From assembly GCF_000302595.1 (NCBI RefSeq), contig NZ_JH947125.1:828299-892298 (forward strand): DNA of 64,000 nucleotides, given 5' to 3'. The first letter of the stretch is position 1. Every line of letters starts with the position of its first letter. The DNA is from Pedobacter arcticus A12 (GTDB lineage: Bacteria > Bacteroidota > Bacteroidia > Sphingobacteriales > Sphingobacteriaceae). The notes beneath the pieces were generated by a model that was not told the origin of the DNA, did not search any database, and saw nothing but the letters and a program-made list of their open reading frames with translations. The translations under genes were made by a program, and so were the position numbers. Positions 1 through 64,000 of the stretch are shown here, one piece after another.

Positions 1-726
1 CTGCTCACCTTGTTTCCTTTAAACTTAAAAGGACAAAAAGTTTTTAAAAATGCACCATTTGATGTTACTGAAAGCAAGTTAAAGAATACTTTTTTTAGCT
101 CGTGGGATAGCATTAAAAATAACATCATTTTAAACTGGGTGGATGTTGTTGATGAAAAGGGAGAATATGGTTGTGCTTTATATACCGATCATACTACAAG
201 TTACACCCATGGAGAAAACTTCCCGCTAGGGTTGAATGTTCAATACTCTGGAAAAGGACTTTGGGGTATGGACTATACAATTAAGGAGGCAACCGAAATT
301 TGTTATTCGTTAATTCCGCACAAAGGAGACTGGAAAGTTGCTGAATTATGGCAAAAGAACGAGCTGATAAATGAGCCATTACTAGCCGTTAATTCAGGAG
401 AAAATAGGTTAATGAGTCCAAATCCACTACTCACTACAGATCAAAAAGGATGGGTGCTATCTTCAAGTGTTTTTGATGGTAATGATCTTTTGGTTAGAAT
501 ATTTAATGCGAGCGGTAAAGATACGGCGGGAGATTTAAAATTGGGCTTCAATGCTTCAAAAGCACAAACGGAGGAGTTAAATGGTGTTTTAATCCAATCG
601 CTCATGATTGGGAAAGCTAATAATTCTATAGCCAATCTAAAAATGTCTATTCCTAGTTTTGCTTTTAAAACGATTAGATTTTTTGACGTTAATAAATCAG
701 AAAGAAAAAGAGGTGGGCTTGACTAA
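1..726 (+). CDS. GH38 alpha-mannosidase, C-terminal part (cut by window edge)
   Basis: The reading frame is open to base 1, so only the C-terminal ~240 residues are present. They resemble the C-terminal beta-domains of Bacteroidota family GH38 alpha-mannosidases; the segments YTDHTTSYTHGENFPLGL and QYSGKGLWG are characteristic. The catalytic domain lies outside the window, so activity cannot be checked here. Eight bases separate its stop from the next gene, a ROK-family kinase, which suggests co-transcription and a pathway in which released mannose is phosphorylated. The two GH92 genes and the GH130 gene further along support a mannan or N-glycan role. Family assignment rests on recalled family patterns and is fairly secure. 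Confidence 0.75.
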   Translation: MLTLFPLNLKGQKVFKNAPFDVTESKLKNTFFSSWDSIKNNIILNWVDVVDEKGEYGCALYTDHTTSYTHGENFPLGLNVQYSGKGLWGMDYTIKEATEICYSLIPHKGDWKVAELWQKNELINEPLLAVNSGENRLMSPNPLLTTDQKGWVLSSSVFDGNDLLVRIFNASGKDTAGDLKLGFNASKAQTEELNGVLIQSLMIGKANNSIANLKMSIPSFAFKTIRFFDVNKSERKRGGLD

Positions 727-734
727 AAAGTAGG

Positions 735-1601
735 ATGAAAATTAATCTAGTTTTAGGAGTTGATATAAGTGCTTCGCACATTAAAGTTGCTTTGGTAGAT
801 TTAGAGACCAAAAAGATCATGGACGATTCTTATGTTAGACAACCGATAAATTCATGGGGTAACGCCGATGAAATTATTAATTCGTGGACATCTATAATTT
901 TAAGTGCATTTGATAAACAAAAAATTGCTGAAAAGTATATCCGTATTGCAATGCCAGGTCCCTTTGACTATGCAAACGGTGTATCTTTAATGCTAGGCCA
1001 AAAAAAATACGATTCGCTTTACGGGTTGAGTGTAAAACAGTTATTGGCTAAAAAATTAAATATCCCATCAGAAAATATTCGATTTTTAAATGATTCCACT
1101 TGTTTTCTTAATGGGGAATTGTCATATTCTGATGGTTTTAGAAATCAAACCGTAATTGCGCTCAATATAGGCACTGGTTTAGCAAGTGCGGTATATAAAA
1201 ATGGTATCTCGGTAGACGCCCAATTATGGAATTCATCTTTTCTTGACTATACTGCCGAAGATTACATTTCTTCTGGTTGGTTTTTGAAAGAGTACGTGAA
1301 ATTAACGGGTATTAATATCATCAATATTAAAGGTTTGCGTAGGATTTATTCCAAATCCCCAGTGGCAAGAGAGCTTTTTAAAGCTTTTTCAGTTAATCTT
1401 GCTAATTTTATTTATGAATTTGTTTTAAGGGAAGAGCCCGATTATATCATTTTAGGAGGCGAGGTGCTTGATGCCTATCCATGTTTTAAAACGGATTTGG
1501 GGAAGAATTTAATCAAAAAAAATATAAATGTACCTTTAATTCTCTCTAAAGCAGATCCGTACTCAAGCGTATTAGGTGCGGCGCTCAGCGGTGGTAATTA
1601 G
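735..1601 (+). CDS. ROK-family sugar kinase-like protein (degenerate phosphate loop)
   Basis: A 288-residue ROK-fold protein (repressor/ORF/kinase), paralogous to the gene at 40386. ROK kinases use ATP to phosphorylate hexoses in the cytoplasm. The N-terminal phosphate loop normally reads DxGGTxx; here it reads GVDISASHIK, so both glycines are replaced, while the paralogue keeps GVDIGGSHIT. The putative catalytic Asp is retained (LNDSTCFLNGE), as is a second phosphate-contact segment (NIGTGLAS). The CxCGxxGC zinc motif of typical ROK glucokinases is absent from both copies. It follows the GH38 gene by 8 bases. It may be a weak kinase or a non-catalytic sugar sensor; this is inference. Confidence 0.75.
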   Translation: MKINLVLGVDISASHIKVALVDLETKKIMDDSYVRQPINSWGNADEIINSWTSIILSAFDKQKIAEKYIRIAMPGPFDYANGVSLMLGQKKYDSLYGLSVKQLLAKKLNIPSENIRFLNDSTCFLNGELSYSDGFRNQTVIALNIGTGLASAVYKNGISVDAQLWNSSFLDYTAEDYISSGWFLKEYVKLTGINIINIKGLRRIYSKSPVARELFKAFSVNLANFIYEFVLREEPDYIILGGEVLDAYPCFKTDLGKNLIKKNINVPLILSKADPYSSVLGAALSGGN

Positions 1602-1732
1602 CGAGTAGCGCAGTAATTTCCGTTGATAAATCCACAATATTGAAATATAGCTAAAAGGAAGGTCGAATTTTATTTAGTTGAGTTATTGTTTAACAGATCA
1701 AAATTATGCCTCTAAAGCTGTTTAAGCCTTTT

Positions 1733-1760
1733 GCTAAATCGTTTTTTTTGTATAATTTAG
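1733..1760 (+). promoter_or_regulatory. Putative LacI-type operator and promoter for the SGNH/GH92 genes (site 1)
   Basis: The core GCTAAATCGTTTTT lies at 1733-1746. A TTTG (-33 like) at 1730-1733 overlaps its edge, and TAATTTAG (-7 like, one mismatch to TAnnTTTG) follows at 1753-1760 after 19 bases. The gene starts at 1827. The same arrangement recurs at 10309. Confidence 0.6.
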
Positions 1761-1826
1761 CACTATCCAATTATAATGTCAGAGATACGTCTTTAAAGCT
1801 ATACGTCTGAAAAACTAAATGACAAT

Positions 1827-3233
1827 ATGAAACAAAGAATTGCTTCAATTATAATCATGTTAGCCCTTTCATCAGCCATGAATGCTCAAGAGGTTAAACC
1901 TTTTAATGATGGAGACAAAATTGCTTTTGTTGGCAATAGCATAACGGAAGCAGGATTTTATGAAGCTAATATTTGGCTTTACTACATGACTCGTTTTCCC
2001 GAAAAAAGAATTAAGATTTTCAATAAAGGGGTTGGGGGCAATGTTGCAAGTCAGATCAATTACAGATTAGAAGATGACGTATTGGTTGAAAAACCAAATG
2101 TGGTGTTGATCACTTTTGGGATGAATGACAGTAAGTATATGGAGTATATGAATGCTGTTCCAAGCGCTAAAGCGGTAAATGCAATTGTAAACGAGTCAAG
2201 AATTGGCTTTGAAGGTATTGAGGCAAAACTGAAGCAAGTGCCTAATGTTCGAAAAATCATTATGTCGTCGTCTCCTTACGATGATGGGATGGAGAAACAG
2301 AAAAGTGATGAACATATCCTATTTGGCAAAGTAGCCACTATGGAGAAAATAACCGATTTTCAGAAAGCCATCGCTAAAGAAAATAACTGGGAGTTTTTGG
2401 ATATTATGCATCCAATGATGGAGATTAACCAACAACAGCAAAAGATTGACCCAAAATATACACTTACTGGTAGTGATAGAATCCATCCGGGAGAAGAAGG
2501 GCATTTTATTATGGCTTATCTTTTTTTGAAAGCCCAGGGATTTGCAGGTAAACCTATCGCAGATGTAGAGATTGATAGCAAGTCAAAAAAAGTGTTGAAG
2601 GAAGTGAATAGCAATATATCTTCGTTGACATTTAATCAAAATGGTTTAAGTTTCGATTACTTAGCTAAATCACTGCCTTTTCCAATTGATACCATTGAGC
2701 ACAGATGGTTAAATCCAGATAAGCAGTCTAACGCTTTAAAGGTTATTCCGTTTATAAAAGAAATGAATCAGGAGGTTTTGAAAATTAATAAGCTCAAAAG
2801 TGGTTTGTACAATTTAGCAATAGACAACAGAATGATAGGTGTATTTACCGCGGAACAGTTGCAAACAGGTGTTAATTTAGCGAATTATCCAAATACCCCT
2901 CAATATTTACAGGCAACTAACGTGATGTATCTTAACAGACAGCGTAAAGAAACAGAAGATCAATTGCGACAATATGATTGGTTAAAATTTAATTTTTTGA
3001 AAGAGAAAGGTTTGCTTTACAAAGACGATATGGCAACACTAGACACGCTGCACAAGCAAGCGAAAAAAGACTGGGCTGTGGCAAGTAAGATGGCGAATTA
3101 TGAATACAGCCGTTTTCCGGAAGTGAGGGCGATGTGGAAAGATAATATGGATATATTGACGGATAAAATATATAGTATAAATAAACCTATAAAACGTCAA
3201 GTAAGACTTGAATTATTAAATATAACAAATTAG
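1827..3233 (+). CDS. SGNH/GDSL-family hydrolase, secreted
   Basis: A 468-residue protein with an N-terminal Sec signal peptide ending near SSAMNAQ. The SGNH blocks are visible: block I FVGNSITEAG (Ser nucleophile, GNS rather than GDS), the oxyanion-hole segment GVGGNV, block III FGMND, and a catalytic DxxH in DRIHPGEEGH. The family contains carbohydrate acetylesterases, lipases and thioesterases. In this glycan-degradation context, removal of acyl groups from sugars is the likeliest role. The ~200-residue C-terminal extension is unusual for a minimal SGNH enzyme and I do not recognise it. It is the first gene behind operator site 1 and precedes a GH92 gene by 126 bases. Confidence 0.75.
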   Translation: MKQRIASIIIMLALSSAMNAQEVKPFNDGDKIAFVGNSITEAGFYEANIWLYYMTRFPEKRIKIFNKGVGGNVASQINYRLEDDVLVEKPNVVLITFGMNDSKYMEYMNAVPSAKAVNAIVNESRIGFEGIEAKLKQVPNVRKIIMSSSPYDDGMEKQKSDEHILFGKVATMEKITDFQKAIAKENNWEFLDIMHPMMEINQQQQKIDPKYTLTGSDRIHPGEEGHFIMAYLFLKAQGFAGKPIADVEIDSKSKKVLKEVNSNISSLTFNQNGLSFDYLAKSLPFPIDTIEHRWLNPDKQSNALKVIPFIKEMNQEVLKINKLKSGLYNLAIDNRMIGVFTAEQLQTGVNLANYPNTPQYLQATNVMYLNRQRKETEDQLRQYDWLKFNFLKEKGLLYKDDMATLDTLHKQAKKDWAVASKMANYEYSRFPEVRAMWKDNMDILTDKIYSINKPIKRQVRLELLNITN

Positions 3234-3359
3234 AAAGAAGCCTTGATGAGGTCAAATTTAGGTTTTTTTTAGAATAGCACTGCTTAAATTCAATGCTATC
3301 TTGTATTATAAATATTTATGATTTAATATTTTTTTTTAATTAATTACCAGTTCAAAAAG

Positions 3360-5681
3360 ATGAATAAAAGCAACTTCCTTTTCTTGGGATTACTCTTTAC
3401 CACGGTATTTTCGGCATGTAAAATACAAAAAACAAATTCTCAAAAACCCACAGCTTACGTTAATCCGTTCATTGGTGCAAGCACAAATGTTGGGGATGCT
3501 GGTACTTATCATGGTTTGGGAAAAACCTTCCCTGGTGCTACAACTCCCTATGGAATGGTGCAGGTTAGCGCAAACACAATCACAGGTGGCGATAATGGCT
3601 CTGGATATAGTAGTGAACATGGTAGCATAGAGGGATTCGCTTTTACACAGATGAGTGGCGTGGGATGGTTTGGTGATTTAGGCAATTTTTTAGTGATGCC
3701 TACCACCGGACCTTTAAAAACAAACTCAGGTTCTCTAGAAAAACCTGACGATGGTTATCGCTCAAGGTATAATAAAAAATCAGAAAAAGCTTCCGCTGGA
3801 TATTATGAAGTTGATTTAACGGATTACAATATCAAAACAGAATCAACGGCGGCTCCTCATAGCGGAATGTTGAGATTTACCTTTCCAAAAAATGAACAGT
3901 CAAGAATTCAAATTGATTTAGCTCGAAGAGTAGGTGGTACTTCAACAAGTCAGTACGTGAAAGTTGTAAACGACCATACCATTGAAGGATGGATGAAATG
4001 TACACCAGAAGGTGGCGGATGGGGCGATGGAGATGGGAAAGCGGATTATATCGTTTACTTTCATGCTGAATTTAGTAAACCATTCAAAAATTACGGCTTT
4101 TGGTCTGCCGATATTCCTGACAGCTGGTCAAGAAAAAGAGAAAGCGTAACCAGTGAGCAATATCAACAACGTATTGCTGAGGCTAAGGTGATAGTAGGAA
4201 CGCAGGAGCAAGAGGGTAAACACTTAGGCTTTTATACCGAATTCCCTACTTCAGAGCAAGAACAGGTAGTGTTAAAAGCAGGAATTTCTTTTGTAAGTAT
4301 CAACGGTGCAAAAAAGAATTTAAATGCAGAAGTAAAAGATTTTGATTTTGATGCCGTTCATCAAAATGCAATAACATTATGGGAGAACTCGCTTGCTAAA
4401 ATAAAAGTAGAAGGTGGTTCAGAAGAAGAGAAAACAGTTTTTTACACCGCTTTATATCACACACAAATTGACCCCAGGATATTTGAAGATGTTGATGGAT
4501 ATTATCCCGGAGGTGATGGCGTTGCTCGTCAATCTGAGAATTTCACAAAAAGAACGATTTTTAGTGGGTGGGATGTTTTTAGAAGTCAGATGCCACTGCA
4601 GACTATCATTAACCCTTTGTTAGTGAGTGATATGATTAATTCTTTAGTTACCCTAGCCGACGAGAAGGGTAAAAGTTATTTAGAAAGATGGGAGTTTTTA
4701 AATGCCTACACCGGGTGTATGATTGGCAACCCTGCGGTTTCTGTAATTGCTGATGCTTATGTAAAAGGAATTAGAGGTTTTGACATTCAAAAAGCTTATC
4801 AGCTTTCTGTAAATAGTGTAAATGAATTTGGAAATGGAGCAAGAGGGTTTTCTTATGAACCTTTTGGGATTTCAAACACGCTAGAATATGCTTATTTTGA
4901 TTGGTGCGTTTCGGAAATGGCGAAAGGATTAGGTAAAACCGCTGATCAGAAAAAGTACCTAGAACGATCAAAAGATTACAAAAATATTTTTGATAAAGAG
5001 AAAAACTGGTTCAGACCTAAAGATAAAGATGGGAAATGGTTACCCTGGCCAGAAGAAGGTAGGTTAAAACAATGGTACGGTTCTGTAGAGAGCAATCCTT
5101 ACCAACAAGGTTGGTTTGTGCCACAAGATATAGACGGAATGATTGGATTGATGGGCGGAAAGGAAAAAGTAAAAGCAGATCTGGAGAACTTTTTCGAAAA
5201 AGCCCCTAAAGATGTGATGTGGAACGATTATTACAACCATGCTAACGAACCAGTTCATCATGTTCCTTTCTTGTTTAATAGAGTAGGGGCGCCATGGCTA
5301 ACGCAAAAATGGACTCGCTTAATTTGCAAAAGAGCCTACAAAAATTCTGTAGAAGGCTTGGTAGGAAACGAAGATGTTGGACAAATGTCGGCATGGTATG
5401 TTTTAGCTGCTAGCGGGATTCATCCTATCACGCCAGGTAGTACAAGGTTCGAAATCACAAGTCCGGTGTTTAAAACAGTTTCTTTAAATGCAGATAATGA
5501 TAATAAATTCACCATTACGGCTAAAAATAATTCTCCAGAAAATATCTACATCCAAAAAGCCACACTTAACGGAAAAGCGTATGATAAATGCTGGTTAGAT
5601 TATGAAACTATTATTAAGGGAGGTAACCTTGAGTTGGAAATGGGTTCACAACCGAATAAAAATTGGGGATTAGCTATTTAA
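3360..5681 (+). CDS. GH92 alpha-mannosidase, lipoprotein
   Basis: A 773-residue protein with a lipoprotein signal (VFSAC, Cys20). Two-domain GH92 enzymes are Ca2+-dependent inverting exo-alpha-mannosidases. Family features are VNPFIGASTNVGDAG and TFPGATTPYGMVQ in the N-terminal beta-sandwich. In the (alpha/alpha)6 catalytic domain they are NEPVHHVPFLFN (region of the general acid Glu) and GNEDVGQMSAWYVL (base region), then GIHPITPGS near the end. Length matches the family. It is probably anchored to the outer membrane or periplasm, trimming alpha-linked mannose from oligosaccharides. Linkage specificity cannot be read from the sequence. It is likely co-transcribed with the SGNH gene from operator site 1. 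Confidence 0.93.
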   Translation: MNKSNFLFLGLLFTTVFSACKIQKTNSQKPTAYVNPFIGASTNVGDAGTYHGLGKTFPGATTPYGMVQVSANTITGGDNGSGYSSEHGSIEGFAFTQMSGVGWFGDLGNFLVMPTTGPLKTNSGSLEKPDDGYRSRYNKKSEKASAGYYEVDLTDYNIKTESTAAPHSGMLRFTFPKNEQSRIQIDLARRVGGTSTSQYVKVVNDHTIEGWMKCTPEGGGWGDGDGKADYIVYFHAEFSKPFKNYGFWSADIPDSWSRKRESVTSEQYQQRIAEAKVIVGTQEQEGKHLGFYTEFPTSEQEQVVLKAGISFVSINGAKKNLNAEVKDFDFDAVHQNAITLWENSLAKIKVEGGSEEEKTVFYTALYHTQIDPRIFEDVDGYYPGGDGVARQSENFTKRTIFSGWDVFRSQMPLQTIINPLLVSDMINSLVTLADEKGKSYLERWEFLNAYTGCMIGNPAVSVIADAYVKGIRGFDIQKAYQLSVNSVNEFGNGARGFSYEPFGISNTLEYAYFDWCVSEMAKGLGKTADQKKYLERSKDYKNIFDKEKNWFRPKDKDGKWLPWPEEGRLKQWYGSVESNPYQQGWFVPQDIDGMIGLMGGKEKVKADLENFFEKAPKDVMWNDYYNHANEPVHHVPFLFNRVGAPWLTQKWTRLICKRAYKNSVEGLVGNEDVGQMSAWYVLAASGIHPITPGSTRFEITSPVFKTVSLNADNDNKFTITAKNNSPENIYIQKATLNGKAYDKCWLDYETIIKGGNLELEMGSQPNKNWGLAI

Positions 5682-5725
5682 ACGCATGGGTTTTATTGAA
5701 TAAATAGGTTAAAAATTTTCATTTT

Positions 5726-6519
5726 ATGGATGTTTTTACTTGTAAGGCTGAAAACTTATATTGCCACGGTTGATACGGCATTAACTTACAGCCTTCAATG
5801 AAAAAGGAGATTAAGGTGGTTGTAATTGAACCAGAAGGATATAATAGTATAGAACGGTTTCCGTTGGTTTACTTACTTCATGGTTTTTCTGGAAACTATA
5901 AAGATGTAACAAAAAATGTTCTGGCTATTGAAGAGCTGGCAGATTAATATCATATTATTATTGTTGTTGTCAGGATCGTAATTACGCAAGTTGGTGTTTT
6001 TGATAGCCCCGAACAGGCAGAAGCCCGATATTAAACCTATATCTCATAAGAATAGTTGACTTGGATAGATGCGCATTACAAAACCATCGCTTATAAAAAC
6101 GCTAGAGGGATTACCAGTGTATCTTGCTTTCAAATATCAAGATGTTTTTTAGCGTTGCTAGAAGTATGATCGGAGGAGCCGATCTGCATCCTTTTCCTAA
6201 TAACTGGGATATCGCCAAGCTTTTTGGCACTCATGCTGTTTATTCGGAAAGGTGGGAACAGAATAGCGTAGTTAATTTAAGGCATTTACTCACACCAAAT
6301 TCACTTAAAATCATTAGTCAATGTGGTGATGATTTTTATAAGGTGGATGTAGCGCTACATGATAAATTATTGTTTGATAACATTCCTCATACTTTTATAA
6401 CAGGGCTAGGTGGGTATACTTGGTCACATATCCTTAAATACCAGCTATTGTTTATGGGTATAAATTTTAAAATTCGCCAATTAAAATATATTATCGATTT
6501 TTTATTTCAAATTTGCTAA
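5726..6519 (+). pseudogene. Decayed alpha/beta-hydrolase esterase (FrmB/tributyrin-esterase-like)
   Basis: Recognisable esterase segments appear in shifting frames with internal stops. In order they are VVIEPEGYNSIERFPLVYLL, HGFSG, YHIIIVV, DSPEQAEARY, WIDAHYKTIAYKNARGIT, LAFKYQDVF, then a 131-codon open stretch from 6124 containing GGADLHPFPNNWDIAKLFG and LHDKLLFDNIPHTFIT. Several frameshifts and stops break it. The GxSxGG nucleophile elbow expected between the ...NARGIT and LAFKYQDVF segments has been lost, so no active enzyme can be made. It probably encoded an acyl-sugar esterase of the neighbouring operon. The 6124-6519 open stretch should not be annotated as a separate gene. Confidence 0.8.
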
Positions 6520-6528
6520 ACTGTTTTA
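6515..6528 (+). promoter_or_regulatory. Putative LacI-type operator (site 2)
   Basis: The sequence GCTAAACTGTTTTA matches the shared operator at 13 of 14 positions (TG instead of CG at the centre). It lies 85 bases before the sterol-desaturase-like gene at 6613 and overlaps the tail of the esterase pseudogene. I see no convincing -7 element downstream of it. Confidence 0.45.
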
Positions 6529-6612
6529 GTATTTAGGTATTGATCTTTTTAATTTTAAATAAACAGAATTTAACAATCAATATATTAACGTATCAATATA
6601 AATTTTTAAAAA

Positions 6613-7359
6613 ATGCTTAAAACTTGGTTTTTAAATTTTATTATTTATTTCATATCTTCAGGTTTTTTTTATCTTTTTTTTTCTTTTTTTTTGAAGAAAA
6701 ATCAATCAAAGAAAATTCAATTATTAGATGCTCCAATAAGTCATAGATTTAGAGAGTTTAAAAATTCTTTTATAGCGATTATCTTTTCTACAAGTATTTC
6801 TTTATTAATTATAAACCCATATACCATTCCATACACATTAATGTATATGGACGGCGATAAGTACGGAATACCATATTTTATATTCAGTATTTTAGTGTGT
6901 CTTTTTTTGCATGACACCTATTTTTATTGGACTCATAGGTTACTGCATCGGCCTTTTTTTCGTTTCGTACATAAAGTTCATCATCAATCAACTAATCCTA
7001 CTTCGTGGAGTGCTTTCGCTTTCCATCCTATAGAGGCAATTATCCAGGCATTCATCCTATCATTGTTGCCGTTTATTATTCCTTTACATCCCATAGCATT
7101 ACTTGTTTTTTTTATTATTATAATGATTTGGGATGCCTATGGTCATTCAGGTTTCGAAATTTTTTCTAAACGTTTTTTGATGTCTAAATGGGGGAGGTGG
7201 ATTAACTCATCTATTACTCATAATATGCACCACGAATTTTACGAAGGTAATTATGGGTTATACTTCAGATTTTGGGATATTTGGATGAAAACGTCACATC
7301 CAAAATATAACGACCATATTGTTAAGGTAAAAGACAGAGAGGCGAAAAAGAAACCATAA
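6613..7359 (+). CDS. Sterol desaturase / fatty-acid hydroxylase superfamily membrane protein
   Basis: A 248-residue multi-pass membrane protein carrying the di-iron histidine clusters of the superfamily: HDTYFYWTHRLLH, FVHKVHHQS and HNMHHEFYEGNYG. Members hydroxylate or desaturate lipids (sterols, fatty acyl chains, carotenoids) using O2 at the membrane surface. Hydrophobic helices flank the His clusters, including a very Phe-rich first segment. The gene is visibly more AT-rich than the glycan genes around it, as is its partner gene 23 bases downstream (Lnt-like). The pair suggests lipid or lipoprotein modification. The exact substrate is unknown. Confidence 0.85.
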   Translation: MLKTWFLNFIIYFISSGFFYLFFSFFLKKNQSKKIQLLDAPISHRFREFKNSFIAIIFSTSISLLIINPYTIPYTLMYMDGDKYGIPYFIFSILVCLFLHDTYFYWTHRLLHRPFFRFVHKVHHQSTNPTSWSAFAFHPIEAIIQAFILSLLPFIIPLHPIALLVFFIIIMIWDAYGHSGFEIFSKRFLMSKWGRWINSSITHNMHHEFYEGNYGLYFRFWDIWMKTSHPKYNDHIVKVKDREAKKKP

Positions 7360-7382
7360 TGAGGTAAAACTAATTGGTAAAA

Positions 7383-8885
7383 ATGGAATTAAAAAAAGTA
7401 TATCTATTAATACTATTTACAGGAATTTTTTCAGCTTTTAGTGTTTTAAATGCATATTTTCTGCTTTCCTGGGTATGTTATATTCCGCTTTTTTATATTT
7501 TAAACAGTAATTCTAAACTTTCATTTTTTAAAAGTGGTTTTTGTTTTGGAATAGGCGTTTCTACAGTTTCTTTTTTTTGGATTTTTAAAGGGGCAAATGA
7601 GTTTAGTGGAAACAGTTGGATTTATGGGACTTTTCTTATTCTAATCTCCAGTTCATTATTTAGTTTATATTGGGCTGTCTTAATTAAAAGTTTAGGTATT
7701 CTTAGCTTAAAGTGTAAAAATAATCCATACTTAATGGCACTTTGTGCAGCAAGTGTTTTTGTGCTTTTTGAATCAGTTTTAAATTATGTTTTTAATAAGG
7801 CACCATATTATATGTATAATAGCGGTTATGGTTTGCTAAATAATATATATACAATACAATGGGCCTCGTATTTTGGTCTGCCAATTTTAAGTTTTATAGT
7901 GGTTTTCGTTAACTACTTAATTAGTAAGATTATAATCTCTGGCAAGTGGTTAAACTTAATATTACCTTCTGGAATTATATTATTGATTATAGGGATGGGA
8001 TTTCTTATCAAACTTAAGGCAGAAAATGATGTGATTTTTCAAGGACCAATAAAAGTTGCAATTGTAGCCGAAAATGTTCCTCCGCTTTTAAAGTGGGATA
8101 ATGGAGGAGGTAATGTTTTAGCTCAAAGATTATTATCTCTTAACGAACAAGCCGCATTGTTAAAACCTGATATTGTGCTTTGGTCAGAATCTGTAATCCC
8201 TTGGACATACAAGTCAGATGATGATTTGCTGCTTGAAATTCTTAAAGAACCTTATCCGGAAAAAACCACTCATATTATAGGACTAATAAGTGACCATTCT
8301 AGTAAAACAGTATATAATTCTGTCTATGGAATAGCAACTAATGGTAAAATAATAGGCAGATATGATAAACAGCAACTTTTAGATTTTGTTGAAGCTCCTA
8401 TTTTGGGTTTAAGCTTGCCATTTCTTAATTTAAATAATTATTTAATAGAACCAGGCAACAAAAGCAATCCTATTATTACTCCTTATGGTAACGCTGGAAT
8501 AAGTATATGTAACGAAATAGTAAATCCCAAATCTTCCGTATCTATGGTTAAGAATAATGCAGAATTTCTTCTGACTCTAAGTAATGATGGCTGGTTTAAG
8601 AATAATTACATTGTTGGATTACATTTTCTGTTCTGCCGATTAAATGCTGTTATTAGCCGGAAAGATTTGGTAACCAATAGTAATAATGGATTTTCTGGAT
8701 ACATAAAATACACAGGAGAGATTATGTTAAAACGTAAAAGCAATGATTTTTTTGTAGAAATGGTTGCTATTTCGTCTAATAGATTTAATAATTATAAATA
8801 TTATTTTCCAAATTTAATATTAGGGATAGCTATAATCTTAATTTTTACTGTCCTTTTAAAAGAGTTTTCCTTAAAAAAAGCTTAG
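7383..8885 (+). CDS. Apolipoprotein N-acyltransferase (Lnt)-like membrane protein
   Basis: I chose the ATG at 7383 (500 residues) over an in-frame TTG 9 bases upstream. The N-terminal ~210 residues are several hydrophobic helices, followed by a nitrilase-type (carbon-nitrogen hydrolase) domain and a final membrane helix, the Lnt architecture. The presumed catalytic triad is visible as Glu in LWSESVIPW, Lys in RYDKQQL and Cys in SICNEIVNP; LSNDGWF is also a family signature. Canonical Lnt has ICYE, so this is a divergent member. Lnt adds the third acyl chain to lipoproteins at the periplasmic face. It forms an AT-rich pair with the sterol-desaturase-like gene. It may be an accessory copy rather than the housekeeping enzyme. 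Confidence 0.75.
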   Translation: MELKKVYLLILFTGIFSAFSVLNAYFLLSWVCYIPLFYILNSNSKLSFFKSGFCFGIGVSTVSFFWIFKGANEFSGNSWIYGTFLILISSSLFSLYWAVLIKSLGILSLKCKNNPYLMALCAASVFVLFESVLNYVFNKAPYYMYNSGYGLLNNIYTIQWASYFGLPILSFIVVFVNYLISKIIISGKWLNLILPSGIILLIIGMGFLIKLKAENDVIFQGPIKVAIVAENVPPLLKWDNGGGNVLAQRLLSLNEQAALLKPDIVLWSESVIPWTYKSDDDLLLEILKEPYPEKTTHIIGLISDHSSKTVYNSVYGIATNGKIIGRYDKQQLLDFVEAPILGLSLPFLNLNNYLIEPGNKSNPIITPYGNAGISICNEIVNPKSSVSMVKNNAEFLLTLSNDGWFKNNYIVGLHFLFCRLNAVISRKDLVTNSNNGFSGYIKYTGEIMLKRKSNDFFVEMVAISSNRFNNYKYYFPNLILGIAIILIFTVLLKEFSLKKA

Positions 8886-8961
8886 TAATCCAATAATAAG
8901 TAAGCAGCGATTAATCTATTTTACTTCCTAGGTCGTATTAAGAAATATTTTTTTCTTTTTA

Positions 8962-8993
8962 TTTGCTAAATTGATTTAGTTGCTATATTTTAG
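8962..8993 (+). promoter_or_regulatory. Putative LacI-type operator and promoter (site 3)
   Basis: The sequence GCTAAATTGATTTA at 8965-8978 is a variant of the shared operator. TTTG at 8962-8965 and TATTTTAG at 8986-8993 are spaced 20 bases apart, like a Bacteroidota promoter. The gene begins at 9016. Confidence 0.5.
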
Positions 8994-9015
8994 TGGAAAC
9001 TAATTATAAAATATT

Positions 9016-10182
9016 ATGAAATTAAAATTACTATTATTCACACTATTTGTGTGTTTTGCAACGGCTTCCTTTGCTTCCCCAGGAGTTGTTCAAGAAAATT
9101 GGCGTTGGAATAATGATGATGCTACAGGGACTGCAAGAGCCACAGATGCATCAGGCCAAGCCGGATCTATTACTATTACCAATAACGGAGTTCTACGCTT
9201 GAGACTTATTATTAGAAGGCAAGCTGCTCCTGCAGGTGGTATGACTAATACTAATACTCTCCGCTACTCCACGGTTACTGGCAATGCCGGATCAAATTGG
9301 ACTTATATTGATAATCCTTCAAATGCTGATACTAAAGCTTTTGAAATGGCACAGACAAATGCGAATGTTATTGACGGGCAAGCAATTACTTCTGGTGTAT
9401 TAACTAAAGATGCGGCAGCCACAAACTTTATAAACGGCAGGTATATTTTAGCAAATTCTGGTATTAATAGTCCTGGAGTTACTCTACCTGCTGTAGGAGA
9501 TTACTCAGAGGTTGAATTTCTTATTAAGCCTACTGCTGACGCTTTGCTTAATACAAGATATTATTTCTCTACAAACGATGGTGAGTATGTTGCAACTAAT
9601 TTGCCTACATTGCTTGTAGGAGCTACATTACCGGTTAGCTTACTAAGCTTTGATACCAAGGCAGAAAACAATGGAGTAAGTCTTAAATGGGCAACGGCAT
9701 CTCAACAGAACAATGATAAATTTGTTGTAGAGAGAAGCAACAACGGAAAGAACTGGTCAGTCGTTTCCGCAGTAAAAGGAGAGGGAAATTCTTCTTCTAA
9801 AAATGAATACTCAGTTTTGGATCAAAACCCAGAGAATGGAGTAAACTATTATCAGTTAAAACAGTATGATTTTGACGGTACATTTAAATTATTGGCCTCA
9901 AAATCAGTTAATTTTACTTTGCAATCCCCAGGAGCTGTTGTGTCGGTTTATCCTAATCCCACATTTGCTGACATAAATTTTTCATTAAACGGTTATAAAG
10001 GCGCAACAGTGAATGCTTCATTGATTAACACTCAGGGACAAATTGTTCATAAAGAAAGTTTCTCATCAAATAGCACAAACTCATACAAATTAAACCTAAG
10101 TACCAAGCTAAGCTTGGGTGTTTATATCCTAAAAATTGAAGGAGAAGGGTTTTCTTCAGCTAAAAATGTTTTAGTAAATTAA
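9016..10182 (+). CDS. Secreted protein of unknown function with T9SS type A sorting domain
   Basis: A 388-residue protein with a Sec signal peptide (cleavage near FASPG). Residues ~20-205 form a domain I do not recognise. Residues ~205-295 resemble the fibronectin-like module common before T9SS tails (LPVSLLSFDTKAENNGVSLK, VVERSNNGKNW, YYQLKQYDFDG). The C-terminal ~80 residues are a type A sorting domain starting at VSVYPNPTFADINF and ending in SAKNVLVN. The protein should therefore cross the outer membrane by T9SS and be surface-attached or released. It has its own operator/promoter (site 3) and a hairpin terminator downstream, so it is probably a monocistronic member of the regulon. Confidence 0.8.
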   Translation: MKLKLLLFTLFVCFATASFASPGVVQENWRWNNDDATGTARATDASGQAGSITITNNGVLRLRLIIRRQAAPAGGMTNTNTLRYSTVTGNAGSNWTYIDNPSNADTKAFEMAQTNANVIDGQAITSGVLTKDAAATNFINGRYILANSGINSPGVTLPAVGDYSEVEFLIKPTADALLNTRYYFSTNDGEYVATNLPTLLVGATLPVSLLSFDTKAENNGVSLKWATASQQNNDKFVVERSNNGKNWSVVSAVKGEGNSSSKNEYSVLDQNPENGVNYYQLKQYDFDGTFKLLASKSVNFTLQSPGAVVSVYPNPTFADINFSLNGYKGATVNASLINTQGQIVHKESFSSNSTNSYKLNLSTKLSLGVYILKIEGEGFSSAKNVLVN

Positions 10183-10201
10183 TAATTGTATTTTAAAAGA
10201 T

Positions 10202-10237
10202 ATGACTGATCATTTAAGTTTTCAAGTGGTCAGTCAT
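10202..10237 (+). terminator. Hairpin terminator after the T9SS protein gene
   Basis: The arms ATGACTGATCA and TGGTCAGTCAT pair with one mismatch around a 14-base loop. The hairpin lies 20 bases past the stop codon at 10182. The T-tract after it is short. Confidence 0.55.
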
Positions 10238-10305
10238 TTCATACATGCAAAAGCGGTATTCCCTAATTAGAATTTCGCACTTTGTAAAAAAAATAGCTTT
10301 AAATA

Positions 10306-10336
10306 GTTGCTAAATCGTTTTTTGTTTCTAATTTAG
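10306..10336 (+). promoter_or_regulatory. Putative LacI-type operator and promoter of the Sus operon (site 4)
   Basis: The core GCTAAATCGTTTTT lies at 10309-10322. GTTG (10306-10309) and TAATTTAG (10329-10336) are 19 bases apart, the same layout as site 1. The leader to the first SusD gene is about 115 bases. Confidence 0.6.
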
Positions 10337-10450
10337 ACGATAATTACCTATTAAGGTAAGTAACCAACCAACTGATTGTAATTAAAAAGGTTTATAATTT
10401 TCTTGAATTTTAATCCTTTGCTCCAAAGCGGGCGTTAACCTATTAATTAA

Positions 10451-12184
10451 ATGAGAAATAATTGCTCCTTACTGGTGATTTTATTTTTAGTCACTGCGGT
10501 TCTCTATTCTTGTCAAAAAGAAAACTTTTTAGACAAAACACAGTCAACCGAACTCAATGAAAAGACTGTCTTTTTAGATAGTGCTTATACCATGGATTTC
10601 TTGACAGGTATTTATACCGATGTGGGATTTAGCACCAGCCCTACTAGGTTTGGTAATAGCGGTTTGGACGCGTCTTCAGATGAGTCCGAAGGCCCGGCTT
10701 CTGGGTCAGTTAATACTTATATCCAATTCGCCACTGGTACGGTTAACTCTAGCTTAATCACGACTGATGCATGGCGTATTCCTTATGCTAACATCAGAAG
10801 GGTTAATAAATTTCTTTTTCACTTGCCCGATGCTAAATTCGGTAACGCTTTAAAAGTAAGGACCAAAGCCGAGGCTAGATTTTTAAGGGCCTGGTATTAC
10901 ACATTGCTGTTGCAGCATTACGGTGGCGTGGCTATTATAGGTGATAGTACTTTTAATTCAAAAGACAGTATCCCTACTGTTAGAAGAACATACGAAGAAT
11001 GTGTTAACTATATTGTGAAAGAATGCGATGCGGCGGCACAGGATCTTCCCTGGATCCAAGATGGTGAAGATTACGGAAGAGTTAATAAAGCTGCGTGTTT
11101 GGCGTTAAAAGCTAAGGTATTATTATACGCAGCTAGCCCACTGTTCAACGGTGGAGGCATAGCTACTGCGGAACCACTTAAATCTGTGGTTGCTTATCCT
11201 GCTTTTGATAAACAAAGATGGAAATTAGCGGAAGATGCCGCGGCTGAAGTGCTAAACTCCGGACAATATTCTTTGTTATTAGATAATGCAACTGAGCCTG
11301 GATATGGTTTCTATAAAATCTTTATAAAAAGAAAGAGTACTGAATTGATTTTTGCCAGAATGGTGGGCGACAATAATCAGTTAGAGAGTGTTTGGCTTCC
11401 GCCTACTCACGGTGTTACCAATCCGGCAGGATATCCTTATTTAGAAACTGTTAATGCTTTTGGGATGAAGAACGGCCTTGCCATAGACGCTTCCGGCTCT
11501 GGTTACAATCCTCAAAACCCATACGCAAATAGAGACCCAAGGTTAGCCAATAGTTTTGTGCGTGATCAATCGCTAGTTTATCATTATCCTGAATTAGCTC
11601 GAATTCCAGTAAATATTTTTGTTGATAAAACGGATCCAAATAAGGTTGTTTCTGGTCAAGATGCTATTTATAAAGGGACGCCAACAGGCTATTATACTTA
11701 TAAGATGGTAGATAGAGAGGTGGTTTCCAACTGGTTTACTACAGCCACAGAGAGATGCCTTCCATTGATAAGATATGCTGAAGTTCTTTTGAATTTTGCG
11801 GAAGCAAGAAATGAGTTCTTGACTGCTCCGGATCAACAAGTTTATGATGCGGTTGAGAAAATTAGAGAGCGGGCAGGTCTAACACCTTTTGCTTTACCAG
11901 CTGGTTTGTCGCAACTTGAAATGCAGAAAATAATACGCAACGAGCGACAGAAAGAATTGGCTTTTGAAGGTCACAGATTCTTTGATGTGAGAAGATGGAA
12001 AATTGCAAGCCAAACAGAAAACCAAATGATGCATGGTACCGAGCCTGTTAAAACAGCTTCCGGCACAACTTACAATACCGTAGAGGTAAGAAAACACACG
12101 TTTACAGATAAAATGTATTTGTGGCCGCTACCTGAAAGTGAAATTAAAAAGTCAACGGAGCTATTGCAGAACCCTGGTTATTAA
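10451..12184 (+). CDS. SusD/RagB-family outer-membrane glycan-binding lipoprotein (copy 1)
   Basis: A 577-residue lipoprotein (VLYSC, Cys21). SusD proteins cap the SusC transporter and bind oligosaccharides at the cell surface. The family's TPR-like segments are recognisable: EARFLRAWYYTLLLQHYGGV, NKAACLALKAKVLLYAASP, and the C-terminal NERQKELAFEGHRFFDVRRW ending in LLQNPGY. It opens an operon without the usual SusC gene directly upstream; two small lipoprotein genes follow before SusC copy 1. It is clearly paralogous to the SusD at 16847. Its natural partner could be either SusC in the operon. Confidence 0.93.
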   Translation: MRNNCSLLVILFLVTAVLYSCQKENFLDKTQSTELNEKTVFLDSAYTMDFLTGIYTDVGFSTSPTRFGNSGLDASSDESEGPASGSVNTYIQFATGTVNSSLITTDAWRIPYANIRRVNKFLFHLPDAKFGNALKVRTKAEARFLRAWYYTLLLQHYGGVAIIGDSTFNSKDSIPTVRRTYEECVNYIVKECDAAAQDLPWIQDGEDYGRVNKAACLALKAKVLLYAASPLFNGGGIATAEPLKSVVAYPAFDKQRWKLAEDAAAEVLNSGQYSLLLDNATEPGYGFYKIFIKRKSTELIFARMVGDNNQLESVWLPPTHGVTNPAGYPYLETVNAFGMKNGLAIDASGSGYNPQNPYANRDPRLANSFVRDQSLVYHYPELARIPVNIFVDKTDPNKVVSGQDAIYKGTPTGYYTYKMVDREVVSNWFTTATERCLPLIRYAEVLLNFAEARNEFLTAPDQQVYDAVEKIRERAGLTPFALPAGLSQLEMQKIIRNERQKELAFEGHRFFDVRRWKIASQTENQMMHGTEPVKTASGTTYNTVEVRKHTFTDKMYLWPLPESEIKKSTELLQNPGY

Positions 12185-12208
12185 CCTGATGAAAAAGAAA
12201 ATAAAATC

Positions 12209-12658
12209 ATGAAAAATAAAAAAACACTAACGTTTTTATGTCTGAGCTTTTGCGCCATAGCGATTTTTTTTAGTGCATGTAAAAAAGAAAAAACCGGTCA
12301 AACCACTGAAGCTACTAAGGATATCTCAGGGACGTGGCAGATTTCTCAATTGACAAGAAATGGCGAGGATTTAACCCAACGCATGGATTTAAGTAAGTTT
12401 AGGATTGTGTTTAACGAAGACAAAACTTACACACTTGTTGATAAATTGGCATTTGCTGTTGAGGAAGGCGGTGTTTATAGTTTGGATGATCCTCAATATC
12501 CATTCTCTATTATTTTAACACCACAGAGTGAACCAGATGCCAGTAAGGTTGTAAAATTTCAGTTTCCTGTAGTAGAAGGTAAAAGAAGGATGAGTTTAAC
12601 GATGAGTATGGGTTGTTCAAGCAATACTTATAATTACGTATTTGAAAAGTTACAATAA
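12209..12658 (+). CDS. Small lipoprotein, lipocalin-like (DUF5004-like)
   Basis: A 149-residue lipoprotein (FFSAC, Cys24). After the signal it contains ISGTWQISQLTRNGEDLT, a lipocalin-like opening seen in small Bacteroidota lipoproteins; I tentatively place it with DUF5004. Such genes often sit in Sus operons as accessory surface lipoproteins, with no proven activity that I know of. It lies 24 bases after SusD copy 1 and one base before the next gene, so translation is probably coupled. Calling it a glycan-binding accessory would be inference from context only. Confidence 0.6.
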   Translation: MKNKKTLTFLCLSFCAIAIFFSACKKEKTGQTTEATKDISGTWQISQLTRNGEDLTQRMDLSKFRIVFNEDKTYTLVDKLAFAVEEGGVYSLDDPQYPFSIILTPQSEPDASKVVKFQFPVVEGKRRMSLTMSMGCSSNTYNYVFEKLQ

Positions 12659-12659
12659 C

Positions 12660-13640
12660 ATGAAGAAGCTATTTAAAATTAATACAAAAAAGGTTTTTAT
12701 GCTATTGAGCTTATCAATAGTGATTTTTTTAGCACAGTGTGGCCTTGATGCATTGCTAATCACATTACCTCCACCTGGTAATGCCAATGAAGTAAGCACA
12801 TTCAAATTAAAAATTAGTACAGTAGCAAAGGTAGAAAAACCTCCATATATCACTAAAATGGTAGTTGGCTTCTTAGCTCCGAAAAGTTGGAAAGTTGCGA
12901 GCAATACAGTAGTCACTTTTACAAGTGGAAAAGGCGACGGCACACTAGAACTTATTCCGGAAAGTGACAAAGAACTTAATACTGGTTTAAGTTGGCCTGA
13001 AGCTGCAAAAAAACAATTTGGAATTGGACCTAACTTAGTTAATGATCTGGAGTGGGTAGTTTACAGAAGTACTTCTACGTATTCTTTTGAGACTGATAAA
13101 AACACAGACATCAATGTAACTATCAAATCAAAATTAGGACCTGAAAATATGCTTGTTAAACTAGGCTTTTTTATTGGTGCCTCTAGAGAGGGGATCAACA
13201 ATGGCGAGATGTATAAATTTGCTTTTTCAAATGCATTTGAAGTTAAAAACGGTGAAGGTGAGGTGATAGATTTTTTTAATCCTCAGTTAAGCAAGGTTGA
13301 CCCTGTCAAAAGTTTAGATAATGATATTATTACATTAACCTATGATAACGGAGTTTCCGAAACTGTCTTAAGTAATACAGAAGAGATTTATTTATGCGCA
13401 ACAGCATTACTTGATAATGGTAGCTCAATAGAAATCTGCGAGCAAACTGCCAAAACTAAGCTTAAGCCAATAGGGGGTAAAAGGTATATCATTGATTTTT
13501 GGCCGAGAGGTTTTTTTAATGTTCCCAAAGGGCGGTCAATTGTTAAACTTGAATATCATTTTAAAGATTTGAGTGGAATTGGAAAGGTAGGATATGGAAA
13601 TACCCTAGTTCCTTTTAAATATGTTTTTAACTGTCCGTGA
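12660..13640 (+). CDS. Sus-operon lipoprotein of unknown function (DUF4961-like)
   Basis: The ATG at 12660 gives 326 residues; an in-frame TTG at 12642 would overlap the upstream gene. The lipoprotein signal ends LAQC (Cys27). The mature start GLDALLITLPPPGNANEVST is typical of a Bacteroidota family that I tentatively recall as DUF4961, found beside DUF5004-type lipoproteins and SusD in Sus operons. Residues ~50-210 look like an Ig-like beta-sandwich and the C-terminal half like a second one. It is probably a surface glycan-binding or structural accessory. No catalytic motif is visible. Confidence 0.55.
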   Translation: MKKLFKINTKKVFMLLSLSIVIFLAQCGLDALLITLPPPGNANEVSTFKLKISTVAKVEKPPYITKMVVGFLAPKSWKVASNTVVTFTSGKGDGTLELIPESDKELNTGLSWPEAAKKQFGIGPNLVNDLEWVVYRSTSTYSFETDKNTDINVTIKSKLGPENMLVKLGFFIGASREGINNGEMYKFAFSNAFEVKNGEGEVIDFFNPQLSKVDPVKSLDNDIITLTYDNGVSETVLSNTEEIYLCATALLDNGSSIEICEQTAKTKLKPIGGKRYIIDFWPRGFFNVPKGRSIVKLEYHFKDLSGIGKVGYGNTLVPFKYVFNCP

Positions 13641-13714
13641 TAGTTGCTTAAATTTTTTCTTTACTAGGGATTGATTGAAACTTCCCTAAAATCTAAAACT
13701 AATTGATCTTAAAC

Positions 13715-16700
13715 ATGATTAATATGCTGAATTGCTACTTTAAAAAGGGCACATTAGGAATGATATTGTTTTTCAGTAGCATTTGTTTCTCCTATGCTCA
13801 AAGCCCTGTAATTAATTCTACAGAATCATCTGTAGCTAATGCGACCAAAGAAATTACATTAAATGTAGTTGATGATTTTGGTAAACCACTTCAAGGGGTA
13901 CGCGTAAGCACAACTACAGGTTCGGAAATAGGATTTACAGATGAAAATGGAAACCTAATTATATCCGGCCAAGGTATAAAACAAATAGTATTGGTTTCTC
14001 CTAATTTTATAAGTAAAACTGTAAACCTTTCTCAAAAAGACAAACTTACTGTTAAACTAACAGTAAGTTATCTGTCAAGCCCAGAAAAGGTACAGGTTCT
14101 ATATAGTGAACAGTCTCCAAAAGAAATATTAGGTGCAGTTAGCTATGTAAATAATCAACAAATTAAATCTACACCAACATCTTTATACCTAAATGCCTTA
14201 ACTGGTCGTTTGCCTGGTTTTTATACAGAACAATACAGCGGTTTTCGTACAGCTAAAACACAACCAATTACTAGATTAGATTTGGCAGGATGGCTTCCAA
14301 ATGAAGCAACGAAATATTCATCAAATATTAGTGATAATTCAGAAATTTCTTACAATTTAAGAGGACAGCAGCCCGTTACAATTGTGGATGGTGTACAAAG
14401 GGATATTTACTCTTTAGACCCTGAAAATATAGAGTCTATTACAGTATTGAAAGACGCTTTGTCCACCTTATTATTAGGTCAAAGAAGTTCAAGAGGCGTA
14501 TTGGAAGTAATTACCAAGAAAGGAGTTGTGGGTCCACCAAGAATTTCTTTTACAGCACAAACAGGTATGCAAAGTGCATTAAAAACGCCTAAACCTTTAA
14601 ATTCCTATCAGTACGCGTATTTGTACAATGAAGCTTTGCAAAATAGCGGTAGAACATTGGCTTATAATATAGATGAGTTTAACGCTTTTAAAAACAAGAC
14701 TTCTCCATTATTATATCCAGATGTTAACTGGTATGATGAAATTTTAAAGGATAATAATCCCATTACAAAATACAGTTTAAATGTAAACGGTGGGATTAAA
14801 AATGCGAGATACTCTTTAGGGTTGGGTTATTTAAGCCAAGAAGGCATGTTCAAGTCTGATGATGCTTTAAGTTACCAAACTAATTTAGAGCTAAGCAGAT
14901 ACCTTATCAACTCAAATATAGATGTTGATGCAACTAAAAATTTTAATATTGGCTTGCAATTATTCGGTCGTATACAAGATGGCCGTCAGCCTGGCGCAAC
15001 TACAGCAGGTATTTTAAGCCAGTTATACAATACGCCTAACAATGTTTATCCGGTATTCAATAATGATGGAACATACGGAGGAGCTTCCAACTATACCAAT
15101 AACTTATACCAGCAAGCAACCGGATCTGGTTATTTGTTAGATAACAGTAGGGATTTACTCGCTAATTTAGACCTGAAATATAAATTTGATAATTGGTTGC
15201 CAGGTTTGTACGCTAAAGGCAAAATCAATGTTTCTTCAACTTCCTCAAGTTTGATCAACAGATCTAGGAGCCAACCAGTTTATGATCTTTCGTTAAACTC
15301 TTCCGGAGATTTTGTTTCTACGAGATACGGTTTGATCTCTGATCAACAGAACTCTTTTAATAGCACTTCCACTGCTCAATTTTTTTATGCACAAGCAGCT
15401 ATCGGGTATGAAACTACAATAGGAGATAATAATTTAAGTGGAATGTTATTTACAGATCAACAGACATCTACCTATCAATTTGATTTACCTTTTAAATACA
15501 CCAATTATGCAGCAACAGCAAAATATAATTTTAAAAAGAAATATTTTGCAGAGGCGGCGCTAAATTACTCAGGCTTTGATCGGTTCCAACCAGGAAATCA
15601 GTTCGGATTATTTTATGCAGGTGGTTTGGGATGGGATATTTCTGAGGAAGCTTTTATTAAAGACAATGCAAAATGGGTTAATCAACTTAAGTTAAGAGCT
15701 ACCTACGGAAAAACCGGTAATAGTAATGAAAATGCTTTAGGCTATTTTACATGGAGAAGTGCTTTTGGTCAAGATGGAAGTAATTCATATCCATCCGGAA
15801 CTGGCTATAACAGCGTTTTTGGATTAATAGAAAAAGGGTTGGCCAATGTTAATGCCACTTGGGAAAAAGCTAATAAACTAAATATTGGGCTGGATGGTGC
15901 TTTTTTTAACCAGCACTTAAGTTTTACTGTAGATTTTTATCGTGATGCTTATTCTGATCTTTTACAACAGCGAGGATCAAACAGCGAGATTATAGGGATG
16001 GTTTATCCGAATGAGAACATAGGAAAAAACCTTTACCAAGGTCAAGAATTAAGCATAACCTATCAAAACCATTTGGGTAATTTCAATTATTTTATTACCG
16101 CAAATGCTTCTCGCATGAAAACTGAGGTGATTGACAAGAACGAGCTGTTGCAAAAATATAGCTGGAATAGAAGAACTGGAATGCCTGTTGGACAAACTTT
16201 TGGCTATTTAGCAAATGGATTAATACAAACACAAGCAGAAGCGGATCAAGCTCCACTATTAGCGGGTACTAAAGTTTACCCTGGCGATGTGAAATTAGTT
16301 GATTTAAATACCGATGGAATTATTGATCAATTTGATGAAACTGCGCTAGGTAATACCAAACCCGTTGTTTATTATGGAACTACCTTAGGGTTTAATGTCA
16401 AAGGTTTTGATGTAAGTGTGTTGTTGCAGGGCGTTAAAAACAGAACTTATCAACAAACGGATTATTCTTTTGGCAGTGGTGGGCAGAGCCAAGGTTATGA
16501 ATACCTGTTAGGCAGATGGACACCTGAAACCGCCACCACAGCAACTTACCCACGTTTAACATTAGGATTTAATGCCAACAATACTCCTTTCTTAAATAAT
16601 TCAAGTTATTGGACACATTCTGGCGAGTATTTTAGGGTCAAAAACGTTGATTTAGGCTATACTTTGCCATATAACATCACTAAAAAACTAAAGATAGCCG

Positions 16701-16834
16701 GACTTCGCCTGTTTATGAGCGGCCAAAATTTATTTACAGAAACTGCTTATGAACGACTTGACCCAGAGGTTTATGGAAACGCTTCATATCCAATTCAGCG
16801 GACAATTAGCGCAGGTGTAAATATCAAATTATAA
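13715..16834 (+). CDS. SusC/RagA-family TonB-dependent transporter (copy 1, divergent)
   Basis: I prefer the ATG at 13715 (1039 residues) to a TTG at 13703. After the signal peptide comes a carboxypeptidase-D-like regulatory domain (~50-110: VVDDFGKPLQGV), then plug and 22-strand barrel. The plug is recognisable (VTIVDGVQRDIYSLDPENIE, SITVLKDA) but lacks the usual EVVVVGYG segment, and LLGQRSSRGVLEVITKKG replaces the common YGSRGANG form. It is therefore a divergent subfamily member. It ends in a barrel strand, GVNIKL. It imports large oligosaccharides with energy from TonB. SusD copy 2 follows 12 bases later, making the canonical SusC-SusD pair of the operon. Confidence 0.92.
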   Translation: MINMLNCYFKKGTLGMILFFSSICFSYAQSPVINSTESSVANATKEITLNVVDDFGKPLQGVRVSTTTGSEIGFTDENGNLIISGQGIKQIVLVSPNFISKTVNLSQKDKLTVKLTVSYLSSPEKVQVLYSEQSPKEILGAVSYVNNQQIKSTPTSLYLNALTGRLPGFYTEQYSGFRTAKTQPITRLDLAGWLPNEATKYSSNISDNSEISYNLRGQQPVTIVDGVQRDIYSLDPENIESITVLKDALSTLLLGQRSSRGVLEVITKKGVVGPPRISFTAQTGMQSALKTPKPLNSYQYAYLYNEALQNSGRTLAYNIDEFNAFKNKTSPLLYPDVNWYDEILKDNNPITKYSLNVNGGIKNARYSLGLGYLSQEGMFKSDDALSYQTNLELSRYLINSNIDVDATKNFNIGLQLFGRIQDGRQPGATTAGILSQLYNTPNNVYPVFNNDGTYGGASNYTNNLYQQATGSGYLLDNSRDLLANLDLKYKFDNWLPGLYAKGKINVSSTSSSLINRSRSQPVYDLSLNSSGDFVSTRYGLISDQQNSFNSTSTAQFFYAQAAIGYETTIGDNNLSGMLFTDQQTSTYQFDLPFKYTNYAATAKYNFKKKYFAEAALNYSGFDRFQPGNQFGLFYAGGLGWDISEEAFIKDNAKWVNQLKLRATYGKTGNSNENALGYFTWRSAFGQDGSNSYPSGTGYNSVFGLIEKGLANVNATWEKANKLNIGLDGAFFNQHLSFTVDFYRDAYSDLLQQRGSNSEIIGMVYPNENIGKNLYQGQELSITYQNHLGNFNYFITANASRMKTEVIDKNELLQKYSWNRRTGMPVGQTFGYLANGLIQTQAEADQAPLLAGTKVYPGDVKLVDLNTDGIIDQFDETALGNTKPVVYYGTTLGFNVKGFDVSVLLQGVKNRTYQQTDYSFGSGGQSQGYEYLLGRWTPETATTATYPRLTLGFNANNTPFLNNSSYWTHSGEYFRVKNVDLGYTLPYNITKKLKIAGLRLFMSGQNLFTETAYERLDPEVYGNASYPIQRTISAGVNIKL

Positions 16835-16846
16835 AATCCATTAGAC

Positions 16847-18547
16847 ATGATCATGATGAAAACGAACTATTATAAATTATTGTTTATCACAGGTGTGATG
16901 GCTACTTTGATTTATTCTTGTAAAAGCGAATTGGAGACGGTGCCAATTGAACAGCAAACAATAGATTATTTATTTAACCCTCAAGATTCAGCCGGAGTAA
17001 ATGCCAATAAATTCTTATATGATATTTATACCCATTTACCTTTACTGGGCAACAGAGTAGGCGACGATTACTTAGATGCTGCAACGGATGATGCAATTTC
17101 CTCCAACACTACCAACACATCTATACAACAGTTAGCTACCGGAAGCTATTCATCCAGTAATTACCCAGATAACCAATGGGGCAGTTATTATGCTGGTATT
17201 CGCCAAACCAATATCTTTATTACAAATATTGACGCGGTTCCGCTAAAAGGTAGTTTGGCAAATGGCACTTCATTTAACAGGGTGTGGAAAGCAGAAGCAA
17301 AATTTCTTAGAGCATTATTTTACTTTGAATTACTTAAACGATATGGTGGGATTCCTCTTTTAGGAGATAAGGTATATCAATTGAATGATGATATTTCTTT
17401 ACCTAGAAACACCTTCGAAGAATGTGTAAACTATATAACAAACGAGTGCGCTGCCATAAAGGATAGTTTACGTATAGCCCCAGTTGCTAATAATGCTATA
17501 GAAAGACCAAGCAATGGCGCCGCTTTAGCGTTAAAATCAAGAGTATTGCTGTACGCTGCCAGCCAGTTATATAATGGTAAAAATGTAGATGCTAGTAACC
17601 CACTCACGGGTTATGCAGCCTACGATGCACAACGCTGGAAAAAAGCTGCTGATGCTGCAAAAGATGTAATTAATCTGGGTGTATATGGGTTATTGAGCAA
17701 CTTTAAGGATGTCTTTTTGGTTCAGGTAAATTCAGAGAGAATTTTTATACGCCAAGGCGGAAACAATACAAGAGTAGAAAATAACAACGGTCCAGTAGGT
17801 TATACAACATCTGCAAACAACGGTCGTACCAGTCCAACTCAAGAATTGGTAGACGCCTTTGGTATGGCAAACGGTTTGCCCATAACAGCGCCACTTTCTG
17901 GTTACGATGCTACCAAACCTTATTTACTTAGAGACCCAAGGTTTTATGCAACAATTTTGTATAATGGAGCACCTTGGTTAAGCCGCCCAGTACAAACTTA
18001 CCAAGGAGGGCTTGATAAGCCAGGTGGCGTAAAACAACAAACCAGAACAAGCTATTATGCTCGAAAGTTCATGGGTAATTTTGAAACTAAAACTACCTAC
18101 GACAATCAAAACCACGATAATATTTTGTTTCGATATGCTGAAATCCTGTTGAATTTTGCGGAGGCGAGCAATGAATACCTTGATTCGCCAAATCAAGAAG
18201 TTTATAGCGTAGTAGAATCTATCAGAAGAAGAGCAGGCTTAGTACCTGCCGAACTTACTCCTGGTTTAAGCAAAGATTCCATGCGGGTAATTATCCATAA
18301 CGAAAGAAGAAAAGAGCTTGCTTTTGAGGAACACCGATTTTACGATGTGAGAAGATGGAAAGAAGCTGAAATTACCTTTAATAAACAGATCCACGGAAAC
18401 CTTATTTATTTAGAAGCTTCAGGTAAGTTGACCTATCAAAATGATCCGGTGCAAAAATTGGTATTTACGCCGAAAATGTATTTCGCACCAATTCCTTACA
18501 GTGAAGTTGTAAAGAATAAAAATATGGTCCAAAATCCAGGCTGGTAA
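16847..18547 (+). CDS. SusD/RagB-family outer-membrane glycan-binding lipoprotein (copy 2)
   Basis: A 566-residue lipoprotein (LIYSC, Cys25 from the first of three nearby ATGs at 16847, 16853 and 16856). SusD signatures are EAKFLRALFYFELLKRYGGI, GAALALKSRVLLYAASQLY, NERRKELAFEEHRFYDVRRW and the terminal MVQNPGW. It sits directly behind SusC copy 1 and is the probable lid of that transporter. Sequence similarity to the SusD at 10451 along the whole length suggests an old tandem duplication of a SusC/D unit. Confidence 0.93.
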   Translation: MIMMKTNYYKLLFITGVMATLIYSCKSELETVPIEQQTIDYLFNPQDSAGVNANKFLYDIYTHLPLLGNRVGDDYLDAATDDAISSNTTNTSIQQLATGSYSSSNYPDNQWGSYYAGIRQTNIFITNIDAVPLKGSLANGTSFNRVWKAEAKFLRALFYFELLKRYGGIPLLGDKVYQLNDDISLPRNTFEECVNYITNECAAIKDSLRIAPVANNAIERPSNGAALALKSRVLLYAASQLYNGKNVDASNPLTGYAAYDAQRWKKAADAAKDVINLGVYGLLSNFKDVFLVQVNSERIFIRQGGNNTRVENNNGPVGYTTSANNGRTSPTQELVDAFGMANGLPITAPLSGYDATKPYLLRDPRFYATILYNGAPWLSRPVQTYQGGLDKPGGVKQQTRTSYYARKFMGNFETKTTYDNQNHDNILFRYAEILLNFAEASNEYLDSPNQEVYSVVESIRRRAGLVPAELTPGLSKDSMRVIIHNERRKELAFEEHRFYDVRRWKEAEITFNKQIHGNLIYLEASGKLTYQNDPVQKLVFTPKMYFAPIPYSEVVKNKNMVQNPGW

Positions 18548-18580
18548 CGGTAAGTTCTCAAAAAATTAAATTAATAGACG

Positions 18581-21500
18581 ATGAAAAAAAGCTTATATAT
18601 TTTATTAATTATACTTGCTATATGCCCCGTTTTAGCGGTAGCTCAAACGCGTATAAAGGGTGTAGTTAAAGATGCAGGTGGTCCACTTCCAGGAGTAGCC
18701 GTAGCTGAAAAAGGAATTCAAAATATCACAATAACTGATGGTAACGGAGCGTTTGATCTAACTTTAAAAGGCTCGTCAAACATAGTTACGGTTAGCAGTG
18801 TGGGCTATCAACAACAGACGTTGACAGTGGCCAACGGTCAGACTTTAGAAATAATTTTAAGGCCCAGTACGCAAGACTTGAACGAAGTTGTAGTGGTAGG
18901 TTTTGGTACTGTTAAAAGAATAACCAATACGGGTTCAGTAAGTTCAGTAAAAGGAGCGGCCATTAGAGATATTCCTACTTCTAGTTTACAAAACGCACTG
19001 CAGGGAAAAGTACCAGGTTTTATTGCACAGCAACGTTCAGGGCAACCTGGAAAAGATGCCTCTGATTTTTATATTAGAGGGGTAAGTTCTTTAAATAGTG
19101 AAGGTAACCAGCCTTTAATCATAGTAGATGACATTGAATTTACGTACGAGCAATTTTCTCAAATAAACGTTAATGAAGTTGAAAGTGTTTCTATTTTAAA
19201 AGATGCATCTACCACTGCAATTTATGGTATCAAAGGTGCCAACGGGGTACTTGTAGTTACTACAAGAAGAGGAGCGTCTGGTGTTCCAAAAATTAGCGTC
19301 AGAGTAGAATCAGGTATGCAAAGCCCATCTAATAAGCTAGATTTTTTAAACTCTTTTGAGAGCGCTACCTTGGTAAACGAGGCTTATGGGAATGATGGTA
19401 GAACATTGCCATTTACACAAACAGATTTGGATCACTTTAGAACCGGCGACGATCCTTACGGGCATCCAGATATTGATTGGTATGACAGAATTTTTAAACA
19501 AAATACCTTTCAGTACAATACAAATATTGATATATCTGGTGGTGACAAAACCATTAAATACTTTATAGCAGGAGGGGCTTTTAGTCAGAATGGTCTTGTT
19601 AGAGATTTTTATGACCCAAGAAGTCAAGTAAACTCTAACTATTATTACCGTCGTTATAATTTAAGATCAAACTTAGATGTACAGGCTTCTAAAAGTTTAA
19701 GTTTGAGATTAGATGTTAGAGGAGGATTTAATCAAATAAATAGACCTTTTGCTGGTAATGTAGTTTCAGAAATTTATGATTTTTCTAGACTTCATCCATA
19801 CTCTGCGCCTTTTCTTAATCCGGATGGCAGTTATGCTTACGCTAGTGATACCCAAGGATTACTTCCAACAATTAATGCCCGTTTAGCTACTCAAGGTTAT
19901 GATTTAGATAGAAGAAATGATTTGAATATCCTTTTTGGTGGAACACAAAAGTTGGACGATTTAACCAAGGGTCTGTCTTTATCTGCTAAGATTGCATACG
20001 CAAGTGTGGAATCAAATACTAGAGAACAGTTTCGTGGAACACCGCCATCTTATCTGTACGATACCGATAAAGATACTTACACACTAAATGGGCCTAATTA
20101 TACTTTAAGTAATTATACTTTAAGGGCTTACCAAGGAGAATATAATAGCAGAATCAACCTTCAGGGGTTGTTGAATTATGTGAGAGATTTTGGAGATCAC
20201 CATGTAACCGGTTTATTATTGTTCAACAGAGAATCATATAAAACTAAGGCAAACCTAACCACCCCTTATAACTGGATTCCTCAAAATTTCAAAGGAGTAA
20301 CTTTTAGAACAGGGTATAATTACAAAGAAAAGTACATGTTAGATTTAACTGGTGCTTACAACGGTTCTGATAGGTTTGGTGCCAATAAAAGATATGGATT
20401 TTTCCCTGCTATTTCAATTGGTTATAACATAGCAAACGAAGACTTTTTCAAAAAATACACTTTTGTTGACCTGTTAAAATTAAGAACTTCTTATGGTCTT
20501 GTAGGATCTGATAAGGTGCAGGGCAATCAATACCTTTACGAACAGGTATATCTCAATGGAGGTGGTTATTCTTTTGGGGAAACAGATAAATTTGCACCAT
20601 CAAAATATGAGGGACCTTTAGGAAATCCTAACGTAGGATGGGAAAAACAACGATCTTTTGACGTAGGTTTAGATGTAAACTTGTTTAATAGTAAGTTTAA
20701 CTTAACTTTTGATTATTTCAATAACGTAAGGTACGATCAATTGATTGTTTCGCAATCTTTACCATTAAACGTAGGGATTGGAGTTTCACCAACCAATATC
20801 GCAAAAGTGAGAAATCAAGGTTTTGACGGAGAAATTGGTTATCATAATAAAATAGGAAATGTTGATTATAATGTATCTGGTGTTTTTACATTCGCTAAAA
20901 ACAAAGTTCTGTATCAGGATGAGCCAGCTGTAGCATACCCTTGGTTAGCACAAACTGGAAGACCTATAGGTCAGCAATTTGGTTACACTTTCATCGGTTT
21001 TTATAAAGATCAGGCAGATATTGACGCCAGTGCAAAACCAAGTAGTGGTGTAATCCAACCAGGTGACTTGAAATATAAAGATTTAAATGAGGATGGTGTA
21101 ATTGATCAGTATGATCAAGGCGCTATTGGAAAACCAAATTCTCCGCCTACAACTACGTTAGGCCTAACACTAGGTGGTAGCTATAAAGGATTTAGTTTAA
21201 ACGTGTTGTTTCAGGGTAGTACTGGTTATAGTTTTGGCCTGGTGGGTACAGGTATCCAACCGCTTCAAAGTCAGTTTCAACCTATCCACCAAAAAAGATG
21301 GACGCCCGGAACTAGCGAAACCGCTACTTTTCCTCGTTTGTCCACCAATCCAACAAACATAAACAGTCCAGCATCTTACCTTTCTGATTTTTGGTTGATA
21401 GATGTTACTTATGTAAGGCTTAAAACAGTAGAGTTGGGGTATCAATTACCAGAAAAATTATTGCCTTTTAAAATAAGCAATGTGAGATTTTACTTGAGCG

Positions 21501-21628
21501 GTTATAACCTATTTACTTGGAAAAATTACTCCTTGTACCAACAAGATCCTGAAGTGAGTTCTCTTACTGCTGGAGATGCCTATTTCAACCAGAGAGTAAT
21601 CAATATAGGGGTGCAGATAGGTTTGTAG
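18581..21628 (+). CDS. SusC/RagA-family TonB-dependent transporter (copy 2)
   Basis: A 1015-residue protein with a Sec signal peptide (cleavage near AVAQT). It has a carboxypeptidase-D-like domain (IKGVVKDAGGPLPGV) and the textbook SusC junction NEVVVVGFGTVKR. The plug motifs are YIRGVSSLNSEGNQPLIIVD and ILKDASTTAIYGIKGANG, followed by the barrel ending in NIGVQIGL. This is the canonical form, unlike copy 1. No SusD gene follows; instead a small secreted protein gene does. A partner might be the SusD at 10451, 6.4 kb upstream in the same operon. Confidence 0.94.
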   Translation: MKKSLYILLIILAICPVLAVAQTRIKGVVKDAGGPLPGVAVAEKGIQNITITDGNGAFDLTLKGSSNIVTVSSVGYQQQTLTVANGQTLEIILRPSTQDLNEVVVVGFGTVKRITNTGSVSSVKGAAIRDIPTSSLQNALQGKVPGFIAQQRSGQPGKDASDFYIRGVSSLNSEGNQPLIIVDDIEFTYEQFSQINVNEVESVSILKDASTTAIYGIKGANGVLVVTTRRGASGVPKISVRVESGMQSPSNKLDFLNSFESATLVNEAYGNDGRTLPFTQTDLDHFRTGDDPYGHPDIDWYDRIFKQNTFQYNTNIDISGGDKTIKYFIAGGAFSQNGLVRDFYDPRSQVNSNYYYRRYNLRSNLDVQASKSLSLRLDVRGGFNQINRPFAGNVVSEIYDFSRLHPYSAPFLNPDGSYAYASDTQGLLPTINARLATQGYDLDRRNDLNILFGGTQKLDDLTKGLSLSAKIAYASVESNTREQFRGTPPSYLYDTDKDTYTLNGPNYTLSNYTLRAYQGEYNSRINLQGLLNYVRDFGDHHVTGLLLFNRESYKTKANLTTPYNWIPQNFKGVTFRTGYNYKEKYMLDLTGAYNGSDRFGANKRYGFFPAISIGYNIANEDFFKKYTFVDLLKLRTSYGLVGSDKVQGNQYLYEQVYLNGGGYSFGETDKFAPSKYEGPLGNPNVGWEKQRSFDVGLDVNLFNSKFNLTFDYFNNVRYDQLIVSQSLPLNVGIGVSPTNIAKVRNQGFDGEIGYHNKIGNVDYNVSGVFTFAKNKVLYQDEPAVAYPWLAQTGRPIGQQFGYTFIGFYKDQADIDASAKPSSGVIQPGDLKYKDLNEDGVIDQYDQGAIGKPNSPPTTTLGLTLGGSYKGFSLNVLFQGSTGYSFGLVGTGIQPLQSQFQPIHQKRWTPGTSETATFPRLSTNPTNINSPASYLSDFWLIDVTYVRLKTVELGYQLPEKLLPFKISNVRFYLSGYNLFTWKNYSLYQQDPEVSSLTAGDAYFNQRVINIGVQIGL

Positions 21629-21682
21629 CAGAATTTGTCAAATTAATTAATATAAAATCAATTTACTTTAAACTTTAAAAAA

Positions 21683-22120
21683 ATGAAAAAGCTCATGAAT
21701 TTTATTACATTATCACTGATAATGGTATTCTCAGTATCATCTTTTGCTAAAAACGCAGATCCGGTAAATTACACTAATCCTTTTAAACAAATAAGTGAAT
21801 ACAAAGTGCGTGTAATAATTCATAGAGAAACTGATCCTTCCACGACTCTTAATGAGTATAAAATCACCGCGTATGTTTATGCAGATAATAATCCAAATGT
21901 GGCCGTAGTTATTCCTTCGCCGATAACGGTTGAAGGGAATATAACTTGGAACGGAGGGTCGACCAATTATCCCCTATATCGTACTATACCAACTAGTGGG
22001 GTAGACATAAGCTACCAACAAATAGACGTATTGACAGCTAATGAAATAACGTTTGTTAGTTTATCAACAAATAATTTAGGTGGTATTCCTGTAGTGTTTG
22101 ATACGATTGTTTTTGACTAA
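21683..22120 (+). CDS. Small secreted protein of unknown function
   Basis: A 145-residue protein with a Sec signal peptide (MVFSVSSFAKNADP, cleavage after FA). The mature ~120 residues look like a single beta-rich domain (alternating hydrophobics such as YKVRVIIHRE, YKITAYVYAD, EITFVSLS). I recognise no family or catalytic motif. It is the last gene of the Sus operon, 54 bases behind SusC copy 2 in the place where a SusD or surface glycan-binding protein usually stands. A binding role is therefore conceivable but unproven. Confidence 0.6.
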   Translation: MKKLMNFITLSLIMVFSVSSFAKNADPVNYTNPFKQISEYKVRVIIHRETDPSTTLNEYKITAYVYADNNPNVAVVIPSPITVEGNITWNGGSTNYPLYRTIPTSGVDISYQQIDVLTANEITFVSLSTNNLGGIPVVFDTIVFD

Positions 22121-22142
22121 TCAATCAAATAAGGATTTTTTT

Positions 22143-22176
22143 AGAGGGTGTCGGGTTAAAGTCTGATACCCTCTTT
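22143..22176 (+). terminator. Terminator of the Sus operon
   Basis: The arms AGAGGGTGTC and GATACCCTCT pair with one mismatch, followed by TTTGCATTT. The hairpin lies 22 bases past the last stop codon and separates the operon from lgt. Confidence 0.65.
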
Positions 22177-22373
22177 GCATTTAATGCTCCAAAAATAAAA
22201 GAGGTTTAAGTTCTTTAAGAAACTTAATAGAGAACGTTAGTCCTTTGTTCCAAATTTGACAACAAGGTTTTGTTATAAAACATTCTTCTCCATTAGTAAA
22301 CATAGTATTGCTATAAGATTTATCTAAGTCCGATTTTGTGTACTAACCTAAAATACTTTAAATTTAGCTAGCA

Positions 22374-23573
22374 ATGTTCCCAACCTTATCATCGCTTACC
22401 GAATATCTTTTTGGCTTTAGTTTTAACTTTCCAATTTACACGTTTGGCGTTTTTGTTGCCTTGGCATTTATATTTCCGTACTTTATATTTCAAAGCGAAT
22501 TTGAGCGCAAGGAAAAAGAGGGTTACATTAAACCGTTTTTGAAGACCACAGTTGTTAGCCTATTCTCACTTTACTCCAATATTCTATTAAGGGGTTTCCT
22601 GGGTTTTTTCATCGGCTTTAAATTAGTTGGTGTAATCTTTAATTACGCTCTGTTTAAGTATAACCCAGCGGGTTTTATTTTTTCGTTAGAGGGAAGTTGG
22701 TTAGGAGGATTATCGTTCTTAATAATTGCTCTAATTATTACTTACTTCAGCACTAAAAGCGAAAGCGTTCCACAACCAAAAGTGCTTGTTGAAGAAGTTC
22801 ATCCTTATCAATTGATGCCAACATTAATTGTTTGGGCCGCCTTTTGCGGATTTATAGGATCAAAGCTCTTCAGTTTAATAGAAAGGTTTCCCCAATTTAT
22901 AGATAATCCGTGGCATGAGTTAACCACGTTCACTGGACTTACATTTTATGGTGGTTTTATTTTTGGAGCGATAGCTTATCTTGTTATTGGATATAGGAAC
23001 GGGATGAAGCTTATACATCTAGCTGATATAGGGTCGCCTGGTATGTTAGTCGCTTATGGCGTGGGAAGAATTGGTTGTCAGCTTTCCGGCGATGGTGATT
23101 GGGGAATTGTAAATAATAACCCCAAGCCAGAGTTTTTAAGCACATTACCAGATTGGATGTGGTCTTTCAAGTTCCCTCATAATGTTTTAAATGAGGGTCA
23201 ATATATCCTTGGATGTTATGGCGAGCACTGTATGATTCTGCCACAGGGTGTTTACCCTACTTCTTTCTACGAAACAGTAATCATACTCACAGCGTTTCTT
23301 ATACTGTGGTTGTCAAGAAAGCAAATGAAAGTTCCTGGCACTATGTTTACACTTTTTCTGATCGTTAATGGGCTGGAGCGGTTTTTTATAGAATTTATCC
23401 GTGTCAATCCTAAACATATTTTTTTAGGCATGTTTATTACTCAAGCGCAAATTATCGCTTTAATATTCATTGTTGGTGGTGTTTTAGGTTTAGCAATAAT
23501 TATTTTTAAAGGAAATCGTACAGGAGATTATTTACATGACGTAGCGGTAATTGAAGAAAAGAACAAAGAGTAA
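22374..23573 (+). CDS. lgt: Prolipoprotein diacylglyceryl transferase
   Basis: A 399-residue multi-pass inner-membrane protein. Lgt transfers diacylglycerol from phosphatidylglycerol to the lipobox Cys, the first step of lipoprotein maturation. The signature YGVGRIGCQLSGDGDWG contains the essential Arg of the GRxG motif, and RFFIEFIRVNP near the C-terminus carries another conserved Arg. The position matching E. coli His103 (FHGG) is Tyr here (TFYGGF), which I believe is common in Bacteroidota homologues. It is longer than E. coli Lgt (~290), with an extended cytoplasmic segment around residues 120-140. It stands alone between the Sus operon terminator and convergent genes. Confidence 0.88.
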   Translation: MFPTLSSLTEYLFGFSFNFPIYTFGVFVALAFIFPYFIFQSEFERKEKEGYIKPFLKTTVVSLFSLYSNILLRGFLGFFIGFKLVGVIFNYALFKYNPAGFIFSLEGSWLGGLSFLIIALIITYFSTKSESVPQPKVLVEEVHPYQLMPTLIVWAAFCGFIGSKLFSLIERFPQFIDNPWHELTTFTGLTFYGGFIFGAIAYLVIGYRNGMKLIHLADIGSPGMLVAYGVGRIGCQLSGDGDWGIVNNNPKPEFLSTLPDWMWSFKFPHNVLNEGQYILGCYGEHCMILPQGVYPTSFYETVIILTAFLILWLSRKQMKVPGTMFTLFLIVNGLERFFIEFIRVNPKHIFLGMFITQAQIIALIFIVGGVLGLAIIIFKGNRTGDYLHDVAVIEEKNKE

Positions 23574-23696
23574 ATCTTGGGTTTCTGCATATTTGAGACT
23601 AAAACCTCTGGCCGTTCACTAGGAGAAACGATTGAAATCTACTAATGATAGTGGTTGTTAAATTGCAATTACCAACTTCAAATACCTTAATCCTTT

Positions 23697-25493
23697 TTAC
23701 CTGATAATAAGTAATTTTCCTGTTTTATAAGAACTGTCAGTAGTTAATTTCAACACGTATATACCATCCTTCAGTCCAGAAGTGTCGATAGTTTTTATAT
23801 GGTCTCCAGGAGTTTTTGAGCGTTCATCGGCTGATAGTAATACTCTCCCTACATTGTCATACACAGTAATGGATACTTGTGATTTTTGGAGCAAATTATA
23901 CTTAATATTTGTTATAGTAGAAGCAGGATTAGGATAGATAGTCATACTTAAACTAGAGACCTCTTCCTCACGCGGGATACTGGTAGGTACGTCGTTAATT
24001 TTATGGTGGTAAATATCAATGCCAAAAGCACTACCTACAATCATATCGGGAATACCATCACCATCTAAGTCTGCAACGCAATCTGGAATTGTAACTATAG
24101 GGATGTCAATCCTGTCCTTAAAATACGCCGAGCTAATCTGTTGTAATGGTTCTGACTTATTTGGATAAAAATAAATACTATCTTGAGTAGCGCTAAGCGA
24201 TACAAAATCAAGTTTACCATCACCATTTATATCTTGTGTCATCAAATCATTATAAAAATCTGGACTAATTTTTAGCTCAGTAATATTTATTAAATTACCA
24301 GTCAAATCACCGGGTATGGAAGTGTTTTGAATAATACTAACTGAATTATTTTCAGGTTTATCTAGTACGGTATCTAATTTTCCATCCCCATCCATATCTT
24401 TCAGGTTGATTGCTGTGGGACGAAAATTTAAGGGGAATTCTGTTTGGACAAAGGATGATTGTAAAATACGGCCGACAGTACAATTATTACGTAATGTTAT
24501 AATTGAGTGGTCGTTATCATTAGTAATTACAATGTCGGTTTTTCCATCATTGTCCATGTCTCCCAACTTAATTATGCCCAACGATATGCCTACCTGTATA
24601 GTAATTCCAGCGCCAAAGAAAAACTCAGTAGGTTTTGCTGGCGTGTAGGTATTACGAAATATTGTTATAAAACCGTTTTTGTTTAGAACTACTAGATCTG
24701 GCTTGCCGTCGCCGTCAATGTCTCCTATAATGGCATCTTTGTCACCTGGCTTCAATATAAAATTATAATCTGGTTTGCCAGGAACGGTATCGGAAACAGC
24801 CACGGGCATCAAGTTGATATTCCCCGGCTTTCCCACGTTCCGATAAAAACTTAAGGAGTTATTTGAGAGGTCAGTTTTAGTAAAACCTACATTCAGTAAA
24901 ACGATGTCTAATTTACCGTCACCATCTAAGTCCTCTACAGCAACAAACCCAGCTTGTGGCCCAGTTGGGTATGTTAATGGCTCGGTAAATGAAGTAGTAT
25001 CTATTTTTTCTTTTTGAGACTTATTACGAAACACCATGAGGGTGTTATAATGCGGTGCGGTTGCAAGTATATCCGCTTTACCGTCTCCGTCCATATCGGC
25101 AAGTTTAACATTCATGGCAGGGCTTTTTGGATTTAGCCTTACCACAGGGTTAAAGGCTAATTCGCTGCCCAAAAAGGTAATATCAAAAGCAGAAGTTGAC
25201 TTTGCTAAAAGTCTTGTACCTTTATTTATAACAGTTAAAGAACCACGAGTTGCACCAGCGGGAACAGTGGCACTAATCATAGTTGAACTTGCTGACTTAA
25301 CTGTAGCATGAATAGACCCAAAATACACAACATTACTGTCAGGAATTGAATTAAAGCCAGTCCCATTTATCGTTACTATAGTATTGATAGCGCCACTCGT
25401 TGGCGTGAATGAATTGATTACAGGGGGTTGGGCAAAGGTCCATGAGAAACCCGACAATAGTAACAACGTAGCAATTATTGAAAAATGTTTCAT
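23697..25493 (-). CDS. Secreted IPT/TIG + FG-GAP (VCBS) beta-propeller protein with T9SS tail
   Basis: A 598-residue protein with a Sec signal peptide (FSWTFAQP). Residues ~25-105 form an IPT/TIG domain (INSFTPTSGAINTIVTINGT). Then come seven FG-GAP/VCBS calcium-loop repeats, e.g. DMDGDGKADI, DLDGDGKLDI, DIDGDGKPDL, DMDNDGKTDI, DINGDGKLDF and DLDGDGIPDM, predicting a seven-bladed propeller. A type A T9SS sorting domain (MTIYPNPASTITNIKYN ... GKLLIIR) ends the protein. Propellers of this type bind ligands or carbohydrate. It starts 4 bases after the stop of the GH78-like gene, so the two are surely co-transcribed. A surface-displayed binding partner of that enzyme is a reasonable inference. 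Confidence 0.85.
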   Translation of the reverse strand: MKHFSIIATLLLLSGFSWTFAQPPVINSFTPTSGAINTIVTINGTGFNSIPDSNVVYFGSIHATVKSASSTMISATVPAGATRGSLTVINKGTRLLAKSTSAFDITFLGSELAFNPVVRLNPKSPAMNVKLADMDGDGKADILATAPHYNTLMVFRNKSQKEKIDTTSFTEPLTYPTGPQAGFVAVEDLDGDGKLDIVLLNVGFTKTDLSNNSLSFYRNVGKPGNINLMPVAVSDTVPGKPDYNFILKPGDKDAIIGDIDGDGKPDLVVLNKNGFITIFRNTYTPAKPTEFFFGAGITIQVGISLGIIKLGDMDNDGKTDIVITNDNDHSIITLRNNCTVGRILQSSFVQTEFPLNFRPTAINLKDMDGDGKLDTVLDKPENNSVSIIQNTSIPGDLTGNLINITELKISPDFYNDLMTQDINGDGKLDFVSLSATQDSIYFYPNKSEPLQQISSAYFKDRIDIPIVTIPDCVADLDGDGIPDMIVGSAFGIDIYHHKINDVPTSIPREEEVSSLSMTIYPNPASTITNIKYNLLQKSQVSITVYDNVGRVLLSADERSKTPGDHIKTIDTSGLKDGIYVLKLTTDSSYKTGKLLIIR

Positions 25494-25497
25494 ATGC

Positions 25498-27885
25498 TTA
25501 AATTACAAAAAGATTTTCTCCAGCTTTTAATTCATAAGATGTTCCCTTCCATAGCAATTTGCCTGTAGTATTTGTCGGTAATAAAATATTTATTTTCCAT
25601 GTATTACCTGTTTGTAAAACATAAAATACAGAAACTGTACCGTTAGGATGAGGAATGGAGCCACTTGCATTAGTGAGTACACCCAAGTGCGGTTCTATCT
25701 TTATTTTTTGGAAACCAGGGGAATCAGTATCTATTCCTAATACCGTTCTGTAGAATTCAATATTTGGACTTGCCGACCATGCATGGCAATCCGATCTTGT
25801 ATTTACTACATCTGCAATTTCTGGCCAGGTGGTAAGACCATTTGCAATAGCATTGCGCCAGACATCCAGCCAATTCATATAATCTTCTCCAAGCCCTGCT
25901 TTTACAAGTGCTGCATTAAGATAGTATTTAAAGTATATGTTACACTGGGTTAAACTGTTAGTATTAGCAACGATGCGCTGCGCAAATTCAAGTTTACTCG
26001 AGTCAGAGACGATGCCAGTTAGTATTGCCATGGCATTTGCATGCTGGGAGTAGGAATTTTGCTCTTTTGTATCTGCATATAATTTTTTTACCGAATTATA
26101 ATATTTTGACTGAATTGTCTGTTTTAATTGGGCGATTTTTTGACCGTAAGAAGTGGCTAAATTAGATTGCCCTATAGCGTTTTCTAATACTGTAGCTTGC
26201 TGATAGGCTGCTAATAATTGCATATCAATTACTGCAGATGAACCGTCGCTACCATAAGGAGGAACTGCAAGAAACCAACTGTCGCTGTTTGTACTTGGCA
26301 TAGGACCATCCACATAATTCCAATATGGTGGCCTTACTACAGAGCCGTCTGTTCCTTGGTATTTAGTAAAAAAATCCAGTATCAGCCTTGTGCCAACTAA
26401 TTTGTCTTTTATAAAATTATGATCATTCCTATACATGTAATAATCATGCAGCATCCCAATATATAATAATGAATAAGGTGGGATAATCTGGGTCCCATTA
26501 GTAGGAGAAACACTTAAAGTGATTCCCTCCGGTAAACGGGACTGATCTATTTGATTGAGAGTGTTACGGGTTAAAAGGTCATCATTGCTGTTAAAATAGG
26601 AAACCATTGCCTGTATCCGGCTATCTCCAATGTACTGTAATCTTTCATAATAAGGACAGTCCGTATACGTATCCCAAGCATTTAGGCTTACTGTGCGCCA
26701 TCCTATATCTAGGATCTTTTTTATTTCAGAATCATCTGAATTGAAGACAGCATTTTGTTTGAAGGGGTAAGCCGTGTAAGTTCCATACAGACTATCAATT
26801 GTAATTGGTGAACTTTTTGCATCTACAATTAATTGAATATATCTATAAGTACGGAAGTTGAAAGGAGTAAACGATTGTCCTGGTTTACCATTCGAAGTTA
26901 GCGTGTCAGTAAGTCCTCTGAAAACTTTACCTATTACATCATTACGATTACCTTTCTTGGAGAAATTTGTTCCCGGGTTATATAGTGTTTCCGCATACCC
27001 TAAAGAAATTCCCGCTCCTGTACCACCGCTGAATTTTATTGTAGGATAAGCATTGGTTTCATAGGTTTGGTCAAGGAGGATTATGGCTTTTGTGTTGGCG
27101 GGTACGGTGAAAGACAATGATTTTTGGGTGGAATCCACTGGAGGTATACTTATTCCGGAAGACTTTCTTACAACGGTGATCGGCTGGAAAGTGAGTTCTC
27201 TCTGAGGTAAAAGCGAAGGAACTAACATGTATTTAGATAGTTGATAGGCCCCCTTAAGCTGTCCAGGAGCTAAATTTGCAGCACCAGGCCATGCACTGTC
27301 ATCAAAATCGCCTGCATTCCAACCTGTTGCAGGAGCTAAATTCATACTCACATTTTGGCCATTAACAGCCACAAAATATCCGTAAACAGGTTTAATAGAT
27401 TTATCCTGTACGCACTTCCAGCTATTATTGGTATTCATAATTTCTTCAGCTGCTGTATTCCCTTGCAAGATAAAACCAGCCCTTGACGTATTCTGGTAAT
27501 GTGGGCGGTATTCAGCTTCTTCCCATACTTGTGCCGCTATACTGTTTTTACCAGCGACGAGATATTTTGCAATATTTACTGTCTCATATCGCCAGTTAAA
27601 AAGATCACCTGCTGTAGGACCAACTGAAACAAGGTTGCCGTTTATCCATAATTTGTAGTGATTATCTGCTGAGATATGAATATAAAAATTTGATGGTTTT
27701 GAGCCCAACGATACCGTTTTACGGTAACAATAAACGCCGTAATAATCGCCGAAATCAAAGAATGCATTTAAACCTATCCATTGAGCATTCCAAGCTCGCG
27801 TATTCCGTAAAGTATCTGTTTGGGAGTAGCTTTGCTGGGTCGCCAATAAGCAAAAAAACAGCAATAGTGTGGAAATAAATCTCAT
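25498..27885 (-). CDS. GH78-like alpha-L-rhamnosidase (copy 1)
   Basis: A 795-residue secreted protein (signal ends QQSYSQ). It follows the GH78 layout: an N-terminal beta-sandwich with HISADNHYKLWINGNLVSVG, a second beta-domain, an (alpha/alpha)6 catalytic barrel, and a C-terminal beta-domain. The catalytic segment reads YTDCPYYERLQYIGDSRIQA; Asp and Glu align with the DCPxRE motif of characterised GH78 enzymes, although the motif Arg is Tyr here. A second acidic segment, GLTTWPEIADVV, precedes SDCHAWSASPN. Substrate would be alpha-linked rhamnose, but the altered motif leaves room for a related sugar. It is paralogous to the gene at 33782 and is followed by the propeller gene. Confidence 0.82.
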   Translation of the reverse strand: MRFISTLLLFFCLLATQQSYSQTDTLRNTRAWNAQWIGLNAFFDFGDYYGVYCYRKTVSLGSKPSNFYIHISADNHYKLWINGNLVSVGPTAGDLFNWRYETVNIAKYLVAGKNSIAAQVWEEAEYRPHYQNTSRAGFILQGNTAAEEIMNTNNSWKCVQDKSIKPVYGYFVAVNGQNVSMNLAPATGWNAGDFDDSAWPGAANLAPGQLKGAYQLSKYMLVPSLLPQRELTFQPITVVRKSSGISIPPVDSTQKSLSFTVPANTKAIILLDQTYETNAYPTIKFSGGTGAGISLGYAETLYNPGTNFSKKGNRNDVIGKVFRGLTDTLTSNGKPGQSFTPFNFRTYRYIQLIVDAKSSPITIDSLYGTYTAYPFKQNAVFNSDDSEIKKILDIGWRTVSLNAWDTYTDCPYYERLQYIGDSRIQAMVSYFNSNDDLLTRNTLNQIDQSRLPEGITLSVSPTNGTQIIPPYSLLYIGMLHDYYMYRNDHNFIKDKLVGTRLILDFFTKYQGTDGSVVRPPYWNYVDGPMPSTNSDSWFLAVPPYGSDGSSAVIDMQLLAAYQQATVLENAIGQSNLATSYGQKIAQLKQTIQSKYYNSVKKLYADTKEQNSYSQHANAMAILTGIVSDSSKLEFAQRIVANTNSLTQCNIYFKYYLNAALVKAGLGEDYMNWLDVWRNAIANGLTTWPEIADVVNTRSDCHAWSASPNIEFYRTVLGIDTDSPGFQKIKIEPHLGVLTNASGSIPHPNGTVSVFYVLQTGNTWKINILLPTNTTGKLLWKGTSYELKAGENLFVI

Positions 27886-27931
27886 AACTAATATTTGAAT
27901 GGTTGTATATATAATTGAAGGTCAACTTTTG

Positions 27932-27974
27932 AAAAAACAATGCCCAATTGGTACCTACCTACTGGGCATTGTTT
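27932..27974 (-). terminator. Rho-independent terminator after the propeller lipoprotein gene
   Basis: A perfect 12-bp stem (AAACAATGCCCA / TGGGCATTGTTT) with a 16-base loop is followed on the minus strand by a T-run. It lies 74 bases past the stop of the gene ending at 28048 and upstream of the GH78-like gene. Confidence 0.8.
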
Positions 27975-28047
27975 AATATGTTTGTTGCTAAAATTCAAAT
28001 CTCGCCTGAAGTTCTAAATTTATTACAACCTCGACTGTCTGAAAAAA

Positions 28048-29958
28048 CTATAAACCGATTACAGCGTATGGAATTCTGATCCCTTTTACTTGATAGTAGT
28101 AAGGATCGTAGTTGCCATCGCTCTCTTTGGAGTTATTGTCTGAATTTTGTGGACATGATCCAAAGTTTAAACTATAAGTGATTAAAAGTTCATTTCTTCC
28201 ATTTACAGATTCCGAATGAATAGCTGGAGTATAATACCTCGCATTATAACCTTTCAAATATTCGGTAATATGGTGAACCATTTTTCTGTTGGTAAATGGG
28301 CCGGTTGGACTGCTGGAGGTAGAAATATAAATATTTCTGGAATTATCGCCACAGTTATAACCTTGGTCCATGCTTAAATGGATATATTTTCCATTTACAT
28401 AAGAGATTGAATTAGTTCCTAAACCGTTGTCAATTTTAGAATTAACATTTGTTGTAGGCGTACTAACCCAAGCAGAGCCATCCCAAAAAGTCCAAGATTG
28501 AGGATCTGTTACCGGGAAACGAGCCACATGAAGATAGGTAGAATATCCAAAACTCCCCGGAGGGCTACTGCTTCCATAGCTATATACATAGCCATCAGCG
28601 GCTTTAACCATTCCAGAGGAATACCCAATTGCCACTTGATTAGACATTCCAGCAGGCGTGGTACGTTTGAACGTCCACTGTGTCCCGCTATTAGGAGTAA
28701 GCTCATATAACGACTGGTTTACCGCTGTAAGTCCATTACCTTCTCCACATTGAACATATACTTTATCCCCTATCTGAACACCAACCCCTGGCCAACTCCA
28801 GGTTAAGCCAGGTTGAACCGGAAAAACATTTCCAATATTGTTTCTTGCACCCACCGCTGTAACCATTGGAGCGCTAGGGCTCCAATCAGAAACTGTAGGT
28901 TGCATAATCAGAGAGTTTCCATAAGATATAAAGTGATTTCCAAATAATCGTCCATTAGAAGTTAAAGAACCCTGATAGAATGCATCTTGGGTAATCCAAA
29001 TTACACGACCATCAGCTAGGGGAACGCTTGTGCCTTGATCAAAAGCAACTGATCCTGTAATCCTTTTAAAGAAATTCACCACTTCATCATCACGGTAACT
29101 TTCTGGGCTAATTGGTGTCAACTTCCATTTTTGACCAATAGAAGTCGAATTTAGAGGTTGCTGTAGCGCTTTTGTTTTTCCATTTGGATAAATGATATTC
29201 TCGTTGCTTAAAGCCATACCATTTCCCTTGTTTATAATTCGGTAAACACCGGGTTCAATTGTTTCTTCAATGCTCCAAAGTTGGTCATTAGCTTTATCCT
29301 TTAAAATCTGACTTTGCCCTAGTTCTATATTGGGAGCCGTAGAGCTAACAGGAACAGTTAATAATTTTCCGCTAAAAAGATTTCTGATCTGATAATATTT
29401 TATGCCCTTTTCAGTGATTTTATAAATGGTATGCCATTTTTGGTGTTTTGCAGTTCCAGCGCTACTTCCAAAACCACTTATTTCCAATAGGGTGGCATCT
29501 TTGTATTTCTCGTTATAAAGCGTATCTCCTTGAATGCCTAAATATTGATTATTAGCAACACTTGTAATAATGTATGCACCGTAATCTTCAATGTTGGAAT
29601 CAATAATTTTAAAGTCAACTTTCCATACCCTCACTTTACCATCTGCAGCTGTAACAGTGTAATCGATAGATTTATTTGTAGAGATATTAATTTTTTCGCC
29701 AGATTTAGGTGATACGGTTGCGCCATCTGAAATAGTAATTTGAGGTGTAAGAGCAGTTAAATTCACGTCTTTGGCAACCAAAATATTAATCTTGTATTGA
29801 TCGTTTTGCATTGCAAAAGTTTCAGTACCGTATTGCCCAGTTTCTAACTTAAACTGTTTAATCATTCTCCCTGGGCTAGGAGGGTTAGAAAATTCTTTGG
29901 TACAACTGCAAATAAAGAGTGTTATACCAGTGAACAAAAAAAGTAATCTTTTCATCAT
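28048..29958 (-). CDS. Lipoprotein with DUF5018-like, RICIN-like and beta-propeller-like domains (copy 1)
   Basis: A 636-residue lipoprotein (FICSC, Cys19). Residues ~35-115 resemble the DUF5018 beta-domain (TPQITISDGATVSP). Residues ~125-275 look like a ricin-type beta-trefoil (YLGIQGDTLYNE, QLWSIEETIEPGVYRIINKG). The rest has repeated propeller-like strands (VAFDQGTSVPLADGRVIWIT, VGVQIGDKVYVQCGEG, SYVNGKYIHLSMDQGYNCGD), tentatively of the DUF5005/DUF4185 type. The end, YYQVKGIRIPYAVIGL, is almost the same in the paralogue at 42755. No known catalytic motif is evident. Its own operator/promoter (site 5) puts it in the regulon. It could be a surface glycan-binding protein or an uncharacterised glycosidase. 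Confidence 0.65.
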   Translation of the reverse strand: MMKRLLFLFTGITLFICSCTKEFSNPPSPGRMIKQFKLETGQYGTETFAMQNDQYKINILVAKDVNLTALTPQITISDGATVSPKSGEKINISTNKSIDYTVTAADGKVRVWKVDFKIIDSNIEDYGAYIITSVANNQYLGIQGDTLYNEKYKDATLLEISGFGSSAGTAKHQKWHTIYKITEKGIKYYQIRNLFSGKLLTVPVSSTAPNIELGQSQILKDKANDQLWSIEETIEPGVYRIINKGNGMALSNENIIYPNGKTKALQQPLNSTSIGQKWKLTPISPESYRDDEVVNFFKRITGSVAFDQGTSVPLADGRVIWITQDAFYQGSLTSNGRLFGNHFISYGNSLIMQPTVSDWSPSAPMVTAVGARNNIGNVFPVQPGLTWSWPGVGVQIGDKVYVQCGEGNGLTAVNQSLYELTPNSGTQWTFKRTTPAGMSNQVAIGYSSGMVKAADGYVYSYGSSSPPGSFGYSTYLHVARFPVTDPQSWTFWDGSAWVSTPTTNVNSKIDNGLGTNSISYVNGKYIHLSMDQGYNCGDNSRNIYISTSSSPTGPFTNRKMVHHITEYLKGYNARYYTPAIHSESVNGRNELLITYSLNFGSCPQNSDNNSKESDGNYDPYYYQVKGIRIPYAVIGL

Positions 29959-30017
29959 TGCATTAATTTGTTTAGATAATTGGTTCTATCCAAATGTAGA
30001 AATTACAAAAGGATTGT

Positions 30018-30048
30018 TAAAAGTAATTAAAAAAATCGATTTAGCAAA
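30018..30048 (-). promoter_or_regulatory. Putative LacI-type operator and promoter (site 5, minus strand)
   Basis: Read on the minus strand, TTTGCTAAATCGATTTTT contains the operator core (30032-30045). The -33-like TTTG (30048-30045) and -7-like TACTTTTA (30025-30018) are 19 bases apart. It drives the gene starting at 29958. Confidence 0.6.
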
Positions 30049-30213
30049 TTGTTAATAGTTGTTTTATTTGTTTAAATAAATCCATTGTAGTGCGAAAATA
30101 AATTAAATATACTATACAGTTGTAAAGAAATGGCTTTCAGTCGCGATAGTGTGAGTGTATTTTGGATAATTAACGCTGGGAACTAAAAAAATGCGAGTTT
30201 ATTTTATTTTATT

Positions 30214-30227
30214 GCTAAATCGTTTTA
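30214..30227 (+). promoter_or_regulatory. Putative LacI-type operator (site 6)
   Basis: An exact GCTAAATCGTTTTA, 36 bases before the GH92 gene at 30264. I do not see a clear TAnnTTTG element at the expected distance. Confidence 0.55.
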
Positions 30228-30263
30228 TATTGCGACACGAATACCGTTATAAGCCAAACATTC

Positions 30264-32447
30264 ATGATTTTTAAAAAAATATTGATATTAATATATTTTT
30301 CTATCGTTACGAGCTTGTGTGTCGCCCAAAAACGTGAGGCTACTACTAGTTATGCTCAAAAAGTAAATACATTAATAGGCTCAGAAGGCAAGGGAGCTAA
30401 TTCAAGCGAGTCATATTTGGAAGCAGGTTACACTTTTCCAGGAGCCATGCACCCCTTTGGAATGGTTCAATTTACACCGACTTTTTTTGAACCCAATAAG
30501 GGGTTTGTAATTAATCAATTGAGCGGCGCCGGGTGTGAGCACATGGGCAATTTGCCATTGATGCCTTTGTGTGGCCCGCTCAATAAATCTCCAAATGATA
30601 TGAAAGCATATCACCCTAATTTTAAGGTGAAAAATGCTTATGCAGGGTTCTATGAATCTGAAACAGAAGATGAGATCAATAGCGCCTTAGTGGTGACCAA
30701 GCGTTCAGGAATGGCAAAGTTTAATTTTCCAGTCCACCAGAACAAAGGAACTATTGTTATTGGTACGGGTTTAAATGCTACTAAAGTAAATGACGCTTCG
30801 GTAAAAATTACAAGTAATTCAAGTTTTGAAGGCTTTGCTGACGGTGGCTCTTTTTGCGGTTCGGCAGTGAGTTATAAAATTTATTTTGTGGCTCAGTTTA
30901 ACGCTGCATCTTTAGAAAACGGAACTTGGCAGAAAGATAGCATCTTGAGAGGAAGTAAAAGTGCCAATGGAGAAGGAACAGGTGTTTATTTTACTTTTAA
31001 AAATAATGCAAATCCATTGCTTTATAAAATAGGTGTGTCTTACGTGTCTTTAGAAAATGCCAGAGAGAATTTAAAGGCGGAGAACCCAAATTGGAATTTT
31101 GAAGCTGTGAAGAAAGCAACTGTAAGTGAATGGAACAAACAACTGAATAAAATTGAAGTAAAGGGTGGTTCAGCAAATCACACCGCTCAATTTTATACGC
31201 ATTTATACCATGCGCTCACTCATCCAAATTTATATAGCGATGTAAATGGAGATTATGTGGGAGGAGATGATAAAATACACAATGCCAAGGGATTTAACTA
31301 TTACACTTCTTTTAGTAACTGGGATACATACCGTACGCAAATTCAGCTCATCAGTATGTTAGCTCCAAAAGAGACTTCTGATATGATGCAGTCCGTTATT
31401 TTGTTTGCTGAGCAGAGTGGTGGAGGTTTCCCCCGTTGGGTGATGGGAAGTACGGAGACAGGTATTATGCAAGGAGATCCAACCTCGGCAATGGTGTCTG
31501 TAGCCTATTCGTTTGGAGCAAGAAATTTCGACATAAAAAAAGCGCTCGAAATTATGCGGAGAGGAGCCGAGATATCGGACACTAAATCTCAAGGTCAGCT
31601 TACGCGACCTTTTTTGGAAGAATATTTACAAAAAGGCTACATGAATGCTTCTATGATGTTAGAGTATACCACAGCAGATTTTGCGATTGCAGCATTTGCT
31701 AAGCAAGCATTTAACGATATGGATACCTATCATAAATTTTTGAAACAGGCGCAAAACTGGAAAAACTTATACAATCCGGAAAGAAAATGGTTGCAATCCA
31801 GAAACCCTGACGGAACTTGGAGAAAATATGACGAAGATTTTAGAGAGGCCTCTTTCAAAAATTATTTTTGGATGGTTCCTTATAACCTTAAAGGTTTAAT
31901 TGATACCATCGGTGGGAAGGATTTTGCTGAGAGAAGGTTAGATGAATTTTTTATAAAGTTGAACGCAAGCTATTCTCAAGAGTGGTTTGCGGCCGGTAAT
32001 GAGCCCGATTTTCAAGTGCCATGGGTTTACAACTGGACAAATAATCCGTATAAAACGCAGTCTTTGGTTAAACGCATTATCAAAGAGCAGTATGCCAATA
32101 AAAATAATGGATTGCCTGGGAATGATGATTTGGGAGCAATGGGAGCTTGGTACGTATTTGCTAATATTGGTTTATACCCGATGATTCCTGGGGTGGCTGG
32201 TTTTACTATCAACGGACCTTCGTTCAAAGAAATAAAACTTCATCTCCCGTTAGGGGTAGTGAATATCAAGGGTGGTGATTTGGAGAAGCCTTTTATCAGT
32301 TCATTAAAAATTAATGGGAAAGACTATGACGCTACGTGGATTAAGTGGCAAAATCTAAAAAAAAGCAGTACGTTGGAGTTTAAATTGAGTGACCAACCAA
32401 ACAAAACGTGGGGAAAAGCAACAACACCTCCCTCATACGATAACTAA
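30264..32447 (+). CDS. GH92 alpha-mannosidase (copy 2), secreted
   Basis: A 727-residue protein with a signal peptide ending near CVAQK. Family segments are VNTLIGSEGKGANSSESYLE and TFPGAMHPFGMVQF in the N-terminal sandwich. In the catalytic domain they are FAAGNEPDFQVPWVYNW (acid region) and LPGNDDLGAMGAWYVFANIG (base region), ending with GLYPMIPGVAGF. It lacks the lipobox seen in copy 1, so it is probably periplasmic. The two copies differ enough (GNED versus GNDD motif, spacing) to suggest different linkage preferences. It heads a five-to-seven-gene block with GH130, GH78-like, acetylesterase, permease and LacI genes. Confidence 0.92.
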   Translation: MIFKKILILIYFSIVTSLCVAQKREATTSYAQKVNTLIGSEGKGANSSESYLEAGYTFPGAMHPFGMVQFTPTFFEPNKGFVINQLSGAGCEHMGNLPLMPLCGPLNKSPNDMKAYHPNFKVKNAYAGFYESETEDEINSALVVTKRSGMAKFNFPVHQNKGTIVIGTGLNATKVNDASVKITSNSSFEGFADGGSFCGSAVSYKIYFVAQFNAASLENGTWQKDSILRGSKSANGEGTGVYFTFKNNANPLLYKIGVSYVSLENARENLKAENPNWNFEAVKKATVSEWNKQLNKIEVKGGSANHTAQFYTHLYHALTHPNLYSDVNGDYVGGDDKIHNAKGFNYYTSFSNWDTYRTQIQLISMLAPKETSDMMQSVILFAEQSGGGFPRWVMGSTETGIMQGDPTSAMVSVAYSFGARNFDIKKALEIMRRGAEISDTKSQGQLTRPFLEEYLQKGYMNASMMLEYTTADFAIAAFAKQAFNDMDTYHKFLKQAQNWKNLYNPERKWLQSRNPDGTWRKYDEDFREASFKNYFWMVPYNLKGLIDTIGGKDFAERRLDEFFIKLNASYSQEWFAAGNEPDFQVPWVYNWTNNPYKTQSLVKRIIKEQYANKNNGLPGNDDLGAMGAWYVFANIGLYPMIPGVAGFTINGPSFKEIKLHLPLGVVNIKGGDLEKPFISSLKINGKDYDATWIKWQNLKKSSTLEFKLSDQPNKTWGKATTPPSYDN

Positions 32448-32468
32448 TTGGAATTGGATTTTATATTT

Positions 32469-33596
32469 ATGTATAAGCAATTTTTAACAATTATAATTTT
32501 TGCGATAGCTATTGGATTAAACGGTTGTGTGCAAAAGAAAATGGTAACAGGCCAAAGCTGGTCATTCCAGCCGTTTGTGCGTCCTGTCAGCTATCCAGTG
32601 ATTTCTCCGGATTCAAATACCACCTTTTTAGATCCTATAAGTGGCAAAGTAATCCGCTGGGAAGCTAATGATACTTTTAATCCAGCTGCTACGGTAAAGG
32701 GTGATAGTATTTACGTGATTTATAGAGTCGAAGATAAATCTGGTTTAGGAATAGGGGAGCGTACCTCACGACTTGGTTTAGTCGCCAGTGCAGATGGTTT
32801 AGCCATGAATCGTAGAAGTCAGCCAATACTTTATCCTGCTAATGATAGTCAAAAGGAGAATGAATGGATGGGTGGTTGTGAAGATCCCAGAGTGGTAATG
32901 GCAACTGATGGCACTTACGTTATGATGTACACCCAATGGAATAAAAAGGTGCCCCGACTAGCTGTTGCTACTTCTAAAGATTTAGAAAACTGGGACAAAC
33001 ATGGGCCTGTATTTAATCAAGCCTACGGCGGAAAGTTTGCGGACTTGGCAAGTAAATCTGCATCAGTAGTTACGACTGTTGAAAATGGTAAGCAGGTAAT
33101 TGCTAAAATAAACGGTAAATTTTATATGTATTGGGGAGAAGAGTTTATCAATCTTGCTACATCTGATGATTTGATTAACTGGACTCCAGAATTGGATGAA
33201 AGTGGAGATTTGAAAAAAATAATTCTCCCGAGAAAAGGTTATTTTGATAGCCAACTCACTGAATGTGGCCCTCCTGCAGTACTAGCCGATAATGGGATTG
33301 TATTGCTATACAACGGAAAAAATTTGGAAGGCAAAGACGGAGACCCCAATTATACAGCTAAGACTTATGCAGCAGGACAATTATTATTTGATGCCAAAAA
33401 ACCAGGGAAATTATTGAATAGATTAGATAAACCTTTCTTTGTGCCAACAGAATCTTTTGAAAAAAGTGGTCAATATCCGTCGGGGACGGTTTTTGTAGAA
33501 GGTTTGGTGTACTTTACAGATAAATGGTTTTTGTATTATGGCTGTGCCGATTCTAAAGTAGGAGTAGCTGTTTACGATCCCCCTAAAATTAAATAA
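32469..33596 (+). CDS. GH130 mannoside phosphorylase/mannosidase, lipoprotein
   Basis: The ATG at 32469 gives 375 residues with a lipobox (GLNGC, Cys20); a TTG upstream at 32448 is less likely. The five-bladed propeller family signature GGCEDPRVV carries the catalytic Asp, and LTECGPPAVL lies deeper in the fold. Many GH130 enzymes are cytoplasmic beta-mannoside phosphorylases, but a lipoprotein signal is incompatible with using cytoplasmic phosphate. Some exported Bacteroidota members hydrolyse beta-1,2-mannosides, so that activity is my preferred guess. It directly follows GH92 copy 2 (21 bases), consistent with sequential trimming of a mannan. Confidence 0.85.
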   Translation: MYKQFLTIIIFAIAIGLNGCVQKKMVTGQSWSFQPFVRPVSYPVISPDSNTTFLDPISGKVIRWEANDTFNPAATVKGDSIYVIYRVEDKSGLGIGERTSRLGLVASADGLAMNRRSQPILYPANDSQKENEWMGGCEDPRVVMATDGTYVMMYTQWNKKVPRLAVATSKDLENWDKHGPVFNQAYGGKFADLASKSASVVTTVENGKQVIAKINGKFYMYWGEEFINLATSDDLINWTPELDESGDLKKIILPRKGYFDSQLTECGPPAVLADNGIVLLYNGKNLEGKDGDPNYTAKTYAAGQLLFDAKKPGKLLNRLDKPFFVPTESFEKSGQYPSGTVFVEGLVYFTDKWFLYYGCADSKVGVAVYDPPKIK

Positions 33597-33781
33597 TGCG
33601 AAATTTAGACAAACGGCTTTTACTTTGTGCTTTCTTTGGGCATTTTTGAAAAAAACACTAGAAATTGCCATTATAAAATATACATGTCAGGAATTCTTTT
33701 TTTTAAACACGATTTTTTGTACCTGAAATAACAAATACGGCTATTGGCTGTACAACAATATATTAACAATAATTTTCAAAT

Positions 33782-36142
33782 ATGATGAGATGTTTTTTTA
33801 TTTTATTTTTACTTTCTTCTTTAATAACTAATAACCATGGATATGCTCAATCTGTAAGCTATACAAAATTGCAAAAACCATGGAATTCGCAATGGATCGC
33901 AGCGCAAAATGATAGCGGAATAGCATATGGGGTATATTATTTTCGGAAAACCATCGATCTAACAACAAAACCAGATTCCTTTATCGTCAATGTATCGGCA
34001 GATAATCGATATAAATTATACGTTAATGGTAAATTGGTTTCATTGGGGCCAGCTCGTGGCGATACATACTTCTGGAATTACGAAACTGTTGATATCGCTC
34101 CATACTTATACAATGGAAAGAACACAATAGCCGCCCTCGTCTGGAATGAAGCGGAGCATCGTCCAGAAGCTCAAATATCTGTTCGTACCGGTTTTATTTT
34201 GCAAGGTAACTCCAAGGAAGAGGAAATACTCAACACAAACGATTCTTGGAAATGCATCAAAGATGAAGGTCATCAACCTATACCCGGATATTTTTTCGCG
34301 GCCAGTAAAGGAGAGATGGTTGATATGAATAAAACTATCAAAGGGGATTGGACAAAACCCGGTTTTAATGATATTGGCTGGCCCAAAGCCAGTAAGGTTG
34401 AGGACGGAAAGCTAAAAGGAATGGAATGGGGAATTGGTTGGGCATTGGTGCCTTCCTCTCTGCCTCAAATGGAAATGACCTATCAACGCATACCGAAGTT
34501 GCGTAAAGCAGTTGGAGTAAGTGTTCCTATCGCATTCCCTGCTAAAAAAGTTTCGTTTACCATACCTGCAAATACAACAGCTACACTTTTGTTAGATCAA
34601 ACTTATGAAACCAATGCTTACGTAACCTTAACTTTTAGTGGTGGTAAAGATGCAGGGATTTCCTTAGGATACGCCGAGTCGTTATACAAAAAAGGCACCA
34701 AAGGAGTTGAAAAAGGCAATCGTGATGAGATTGAAGGTAAAGAATTTATTGGGAGAACTGACAGCCTTATTGCAGATGGAACCAAAGAGCAGTCTTTTAC
34801 TACTATGAATTTTCGCACCTATCGCTACATTAGGTTGATCGTACAGACGAAAAACGAACCTTTGGTAATTGAAGATCTGTACGGTACTTTTACCGGATAT
34901 CCTTTTAAAAGAGCTACAGTTTTCAATACCGATAATAAGGAAATCAAACAAATATTGGATATCGGCTGGCATACGGCTAGGTTAAATGCAATGGAAATTT
35001 ACACCGATTGTCCTTATTATGAGTTGTTGCAATATATCGGTGATACCCGCATTCAGGCGATGGTTTCCTATTTTAATAGTACTGATGACCGGTTGGCCAG
35101 AAATGCCTTAAATCTTTTTGATCATTCGCGACTTGCTGAAGGGATAACTAGGAGTAATTATCCTTCAAAAGGAACTCAGATAATTCCTGGATTTTCTTTA
35201 TGGTATATCGGGATGCTTCATGATTATTGGATGTATAAAAATGACAGCGATTTTATAAAGAATAAATTAGTGGGAGAACGGGCCATATTAGACTTCTTTA
35301 GCAAGTACCAACAAGCCGATGGTTCTTTAGCAAATTTCCCTTATTGGGGATTTGTTGATTGGGCAGGTAACTTATGGGGCGAAGTTAAAGATCAAGATGG
35401 CAGTGCCGCCATTTACGATTTGCAGTTACTTTGGGCATACCAGTCCGCCGCAGAAATGGAAGCAAAAATTGGTCTGCAAGATTATGCTGATATATATAAT
35501 AATAAAGCGAAGCAGTTGAAAGCCACCATCCAAAGCAAGTACTGGAACGCGACAAAAAAATTATATGCTGATACAAAAGAGCAGACAGGCTATTCACAAC
35601 ATGTTAATTCTCTTGCTATACTCACAGGTATGCTAAGTGATACAGCTATGGAAACCGTAGCTAATAATATGCTAAATGATGGAAATATTACCAAATGCTC
35701 TGTATATTTTAAATATTACTTACATAAAGCACTGGTTAAGGCAGGTTTGGGAGATAATTATATGTCGTGGCTGGATATCTATCGCGAAAATATAGCCATG
35801 GGACTTACCACCTGGGCAGAATATTCTGACGTGAACACTTCCCGATCAGATTGCCATGCTTGGGGCAGCAGTCCTAATGTAGACTTTTTTAGAGTGGTTT
35901 TAGGTATCGATAGCGACGCTCCTGGTTTCCAAAAAATAAAGATAGAACCACATTTAGGAACAATTACCAAAGTTAGCGGAGAAATGCCCCATCCAAATGG
36001 GAAAGTTGCTGTGGCTTACGCGTTTAATAAAGGGAAATGGAAAATAGACATCAGTTTCCCTAAAAATACAACTGGTACATTTGTATGGAAAGGAAAAACT
36101 TATGAGCTTAAAGCTGATAAAAATGTGTTTGAATTCCAATGA
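33782..36142 (+). CDS. GH78-like alpha-L-rhamnosidase (copy 2)
   Basis: A 786-residue secreted protein (signal ends near HGYAQS), collinear with the copy at 25498. Shared blocks include VSADNRYKLYVNGKLVSLGP, LLDQTYETNAY, YTDCPYYELLQYIGD, GLTTWAEYSDV and SDCHAWGSSPN. In the catalytic segment the residue after Glu is Leu rather than the Arg of copy 1 (ELLQY versus ERLQY), so substrate preference may differ. It lies between the GH130 and acetylesterase genes on the plus strand, while copy 1 is on the other strand beside the FG-GAP protein. Rhamnosidase activity is the family expectation. Confidence 0.82.
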   Translation: MMRCFFILFLLSSLITNNHGYAQSVSYTKLQKPWNSQWIAAQNDSGIAYGVYYFRKTIDLTTKPDSFIVNVSADNRYKLYVNGKLVSLGPARGDTYFWNYETVDIAPYLYNGKNTIAALVWNEAEHRPEAQISVRTGFILQGNSKEEEILNTNDSWKCIKDEGHQPIPGYFFAASKGEMVDMNKTIKGDWTKPGFNDIGWPKASKVEDGKLKGMEWGIGWALVPSSLPQMEMTYQRIPKLRKAVGVSVPIAFPAKKVSFTIPANTTATLLLDQTYETNAYVTLTFSGGKDAGISLGYAESLYKKGTKGVEKGNRDEIEGKEFIGRTDSLIADGTKEQSFTTMNFRTYRYIRLIVQTKNEPLVIEDLYGTFTGYPFKRATVFNTDNKEIKQILDIGWHTARLNAMEIYTDCPYYELLQYIGDTRIQAMVSYFNSTDDRLARNALNLFDHSRLAEGITRSNYPSKGTQIIPGFSLWYIGMLHDYWMYKNDSDFIKNKLVGERAILDFFSKYQQADGSLANFPYWGFVDWAGNLWGEVKDQDGSAAIYDLQLLWAYQSAAEMEAKIGLQDYADIYNNKAKQLKATIQSKYWNATKKLYADTKEQTGYSQHVNSLAILTGMLSDTAMETVANNMLNDGNITKCSVYFKYYLHKALVKAGLGDNYMSWLDIYRENIAMGLTTWAEYSDVNTSRSDCHAWGSSPNVDFFRVVLGIDSDAPGFQKIKIEPHLGTITKVSGEMPHPNGKVAVAYAFNKGKWKIDISFPKNTTGTFVWKGKTYELKADKNVFEFQ

Positions 36143-36296
36143 TATTCTATTTAAGATATATTTTAAAATAAGGCGATTGTACCTTTTTTTTAAAATTTAA
36201 CCTGCATTCAGGCATTTAAACCTAATCGGTTAACAACCAACATACATAGCCTTAAAAAATTAGGGCTATAAATCAATATCAATTGATCAATACAAA

Positions 36297-37787
36297 ATGA
36301 AAATAATTAGAACAACAATTTTTTTAAGCTTAATCATTTTATTAATTAGTCAGAGTTTCGCCGAAAGCAAAGACAGCTTAATGTTGTCCTCCGTATTGCA
36401 GAGCAATATGGTACTGCAACAGAATAAGCCTTTTAAAATTTGGGGCAGTTCGTCGCCAAATACGGAAATCTACATACAGGCCGATTGGATGCAACATCCG
36501 TTAAGTGTTACATCAAGTACTAATGGTGATTTCTTGGCGATTATTAATATACCAAAGGCAAAAAAAGGAGACTTCACTAAACACAGCGTAACCGTGAGTT
36601 CTGCTAAAAATACAATTAAACTAAATAATCTTTTGATTGGTGATTTATGGCTTTGTAGCGGACAATCAAATATGCAATTCTCTGTAAAGGAGATGAAAGG
36701 TGCCGATGAGGAGATATCATTTGCAAATCAACCAAATATTCGGCTGCTAAACGTTGCTTTAAATTTTAGTGCTCAACCTATCAATACAATAGATGGCAAA
36801 TGGGTAGAATGTTCGCCGGAAACAGCACAGAAATTCAGTGCAGTAGGGTATTCATTTGGTAAAGAGTTATACGAAAGTTTAAATATTCCGATTGGACTCA
36901 TATTCTCTGGAATAGGTGCTTCAGGAGTCCAAGCTTACATCCCACAGGATGTTTTAGAAAACGACACGCTTTTAAACAGCGTTTATTTACAGCCGTATTT
37001 ACAAAGTCCAAAATCAAAAGAAAAGATTGACGGCGGTTTCTCTTTTGAAAAAGTAATGCGTCCTTCTCTGTTATATAACGCTATGATCAATCCTTTAGTT
37101 AATTTATCAATACGTGGGATTTGCTGGTATCAGGGCGAGGCAAATCATGCAGAAAGAAAGAGTTATACTATGGCCACACAAGAGATGATTAAATCTTGGC
37201 GAGAGAGGTTTGGACAGGGAGAATTGCCTTTTTATTATGTGCAGATTGCCCCGTATGGTCATGAAAAAGAAAATCCAGCGTTAGCTAAAGACGCTTTCTT
37301 TAGAGAAGCCCAAGCGAAAATTTCTGCGCTGAACAATACAGAAATGGTAACTACAATTGATGTTGGTGACGCAAAGGACCTTCATCCAAAAAACAAGAAA
37401 CCCGTTGGTATTCGTTTAGCTAAAACCGCTTTGAATAGGATTTACGGACACTTAGATGTAGTTTTTAAAGGTCCCGAGTTTAATTATGTAGAGTTTAAAA
37501 AGAAACAAGCTATTATCCATTTTAAACCAGAGACGTTAGGCTCAGGCTTGAATACAAATGATGGAGCAGCGCCGTTATTTTTCTTCATAGCTGGCTCAGA
37601 TCAGATTTTCTATCCGGCGCAGGCCGAGATTATAGAGAATGTGGTTAAATTAAAATCTACCAAAGTAAAGCAACCTGTATCGGTTAGGTATGCCTTTTTT
37701 AACTATCCAGTTACCAATTTACAGAATAGAGAAGGTTTTCCAGTTGTTCCTTTTAGAACGGATAATTGGCAAGAAGCAACTTATTGA
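36297..37787 (+). CDS. Sialate-O-acetylesterase-family carbohydrate esterase
   Basis: A 496-residue secreted protein (signal ends SQSFAES). It opens with SVLQSNMVLQQNKPFKIWG, typical of Bacteroidota SASA-domain esterases, and the Ser nucleophile is in GDLWLCSGQSNMQF. Further blocks are GLIFSGIGASGVQAYIP, GICWYQGEANH and the likely Asp/His segment DVGDAKDLHPKNK. Such enzymes remove O-acetyl groups from sialic acid or other sugars. No sialidase occurs in the window, so deacetylation of an acetylated mannan or rhamnan is more plausible. It lies in line with the preceding GH78-like gene, 154 bases apart. Confidence 0.88.
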   Translation: MKIIRTTIFLSLIILLISQSFAESKDSLMLSSVLQSNMVLQQNKPFKIWGSSSPNTEIYIQADWMQHPLSVTSSTNGDFLAIINIPKAKKGDFTKHSVTVSSAKNTIKLNNLLIGDLWLCSGQSNMQFSVKEMKGADEEISFANQPNIRLLNVALNFSAQPINTIDGKWVECSPETAQKFSAVGYSFGKELYESLNIPIGLIFSGIGASGVQAYIPQDVLENDTLLNSVYLQPYLQSPKSKEKIDGGFSFEKVMRPSLLYNAMINPLVNLSIRGICWYQGEANHAERKSYTMATQEMIKSWRERFGQGELPFYYVQIAPYGHEKENPALAKDAFFREAQAKISALNNTEMVTTIDVGDAKDLHPKNKKPVGIRLAKTALNRIYGHLDVVFKGPEFNYVEFKKKQAIIHFKPETLGSGLNTNDGAAPLFFFIAGSDQIFYPAQAEIIENVVKLKSTKVKQPVSVRYAFFNYPVTNLQNREGFPVVPFRTDNWQEATY

Positions 37788-37794
37788 AAAATAA

Positions 37795-37826
37795 GTTGCT
37801 AAAACGTTTTATTATTGTTTATTTAG
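37795..37826 (+). promoter_or_regulatory. Putative LacI-type operator and promoter of the permease-lacI genes (site 7)
   Basis: The sequence GCTAAAACGTTTTA (37798-37811) contains the perfect palindrome TAAAACGTTTTA. GTTG at 37795 and TTATTTAG at 37819-37826 are 20 bases apart. The permease starts at 37888 and lacI follows, suggesting autoregulation. Confidence 0.6.
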
Positions 37827-37887
37827 CAAAAAATATCGAAGAACATTCATGTCTTCTCATTTGTCCAATTATCTTTAATTAAATATA

Positions 37888-39117
37888 ATGAATTCAAAAA
37901 TAGCATTCACAGAGAAGAAATTTCTAGTTGTATTGGTATTTGTAACCTCAGTTTTCATGCTGTGGGGTATAGCTATCACCATGGGTGATGTGCTTAATAA
38001 GCATTTTCAAGAAGTACTTAACTTATCAAAGTCACAATCTGGGTTGGTTCAGTTTTCAATATTTGGTGCTTATTTCGTAATGGGGATTCCAGCCGGCTTG
38101 TTTATGAAAAGGTTTGGATATAAAAAGGGAATTTTGTTAGGATTATCTCTGTTTGCATTAGGATGCTTTCTCTTTATCCCTGCCGCAAACACAGCCTCAT
38201 TTGGTTTCTTCAGAGTTGCACTTTTTATTTTGGGCTGTGGTTTATCTACTTTAGAAACTGTGGCTCATCCATTTATTGCCTCTCTAGGGGATCAGCGTTC
38301 TAGCGATAGACGCATAAACTTTGCGCAATCTTTTAACGCATTAGGAACAATCATTGGTCCGGCCATCGGGTCGTATTTTCTACTTAGTGCAAGTACCGGA
38401 AGTGAAGGACTTTACTCGGTTAAGGTTTTGTATTTGGCTATAGGGATAGGTATCACTATCATAGCGATCTCTTTTTCTTTTATAAAAGTGCCCTCGCTTA
38501 TTAATCCTCATGCCACTACCGCTGTTAATGGAGAAGCTTTTAATATCGACCATGCACCACAGAAAAGCCTTTTTCAGCATAAGCATTTTGTATGGGCTGT
38601 AGTAGGTCAGTTTTTTAACGTGGCGGCACAAAGCGGCACATGGGCATTCTTTATTAATTATGGTCACGAAGTAATGGGTTTTGAAGAGGTAAAGGCTGGT
38701 AACTTCTTAGTTCTATTCATGGTTATGATGTTAATAGGGAGATTTGCTGGTACTTTTCTGATGCGTTTTATAGCACCCAATAAATTACTGGCTGCTTTCG
38801 CTCTGTTTAACGTTTTAATGTGCGTTATCGTAGCACAAGGATTTGGATGGGTTTCATTTGGTGCATTGTTGATGATCAATTTCTTCTTTGGTATAATGTA
38901 TCCAACAATTTTCAGTTTGGGTATTAAAAACTTAGGGAAACACACAGAGCAGGCATCGTCTTTCATATCAATGGGAGTAGTTGGAGGTGCATTTTTTCCT
39001 ATGATTATGGGATTAGTCGCAGATTACGATGTTGCTAAGTCGTATTATTTACCTATACTGTGTTATATGGTAATTTTTTATTTCGGATTTAAATTTCAGC
39101 AATTGAAAAATTCTTAA
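37888..39117 (+). CDS. FucP-type sugar:H+ symporter (MFS)
   Basis: A 409-residue inner-membrane permease with about 12 hydrophobic helices and the N-terminal MGDVLNKHFQEVLNLSKSQS pattern of the FucP/NagP/glucose-galactose branch of MFS. Conserved segments include FSIFGAYFVMGIPAG, KRFGYKKGI and ETVAHPFIASLG. It should carry the monosaccharide released in the periplasm (mannose, rhamnose or fucose; not decidable here) into the cell, where the ROK kinases could phosphorylate it. It follows operator site 7 and precedes lacI by 105 bases. Confidence 0.88.
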   Translation: MNSKIAFTEKKFLVVLVFVTSVFMLWGIAITMGDVLNKHFQEVLNLSKSQSGLVQFSIFGAYFVMGIPAGLFMKRFGYKKGILLGLSLFALGCFLFIPAANTASFGFFRVALFILGCGLSTLETVAHPFIASLGDQRSSDRRINFAQSFNALGTIIGPAIGSYFLLSASTGSEGLYSVKVLYLAIGIGITIIAISFSFIKVPSLINPHATTAVNGEAFNIDHAPQKSLFQHKHFVWAVVGQFFNVAAQSGTWAFFINYGHEVMGFEEVKAGNFLVLFMVMMLIGRFAGTFLMRFIAPNKLLAAFALFNVLMCVIVAQGFGWVSFGALLMINFFFGIMYPTIFSLGIKNLGKHTEQASSFISMGVVGGAFFPMIMGLVADYDVAKSYYLPILCYMVIFYFGFKFQQLKNS

Positions 39118-39222
39118 AAGATAAACTAATGTTTTTTTTGATTAATTTACTTAAATTTATTTTCGAGAGTAATTACTGCAAAGTCAATCATTAATTATAC
39201 TCTAAATCCTCACTTAAAAATC

Positions 39223-40245
39223 ATGATCTTGAAAAAGAAGCTGTCTATCGTAGATCTTGCCAAGCAATTAAATATTTCACCAACCACGGTTTCTTTCGTT
39301 TTGAATGGAAGAGCGAAAGAAAAAAGAATTAGTGATGATTTGGTGGAGAGAGTACTGAAACATGTAGAAGAGGTAGGATATAAGCCCAACGCTTTAGCTC
39401 AAAGTCTTCGAACTGGAAAAACTAAGATTATTGGGTTAATGGTAGAGGATATCTCGGATCCTTTTTTTTCAAGTGTTGCCCGACTTATTGAGGAAAAAGC
39501 TTACAAAAGTGGTTACAAGATACTTTATTGCAGCACTGACAATAATACTGAAAAGACTAAAGATCTTTTAGATGTGTTTAGGGATAGACAGGTGGATGGT
39601 TATATTATCAGCCCACCGGAAGGCATTGAAGACGAGGTGTCATCTTTAGTAAATGGTGGTATCCCAGTGGTGCTTTTCGATAGATACTTCGCAGAAATAA
39701 CAACAGATCATGTAGTGATAAATAACGAAGAGAGCTCTTATAATGCAGTAGTAGGGTTGATTAATTCCGGCTGTAAGGAAATAGCTTTTATTACTCTTGA
39801 CTCTCTGCAGTCGCAAATGCAAGATCGTTTAAAAGGATATGAGAGAGCTTTAAACGAACACAGTTTAAATCACCATGTCAAGGAGATATCTTTTTTTCAA
39901 GACAGCGAGAATATAATTAAACATATTACGAATTTTTTAACTAGAAAAGATAACTTAGACGCTATTCTGTTTGCAACTAACTATTTAGGAGTCAGTGGGC
40001 TAAAAGCAATTAAGGCTTTAGATTTAAAAATACCCGAAGATTTGGCCATTATATCCTTTGACGATTATAGTTTATTTGAACTTCATTCTCCTTCCATAAC
40101 CGCGATCGCTCAGCCGATCGAAGAAATCGCTGAAAAGGTCATTACTATTCTTTTAAATAAACTTAATCTCCCCGCTAAGTATAAAAAAAACCAGGCCATA
40201 GTTTTATCTACTAACCTTATTTTAAGAAACTCATCAGTGAAGTGA
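39223..40245 (+). CDS. LacI-family transcriptional regulator
   Basis: A 340-residue protein. The N-terminal helix-turn-helix is SIVDLAKQLNISPTTVSFVL, followed by the hinge GYKPNALAQSLRTGKTKIIG. A periplasmic-binding-protein-like effector domain (~60-335) follows, with VEDISDPFFSSVARLIEEKA and LAIISFDDYSLFELHSPSIT. It is flanked by operator sites 7 and 8, which are perfect CG-centred palindromes as expected for LacI-family operators. It is therefore the best candidate to bind all nine sites. The ligand is probably a sugar from the target glycan. Confidence 0.92.
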   Translation: MILKKKLSIVDLAKQLNISPTTVSFVLNGRAKEKRISDDLVERVLKHVEEVGYKPNALAQSLRTGKTKIIGLMVEDISDPFFSSVARLIEEKAYKSGYKILYCSTDNNTEKTKDLLDVFRDRQVDGYIISPPEGIEDEVSSLVNGGIPVVLFDRYFAEITTDHVVINNEESSYNAVVGLINSGCKEIAFITLDSLQSQMQDRLKGYERALNEHSLNHHVKEISFFQDSENIIKHITNFLTRKDNLDAILFATNYLGVSGLKAIKALDLKIPEDLAIISFDDYSLFELHSPSITAIAQPIEEIAEKVITILLNKLNLPAKYKKNQAIVLSTNLILRNSSVK

Positions 40246-40292
40246 TATTTTTAACTGTAGGCAGTAGTAATTCTTGGTTATTTTCTATATTT

Positions 40293-40306
40293 GCTAAAAC
40301 GTTTTA
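40293..40306 (+). promoter_or_regulatory. Putative LacI-type operator (site 8)
   Basis: The sequence GCTAAAACGTTTTA contains the perfect palindrome TAAAACGTTTTA. It lies between lacI and the ROK gene at 40386, 80 bases before its start codon. TTTG at 40290 overlaps it; the -7 element is unclear. Confidence 0.55.
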
Positions 40307-40385
40307 ATATACCGCATTAGTATTACCAAAACATAGTATAAATTAATTTAAAGCCATATTGCAATATGGTTTCTATCACAGTTTA

Positions 40386-41252
40386 ATGAATTCGAGAATT
40401 ATTTTAGGAGTAGATATCGGTGGATCTCATATCACGTGTGCGTTGGTGAATCTAGAATCGAACACGATAATAGAGAATACTAAATTTAGATTAAGTGTTG
40501 ATTCTGGAGGAGCGGAGATTGATATTGTTAATAGGTGGATTACTGCTATAAAAGAATCTCTTAAGTTATTCGGCCCCGAGTTAGTAAATAAGATTGGGAT
40601 ATCTATGCCCGGTCCATTTCAATATGATAGTGGGGTTTGTTTAATGAAAGAACAAAGCAAATATGACGCTTTATATGGACTAAACATTAAAGATATATTG
40701 GCCCAAAGATTGGGTTTAGACTCTAACCAAATCCGATTTGACAACGATGCTAGTTGTTTTTTACGAGGTGAAGTACTTTCAGGCGCTGCGAAAGGTGTGA
40801 ATTGCGCACTGGGTCTTACGCTAGGGACAGGTCTTGGATCCGCAAGGTTTTCTAATGGATTAGTGGAAGACGCTAACCTGTGGAACTGTGAATTTAAAGA
40901 GAGTATTGTTGAAGAATATTTATCTACAAGATGGTTTATTAAAAGATATTTTGAACTATTAGGGATTGATATTTTAAATGTCAGGGATTTAGTTGAGGAA
41001 GTTCTTCACCATAAGACAGTAGCTTTAAGCGTATTTGAAGAGTTTGGAAAAAATTTGGGAGCTTTTCTAGTTCAGTTTATTAATAATGAGCCTCTTGTTG
41101 AAGTAGTAGTGCTAGGAGGGAACATCGCAAAAGCTTATTATTTATTTGGAAGTGAAACTGAAAAGTATTTGCAGTCTGCCGGAATAGATGTAAAATTAAA
41201 ACAAGCGGAATTAGGTGAAGAGGCTGCATTAATCGGTGCTGTCGCAGAATAG
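40386..41252 (+). CDS. ROK-family sugar kinase
   Basis: I use the ATG at 40386 (288 residues), which matches the start of the paralogue at 735; a TTG lies 27 bases upstream. The phosphate loop GVDIGGSHIT, catalytic Asp in DNDASCFLRGE, and TLGTGLGSARF are all intact, so this copy should be an active cytoplasmic sugar kinase. The zinc-binding CxCGxxGC motif of glucokinase-type ROK proteins is missing. The transported sugar, probably mannose or a related hexose, is the expected substrate. It is controlled by its own operator (site 8). Confidence 0.87.
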   Translation: MNSRIILGVDIGGSHITCALVNLESNTIIENTKFRLSVDSGGAEIDIVNRWITAIKESLKLFGPELVNKIGISMPGPFQYDSGVCLMKEQSKYDALYGLNIKDILAQRLGLDSNQIRFDNDASCFLRGEVLSGAAKGVNCALGLTLGTGLGSARFSNGLVEDANLWNCEFKESIVEEYLSTRWFIKRYFELLGIDILNVRDLVEEVLHHKTVALSVFEEFGKNLGAFLVQFINNEPLVEVVVLGGNIAKAYYLFGSETEKYLQSAGIDVKLKQAELGEEAALIGAVAE

Positions 41253-41437
41253 AGAATATATTTTGAATCTTGACACTCGCTAAGGCTGACGTTGAAATCT
41301 ATCTTTGGAAATAGCATAAGCATGAATGAATGTATGAGATAAATGTTTTTAAGTTTTCTTCTTGTTTTTAATTGTAGTTAAACTAAGTTTTTGCTGTAAA
41401 TTAATTTTTAAGAGCCTCGGATAGATTCTTTAAATGA

Positions 41438-42469
41438 TTATATTGAATCTCTTTTAGTATAATAAAAAGGGACTTCTATATGTCTGTGTGAGTTTTCTAA
41501 AATCATATTTGCAGCAGCCTCTCCAATGAATTTAAAATCAGTGGAAATTGTTGTTATCCCATTAAAAATGTATTTTTTTATTGGAGTTTCGTTATACGAG
41601 ATAATTCCCACGTCTTTTCCTACTGTATATCCTAGTTCAACAATGTGTTCAAAAAGTATGGGCAGTTGTTCTTCCAATAAGTTTATAAACACATCTCCGA
41701 TACTCACCGAGTTTTTTAAAACACAACCAATTATCTCATAATTGAAGCCATAATGTTTACAAAACCTTTCAAATCCCACTGTTATTTCAATGGGGAAGTA
41801 GCCAGAATCTGGGAAAATCAATTTTATAGTTGCATATTTTTTTAATTGTTGCCTAGCTTGTACAAGCGCTCGATAGATATCTTCGGTGAAGTTTTCAAAG
41901 ACTACACCGTACCCGCCGATAATACCTCTGACATTTTTTCCCATCAATATCAGTTTTTCGGTTGGGAGTGTATTTAGAATTTTGTGCACATCATCTCCAC
42001 CACTAGTAAAGTGAGGGATGATTACATAATGCGTATATTCCTTTTTATGTGATTGGATTAACTTCTTGAATAAATTAAAATCATTGTTGTAAATGTGCAA
42101 ATCAATAAGCGCATCCTCTCCAAGTTTCTCGATAAACGCATCGTAGATCATCTTCTTTGGATTACTAAGTTTATTAAAAAGCACTAATATCTTGAACTTA
42201 CATCTATGTTCAGAAGTGCAAAAGTAATATCCTTTACCGGGGAAAGAATCTATAACCCCAATCTGTTTTAGGTATCGGTAGCTTTTTTGAATAGTTTCTC
42301 TTGATATATCTATTTTATAGCTCACCTCATTAAGGGAAGGAAGTAGATAATCATGCTCAATTACTCCAGCTTCTAAGGCTATAATCAGGGAATTTGCTAA
42401 CTGTAAGTATTTTGGAATAGCCGATTTTTGATCAATTATCAAGTATTCAAATAAGGGAGAGTCTCTCAT
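41438..42469 (-). CDS. GntR-family regulator with LacI-like effector domain
   Basis: A 343-residue protein. Residues ~10-80 form a GntR winged helix (AIPKYLQLANSLIIALEAGV, LPSLNEVSYKIDISRETIQK, YRYLKQIGVIDSFPGKGYYF). The C-terminal domain is periplasmic-binding-protein-like (VGKDVGIISYNETPIKKYIF, GITTISTDFKFIGEAAANMI), an arrangement like AraR. Such regulators respond to sugars. It is transcribed divergently from the propeller lipoprotein at 42755, with operator site 9 between them. A second regulator at the end of the locus suggests control of a subset of genes or cross-control with LacI. Confidence 0.88.
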   Translation of the reverse strand: MRDSPLFEYLIIDQKSAIPKYLQLANSLIIALEAGVIEHDYLLPSLNEVSYKIDISRETIQKSYRYLKQIGVIDSFPGKGYYFCTSEHRCKFKILVLFNKLSNPKKMIYDAFIEKLGEDALIDLHIYNNDFNLFKKLIQSHKKEYTHYVIIPHFTSGGDDVHKILNTLPTEKLILMGKNVRGIIGGYGVVFENFTEDIYRALVQARQQLKKYATIKLIFPDSGYFPIEITVGFERFCKHYGFNYEIIGCVLKNSVSIGDVFINLLEEQLPILFEHIVELGYTVGKDVGIISYNETPIKKYIFNGITTISTDFKFIGEAAANMILENSHRHIEVPFYYTKRDSI

Positions 42470-42522
42470 TCATTGAAGATCATTGGTTACAATAAATATT
42501 AACAAAGTAGTTTTCTAATTTA

Positions 42523-42536
42523 GCTAAATCGTTTTA
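42523..42536. promoter_or_regulatory. Putative LacI-type operator (site 9)
   Basis: The sequence GCTAAATCGTTTTA is exact and embedded in TTTAGCTAAA. It is 53 bases upstream of the GntR gene (minus strand) and about 220 bases before the lipoprotein gene at 42755. Which gene it controls is not clear. Confidence 0.5.
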
Positions 42537-42754
42537 TTTATTCTATATGAATTATTGAAATATTTCGGGGAGTTTATCGATCGTTATTATAAATAGCACT
42601 CAAAATCTATTTCTACTTCTAAGTATCTGGCAAAAATTATACAGCACAGTCTATAACAGTTAAACCCTTATCTTAATTAATTTTGTTATTGAAGCCCTAG
42701 CCAAAGAGAAATCTATTTTCTCTGCTCGATTATAAACTATAAAAAAATAAAATT

Positions 42755-44461
42755 ATGAGAAACAGAATGATGTTGCTAACAGCGGGTATGCTTGTATTAT
42801 TGTATAGCTGTAGCGAGAAACAGTTGACGGATCCCACGGAACGCAGTTCAATAAAAGCGATGAGTGTAAGCAGTGCACCCTCGGCTTATGGAACTTTTGT
42901 TATTACAAATGTCTCCAGCAGTAAACTTTTGCAAGCTGATCCTGGGGCTGATTTACTTTCTATTCAAGTGCCCAATATTCAACAAGGGACCAGTTTTGAC
43001 AGTGGTCCGGGTTCTGCGGGTAATCAAAAATGGTATTTGATACAACAGGGAACTGGACCCATAACATCTACCACAGGATTTAAAATCATGAATGTTGCTT
43101 CAGGGATGTTTTTGGAGGCTCCTAACAGTACTGCCGGTAGTCAGCTGCAATTAAATGGAAGTCATGGTTTTCCAAGTCAGATATGGACTATCCAGAAAGT
43201 GACTGGTCAAAGCTATTATTTCATAAAAAATGCTAACGGTTTAGTGTTGACTAACGTAGGTGGTTCTACCACTGACGGTACGGCGATTACTCAAGGAGTT
43301 TTAATAAACAACCCTACTCAATATTGGAGTTTAGGAGCTATCGAAGCTGAGGCATATCGCGATGACACTGTTGTAAGATTTTTTAGAAGAGGAAATGTGT
43401 CAAATACTACTGTTGCTTTTGATGAGGGGAAAAGTATCCCACTAACTTATGGTACTAATAATGGGAAAATATTGTGGATAACTCAGGATGCTTACGCTTC
43501 TAGTCAGCTGAAATCAAATGGCCAACTATCTTGCCAATTTTTTTCATACCATAACTCGGCGTTATTGCAGCCTTCGATTACCAATTGGACATCAGCATCA
43601 ACTCCGAATATTACTACTACAAGTAACTCAGGCACTGGAGTAAGTTTATTAGAGATAATAAAAAGTCCGGGTAGTCATAATTCAACATATAGTTGGCCGT
43701 CAACAGGCGTAGAAATTGGCAGTAATATTTTTTTATGGACACACGAGTCAGCTAATGGAGTTACTCCTGCTAAACAGGTACTCAATAAAATTGCCCAGTC
43801 AAGCAGTAGCACTGCTTGGGGAAATGTAACACGTCTTACACCTAATGGTGTATCAACACAGTACAGAGTGAATTACTCAGCAGGCATGGTTAAGAAAACT
43901 TCAGGAGATACAGTTTACGTTTGGGGAAGGGCTCAGACTTATTTTAACGAAAACAAAATACTTTTAGCAAGGTTCCCCACTAATAGCCCCACATCCTGGA
44001 CTTTTTGGAGGGGTAATAGCTGGGCTTCTACTCCCGATACAACTTCTGCTTTTGCTGGTAAGATTACTGTAGGTAGTGGAACTACTGCACAGCAGAATGC
44101 AACAATATCTTATGTTAACGGGAAGTATGTGATGATGCAGATGGATTTGGGCTTTTTCTGTGACCCATCTGCAAGAGGAGTTTATATTTCTACAGCAATG
44201 ACTCCTTTTGGTCCTTTTACTACGCCTAAGTTAGTTTATACTATTAACGATACCTATAAAGGTCATTTTGCGAAGTATTATACGCCTTCAATACATGGAC
44301 ACTTCGTCAATGGTAAAAATGAATTGTTATTGACCTATAGTTTAAACTATAATGCAGATGGAGGTAGTTGTCCCACCCAAACTTGTTTTGATGGAAACCA
44401 AGACCCTAATTTTTACCAAGTAAAAGCTATTAGAGTCCCTTATTCGTTGATTGGTTTGTAA
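42755..44461 (+). CDS. RICIN-like and beta-propeller-like lipoprotein (copy 2)
   Basis: A 568-residue lipoprotein (LLYSC, Cys19). Residues ~45-200 resemble a ricin-type trefoil (GFKIMNVASGMFLEAPNS, QIWTIQKVTGQSYYFIKNAN). The remaining ~370 residues are collinear with the gene at 28048: AYRDDTVVRFFRRG, VAFDEGKSIPL, ISYVNGKYVMMQMDLGFFCD, HGHFVNGKNELLLTYSLNYN and the end FYQVKAIRVPYSLIGL. It lacks the DUF5018-like domain of that copy. Conserved acidic and aromatic residues in the repeats would suit sugar binding or catalysis, but no established motif is seen. It ends with a terminator and closes the glycan region. Confidence 0.65.
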   Translation: MRNRMMLLTAGMLVLLYSCSEKQLTDPTERSSIKAMSVSSAPSAYGTFVITNVSSSKLLQADPGADLLSIQVPNIQQGTSFDSGPGSAGNQKWYLIQQGTGPITSTTGFKIMNVASGMFLEAPNSTAGSQLQLNGSHGFPSQIWTIQKVTGQSYYFIKNANGLVLTNVGGSTTDGTAITQGVLINNPTQYWSLGAIEAEAYRDDTVVRFFRRGNVSNTTVAFDEGKSIPLTYGTNNGKILWITQDAYASSQLKSNGQLSCQFFSYHNSALLQPSITNWTSASTPNITTTSNSGTGVSLLEIIKSPGSHNSTYSWPSTGVEIGSNIFLWTHESANGVTPAKQVLNKIAQSSSSTAWGNVTRLTPNGVSTQYRVNYSAGMVKKTSGDTVYVWGRAQTYFNENKILLARFPTNSPTSWTFWRGNSWASTPDTTSAFAGKITVGSGTTAQQNATISYVNGKYVMMQMDLGFFCDPSARGVYISTAMTPFGPFTTPKLVYTINDTYKGHFAKYYTPSIHGHFVNGKNELLLTYSLNYNADGGSCPTQTCFDGNQDPNFYQVKAIRVPYSLIGL

Positions 44462-44477
44462 TGATCATCAAGTTTAA

Positions 44478-44512
44478 AAGAGACTGTCCCGATAGGCAGT
44501 TTCTTTTTTTTT
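44478..44512 (+). terminator. Rho-independent terminator after the propeller lipoprotein
   Basis: The arms GAGACTGTCC and GGCAGTTTC pair imperfectly around CGATA, followed by nine T. The hairpin begins 17 bases past the stop codon at 44461. Confidence 0.7.
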
Positions 44513-45022
44513 AAAATATCAATCCACAGTATTTATACCTCCAAAAAGATTTAATTGGAAAACTGATACAGCTGAAAGTGTTTTTTTATAGAGCGAGGTA
44601 AAAGAAAATATTTTAGATATTTCGCTTATTATAAGAGAGAGATTAGTAATAAAAACTCGATAGGAATCCTGCATAGAAAATATCATATTTGGATTTTCCT
44701 CACCGATTTATATCAAGTAACAAGATTTGATCTGTTTGTCCATGACAGTCCATAACAGCTCTCTGTTCATTCCTGCTTATTTTTGGGTTCAACGAATTAT
44801 CTTTAACAATACAAGTTCAAACATTTGGTTTAAAGGAAAGATTAAAAAGATATTTGTTGATATATATACTTGTGTGGCTGTTAGCGATGCTGGTTTTAGC
44901 AATCAAGCTATGTAACTTCAATGCAGCAAACAGTCGCTAATAGCAAATACGGAAAGTCCAAACTGTTGCCGACAGATATATCGCCTTAAACCTGTTTGTA
45001 TAGGTCGTAAAGAACTAAGAAA
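44513..45022. other. Gene-free stretch before lutABC, with a possible membrane-protein remnant
   Basis: No convincing gene lies here. From 44746 to 44940 one plus-strand frame stays open and reads like a membrane segment (RYLLIYILVWLLAMLVLAIK), but it has no usable start codon. It may be the worn end of a lost gene. The rest is AT-rich and should include the lut promoter, for which I found no clear consensus. Confidence 0.35.
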
Positions 45023-45763
45023 ATGAAAGTCGCATTATTTATCCCCTGTTACGTAGATCAGTTTTATCCGAACGCCGCCATAGCGACTTTGCAGCTATTA
45101 GAAAAATATGGGTGCGATGTGAGCTACCCTAAAAATCAGACCTGCTGTGGGCAACCGATGGCAAACTCGGGTTTTGGGCATTTAACAGGTGGTTGTAACC
45201 GTAATTTTGTAGATAATTTTAAAGATTTTGATTACATCGTGGCCCCATCCGGTAGCTGTGTTTTGCACATCAAGGATCATCTGCATGATGAGCGGTTTCC
45301 AGCGGAAGCCAAAAAAATAAGAGAAACAACCTACGAACTCGTTACTTTTTTAACAGATGTGTTGAAAGTTGATAATTTAAAAGCAAGCTTTCCGCATAAG
45401 GTAGGGATCCACCAGAGCTGTCACGGATTAAGAGGTTTAAAGCTTGCGCAGATGAGCGAGCTGACCGCACCAGCTTTTTCTAAACCCGTCCATTTATTGA
45501 ACATGGTTGATGATATTGAAATTATAGATTTAGACCGTGTTGATGAATGTTGTGGATTTGGCGGAACATTCTGCGTGGCAGAAGAAGCAGTATCTGTAAA
45601 GATGGGAAAAGATAGGGTTTCCGATCATGTTTTACACGGAGCAGAATACATTACCGGAGTTGATTTATCCTGCCTAATGCACATGGAAGGCTTGGTCAAG
45701 CGAGAAAAGAAAGTGATCAAAGTTATCCATATCGCAGAGATTTTAAACGGAGGAGTACAATGA
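45023..45763 (+). CDS. lutA: LutA-type (Fe-S)-binding subunit of the lactate oxidation complex
   Basis: A 246-residue cytoplasmic protein with two cysteine-rich CCG domains (TCCGQPMANSGFGH and ECCGFGGTFCV). LutA, LutB and LutC together oxidise L-lactate to pyruvate. The two CCG motifs bind an Fe-S cofactor as in heterodisulfide-reductase-like subunits. The stop overlaps the start of lutB by 4 bases (ATGA), indicating translational coupling. The gene order lutA-lutB-lutC is the classic one; no lactate permease is adjacent. Confidence 0.92.
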   Translation: MKVALFIPCYVDQFYPNAAIATLQLLEKYGCDVSYPKNQTCCGQPMANSGFGHLTGGCNRNFVDNFKDFDYIVAPSGSCVLHIKDHLHDERFPAEAKKIRETTYELVTFLTDVLKVDNLKASFPHKVGIHQSCHGLRGLKLAQMSELTAPAFSKPVHLLNMVDDIEIIDLDRVDECCGFGGTFCVAEEAVSVKMGKDRVSDHVLHGAEYITGVDLSCLMHMEGLVKREKKVIKVIHIAEILNGGVQ

Positions 45764-47136
45764 AAGTAGCAGACCACGCAGAGCGAGCCAAGGTGTTCAA
45801 CGAAGATGAAAAGCGTGTCGATTGGCATGATGAAACCCTATGGTTTGTCCGCCATAAGCGGGATCTTGCCACCCACGGAATCCCCGAATGGGAAGAACTG
45901 CGGGAAGCAGGTTCACAGATCAAAAATCATACACTCTCGAACCTAAACCAGTACCTACAGGATTTTGAAAAGAACGCCCTAGCCAAGGGAACCGTTATCC
46001 ATTGGGCAAGCGACGCCAAAGAACACAATGAAATTGTACTGGAGCTCTTAAAAAAGCACCAGATTACAGAAATGGTAAAAAGCAAGTCGATGTTGACCGA
46101 AGAATGCCATCTTAATCCTTTTTTGGAGGCAAACGGCATCGAAGTGATCGATTCTGATTTAGGAGAACGTATTGTGCAGCTGGCAGGAGAAGCTCCGAGC
46201 CATATTGTATTGCCCTGTATCCATAAAAAGAAAGAAGAGATAGGAGAGCTTTTTCATATCCATTTAGGCACTCCAAAAGGAAATGCAGACCCACAATTGT
46301 TGACCGAAGCGGCTCGTCAAAGTTTAAGAAACACCTTCTTGACCCGGAGAGCTGCATTAACAGGTGTCAACTTCGCCGTAGCCGAGACCGGCGAATTTGT
46401 AGTCTGTACCAACGAAGGAAATGCCGATATGGGTGCGCATTTAGCAGACATCCATATCGCCAGTATGGGAATCGAAAAAATTATCCCTCAGCGTAAGCAT
46501 TTGGGAGTGTTCTTAAGGTTATTGACCAGAAGTGCAACCGGCCAGCCTATAACCACTTATTCCAGCCATTTTGCAGGACCTGCAGCGGGTAAAGAACTGC
46601 ATATTATTTTGGTGGATAACGGCAGGACACGCCAGTTGGCAAGACCAGATTTCAGAAATTCCTTGAAATGTATCCGTTGTTCCGCGTGTTTTAATACCTG
46701 CCCGGTTTACCGTAGAAGTGGCGGACACAGTTATGACAGTGTGATTGCAGGCCCTATAGGTTCTATCCTCGCACCCAACTGGGATATGAAAAAGAATGCA
46801 GACCTGCCTTTCGCATCTACACTCTGTGGTTCATGCACTAATGTGTGCCCGGTAAAGATTGACATCCACGAGCAATTGTACAAATGGAGACAGGTAATTG
46901 TGAAAGAAGGATTTGTGGATCCTAAAAAGGCAATCGCCATGCAGGTAATGGCTAAAACTTTAGCTTCTCCAACTTTGTACCGCATTGCCGGAAAAGCAGC
47001 CCGGACAACGCTTAAATATGCGCCGTTTATGGTAAACAATAAGTTTAACGCCTGGTATTTACAACGGGATATGCCGGAAGTGCCCAAATCATCTTTTGGG
47101 GAATGGTACAGCAAAAACAGAACGAACAATGACTAG
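45760..47136 (+). CDS. lutB: LutB-type iron-sulfur protein of the lactate oxidation complex
   Basis: A 458-residue protein. The N-terminal ~300 residues form a LUD domain (VAETGEFVVCTNEGNADMGA). The C-terminal part carries two [4Fe-4S] motifs: CIRCSACFNTCPVYRRSGG and CGSCTNVCPVKIDIHEQLYK. It should pass electrons from lactate towards the quinone pool with LutA and LutC. It overlaps lutA by 4 bases and lutC by 8 bases. Confidence 0.93.
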   Translation: MKVADHAERAKVFNEDEKRVDWHDETLWFVRHKRDLATHGIPEWEELREAGSQIKNHTLSNLNQYLQDFEKNALAKGTVIHWASDAKEHNEIVLELLKKHQITEMVKSKSMLTEECHLNPFLEANGIEVIDSDLGERIVQLAGEAPSHIVLPCIHKKKEEIGELFHIHLGTPKGNADPQLLTEAARQSLRNTFLTRRAALTGVNFAVAETGEFVVCTNEGNADMGAHLADIHIASMGIEKIIPQRKHLGVFLRLLTRSATGQPITTYSSHFAGPAAGKELHIILVDNGRTRQLARPDFRNSLKCIRCSACFNTCPVYRRSGGHSYDSVIAGPIGSILAPNWDMKKNADLPFASTLCGSCTNVCPVKIDIHEQLYKWRQVIVKEGFVDPKKAIAMQVMAKTLASPTLYRIAGKAARTTLKYAPFMVNNKFNAWYLQRDMPEVPKSSFGEWYSKNRTNND

Positions 47137-47713
47137 CAGAGAGAAAATATTGAACGCGGTAAAAGACAGTCAGCCAGATTTATTGCCCTTACCCGACCTT
47201 AGTTTGTTCTACCCAAACAACGATTCTGTGGAAGAAAACCTTAAAAACTTTATCAGCATAGCTGAACGTATCGGTGCAAAAGTTTATCAAGTTCAAAATC
47301 ACTCCGAAATCATGACCCATTTAAAAGAAGATCTTGATTTGGAAGGGAAAAGAATAGTTTCCGCAGAACTGGATGCGATTGTTGATGAATATACAGGGAC
47401 AGACAATCATGATTTGGCCGATGTAGAACTGATGATTTTACCTGTCCATTTTGGAGTTGCCGAAAACGGAGCATGCTGGCTGGATGATGAGCTTTATCAG
47501 GAAAGACTGTTGCCGTTTATTCCACAGCATCTGGCATTTATTATAAAGAAAGAGAACATCGTGGCCACCATGCACCAGGCTTATGAGCTGATTGCTGATA
47601 AAAGTTACGGCTTCGGTGCGTTTATCGCCGGTCCATCAAAAACTGCGGATATTGAGCAGAGTTTGGTTTTGGGGGCACATGGACCGAGGAGTTTACGGGT
47701 GTTTGTTGTTTAA
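47129..47713 (+). CDS. lutC: LutC-type LUD-domain protein
   Basis: I use the ATG at 47129 (194 residues), which overlaps the lutB stop; an in-frame TTG at 47096 would overlap much more. It consists of a single LUD domain (VELMILPVHFGVAENGACWL, SKTADIEQSLVLGAHGPRSL). LutC is required for lactate use with LutAB. It is the last gene of the operon, with no obvious hairpin terminator after it. Confidence 0.92.
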   Translation: MTSREKILNAVKDSQPDLLPLPDLSLFYPNNDSVEENLKNFISIAERIGAKVYQVQNHSEIMTHLKEDLDLEGKRIVSAELDAIVDEYTGTDNHDLADVELMILPVHFGVAENGACWLDDELYQERLLPFIPQHLAFIIKKENIVATMHQAYELIADKSYGFGAFIAGPSKTADIEQSLVLGAHGPRSLRVFVV

Positions 47714-47955
47714 AGAAGCAATCGTGAATAACACGTCTTTGACCCAGCGGTTTTTCATAATTATCCATTTATGGAAATCAAGCTGAGGCAATGTATCATA
47801 CTTTTTTTCGGCAGGCTGATATTTGACATCGTTTCATTCAAATTTTTTCATTTAGTCCCGTTTGGATGATGTAGTAACATTTGTTTCCAATGAATTGGTT
47901 TTTGTTCTTAATTAAAGAATAGGATCCTTATATACAGCCCATATTAGAACTATAT

Positions 47956-48315
47956 TTACCCAATTATCTTCTTTCGGTGATTCAATCCCCAATCGGCAAT
48001 GGTTAGGGTAAGGTGTTTTAGCGTTTCCCCGTATGAGGTAAGTTGATATTGAACAGTGATGGGTTGTGTATCTATAACCTCTCTTATGATCAGCTGGTTA
48101 AACTCAAGCTCCTTTAATTCTCTACTGAGCATTTTTCCGGAAATTCCTTCTACCTCTCTCAATAATTCCGAGTAACGCATCGACTGAAACGTTAGGCAGG
48201 AAATAATAGATATTTTCCATTTACCACCGATGATATCCAGCGCATCATGTATTGCTCTGATATTATGCTTACATACATTATTGATTCCTTTTGTTGTTAC
48301 TGTTTTCTTTTCCAT
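47956..48315 (-). CDS. HxlR-family transcriptional regulator
   Basis: A 119-residue winged-helix protein. HxlR features are CKHNIRAIHDALDIIGGKWK (with the conserved N-terminal Cys), FQSMRYSELLREVEGISGKM and LSRELKELEFNQLIIREV. Family members often sense electrophiles or oxidants through that Cys. It is divergent from the nitroreductase gene, 109 bases apart, the usual arrangement for repression of that target. Confidence 0.9.
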   Translation of the reverse strand: MEKKTVTTKGINNVCKHNIRAIHDALDIIGGKWKISIISCLTFQSMRYSELLREVEGISGKMLSRELKELEFNQLIIREVIDTQPITVQYQLTSYGETLKHLTLTIADWGLNHRKKIIG

Positions 48316-48424
48316 GCCTTCAATTTATTTTTGGTTACTCGAATGTTACCATTACTTTTTGTCATAAAGGTACAAATTGTCACTTAGTTGATATAGCTTT
48401 GTAATATAAAATTTTTTAAAAAAA

Positions 48425-49054
48425 ATGGATTTAATACAAGATTTAAACTGGAGATATGCTACCAAAAGCTATAGTAACAATAAAGTTAGTGAAGAAAAAT
48501 TAGATTTTATTTTAGAAGCTACCAATCTATCGGCTTCTTCATGTGGACTACAGCCGTACCGTATATTTGCTATTGAAAATGTTGAGTTGAAAGCGAAGTT
48601 GGGAAACAATTCTTTTAACAGACAAATAGCACAATCATCGCACTTACTGGTATTTGCAGCGTTCAATAGCGTAACAACCCAGCATGTACAAAACTTAGTA
48701 AAATTAACTGCAGAAAAACAAGACGTTACAGTAGAATCTTTGACCGGATTATTTACAACGATGGACATGTATTTTAAAAGCCGAAGCAATGAGGAGAACA
48801 AGCTTTGGGCAGAAAGACAAACCTACATTGCATTGGGTACGGCATTAATTGCATCCGCGAATGCCAAAGTAGATGCTACACCAATGGAAGGTTTTGATTC
48901 GCAATTGTTTGATGAACTATTGGATTTAAAAGGAAAAGACCTACATAGTATCGTGATACTCTCTTTAGGATATAGAGAGGAAGCGAATGACTATTTAGCC
49001 AACGCCTCGAAAGTGAGAATACCCGTTGAGGAAATGGTAACCAAAATTGCTTAA
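48425..49054 (+). CDS. Nitroreductase-family FMN oxidoreductase
   Basis: A 209-residue cytoplasmic flavoprotein of the NfnB/NfsB type. Visible features are the N-terminal LNWRYATKSYSNNKVSEEKL, FMN-contact residues in SASSCGLQPYRIFAIEN, and TYIALGTALIASANAKVDAT followed by PMEGFD. Such enzymes reduce quinones or nitro compounds with NAD(P)H. It is probably induced by electrophiles through the divergent HxlR regulator. Confidence 0.9.
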   Translation: MDLIQDLNWRYATKSYSNNKVSEEKLDFILEATNLSASSCGLQPYRIFAIENVELKAKLGNNSFNRQIAQSSHLLVFAAFNSVTTQHVQNLVKLTAEKQDVTVESLTGLFTTMDMYFKSRSNEENKLWAERQTYIALGTALIASANAKVDATPMEGFDSQLFDELLDLKGKDLHSIVILSLGYREEANDYLANASKVRIPVEEMVTKIA

Positions 49055-49464
49055 ACATTTAATTATTGGAATTTAATTGGAAGCTTCAGCTATTTTATAT
49101 TAAACCATTAAACAGTGGAGATTAGCATGAAGAAATAGGAAGTGTTTACGCATCTACGTTGTTGGTAAAAATGAAATGCTACAAAGTAGGTACAGGCAGG
49201 GTATAAAATAAACTGTATCAAGAGTTAACTACAAACTTTAGATACAGTTCATTATGAATATAGAAGAAGATTTCAATATAAGCAAATGAAACGGAAAGCT
49301 TTAAATGTTCTTTAATTTTAAAATGTATATGTCAATTTGTTGTAAAATAGAATATAGATCTGACTTAATATAAGTTAGATACATTTAATTCTTATGTTAT
49401 ACGCTAATTCAGAGATGAACTTGTTTTTTTAAATCATTAGTTAGAAATAAATATTACAAAAAAA
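49055..49464. other. Gene-free stretch with one hairpin
   Basis: This 410-base AT-rich interval lies between the nitroreductase and MerR genes. A 9-bp inverted repeat, AACTGTATC / GATACAGTT (49211-49249, 21-base loop), may act as a weak terminator. I see no supported gene; short peptide-like stretches are broken by stops. Confidence 0.5.
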
Positions 49465-49827
49465 CTAGCAATGTCCATTCCTAATGTCGTTTATAGCTTC
49501 AATTAAAATATTTTTCACTTGTTTTAGCTGAATAATTCTATCCTCAATTTGATTAATCTTATCACTAACTATCTCGACTTTACTCTTTATTGAAATTCGT
49601 TTGTTAAACCAATTATCTAATAACTTTTTAATTTCGGAAAGAGTAAACCCCGCTTCCTTTGCGCCCTTAATAATCTCGATTTTTTGTAATAAACTTTCGT
49701 CATAATGCTTGTAGTTGTTGGATTTTATCGTTTCGTCTGAAAAACCTTTAAAAAGACCGTAATTTTCGTAGAATCTTAATGTGTGGATCGACAATCCTGT
49801 TCGCTTTGAAAACTCTTTTATTAACAT
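49465..49827 (-). CDS. MerR-family transcriptional regulator
   Basis: A 120-residue protein. The helix-turn-helix begins at the start (LIKEFSKRTGLSIHTLRFYE, NYGLF), followed by IKGAKEAGFTLSEIKKLLDN. A coiled-coil dimerisation helix rich in Ile and Lys follows. A CRNGHC-like metal motif is absent; the only Cys is the last residue. It is divergent from the NAD(P)-binding oxidoreductase gene with a 107-base gap, where the sequence contains repeated TATA-rich dyads typical of MerR-type promoters. Confidence 0.88.
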   Translation of the reverse strand: MLIKEFSKRTGLSIHTLRFYENYGLFKGFSDETIKSNNYKHYDESLLQKIEIIKGAKEAGFTLSEIKKLLDNWFNKRISIKSKVEIVSDKINQIEDRIIQLKQVKNILIEAINDIRNGHC

Positions 49828-49934
49828 AAAATCAAATATTGTTGATAACTAATTTATAGCATAGACTATACTCTATACTTGTACGTTGCAAACATAGTGG
49901 TTAGGTTTGTAAGAAAAAAATTGAAAAAAAGTAA

Positions 49935-50576
49935 ATGAAAAGTATAGCAATAATTGGAGCAACGGGTTCAACTGGTAAAGAGTTGGTGAGATTAGCAATT
50001 GAATCAAATTTCAAAGTAACTGCAGTGGTGCGAAATCCTACTAAAATAGAATTACAGAAAAAATTGACCATCTTAAAGGGAGATGTAACAGATTTAGATA
50101 GTTTAATTTTAGCATTAAAGGATGTTGATTACGTAATCAGTTGTTTTGGACCTACAAATCATAGAAAAGTGGGAAACTTAATGTCTCTCGGTACGTTAAA
50201 TATTGTTAAAGCTTGCGAAGAAAACGGAGTAGCTCGTCTCATTTTTTTGAGTGGTTTTGTTCAATCAAATGGAAATGAATTTTCATTTTTAAATAGATTA
50301 GCCGTCAAGATTTTACAAAGATATTTTTATCAATCATACAACGATAAGGTCATAGCGGAGTCCACTATCAAAAATAGTTCATTAAACTGGGTAATTGTAA
50401 GAGCTGTTGCATTAAATTACAACGTTCCGACCGGGAAATATATGGCTGGAATTAAGTCTAAAGTATATCCGTTTAAAGCTTTGCACTATTCAGATTGTGC
50501 AAAATGTTTACTTGATGCAATTGCTGAAAATAGTTGGAATAAGCAGATAATTAACGTTGGAAAACTGACTGATTAA
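49935..50576 (+). CDS. NAD(P)-binding atypical SDR-family protein
   Basis: A 213-residue Rossmann-fold protein. The dinucleotide-binding motif is AIIGATGSTGKELVRLA, followed by VTAVVRNPTKIE and VDYVISCFGPTNH, and IFLSGFVQSNG in place of a YxxxK catalytic motif. It resembles NAD(P)H-binding quinone-oxidoreductase or flavin-reductase-like SDRs. It is probably regulated by the divergent MerR protein. The substrate is unknown. Confidence 0.82.
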   Translation: MKSIAIIGATGSTGKELVRLAIESNFKVTAVVRNPTKIELQKKLTILKGDVTDLDSLILALKDVDYVISCFGPTNHRKVGNLMSLGTLNIVKACEENGVARLIFLSGFVQSNGNEFSFLNRLAVKILQRYFYQSYNDKVIAESTIKNSSLNWVIVRAVALNYNVPTGKYMAGIKSKVYPFKALHYSDCAKCLLDAIAENSWNKQIINVGKLTD

Positions 50577-50755
50577 GGGTTTCGAAATAACGTTGAAGTA
50601 CAAGCAGCAAGTCAAATACTTTACTGGAGCGCTAGAACGAAATTTTGGAATAAGTAATTAGTTCGAAGACAATCATTTCGATAATAAATAATCAATTAGA
50701 ATACCTAAATAAAATTTGGATATTCTAAAAAAAATTATGAAAACTTCTGTCTTAA

Positions 50756-50800
50756 ATGCCTCATGTCCTTGCTTATTTTAATATCAAGGACATGAGGCAT
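50756..50800. repeat. Perfect 16-bp inverted repeat at the end of the integrase remnant
   Basis: The arms ATGCCTCATGTCCTTG and CAAGGACATGAGGCAT surround a 13-base loop and overlap the last codons of the integrase fragment. There is no T-tract on either strand, so this is not a clear terminator. It may be a recombination scar or site. Confidence 0.55.
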
Positions 50801-50969
50801 AATGCTGCGTCATTTTTATACTGATATGTCCCAATATTTTGGAAACAGTTTCTATCGGCACATCGTTAAGCAACGTAACTGTTGTAGCAAAAGTGTGCCT
50901 AGCAATAGGAGAAGTCAGGTCTTTTTGAATACCACATACATCCGCAATCTCTTTTAGATAAGAATTCAT
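50784..50969 (-). pseudogene. Tyrosine recombinase (phage-type integrase), C-terminal catalytic fragment
   Basis: Only 61 residues remain of an integrase normally about 400 long. The fragment carries the catalytic core SPIARHTFATTV (Arg), ILGHISIKMTQHYA (His and the approach to the Tyr) but breaks off before a full Tyr region and lacks the DNA-binding and arm domains. It is a remnant of an integrative element, 112 bases from a tRNA-Ser gene, the classic insertion site for such elements. No other element genes are visible nearby. Confidence 0.75.
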
Positions 50970-51032
50970 TCTTTAGTTACTCAATTATCTTTTAGTATCC
51001 CTTTCAATATCCCTAAGATAATTTTTTTCAAT

Positions 51033-51064
51033 AAAAAAGCCTTTAAGGTCGTCTTAAAGGCTTT
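51033..51064 (-). terminator. Terminator of tRNA-Ser
   Basis: A perfect 12-bp stem, AAAGCCTTTAAG / CTTAAAGGCTTT, with a 5-base loop is followed on the minus strand by six T. It lies 17 bases past the 3' end of the tRNA. Confidence 0.85.
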
Positions 51065-51080
51065 AATTTAAAATTACTTG

Positions 51081-51167
51081 CGGAGAAGGTGGGATTCGAA
51101 CCCACGATACCGTTGCCAGTATACCAGCTTTCCAGGCTGGCTCTTTCGACCACTCAGACACCTCTCC
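51081..51167 (-). tRNA. tRNA-Ser (anticodon GGA)
   Basis: Reading the minus strand, GGAGAGG opens a 7-bp acceptor stem that pairs with CCTTCTCC. The anticodon arm is CCAGC-CTGGAAA-GCTGG with anticodon GGA. A long variable arm (tactggcaacggta) marks the Ser class, and the T-loop is TTCGAAT. The discriminator base is G; CCA is not encoded, as is common in this phylum. Length is 87 bases. Confidence 0.95.
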
Positions 51168-51268
51168 GTGTTTTTTTGAATGGATTGCAAAAATAGAACT
51201 TTCCAGCTAAAAACCACCATCAAAATAAAATTACATCCCCTTAATATTAGGATTGCTATTTTTGCTGG

Positions 51269-51922
51269 ATGAATACAAAATTTGAAGCTTACCTTTTTGA
51301 TTTAAACGGGACCGTAATAGACGATATGCATTTCCACGCCAGAGCATGGCATAATATATTGACCAACGATTTGAAATCGGACATCACTTATGATGAAACT
51401 GTTTTGCAGATGTACGGTAAAAACGCAGAATTATTGGAGCGAGTTTTTGGAAAAGGACATTTTACCCAGCAACAGATGGATGATTTTTCAATGGAGAAAG
51501 AGCGCAGATACCAAGAGGCTTTTAAACCACATATTAAATTGATAGATGGTTTAGGCGAGTTCTTAGAGAAAGCACACCAAGCTGGAGTTAAGATGGCCAT
51601 CGGTTCTGCCGCTATTCCGTTCAATATCGATTTTATTTTGGATAATTTGAACCTCAGAAAATATTTCCCAGTAGTAGTAAGTGCAAACGATGTGGTTTTA
51701 AGCAAGCCAGATCCTGAAACTTTTACCAAATGTGCAGATATTTTAGGTATAGCCTACGATAAATGTTTAGTTTTTGAAGATGCACCGAAAGGAGTGGAGG
51801 CAGCTAAAAATGCAGGAATGCAAGCTTTGGCAATTACTACTTTACATACGCCAGAAGAATTCCACATCACTGATAACGTAATCAAATTTGTGAAAAACTA
51901 TAAAGGATTGGGTTTATTTTAA
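51269..51922 (+). CDS. HAD-superfamily hydrolase (beta-phosphoglucomutase-like)
   Basis: A 217-residue cytoplasmic protein with a HAD core and helical cap. Motif I reads LFDLNGTVIDDMH, so the second Asp of DxD is Asn. Motif II is IGSAAIP, motif III the Lys in LSKPDPETF, and motif IV VFEDAPKGVEAAKNAGM. The nucleophile Asp is kept. Loss of the acid/base Asp may reduce or change phosphatase activity. A DLNGT form occurs in some Bacteroidota homologues as far as I recall. The substrate is probably a small sugar phosphate. Confidence 0.85.
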   Translation: MNTKFEAYLFDLNGTVIDDMHFHARAWHNILTNDLKSDITYDETVLQMYGKNAELLERVFGKGHFTQQQMDDFSMEKERRYQEAFKPHIKLIDGLGEFLEKAHQAGVKMAIGSAAIPFNIDFILDNLNLRKYFPVVVSANDVVLSKPDPETFTKCADILGIAYDKCLVFEDAPKGVEAAKNAGMQALAITTLHTPEEFHITDNVIKFVKNYKGLGLF

Positions 51923-52120
51923 GATATGGAAAAGCAAACCTGTGCTACTTACAACCGATAGCCCGGTGCTTTGCTATACTCCTCGCCCCGCCCGCCGCAA
52001 AAAAGCGGTGCTGTGGGGTACGCTGTCGCCCCGGTTTATTCAATTTAGGCTTATACTTTTTATAAAGGAAGCAGAAGATTCTCCCCTAATAGGAAACATG
52101 GATTGATAACATCATCGTAC

Positions 52121-52318
<198 letters not shown>

Positions 52319-52436
52319 ATTTTATTATTTCTCTTTCAGCTCCGTGTACTCTGCGTCCTCCGTGGTAAATACTACTCCTACGTATCAGATAAAAGCTTTC
52401 AGTTTGGAAGTTTTTCGATGACTATGTGGTTGAAAA

Positions 52437-53504
52437 TCATGCTATTTCCCCGCCACAACTACTTCCAGCCCCAGCGGTACAGCCATAACAGTGGTTATTC
52501 ACAATAATTTCACGATTCAAAATTTCCTCAAAATCGAAATCATCAATATGTTTTGCCTTCCCCACAAATTTTAGATCCAGCTGTTGGTTAAAATCGCAAT
52601 CGTACATAAAGCCTTCCCAACTAATGCTGATGGTGTTTTTGCACATCAATCCGTCTAAAGTAGAAGGGTTAAAAGCATTCACCAATTCATGCATATAATC
52701 CAGGTATTTATTGGTTTCTAACAAGTAATCCAAAAAACGACTTACCGGTAAATTGGTAATAGCAAACAGGTTGTTAAATACAATATCAAACTTGCGTTTT
52801 AATTGTCTTTTAAACTCCGCTTCCATTGATTTTTGGTCGCCAGGCAAATAAGCGCCAGACGGATTATAAACCAAATCAATAATTAATCCGCTACCTTCCA
52901 CACCATAACCAACAGCATTTAATTTTTGCAGTGCTGCAATAGAATCTTCAAAAACACCGTCGCCACGTTGTGCATCTGTTCTCATGGCAGAAAAAGAGGG
53001 CAAAGAAGAAACTACATGAACCTTGTTTACTTTAAAAAAGTCAGGTAAATCGTGGTACCTTTTGTTCGCCATAATAATGGTCAAGTTGCAACGGACCATC
53101 ACTTCAACACCGGCTTTTGTACACTCTTCTACAAACCATTTAAAATGCGCATTCATTTCTGGTGCGCCACCGGTAATATCTACTTTTTTGAATTTGTAGG
53201 TTTTAATTAGATAAAGGCATCTTTCTAAAGTTTCGAAAGACATATTCTCCTCTTTCCTATCCGGACCAGCATCTACATGGCAATGTGAACAGGTTTGGTT
53301 GCAAAGTTTACCGATATTGATCTGGAAAATCTCCAAGTCAGAAACCGTGATAGAATCTACACCTACTGCTTTTATTTTTTTATAAAAACTTTCATAAGCA
53401 CCATCCTGAACGTCTTTTTGCGATAACACTTTTAACTGATAAAAGGTGCTGTCCAAGGCATTTCCAGATGCTTTTAAAGATTTTGAAATTTGTTTAACAC
53501 CCAT
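52437..53504 (-). CDS. arsS: Arsenosugar biosynthesis radical SAM protein
   Basis: A 355-residue protein from the ATG at 53504 (a TTG precedes it). The radical-SAM cluster motif CxxxCxxC is in GKLCNQTCSHCHVDAGPDRK, with the SAM-binding DITGGAPEMNAHFKWFVEE. A C-terminal Cys-rich tail, NHCYGCTAGAGSSCGGEIA, is typical of ArsS. ArsS is known to participate in arsenosugar formation by adding a 5'-deoxyadenosyl group to methylated arsenic. It is the third gene of an operon whose first two genes also belong to arsenosugar families; the ArsM methyltransferase is not in the window. Confidence 0.92.
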   Translation of the reverse strand: MGVKQISKSLKASGNALDSTFYQLKVLSQKDVQDGAYESFYKKIKAVGVDSITVSDLEIFQINIGKLCNQTCSHCHVDAGPDRKEENMSFETLERCLYLIKTYKFKKVDITGGAPEMNAHFKWFVEECTKAGVEVMVRCNLTIIMANKRYHDLPDFFKVNKVHVVSSLPSFSAMRTDAQRGDGVFEDSIAALQKLNAVGYGVEGSGLIIDLVYNPSGAYLPGDQKSMEAEFKRQLKRKFDIVFNNLFAITNLPVSRFLDYLLETNKYLDYMHELVNAFNPSTLDGLMCKNTISISWEGFMYDCDFNQQLDLKFVGKAKHIDDFDFEEILNREIIVNNHCYGCTAGAGSSCGGEIA

Positions 53505-53507
53505 CAA

Positions 53508-53843
53508 TTACATTATTTTATCTTTCACGTGGTTCATCATCTGCACTCCATAAACTAAGGTGGAACCGGCTTTAATTGCAGAAGCCACATGAACAGCCTC
53601 CATCATTTGCTCTTCATCCGCACCTTTTTGTAAACAATCAGACGAATAAGCATCAATACAATAAGGACATTGTACAGCGTGAGCAACTGCCAGAGCAATC
53701 AGTGATTTTTCCCTTACAGTCAATGCACCTTCTTTGAAAACCTCGGCATAATACTCGAAGAATTTATCGCCCATGGGTTTTTGAAACTCCGTAATGTTTC
53801 CGAGTTTTTTTAAATCTTCTGGATTGAAATAATCTTTTGCCAT
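53508..53843 (-). CDS. Arsenosugar biosynthesis-associated peroxidase-like protein (CMD/AhpD family)
   Basis: I use the ATG at 53843 (111 residues, MAKDYFNPEDLKKLG). It is an AhpD/carboxymuconolactone-decarboxylase fold protein with the CxxC redox motif in QCPYCIDAYSSDCLQKGADE and a conserved His in AVAHAVQ. Genes of this type accompany ArsS in many genomes, with an unknown exact role; a thiol-redox or peroxidase function is supposed. Its stop is 3 bases from the arsS start. Confidence 0.88.
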   Translation of the reverse strand: MAKDYFNPEDLKKLGNITEFQKPMGDKFFEYYAEVFKEGALTVREKSLIALAVAHAVQCPYCIDAYSSDCLQKGADEEQMMEAVHVASAIKAGSTLVYGVQMMNHVKDKIM

Positions 53844-53924
53844 AATATATCTTTTTTTAGCCCACAAAATGGGTCAGTAAATAATATTTGAATAGAATTT
53901 TAATAGGAGTAAAAAGGTTTTCTC

Positions 53925-54605
53925 TTAAATAGAAAACAGGGGAGGACCTTTTAAAAAGGAGGAATCAACTAAGAAAAACGCACTTTTTATTGTATCGGTA
54001 TTTAAACCGAAAGTCGGCTTAAAGCTTTTGATAACGTTTAATAGGTCTTTAATCAGTGGGTTATCAATATTGCTGAATAAGAAGTTACTGGCCTTGTCCA
54101 AATCGGCTAAGGTTTCGAGTTCAATAACATCACTGTTGAATAGAGATGATAAATCTTTAAATGTTTGCTTGCTTTCCCAGCTGATTTGCTGGAATTTTTG
54201 TTGGTTAAATTTTTGTTTTGGGATGCCGATAAGGTAAGCGCCACCGTCAAACGTTGGACCTAAAACTACGTTTCCAGCTTCAATTTGCGTTATGGAATGT
54301 TGTAAATCCTTTAAGTTTAAATCCGGGCAATCATTTCCAATACAAATTACGTTTTCAAACCCTTTAGCATAAATATCAGCGAAAGCGTTGGCTATCTTTT
54401 CTCCAAAATTTTCTCCTTTTTGCTGAAATGTACTTATTAGAAATATATCTGCTGTGGTTTTTTTTGCTAAATCGTAAAAATGATGGGTCAATATAGAAGA
54501 AATAGTCAGCGTGGCTTTTTGCGATGAAAAGCTACCTAAGCTTTTAGCTCTTGCCTCAAAAGCAGGCAAATTTGCAAAAAGTACAATAGCGGTTTTCTTC
54601 ATCAT
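53925..54605 (-). CDS. Arsenosugar biosynthesis glycosyltransferase-like protein (DUF2064)
   Basis: I use the ATG at 54605 (MMKKTAIVLFANLPAFEARA, 226 residues); the longer upstream reading would run across the divergent regulator's promoter. Family features are CIGNDCPDLNLKDLQ (a DxD-like site) and VVLGPTFDGGAYLIGIPK. Members are nucleotide-diphospho-sugar-transferase-fold proteins found with ArsS. It heads the minus-strand operon and starts about 90 bases from an inverted repeat that may bind the divergent ArsR-family protein. Confidence 0.85.
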   Translation of the reverse strand: MMKKTAIVLFANLPAFEARAKSLGSFSSQKATLTISSILTHHFYDLAKKTTADIFLISTFQQKGENFGEKIANAFADIYAKGFENVICIGNDCPDLNLKDLQHSITQIEAGNVVLGPTFDGGAYLIGIPKQKFNQQKFQQISWESKQTFKDLSSLFNSDVIELETLADLDKASNFLFSNIDNPLIKDLLNVIKSFKPTFGLNTDTIKSAFFLVDSSFLKGPPLFSI

Positions 54606-54691
54606 ATTAACTAACGAATATTTTGCCCCAATGGTTTGAAAAGCTATTAAATTTAAACATTTATTTGATAAATTACAGATACGTAAATAGT

Positions 54692-54709
54692 AACATATGA
54701 TAATATGTT
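54692..54709. promoter_or_regulatory. Perfect inverted repeat, candidate ArsR-family operator
   Basis: The arms AACATAT and ATATGTT flank the 4-base spacer GATA. The site is in the 121-base gap between the divergent arsenosugar operon and the arsR-type gene (start 54727), so a bound protein could control both directions. ATATGTTCATAT at 54703-54714 adds a second partial dyad. Confidence 0.6.
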
Positions 54710-54726
54710 CATATATTTGTATTGTT

Positions 54727-55032
54727 ATGGTAAACACAAGAAATTTATCAAAAGAAAAATTAGAGAAGGCAGCGTACATTTTAAAAACTGTAGCGCATCC
54801 GCTTAGGTTATCTGTAATTGATTTGCTTTCTGTAAAAGATCGCATGAGCGTGAACGAGATTTGCATGGCTTTAGCATGTGAACAATCCTTACTTTCTCAC
54901 CATTTATCTAATATGAGACTTAAAGGACTGTTAATGTCCGAAAAACAAGGTGTTCAAGTGTTTTACTCGTTAAAAGAACGCGATTTAATTAAACTGTTGG
55001 ATTGTATGGAGCATTGTGATTGCAACATGTAA
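54727..55032 (+). CDS. ArsR-family regulator, persulfide-sensor-like cysteines
   Basis: The ATG at 54727 gives 101 residues. The winged helix is AYILKTVAHPLRLSVIDLLS, VNEICMALACEQSLLSHHLS and NMRLKGLLMSEKQGVQVFYS. One Cys lies at the start of the recognition-helix region (ALACEQ) and others in the last helix (LLDCMEHCDCNM). BigR/SqrR-type ArsR proteins sense persulfides with a Cys in each of these regions. ArsR arsenite sensors usually have a CxC in the recognition helix, absent here. It is 10 bases upstream of a sulfur-transport gene, so persulfide sensing is my preferred reading. Confidence 0.88.
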   Translation: MVNTRNLSKEKLEKAAYILKTVAHPLRLSVIDLLSVKDRMSVNEICMALACEQSLLSHHLSNMRLKGLLMSEKQGVQVFYSLKERDLIKLLDCMEHCDCNM

Positions 55033-55041
55033 ACCTTATTT

Positions 55042-55836
55042 ATGCATTTATACATCACCTACTTTTTAGCACTTTTTATTGGTTTAGCCTTAGGCTTAAC
55101 TGGTGGTGGTGGTTCGATTTTGACGGTTCCGGTTTTGGTTTACGTTGCTAAAATTGAACCAGTAATTGCCACAGCTTACTCGCTGTTTATTGTTGGCTTT
55201 ACCTCGTTGGTAGGGGCAGGAAGCTATGTGAAGAAGGGGTTGGTCAACATCCGCATGTCGTTTATTTTTGCCGTTCCAGCTTTTATAACCGTTTGGTTGA
55301 TGCGTAAATTCGTAATACATGCCATGCCCGATGTTTTGTTTAACCTTGGTGGATTTGTGCTCACCAAAGATTTATTTCTGATGTTGTTCTTCGCTCTAAT
55401 TATGCTCATTTCGGGGTTTAAAATGGTTTATGGAGAGGCAAAAGATAATAGCTTAGTGGGTAATGAAACAAATTATCCGCTTGTTTTATTGAGCGGAATT
55501 ACCGTGGGTATTTTATCGGGATTGGTGGGTGCCGGAGGTGGATTTTTAATTGTTCCAGCTTTAGTATTTTTTATGTACCTACCCATGAATAAAGCTGTTG
55601 GGACTTCCCTTTTGGTAATTGCGATAAACTCGTTAATTGGCTTTACTGGTGATTGGCTAAATATACCGCAGATTGACTGGAATTTCTTGCTCATTTTCTC
55701 GCTGATCGCATCAATCGGCGTTTTTTTAGGAGTTTATATCAATAGGTTCGTTGATAATCAAAAACTAAAGAAGGTTTTTGGCTACTTCGTTTTTATTATG
55801 GCAATTGTGATTGTTATAGAGGAGTTGGTTTTGTAA
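55042..55836 (+). CDS. TauE/SafE-family sulfite/organosulfonate exporter
   Basis: A 264-residue inner-membrane protein with about eight hydrophobic helices and the family's repeated glycine motifs GLTGGGGSILTVPVLVYVAK and GLVGAGGGFLIVPALVFFMY. Members export sulfite or related anions. It lies 10 bases after the ArsR-type gene and upstream of persulfide dioxygenase-like and YeeE genes. That suggests it exports sulfite produced by persulfide oxidation. Confidence 0.92.
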   Translation: MHLYITYFLALFIGLALGLTGGGGSILTVPVLVYVAKIEPVIATAYSLFIVGFTSLVGAGSYVKKGLVNIRMSFIFAVPAFITVWLMRKFVIHAMPDVLFNLGGFVLTKDLFLMLFFALIMLISGFKMVYGEAKDNSLVGNETNYPLVLLSGITVGILSGLVGAGGGFLIVPALVFFMYLPMNKAVGTSLLVIAINSLIGFTGDWLNIPQIDWNFLLIFSLIASIGVFLGVYINRFVDNQKLKKVFGYFVFIMAIVIVIEELVL

Positions 55837-55950
55837 AGAAGCATCAAGATTTGAGTATCAAGTACCAAGTCACTTTTAATATGGAAAATAAAAATAATCG
55901 AGTTAATAAAAATATATTGAGACGTTTAAATATCCGCTAGACTTCTGGTA

Positions 55951-55966
55951 GCGGTCTTAGGACCGC
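55951..55966. repeat. Short GC-rich hairpin between tauE and the MBL-rhodanese gene
   Basis: The arms GCGGTC and GACCGC around a TTAG loop form a perfect six-base stem, GC-rich in an AT-rich 185-base gap. Without a T-tract it is unlikely to be a terminator; it may be a REP-like element. Confidence 0.45.
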
Positions 55967-56021
55967 CGACTTTAACACACGAAGAAAGGCACTCACATCT
56001 CAATACCCAATACTCAAAAAT

Positions 56022-57440
56022 ATGAAAGTAGAACAAATTTATACCGGATGTTTGGCAACAGCAACTTACTACATAGAAAGTAAGGGCGAAGCGGCGATTA
56101 TTGATCCGTTACGTGAGGTTTTGCCTTATATAGAGAAAGCGGAGAAAGCCCAAACCAAGATTAAGTATGTTTTTGAAACGCATTTCCATGCCGATTTTGT
56201 TTCGGGTCATGTGGATTTGGCTAAAAAAACAGGAGCTGAAATTGTGTATGGACCAACGGCGGTTACCGGTTTCGAAGCTCATATTGCTACAGATGGCGAG
56301 GAGTTTAAAATCGGAGACATCACCATTAAAGCTTTGCATACGCCGGGGCATACTTTAGAGTCCACAACTTATTTATGTTTGGATGAAAACAGAAAGCCTT
56401 ACTGTATTTTTACTGGCGACACTTTATTTATTGGCGATGTTGGTCGCCCGGATTTAGCACAGAAATCTGCTGATACAACGCCCGAAGCAATGGCTGGCAA
56501 CCTTTACGACTCGCTTAGGAGTAAAATTATGCCTTTGCCAAATGATGTTATCGTATATCCGGCTCATGGTGCAGGTTCTGCCTGTGGTAAAAACATGAGC
56601 AAGGAGACTTTTGATACTTTAGGAAACCAAAAAGAAACAAATTATGCTTTAAGCGATATTTCTAGAGACGAGTTTATCAAAGTATTAACCACCGATATTT
56701 TACCTCCACCACAGTATTTTCCGAAAAATGCGAAGATGAACAAAGAGGGAATTGAAACGATTGATGAGGTTTATGACAGAGGTTTGCATGCTTTAACTCC
56801 CAATGACTTTGAAATTGCTGCTAACCAAACTGGCGCATTGATTCTGGATGTACGTTCGCCAGCTGCTTTTGCTAAAGGCTTTATTCCTAATGCTGTTTTT
56901 ATTGGTTTAGATGGTCAGTTTGCGCCATGGGTTGGTGCTTTAATTGTTGATTTAAGTCAGCCAATTTTATTGGTTACTGATGAGGGTAGGGAAGAGGAAA
57001 CCGTAAAAAGGTTGGCTCGTGTTGGTTACGATTACACCATCGGTTACCTTAAAGGAGGCATAGACGCGTGGATAAAAGCCGGAAAAGAGATTGATACCGT
57101 GGAAACTATTGACGTGGAAGCATTTAAACAAAAAAGCGAAAAGGAAGAGTTACAGGTTTTAGATGTACGTAAACCAAGCGAATACGAAGCCGAGCATTTG
57201 GAGTTTACCTTAAACCGACCTTTAGATTTTATTAACCAGTGGACAAACGAGTTTGATAAAGACCAGCCTTACTATTTGCATTGTGCGGGTGGTTATCGCT
57301 CGATGATTTCGTCATCTATTTTGAAAGCTCGCGGTTATCATCACGTAATTAATGTGAATGGTGGTTTTGATGCATTAAAGAATGCAGGCTTTGAAACCAC
57401 AGACTTTGTGTGCCAATCTAAAAAAATGAAAGAGTCTTAG
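56022..57440 (+). CDS. Metallo-beta-lactamase-fold / double rhodanese protein (persulfide dioxygenase-like)
   Basis: A 472-residue cytoplasmic protein. Residues ~1-235 are an ETHE1/CstB-type dioxygenase domain, with metal ligands in THFHADFVSGH, HTPGHTLES, FTGDTLFIGDVGRPDL and PAHGAG. Residues ~260-350 form a first rhodanese domain without the active-site Cys (LLVTDEGREEET). Residues ~375-465 form a second with Cys in LHCAGGYRSM. Such proteins oxidise persulfide to sulfite and transfer sulfane sulfur. It lies between TauE/SafE and YeeE genes, matching sulfide detoxification. Confidence 0.9.
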   Translation: MKVEQIYTGCLATATYYIESKGEAAIIDPLREVLPYIEKAEKAQTKIKYVFETHFHADFVSGHVDLAKKTGAEIVYGPTAVTGFEAHIATDGEEFKIGDITIKALHTPGHTLESTTYLCLDENRKPYCIFTGDTLFIGDVGRPDLAQKSADTTPEAMAGNLYDSLRSKIMPLPNDVIVYPAHGAGSACGKNMSKETFDTLGNQKETNYALSDISRDEFIKVLTTDILPPPQYFPKNAKMNKEGIETIDEVYDRGLHALTPNDFEIAANQTGALILDVRSPAAFAKGFIPNAVFIGLDGQFAPWVGALIVDLSQPILLVTDEGREEETVKRLARVGYDYTIGYLKGGIDAWIKAGKEIDTVETIDVEAFKQKSEKEELQVLDVRKPSEYEAEHLEFTLNRPLDFINQWTNEFDKDQPYYLHCAGGYRSMISSSILKARGYHHVINVNGGFDALKNAGFETTDFVCQSKKMKES

Positions 57441-57546
57441 TTTATTAGGTGGCTAGTTTTAGGTAGTTGGTTTTTAGATGCTTTTAACTTTCCACTTTCC
57501 ACTTATTACTCCAAACCTATCACTTTTTACTTTTTTTTGAAAAAAT

Positions 57547-58116
57547 ATGTTAGAAATCATCAAACAACCTTGGCCCTGGTATGTGGCAGGGGTTTTAATA
57601 GGTTTAATTGTACCAGCTTTATTATTAATTGGCAATAAACCTTTCGGTATATCTTCATCCTTAAGGCACATGTGTGCTGCTTGTTTGCCTGCAAAGCTTC
57701 CGTTTTTTAGTTATAACTGGAAAAAAGAAGTTTGGAACCTATTTTTTGTGGCAGGTATTTTAGTGGGTGGATTTATCGCAACGGTTTACCTATCAAACGG
57801 AGAACCTGTGCAAATTGCAGCATCTACTAAAGCGCAATTAATTGCTTTGGGTGTAAAAGATTTCAGCGGATTAATGCCCAGCGATATTTTCGGAACCGCT
57901 CAGATATTTAGTTTAAAAGGATTAATATTTTTAGTGTTTGGTGGTTTTATGGTGGGTTTTGGTACCCGATACGCTGGTGGCTGCACCTCTGGCCATTCTA
58001 TCATGGGCTTAGCAAACTTGCAATTACCATCTTTAATTGCAACCATCTGTTTTATGATAGGTGGCTTTATTTCAACTTGGGTTTTATTGCCTATCATTTT
58101 TAAGTTAATAGGATAA
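57547..58116 (+). CDS. YeeE/YedE-family thiosulfate transporter, first half
   Basis: A 189-residue membrane protein with four to five helices. The family's conserved Cys lies in RYAGGCTSGHSIMGLANLQ. In TsuA-type proteins such Cys residues contact thiosulfate. A full transporter has two homologous halves, here encoded by this gene and the next. Its stop and the next start share one base (TAATG), so the halves are translationally coupled. It probably imports thiosulfate or sulfane sulfur. Confidence 0.9.
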   Translation: MLEIIKQPWPWYVAGVLIGLIVPALLLIGNKPFGISSSLRHMCAACLPAKLPFFSYNWKKEVWNLFFVAGILVGGFIATVYLSNGEPVQIAASTKAQLIALGVKDFSGLMPSDIFGTAQIFSLKGLIFLVFGGFMVGFGTRYAGGCTSGHSIMGLANLQLPSLIATICFMIGGFISTWVLLPIIFKLIG

Positions 58117-58595
58117 TGGATATAAAAGATAAATATGATGCTGAGTTTGACTCAAGCAACGACAACAATCAGCCAATAAGTTTCTTTGCCAATATTAAAT
58201 ACTTACTTGTAGGGATTTTCTTTGGGATTGTTTTTGTAAAAGCAGAAATTGTTTCTTGGTTTCGTATTCAGGAGATGTTCCGACTTTCTGCTTTCCACAT
58301 GTATGGCGTTATCGGGACGGCAGTTATTGTAGGAATGATTTCCATATACCTAATCAAAAAATTTAATGTTAAAACTTTGTCTGGAGAAAAAGTGGTGCTA
58401 CAGCCGAAAAGTTTCCATAAAGGTCAAATTTATGGGGGTTTAATCTTTGGATTGGGCTGGGCAATTACCGGCGCTTGCCCCGGACCTTTATTTGCACAGA
58501 TAGGTGGCGGTTTTTTAGCGGTAATTATTACTCTGTTAAGTGCAATTGCCGGAACATGGGTTTATGGAAAGTTTATGGAAAAGTTACCGCATTAG
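58116..58595 (+). CDS. YeeE/YedE-family transporter, second half (DUF6691-like)
   Basis: A 159-residue membrane protein with about four helices and the second half-signature GLGWAITGACPGPLFAQIGGG, including the conserved Cys. An acidic N-terminus (DAEFDSSNDNNQ) precedes the first helix. It starts within the stop of the first half and ends the plus-strand sulfur operon, followed by a hairpin at 58645. Confidence 0.9.
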   Translation: MDIKDKYDAEFDSSNDNNQPISFFANIKYLLVGIFFGIVFVKAEIVSWFRIQEMFRLSAFHMYGVIGTAVIVGMISIYLIKKFNVKTLSGEKVVLQPKSFHKGQIYGGLIFGLGWAITGACPGPLFAQIGGGFLAVIITLLSAIAGTWVYGKFMEKLPH

Positions 58596-58644
58596 GTTAA
58601 AATGAAGTAAACTATTTTGAAATCTTTTTTCTGAAAAGGAGGAA

Positions 58645-58681
58645 AGCAAGGTCTTTAAATAACAATAATAAAGACCTTGCT
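58645..58681. terminator. Hairpin between convergent genes
   Basis: A perfect 12-bp stem, AGCAAGGTCTTT / AAAGACCTTGCT, with a 13-base loop sits between the convergent YeeE and AhpD-like genes. T-runs are weak, so bidirectional termination is likely but not certain. Confidence 0.65.
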
Positions 58682-58688
58682 AAAACAT

Positions 58689-59129
58689 TTAATCCTCTGG
58701 TTGCAAATGCGTAGCAATCGCAATTCTGTTCCAAGCGTTTATTGCAACAATGCACATGATAATTTCAGAAATCTGTTGCTCCGAAAATATTTTCAGACCG
58801 GCCTCATAAGTTTTATCAGACAAACCACCTTGGCTAATCAACGTAACTTCTTCCGTAAAGGCTAAAATTATGTGTTCTCTTTCGCTAAAAAGCGAAGTTT
58901 CTTTCCAAGCGTTTAGTAGATAAATCCTTTTTTCTGTTTCTCCAATTTTTCTGGCATCTCTGGTGTGCATGTTTAAACAAAAAGCACAAGCGTTAATTTG
59001 CGATGCTCTAATTTTAATCAGTTCTTTTTCAATTGGAGATAAAGAAATATGATGTAGTGCTTTTTCTAGGCTGATTAATGCGGTGTACGCATTGGGCTGA
59101 AGTTCAGCCATATTCATTCTTGCTTTCAT
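58689..59129 (-). CDS. AhpD-like carboxymuconolactone decarboxylase-family protein
   Basis: A 146-residue protein with the alkylhydroperoxidase-type redox motif NACAFCLNMHTRDARK (CxxC and His) and a second helix pair ending IVAINAWNRIAIATHLQ. Members act in thiol-dependent peroxide or electrophile detoxification. It is 69 bases downstream of a Crp/Fnr-family gene on the same strand and likely co-transcribed. It is distinct from the arsenosugar-associated member at 53508. Confidence 0.87.
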   Translation of the reverse strand: MKARMNMAELQPNAYTALISLEKALHHISLSPIEKELIKIRASQINACAFCLNMHTRDARKIGETEKRIYLLNAWKETSLFSEREHIILAFTEEVTLISQGGLSDKTYEAGLKIFSEQQISEIIMCIVAINAWNRIAIATHLQPED

Positions 59130-59198
59130 TTTTTTATGATTTGATGAAACAAATTTAAAGCTTTGTGAATCCCAATTACTTAAGCTGGTTTAAGAAAT

Positions 59199-59771
59199 TT
59201 ATTGACTCAGCTTTTTTCTGAGTTCGCTTAAATATTCTGGGGTAAAACCTAGGTACGATGCCAGCATGTATTGCGGTATGCGCTGTACAAAAGCAGGAAA
59301 ACTGTTGGTGAAATGCAGATAACTTTCTTCTTTGGAATAACCGTATAAAAATTTCAAGCGGTTTTGGCTGGCGGCGTAAGCGATTTGCAAAACCTTTCTA
59401 AAATATTTTTCTAAAGTAGGGATTTCTGTTAATAGCTTATCCTGTTCATTTCTCGCTATCGCGATAATAGTGCAGTCTTCAACCGCCTGGATATAAAATT
59501 GCGCAGGTGAGCTGTTATTAAAGCTCATATAGTCCGTTAGCCACCAATTTTCTAAAGCAAACTGGATAATTTGCTCACTCCCTTTTTCGTTAATAAAATA
59601 AAGTCTTAAACATCCTTTTTCTACAAAATAGTTTGCTCGGCAAATCTCACCTTCTTTAAGCAGTAAATCTTTTTTCTTGATGCTGATTGTTTTCGTAGCC
59701 GATTTTAGCGTCTCTATTTCGGGTTGGCTAATGGTGGTAAACTTGTTAATGTGCTTGATAAAGTTGTCCAT
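59199..59771 (-). CDS. Crp/Fnr-family regulator
   Basis: A 190-residue protein. The cyclic-nucleotide-binding-like domain spans residues ~25-115 (KKDLLLKEGEICRANYFVEK, GCLRLYFINEKGSEQIIQFA). The C-terminal helix-turn-helix is short (QYMLASYLGFTPEYLSELRK). No cysteine cluster for an Fe-S sensor is present. It sits between an AhpD-like gene and an MFS exporter gene on the same strand and may control one of them. Confidence 0.85.
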   Translation of the reverse strand: MDNFIKHINKFTTISQPEIETLKSATKTISIKKKDLLLKEGEICRANYFVEKGCLRLYFINEKGSEQIIQFALENWWLTDYMSFNNSSPAQFYIQAVEDCTIIAIARNEQDKLLTEIPTLEKYFRKVLQIAYAASQNRLKFLYGYSKEESYLHFTNSFPAFVQRIPQYMLASYLGFTPEYLSELRKKLSQ

Positions 59772-59819
59772 TTTTTTGTTTCTGATTTATCAATCATTTC
59801 GGAAGCTTAAAAATACAAA

Positions 59820-61049
59820 TTAATGCATTACAAAGCTTTCTGCGGAATTATCAATCTCTTTCATTTCTGTAATGTTTTTTCTTCCTAACAAAAGTACCAA
59901 TAACGCAATAAGGGAAGTAGCGCTCATTACAACCGTCATCGGTATGGCAGATGCACTATCCAATAACCCAATTGCCAATGAAGCTAAAGCACCAGCCCCC
60001 AATTGTATAGCGCCCATTAAAGAAGAAGCCGTTCCTGCGTTATCAGAAAAAGGAGCAAGAGAAAGTGCCACGCCATTTGGATTGGCAATACCGATACAGC
60101 ACAGAAAAAGGAAAAGCATAATGGTGGTTTCGTACAAACCAAACCAATTAAAAAATGTGCCTATTACAAAAATAACAGCAATAGTCAATTGCGAAGCTAG
60201 TGCAACAGGGATAATTTGCTCGCTCCTAAACTTCTTTAACAAAATATTGTTCACTTGGCTTGCGCCGATAAAACCAACAGAAAGAATTGCGAAGATCCAT
60301 CCATAGGTAGTTTCGCTCACTTCGTAAATATCCATATAAACCAATGGCGAGCTAGAGATGTAAGCAAATAATCCCGAAAAGGAAAAAGCTCCAGCAAATG
60401 TATAGGTGTAAAACTGGGGATTAACCAAAACTTCTTTAAAACCATTTAAAATAGGTTTTGGCTTCAAGGATAAACTAGGATTGCCCTTAAACCCTTCTGG
60501 TAAAAAGAAAAACACCACTACAAAAATTGCTATAGCTATAATCGCCAAGGCGTAAAATACCGATTGCCAGCCTAAACTTGCTGTGAGGTAGCCTCCAGCA
60601 GTAGGTGCAATCATTGGAGAAGCACCAACCACCAACATCAATAAAGCAAAAATCTTTGCATTTTCTTTCACCGGAAAAAAGTCTCTCACCATAGCCATTG
60701 CTGCAACTGCAGCGGCACAACTTCCAATGGCCTGTACAAAACGTAAGGCAATCAATGATTCTATATGATGAGATTGTGCACAACCTATCGAAGCTAGAAT
60801 ATAAACTGCTAAACCAATGTATAAAGGTTTTTTTCTTCCGAATTTATCTAAAAGTGGGCCGTATAAAAGCTGACCTAGCGATATACCTACAAAGAAACTA
60901 GCAAGAGATAAGGAAACCTGGTTAATGGTGGTATTTAAATCTTTAGCAATTGCTGGGAAACCCGGCAAATACATATCTATAGAAAAAGGCCCAAGTGTGG
61001 TGAGTGTTCCTAATATTAAAACCAGAAATATATGCCTTTTACGCGTCAT
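59820..61049 (-). CDS. Bcr/CflA-family drug efflux MFS transporter
   Basis: A 409-residue inner-membrane protein with about 12 helices. Family motifs are GPFSIDMYLPGFPAIAKDLN, GPLLDKFGRKKPLYIGLAVY (MFS motif A region) and ALRFVQAIGSCAAAVAAMAM. Members export bicyclomycin, chloramphenicol, sulfonamides and related compounds. It is 48 bases upstream of the Crp/Fnr gene and possibly one operon with it. A loss of drug specificity cannot be judged from sequence. Confidence 0.9.
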   Translation of the reverse strand: MTRKRHIFLVLILGTLTTLGPFSIDMYLPGFPAIAKDLNTTINQVSLSLASFFVGISLGQLLYGPLLDKFGRKKPLYIGLAVYILASIGCAQSHHIESLIALRFVQAIGSCAAAVAAMAMVRDFFPVKENAKIFALLMLVVGASPMIAPTAGGYLTASLGWQSVFYALAIIAIAIFVVVFFFLPEGFKGNPSLSLKPKPILNGFKEVLVNPQFYTYTFAGAFSFSGLFAYISSSPLVYMDIYEVSETTYGWIFAILSVGFIGASQVNNILLKKFRSEQIIPVALASQLTIAVIFVIGTFFNWFGLYETTIMLFLFLCCIGIANPNGVALSLAPFSDNAGTASSLMGAIQLGAGALASLAIGLLDSASAIPMTVVMSATSLIALLVLLLGRKNITEMKEIDNSAESFVMH

Positions 61050-61196
61050 GGATTTTGTTTACTTATAAAAAATAAGGTGCAAAGATGCGCTTTTCTGCTT
61101 TTGCTTTTTGTGGGAATAGGGTAAAGATTTTGTTTCCGGATTTTCGACTTAGTTTAACGAACGCATTATTTTACTTTTGATAAAACGGAAAGCGAT

Positions 61197-61226
61197 AAAA
61201 ACGCTCGTTTAAAGTCGAGCGCTTTT
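61197..61226 (-). terminator. Terminator after the LLM oxidoreductase gene
   Basis: The stem CGCTCG / CGAGCG is flanked by A- and T-runs on its two sides, 8 bases beyond the stop of the gene ending at 61234. On the minus strand it ends in TTTTT. Confidence 0.75.
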
Positions 61227-61233
61227 GATGGAA

Positions 61234-62271
61234 TTAAGATTTTGCTTTCAAAGCCTCTCTAACTTTCGGTGCAATTTTATCTCCAAATATTTCTATAGAT
61301 CTCATCATCTCTTTGTGTGACGGACCGCCAACATCCATATGTGCGGAGAAACGTGTTAAGCCAAAAAGTTCTTCCATCTGTAAAATTTTATCTATCGCCT
61401 CGTTTGCATCGCCAATTATTAATGCGCCTTCATTGCTTCTGCCATGTGTAAATTGGTTTTTTTGATAAGGAGGCCATCCTCTTGATGCCCCAACTCTGTC
61501 CATTTGCGATGAATATAATGGGTAATAATAAGCTGCAACGGTTTTACTATCCTCGCCAAAAAAAGAATGCATATGCACTCCAATCTGCATTTTTTGCTCA
61601 TCATGGCCGTAATGTTTGTAAACATCTCTGTAATATTTGAACAGCGGTTTAAACTGTGCTGGGCTTCCGCCAATGATGGCAAAGATAACTGGTAAACCCA
61701 ATCTTGCTGCTCGTTCAACAGATTCTGGTGTGCCACCAACAGCAATCCAGATGCTTAAATGATCGTTTAAGGCTCTGGGTAAAACATGTTGGTTATTTAA
61801 GGCTGGACGGAATTTTCCGCTCCAAGTTATCGGGTTTTCCTTATTTATTTTTAGCAGTAAGTCTAGTTTTTCTACAAAAAGCTCACTATAATCATCAAGC
61901 TTTTGTCCGTATAACGGAAAAGATTCGATAAAACTTCCTCTTCCCGCGGTAAGCTCAACTCTGCCGTTAGAAATTAAATCAATAGTTGCAAAACTTTGGT
62001 ATAGTTTAACCGGGTCTGCAGAACTTAACACAGAAACTGCACTACCTAGTTTGATGGTTTTGGTAACTGTGGATGCTGCGGCCAAAACAATTTCAGGAAC
62101 AGATACGGCATAATCTGGTCGGTGATGCTCACCGATACCAAAAAAATCAACCCCTAATTGGTCCATTAGCTTAATTTCTTCAATAATCTCTTGTAGTCTG
62201 TCTTTTGCTGGCTGAATTTTCCCTGCCTTGTTGTGTTGCAGGTCGCCAAACATTCCAATACCTAGTTCCAT
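61234..62271 (-). CDS. LLM-class flavin-dependent oxidoreductase
   Basis: A 345-residue bacterial-luciferase-like TIM-barrel protein. Segments are LGVDFFGIGEHHRPDYAVSV (flavin pocket His), VTKTIKLGSAVSVLSSADPV, and RVELTAGRGSFIESFPLYG. These enzymes use FMNH2 or F420 for monooxygenation or related reactions. It stands alone between the MFS and lipoprotein genes. The substrate is unknown. Confidence 0.88.
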   Translation of the reverse strand: MELGIGMFGDLQHNKAGKIQPAKDRLQEIIEEIKLMDQLGVDFFGIGEHHRPDYAVSVPEIVLAAASTVTKTIKLGSAVSVLSSADPVKLYQSFATIDLISNGRVELTAGRGSFIESFPLYGQKLDDYSELFVEKLDLLLKINKENPITWSGKFRPALNNQHVLPRALNDHLSIWIAVGGTPESVERAARLGLPVIFAIIGGSPAQFKPLFKYYRDVYKHYGHDEQKMQIGVHMHSFFGEDSKTVAAYYYPLYSSQMDRVGASRGWPPYQKNQFTHGRSNEGALIIGDANEAIDKILQMEELFGLTRFSAHMDVGGPSHKEMMRSIEIFGDKIAPKVREALKAKS

Positions 62272-62360
62272 AAATCGATTTTGAATTACAAATATAATGG
62301 TGTTTAACCATCTATTTTTTAATACGGATGTAAAATTCGTCGGAAAAAGTTTTTTTAAAC

Positions 62361-62397
62361 AAAAAAAGCTACCTCTTTTAATGTTGAGGTAGCTTTT
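62361..62397 (-). terminator. Terminator after the small lipoprotein gene
   Basis: A perfect 12-bp stem, AAAAGCTACCTC / GAGGTAGCTTTT, with a 10-base loop lies 19 bases beyond the stop of the minus-strand gene at 62416. On the minus strand it is followed by T residues. Confidence 0.8.
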
Positions 62398-62415
62398 AAA
62401 TTAATTAAATTTTTG

Positions 62416-62793
62416 TTATCGGCTACAATCGGCCGTCCAAACTTCGCCATCTTTAGTAAAGGCAATTTTTAACGTACTTTCATTAATCCTGATATATTTT
62501 GATTCATCTGAACCAACAGAAATAGCTGTGTTTGCATCTTTTTCAAATTTAACGCCGTTCAGATTAGGGATACCGTCAGAAAACTGGAAGTTGTAATCGT
62601 TTCCAGTTTTTATCACCGTAACCTTTCCGTTTTCTATTGTTTTTGAATCACCACCGTTTTTGTTGTAACTGATACTCCCCTTGTAAGTACCTACAAATAA
62701 ATCGTTGTTTGCAGGGTCATCATCTTTACTACAAGCAGTAAAAACTGCGGTCATCATAAATAGCATTAAGGTTAATTTCAATAAGTTTTTCAT
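62416..62793 (-). CDS. Small lipoprotein of unknown function
   Basis: I use the ATG at 62793 (125 residues, MKNLLKLTLMLFMMTAVFTA before Cys21 of the lipobox); an upstream in-frame ATG at 62841 would spoil the signal peptide. The mature part starts SKDDDPANNDLFVGTYKGSI, a short beta-rich domain reminiscent of lipocalin-like lipoproteins of this phylum, with internal FQFSDGIPNLNGV. I do not recognise a function. It has its own terminator. Confidence 0.7.
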   Translation of the reverse strand: MKNLLKLTLMLFMMTAVFTACSKDDDPANNDLFVGTYKGSISYNKNGGDSKTIENGKVTVIKTGNDYNFQFSDGIPNLNGVKFEKDANTAISVGSDESKYIRINESTLKIAFTKDGEVWTADCSR

Positions 62794-63014
62794 GTCTTTT
62801 TGTTTTATTAATAAGTAAATAGTTCGGGGAGAAATATGCAATTAGTGTTCCAAACCCCAAAATGGACTTGTTTTTTACAGAATATCGGCTTTGCTAGTGA
62901 ATTAAAATGCTGTTAGCTAATGTGTTTGATTTTATTTTTTTGATGCAAATGCAATTTGTTAGGCGTAAATTTTGTTTAATAATATTCTAATTGTGAAACC
63001 AGTAAGAGTTGTTT

Positions 63015-63521
63015 ATGTCCAAGGCTTTGTATAAAAATCCATACGAAACTATAAAAGTTCCACGCTTTGAAGAATCAGAGGGGTTTTATACTACAAAAAA
63101 GCGTAGCAGAAACATGAGTAAGATTAGGGCGAAGGACAGTAAACCGGAGTTAGTTTTTAGAAAAGCTTTATGGAAACAGAATATTCGCTATCGCACCCAT
63201 GTAAAAACATTACCGGGTACGCCCGATCTAGCTATCACCAAATACAAATTAGCGATTTTTGTTGATGGTATTTTTTGGCATGGCTACCAATGGGATAAAC
63301 GGAAAAATCAGATTAAAACAAACCGTAATTTTTGGATCCCGAAAATTGAACGCAATATGCAACGAGATAGGGAAAACCGCGAAGCTTTAGAAAGTAAAGG
63401 CTACACGGTTATGCGGTTTTGGGAGCATGAAATTAAACAGAGTTTACAAGCCTGCATTAATCAAGTGGAACTGTATATAGAAACTGCTAAATCAGTTAAA
63501 ATCCCAGTCTCTTTAGGCTAG
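63015..63521 (+). CDS. vsr: Very-short-patch repair endonuclease (Vsr-type)
   Basis: I use the ATG at 63015 (168 residues); a TTG lies 6 bases before it. The N-terminal RSRNMSKIRAKDSKPELVFR and catalytic-core TLPGTPDLAITKYKLAIFVD, with Asp in GTPDL, then GIFWHGYQWDKRKNQIKTNR, are typical of Vsr. The enzyme nicks T:G mismatches made by deamination of 5-methylcytosine, and its gene usually sits next to a cytosine methyltransferase gene. None is present in the 1 kb to its left, and the right side is cut by the window edge. Confidence 0.88.
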   Translation: MSKALYKNPYETIKVPRFEESEGFYTTKKRSRNMSKIRAKDSKPELVFRKALWKQNIRYRTHVKTLPGTPDLAITKYKLAIFVDGIFWHGYQWDKRKNQIKTNRNFWIPKIERNMQRDRENREALESKGYTVMRFWEHEIKQSLQACINQVELYIETAKSVKIPVSLG

Positions 63522-63526
63522 GTAAT

Positions 63527-63657
63527 GAGTGAAGGATAGAATGAATGAGTGAATGATAGAATGAGTGAATGAATCAGTTGCTTTAGTTAATCGCTTGCTT
63601 AGCATTCAATCCTTCACTCATTCACTCCTTCAAAATTAATCTATTCAATCCTTCAAA
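63527..63657. repeat. Cluster of GAATGAGTGA-type direct and inverted repeats
   Basis: Between vsr and the next gene, the words GAATGAGTGAATGA, GAGTGAATGATAGA and their inverse TTCACTCATTCACTCC recur in about 130 bases, and a second CAATCCTTCAAAATT copy follows. They can form long imperfect hairpins. It looks like a dispersed intergenic repeat. Confidence 0.6.
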
Positions 63658-63658
63658 A

Positions 63659-64000
63659 TTATCCAACCGTCATCCCGTTTTTTATCTCCATCAACTTAAG
63701 CTCAAATTCCTTTAAGTTATTTATAAAATCTGCTTTAGAGATATTGTTCAATTTCAGAAAATCAGAAGCTAAATCTCTGTAATAGTTTATGCCGTTCTGT
63801 AGTTGATTTACAAAATTATTGATGCTTTTCTCCTTTTTAGCATTCATAATCTGCAAGTTCGTTTCGATATCTTTTTTTAGATATTCGATATATAGCTTCA
63901 ACTCGTTTATAAACATGTGCGGTCTTTTAACACCTTCTAATAAATTCACCTTGCCGTAAATATGGTTAACCATTTGTTCTAAGCTGTAGGTGCCATTAAA
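63659..64000 (-). CDS. Hypothetical protein (partial at the window edge)
   Basis: An ATG at 63973 gives 104 residues, but the frame is open and protein-like up to the edge (GTYSLEQMVNHIYGKVNLLE), so the start probably lies outside. The sequence is charged and helical (LYIEYLKKDIETNLQIMNAK, FINNLKEFELKLMEIKNG), suggesting a coiled coil. No family is recognised and no motif is seen. Confidence 0.5.
   Translation of the reverse strand, partial: FNGTYSLEQMVNHIYGKVNLLEGVKRPHMFINELKLYIEYLKKDIETNLQIMNAKKEKSINNFVNQLQNGINYYRDLASDFLKLNNISKADFINNLKEFELKLMEIKNGMTVG

What the first reader, a model, noticed from the sequence alone, without database searches (positions are those of the whole stretch)
1733..42536. 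One palindromic operator motif at nine sites defines a 40-kb LacI-type regulon
Near-identical sequences, core GCTAAAWCGTTTTA, occur at 1733, 6515, 8965, 10309, 30032 (minus strand), 30214, 37798, 40293 and 42523. The copies either side of the lacI gene contain the perfect CG-centred palindrome TAAAACGTTTTA, the symmetry LacI-family proteins use. Almost every transcription unit of the glycan region has one upstream. Seen directly; the regulator assignment is inference.
Basis: partly seen in the sequence, partly recalled or inferred. Interest (0 to 1): 0.7.

Follow-up and report, generated by a model that had tools for sequence, protein, structure and literature searches.

The report
LacI-type operator set controlling mannan genes
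Ten near-identical DNA switches sit in front of the genes of a large sugar-degradation cluster, and comparison with related bacteria indicates that the cluster's own LacI-type repressor binds them to control mannose-polymer digestion as one unit.

Summary
All nine sites are at the stated positions. A tenth, exact copy lies just outside the window (about -1967), upstream of a GH38 alpha-mannosidase. All seven exact copies of TTGCTAAAWCGWTTTW in the 4.23-Mb genome lie in this 44.5-kb region. Leave-one-out, each of the ten sites outscores every position in 199 kb of background. The shape, an even and mostly CG-centred palindrome, is that of LacI-family operators. The regulator assignment is well supported by comparison: within 1.5 kb of lacI relatives 49 of 80 loci hold a site, against 0 of 24 for GntR relatives elsewhere. 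Orthologues of the same transcription units carry the site in other genera, in one genome on another contig than lacI. The conserved half-site overlaps a TTTG (-33-like) box, which suggests steric repression relieved by a mannose-type ligand; binding, direction of control and ligand are inferred. This is a sound new member of a known kind (local LacI sugar regulon); five literature searches (listings) showed no description of it. Side lead: the regulon region holds second copies of the lipoprotein enzymes Lnt and Lgt.

The parts
1731..1746 (+). operator, upstream of GDSL esterase (1827) and GH92 (3360)
   Evidence: leave-one-out
6513..6528 (+). operator (TG-centred), upstream of fatty-acid hydroxylase (6613) and Lnt-like gene (7374)
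8963..8978 (+). operator (TG-centred), upstream of Por-secretion-tail protein (9016); a site precedes the orthologue in L125
10307..10322 (+). operator, upstream of the SusD/SusC block (10451-21628); sites precede the SusD orthologue in L125, L126, L129
30032..30047 (-). operator, upstream of the minus-strand unit RicinB/DUF4185 - rhamnosidase-like - FG-GAP (29958-23697); a site precedes the orthologue in L124
30212..30227 (+). operator, upstream of GH92 - GH130 - rhamnosidase-like - SASA esterase (30264-37787); sites precede GH92b in L124 and L127
37796..37811 (+). operator, perfect TAAAACGTTTTA core, upstream of MFS sugar permease (37888) and lacI; sites precede the MFS orthologue in L080, L128, L137
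39032..39047 (+). weak candidate operator inside the 3' end of the MFS gene, upstream of lacI
   Evidence: score 20.0 against 22.6-28.1 for the ten
40291..40306 (+). operator, perfect core, between lacI and ROK kinase (40359); same core between lacI and the ROK gene in L144, L146, L201
42521..42536 (+). operator between gntR (minus) and ricin-B lectin protein (42755); a site precedes the lectin orthologue in L132
39223..40245 (+). LacI-family regulator, predicted to bind the operators; helix region SPTTVSFVLNG (helix position recalled from the family)
   Evidence: Pfam LacI plus periplasmic-binding domains; translation; orthologues
41438..42469 (-). GntR-family regulator with partial periplasmic-binding domain; considered and disfavoured as reader of the motif
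735..1601 (+). ROK-family protein, directly after GH38 (L014:14147-16726), whose unit follows the tenth site at about -1967
10451..21628 (+). two SusD/SusC pairs with DUF5004 and DUF4961 (outer-membrane glycan uptake)
30264..37787 (+). GH92, GH130, rhamnosidase-like and SASA esterase genes
37888..39117 (+). MFS sugar permease, FucP type
40359..41252 (+). ROK-family protein, probable sugar kinase

Best explanation
The ten sites are operators of one LacI-family repressor, encoded at 39223-40245. It controls a mannan- or mannoside-degrading polysaccharide-utilisation locus of about 44.5 kb. A dimer binds the even palindrome whose full form is TTGCTAAAWCGWTTTAGCAA. Its better-kept half overlaps a TTTG (-33-like) box of the promoter, with the -7 box about 20 bases further on, so the bound protein would block RNA polymerase. 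Mannose, or a phosphate or oligosaccharide of it made by the cluster's GH38, GH92 and GH130 enzymes and imported by the FucP-type permease, would release it. The motif and its link to LacI are shown by comparison; binding, repression, substrate and ligand are inferred.
For: Clustering: 7 of 7 exact sites of the genome lie in the locus; leave-one-out 10 of 10 above 199 kb background. Link to LacI: 103 hits in 80 loci against 2.85 permuted; within 1.5 kb of the gene 49 of 80 lacI loci against 0 of 24 GntR loci. In the whole fetched stretches (up to 8 kb each side) 51 of 80 lacI loci hold a site at score 15 and none of the 80 shows a gntR homologue. Regulon conservation, each in at least one of three other genomes: sites precede orthologues of the GH38/GDSL, GH92, Por-tail, SusD, RicinB/DUF4185 and GH92-GH130 units (L124-L127, L129, L130), and the MFS, ROK and lectin units in L080, L128, L137, L082, L132. 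In L124/L125 and L137 the site-bearing genes are on other contigs than the lacI orthologues, so control would be in trans. Position: of 167 unique sites at score 13 in relatives 156 are outside my called frames; of these 149 have a downstream gene within 400 bp, median 62 bp away. On the 118 with one possible direction, the upstream half-site is better kept (G 0.83, C 0.79) than the downstream one (G 0.45, C 0.36) although the matrix was symmetric, and T precedes it. TAnnTTTG-like boxes (up to 1 mismatch) peak 19-21 bases on: 25 against about 4 expected; offsets 17-22: 33 against 8.2; n = 99 sites. LacI-family operators are mostly even palindromes with a CG centre, mostly 140-30 bp before the start codon (PMC4052901, section 9 read).
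Against: 29 of 80 lacI loci have no site at score 15 in the stretch fetched, and L079, whose LacI is the best non-self match (63%), has none at score 12 within 10 kb, although its genome has sites on other contigs. Two of ten window sites lack the CG centre. Only 30% of relatives' sites have a -7-like box at offsets 16-23, against 17% at 36-43; other peaks occur (10 at offset 12, 6 at 14, and 33 at -7, where the box merges with the TTTG itself); the expectation came from mononucleotide shuffles. In the window 5 of 10 sites have the box. Of 17 same-genus genomes searched, 1 has a match at E <= 1e-70 (51%), and that genome has no motif match at up to 1 mismatch. Per-genome pattern counts exceed their control in 5 of 8 genomes clearly (8, 16, 14, 4, 6 against 1, 2, 3, 0, 3) but not in the other three (5 against 4, 1 against 3, 0 against 3), with a control that is itself flawed. 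Some loci in the relatives' set were fetched because they held near-matches. No expression or binding data.
Confidence: 0.85

Rival explanations
1. The GntR-family protein at 41438-42469 reads the motif. In Bacteroides the mannose regulator ManR (BT2103) is a GntR-family protein that controls alpha-mannosidases and a SusCD pair.
For: GntR lies in the cluster, with the 42523 site 54 bp from its start; ManR precedent in PMC3878776 (passages).
Against: 0 of 24 loci (+-1.5 kb) around GntR homologues other than the window's own hold a site at score 13. Six wider loci (L138-L143, 117 kb; one of them the own genome's second GntR) hold one hit at symmetric score 13, about 9 kb from gntR, and two at score 14 with the asymmetric matrix, 8-9 kb away. 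The genome of G037 has this LacI and sites beside it but no GntR at E <= 1e-15. None of 80 lacI loci has gntR nearby, yet 51 hold sites.
Confidence: 0.06
2. The motif is the promoter itself, for example of an alternative sigma factor, and not a repressor operator.
For: The TTTG overlap and the orientation toward the gene in relatives; an ECF sigma and FecR pair lies about 6-8 kb before the window (L014:7784-9555).
Against: The CG-centred dyad is not expected of a promoter, and a symmetric matrix recovers it; sites track lacI; the ECF pair sits beside its own SusCD pair. Whether sites track the sigma gene was not tested.
Confidence: 0.05
3. Another LacI-family protein of the genome reads the motif, with the local one as a bystander.
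For: Seven LacI-type helix-turn-helix matches in the genome.
Against: The other six read ATVDRV, GTVDRV, IGTVDRV, STVSRA or SSVSRA where this one has TTVSF; the nearest paralogue found is 28% identical; most site-bearing lacI loci have TTVSF or TTISF, though loci without sites have it too.
Confidence: 0.03

Closest known systems
LacI-family local sugar regulons (PMC4052901; passages and section 9)
   Same: even palindrome with CG centre, sites mostly within about 140 bp of the start codon, regulator inside its regulon, one sugar pathway
   Different: ten sites over 44.5 kb in front of a complete SusCD polysaccharide locus; the operator half-site merges with a Bacteroidota TTTG box. That paper lists five LacI groups for mannose (ManR), whose lineages I did not see, so orthology to one of them is not excluded
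Bacteroides ManR (BT2103) mannose regulon (PMC3878776; passages)
   Same: controls alpha-mannosidases, a SusCD pair and cytoplasmic mannose steps together
   Different: ManR is GntR-family; here a LacI-family protein is predicted to do the job, which suggests non-orthologous replacement
Bacteroides HTCS_Man regulons (PMC3878776; passages)
   Same: predicted to control alpha-mannan loci
   Different: hybrid two-component sensors with direct-repeat motifs, not a one-component repressor with a palindrome

Membership tests
LacI-family local regulon | regulator has LacI helix-turn-helix and periplasmic-binding-like sensor domain | tested here: met
   Pfam LacI 37.1 bits (cut-off 27) and Peripla_BP_3 88.3 bits (cut-off 26.5)
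LacI-family local regulon | even palindromic operator with central CG | tested here: met
   8 of 10 window sites CG-centred, 2 TG; in 118 oriented sites of relatives C 0.93 and G 0.77 at the centre
LacI-family local regulon | sites upstream of functionally linked sugar genes, near start codons | tested here: met
   all ten lie upstream of genes of the locus; relatives median 62 bp
LacI-family local regulon | site conserved with the orthologous regulator across genomes | tested here: met
   49 of 80 lacI loci within 1.5 kb at score 13; 103 hits against 2.85 expected; 29 of 80 loci without a site at score 15
LacI-family local regulon | autoregulation | tested here: inconclusive
   lacI lies 105 bp behind the MFS gene that follows the 37798 site, and a weak site is at 39034; 22 sites lie within 350 bp upstream of lacI in relatives
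LacI-family local regulon | DNA binding released by a sugar ligand | not testable with these tools
   needs purified protein
GntR-family ManR regulon | motif accompanies the GntR homologue | tested here: not met
   0 of 24 GntR loci outside the window within 1.5 kb
GntR-family ManR regulon | orthology of the window's GntR to BT2103 | not tested
   BT2103 was not compared

The most novel reading that the evidence does not exclude
The repressor commands not only mannan-digesting enzymes and SusCD but also locus-specific lipoprotein-modifying enzymes (Lnt-like at 7374, Lgt-like at 22374, with a fatty-acid hydroxylase), so the cell would change how its surface glycan-binding lipoproteins are acylated when this polysaccharide is present.
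Probability: 0.2. Interest if true: 0.7.

Novelty: new member of a known kind. Interest (0 to 1): 0.42.

Why it matters
It gives a testable one-component control model for a whole alpha-mannoside-type locus in Sphingobacteriaceae and kin, where Bacteroides is reported to use GntR and hybrid two-component regulators for comparable tasks (PMC3878776, passages). The operator lets unlinked genes of the same pathway be found in related genomes, and it marks unexpected genes (Lnt-like, fatty-acid hydroxylase, Por-tail protein, and by position Lgt-like) as possible parts of the response.

Tried and rejected
The loose pattern (3 mismatches) was near chance in the window and was not used. The reversed-pattern control printed by the genome search and my reversed matrix (48 against 103 at score 16) are unsuitable: the motif read backwards contains TTTTGCTAAATCG and so matches real sites; I replaced it by column permutation and Markov resampling. 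I looked for a link between LacI helix residues and variant centres (CCGG or CTGG palindromes near L093, L097, L214): too few cases to claim. Ten non-locus near-matches were read: six lie inside long frames (L006, L011, L012, L033, L034, L036), L032 in a short frame, L013 at a frame edge, L007 and L035 between genes; by eye none fronts an evident mannose gene, and no family search was made on them. Literature: (listings; one search showed 20 of 28, 10 of 17) gave no title on this LacI motif in Sphingobacteriaceae; only open-licence papers are held. PUL together with prolipoprotein diacylglyceryl transferase: 0 papers.

Full report
Observation. The tenth, an exact copy 1967 bases before the window, precedes a GH38 alpha-mannosidase followed by the ROK gene at 735. 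Exact copies of TTGCTAAAWCGWTTTW occur 7 times in the 4.23-Mb genome, all between 826.3 and 870.8 kb of contig C1. A sequence-only profile ranks nine of the ten training sites 1-9 and the tenth 13th. Leave-one-out matrices place each site above every position of 199 kb of background.

Surroundings. The sites precede GH38-ROK; GDSL-GH92; fatty-acid hydroxylase-Lnt; a Por-tail protein; the SusD/SusC block; a minus-strand unit of RicinB/DUF4185, rhamnosidase-like and FG-GAP genes; GH92-GH130-rhamnosidase-like-SASA; MFS-lacI; a ROK protein; and a lectin protein. Units are inferred from spacing and strand. GH38, GH92 and GH130 point to mannosides, with possible rhamnose decorations; this substrate is inferred from families.

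Which regulator. LacI relatives at E <= 1e-70 were found in 20 of 80 genomes searched, own genome included, and the best 80 named loci were kept out of 566 confirmed. The window-trained matrix gives 103 hits at score 16 in those 80 loci (1.28 Mb), against a mean of 2.85 for 20 column-permuted matrices and 4.0 for 10 Markov resamplings. 51 of 80 loci hold a site at symmetric score 15; 29 do not; none of the 80 shows a gntR homologue in the fetched stretch. A matched test near the gene (1.5 kb either side) gives 49 of 80 lacI loci and 0 of 24 GntR-homologue loci at score 13; the window's own GntR locus, with two sites, is not counted in the 24, and about half of the 24 are close (48-54% identical) homologues. 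The perfect core between lacI and the ROK gene recurs in Pedobacter ureilyticus, P. xixiisoli and Sphingobacterium arenae. Orthologous units in three other genomes carry the site in front. GntR homologues exist in 12 of 13 genomes tested, own included. The genome's other six LacI-type matches have different helices.

Mechanism. In relatives 156 of 167 unique sites lie outside called frames; for 149 with a gene within 400 bp the median distance is 62 bp. Oriented by the downstream gene (118 unambiguous sites), the upstream half is better kept than the downstream half even though the matrix was symmetric, and T-rich sequence precedes it, giving TTTGC. TAnnTTTG, the -7 box of sigma A in flavobacteria (PMC9723704, passages), peaks 19-21 bases further on, with a second smaller peak at offset 12. 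The operator therefore appears to share bases with the -33 box (that box as TTTG is recalled, not read). Occupation should exclude polymerase; release by a mannose-type ligand is inference. Only about 30% of sites show the -7 box, so this step is moderate.

Known relatives. LacI-family operators are mostly even palindromes with central CG (1251 of 1303 regulators even; 1173 with CG; PMC4052901, section 9). In Bacteroides, mannose is predicted to be handled by the GntR-family ManR and alpha-mannan by hybrid two-component systems (PMC3878776, passages). Here a LacI protein appears to take that role. No title on this motif appeared in the listings.

Side lead. The locus holds second copies of Lgt and Lnt; the other copies are on contigs C2 and C3. 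The Lnt-like protein is 20% identical to the other copy and 51% to its counterpart in L125, and has WSE, YDK and SICNE stretches that look like the catalytic Glu-Lys-Cys (that assignment is recalled). The Lgt-like protein is 48% identical to the other copy, and the 14 Lgt homologues in lacI loci score no higher against it than against the other copy, so a dedicated Lgt clade is not shown.

Noticed in passing
7374-8885 and 22374-23573: Second copies of lipoprotein enzymes Lnt and Lgt inside the glycan locus, next to a fatty-acid hydroxylase (6613-7359); Lnt-like counterpart in L125 (51%), Lgt-like genes in 14 of 80 lacI loci.
   Followed up: partly
5760-6500: Esterase-like stretch that seems broken into fragments, between GH92 and the 6515 site; looks like a decayed gene (by eye, no family search).
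   Followed up: no
L093:6362, 6402 and 9290; L097:4749; L214 about 1332 and 1398 bases after the lacI start: Near more distant lacI genes the palindrome centre is CCGG or CTGG instead of WCGW, possibly a related specificity class.
   Followed up: partly
41438-42469 and 45023-47713: GntR-family gene near lutABC-like lactate genes; a lutA homologue (75%) also lies near the GntR homologue in L140, so this GntR may serve another pathway.
   Followed up: no
L014:7784-9555: ECF sigma and FecR pair beside its own SusCD pair, about 6-8 kb before the window.
   Followed up: no
39034: Weak extra operator-like site inside the 3' end of the MFS gene, upstream of lacI.
   Followed up: no
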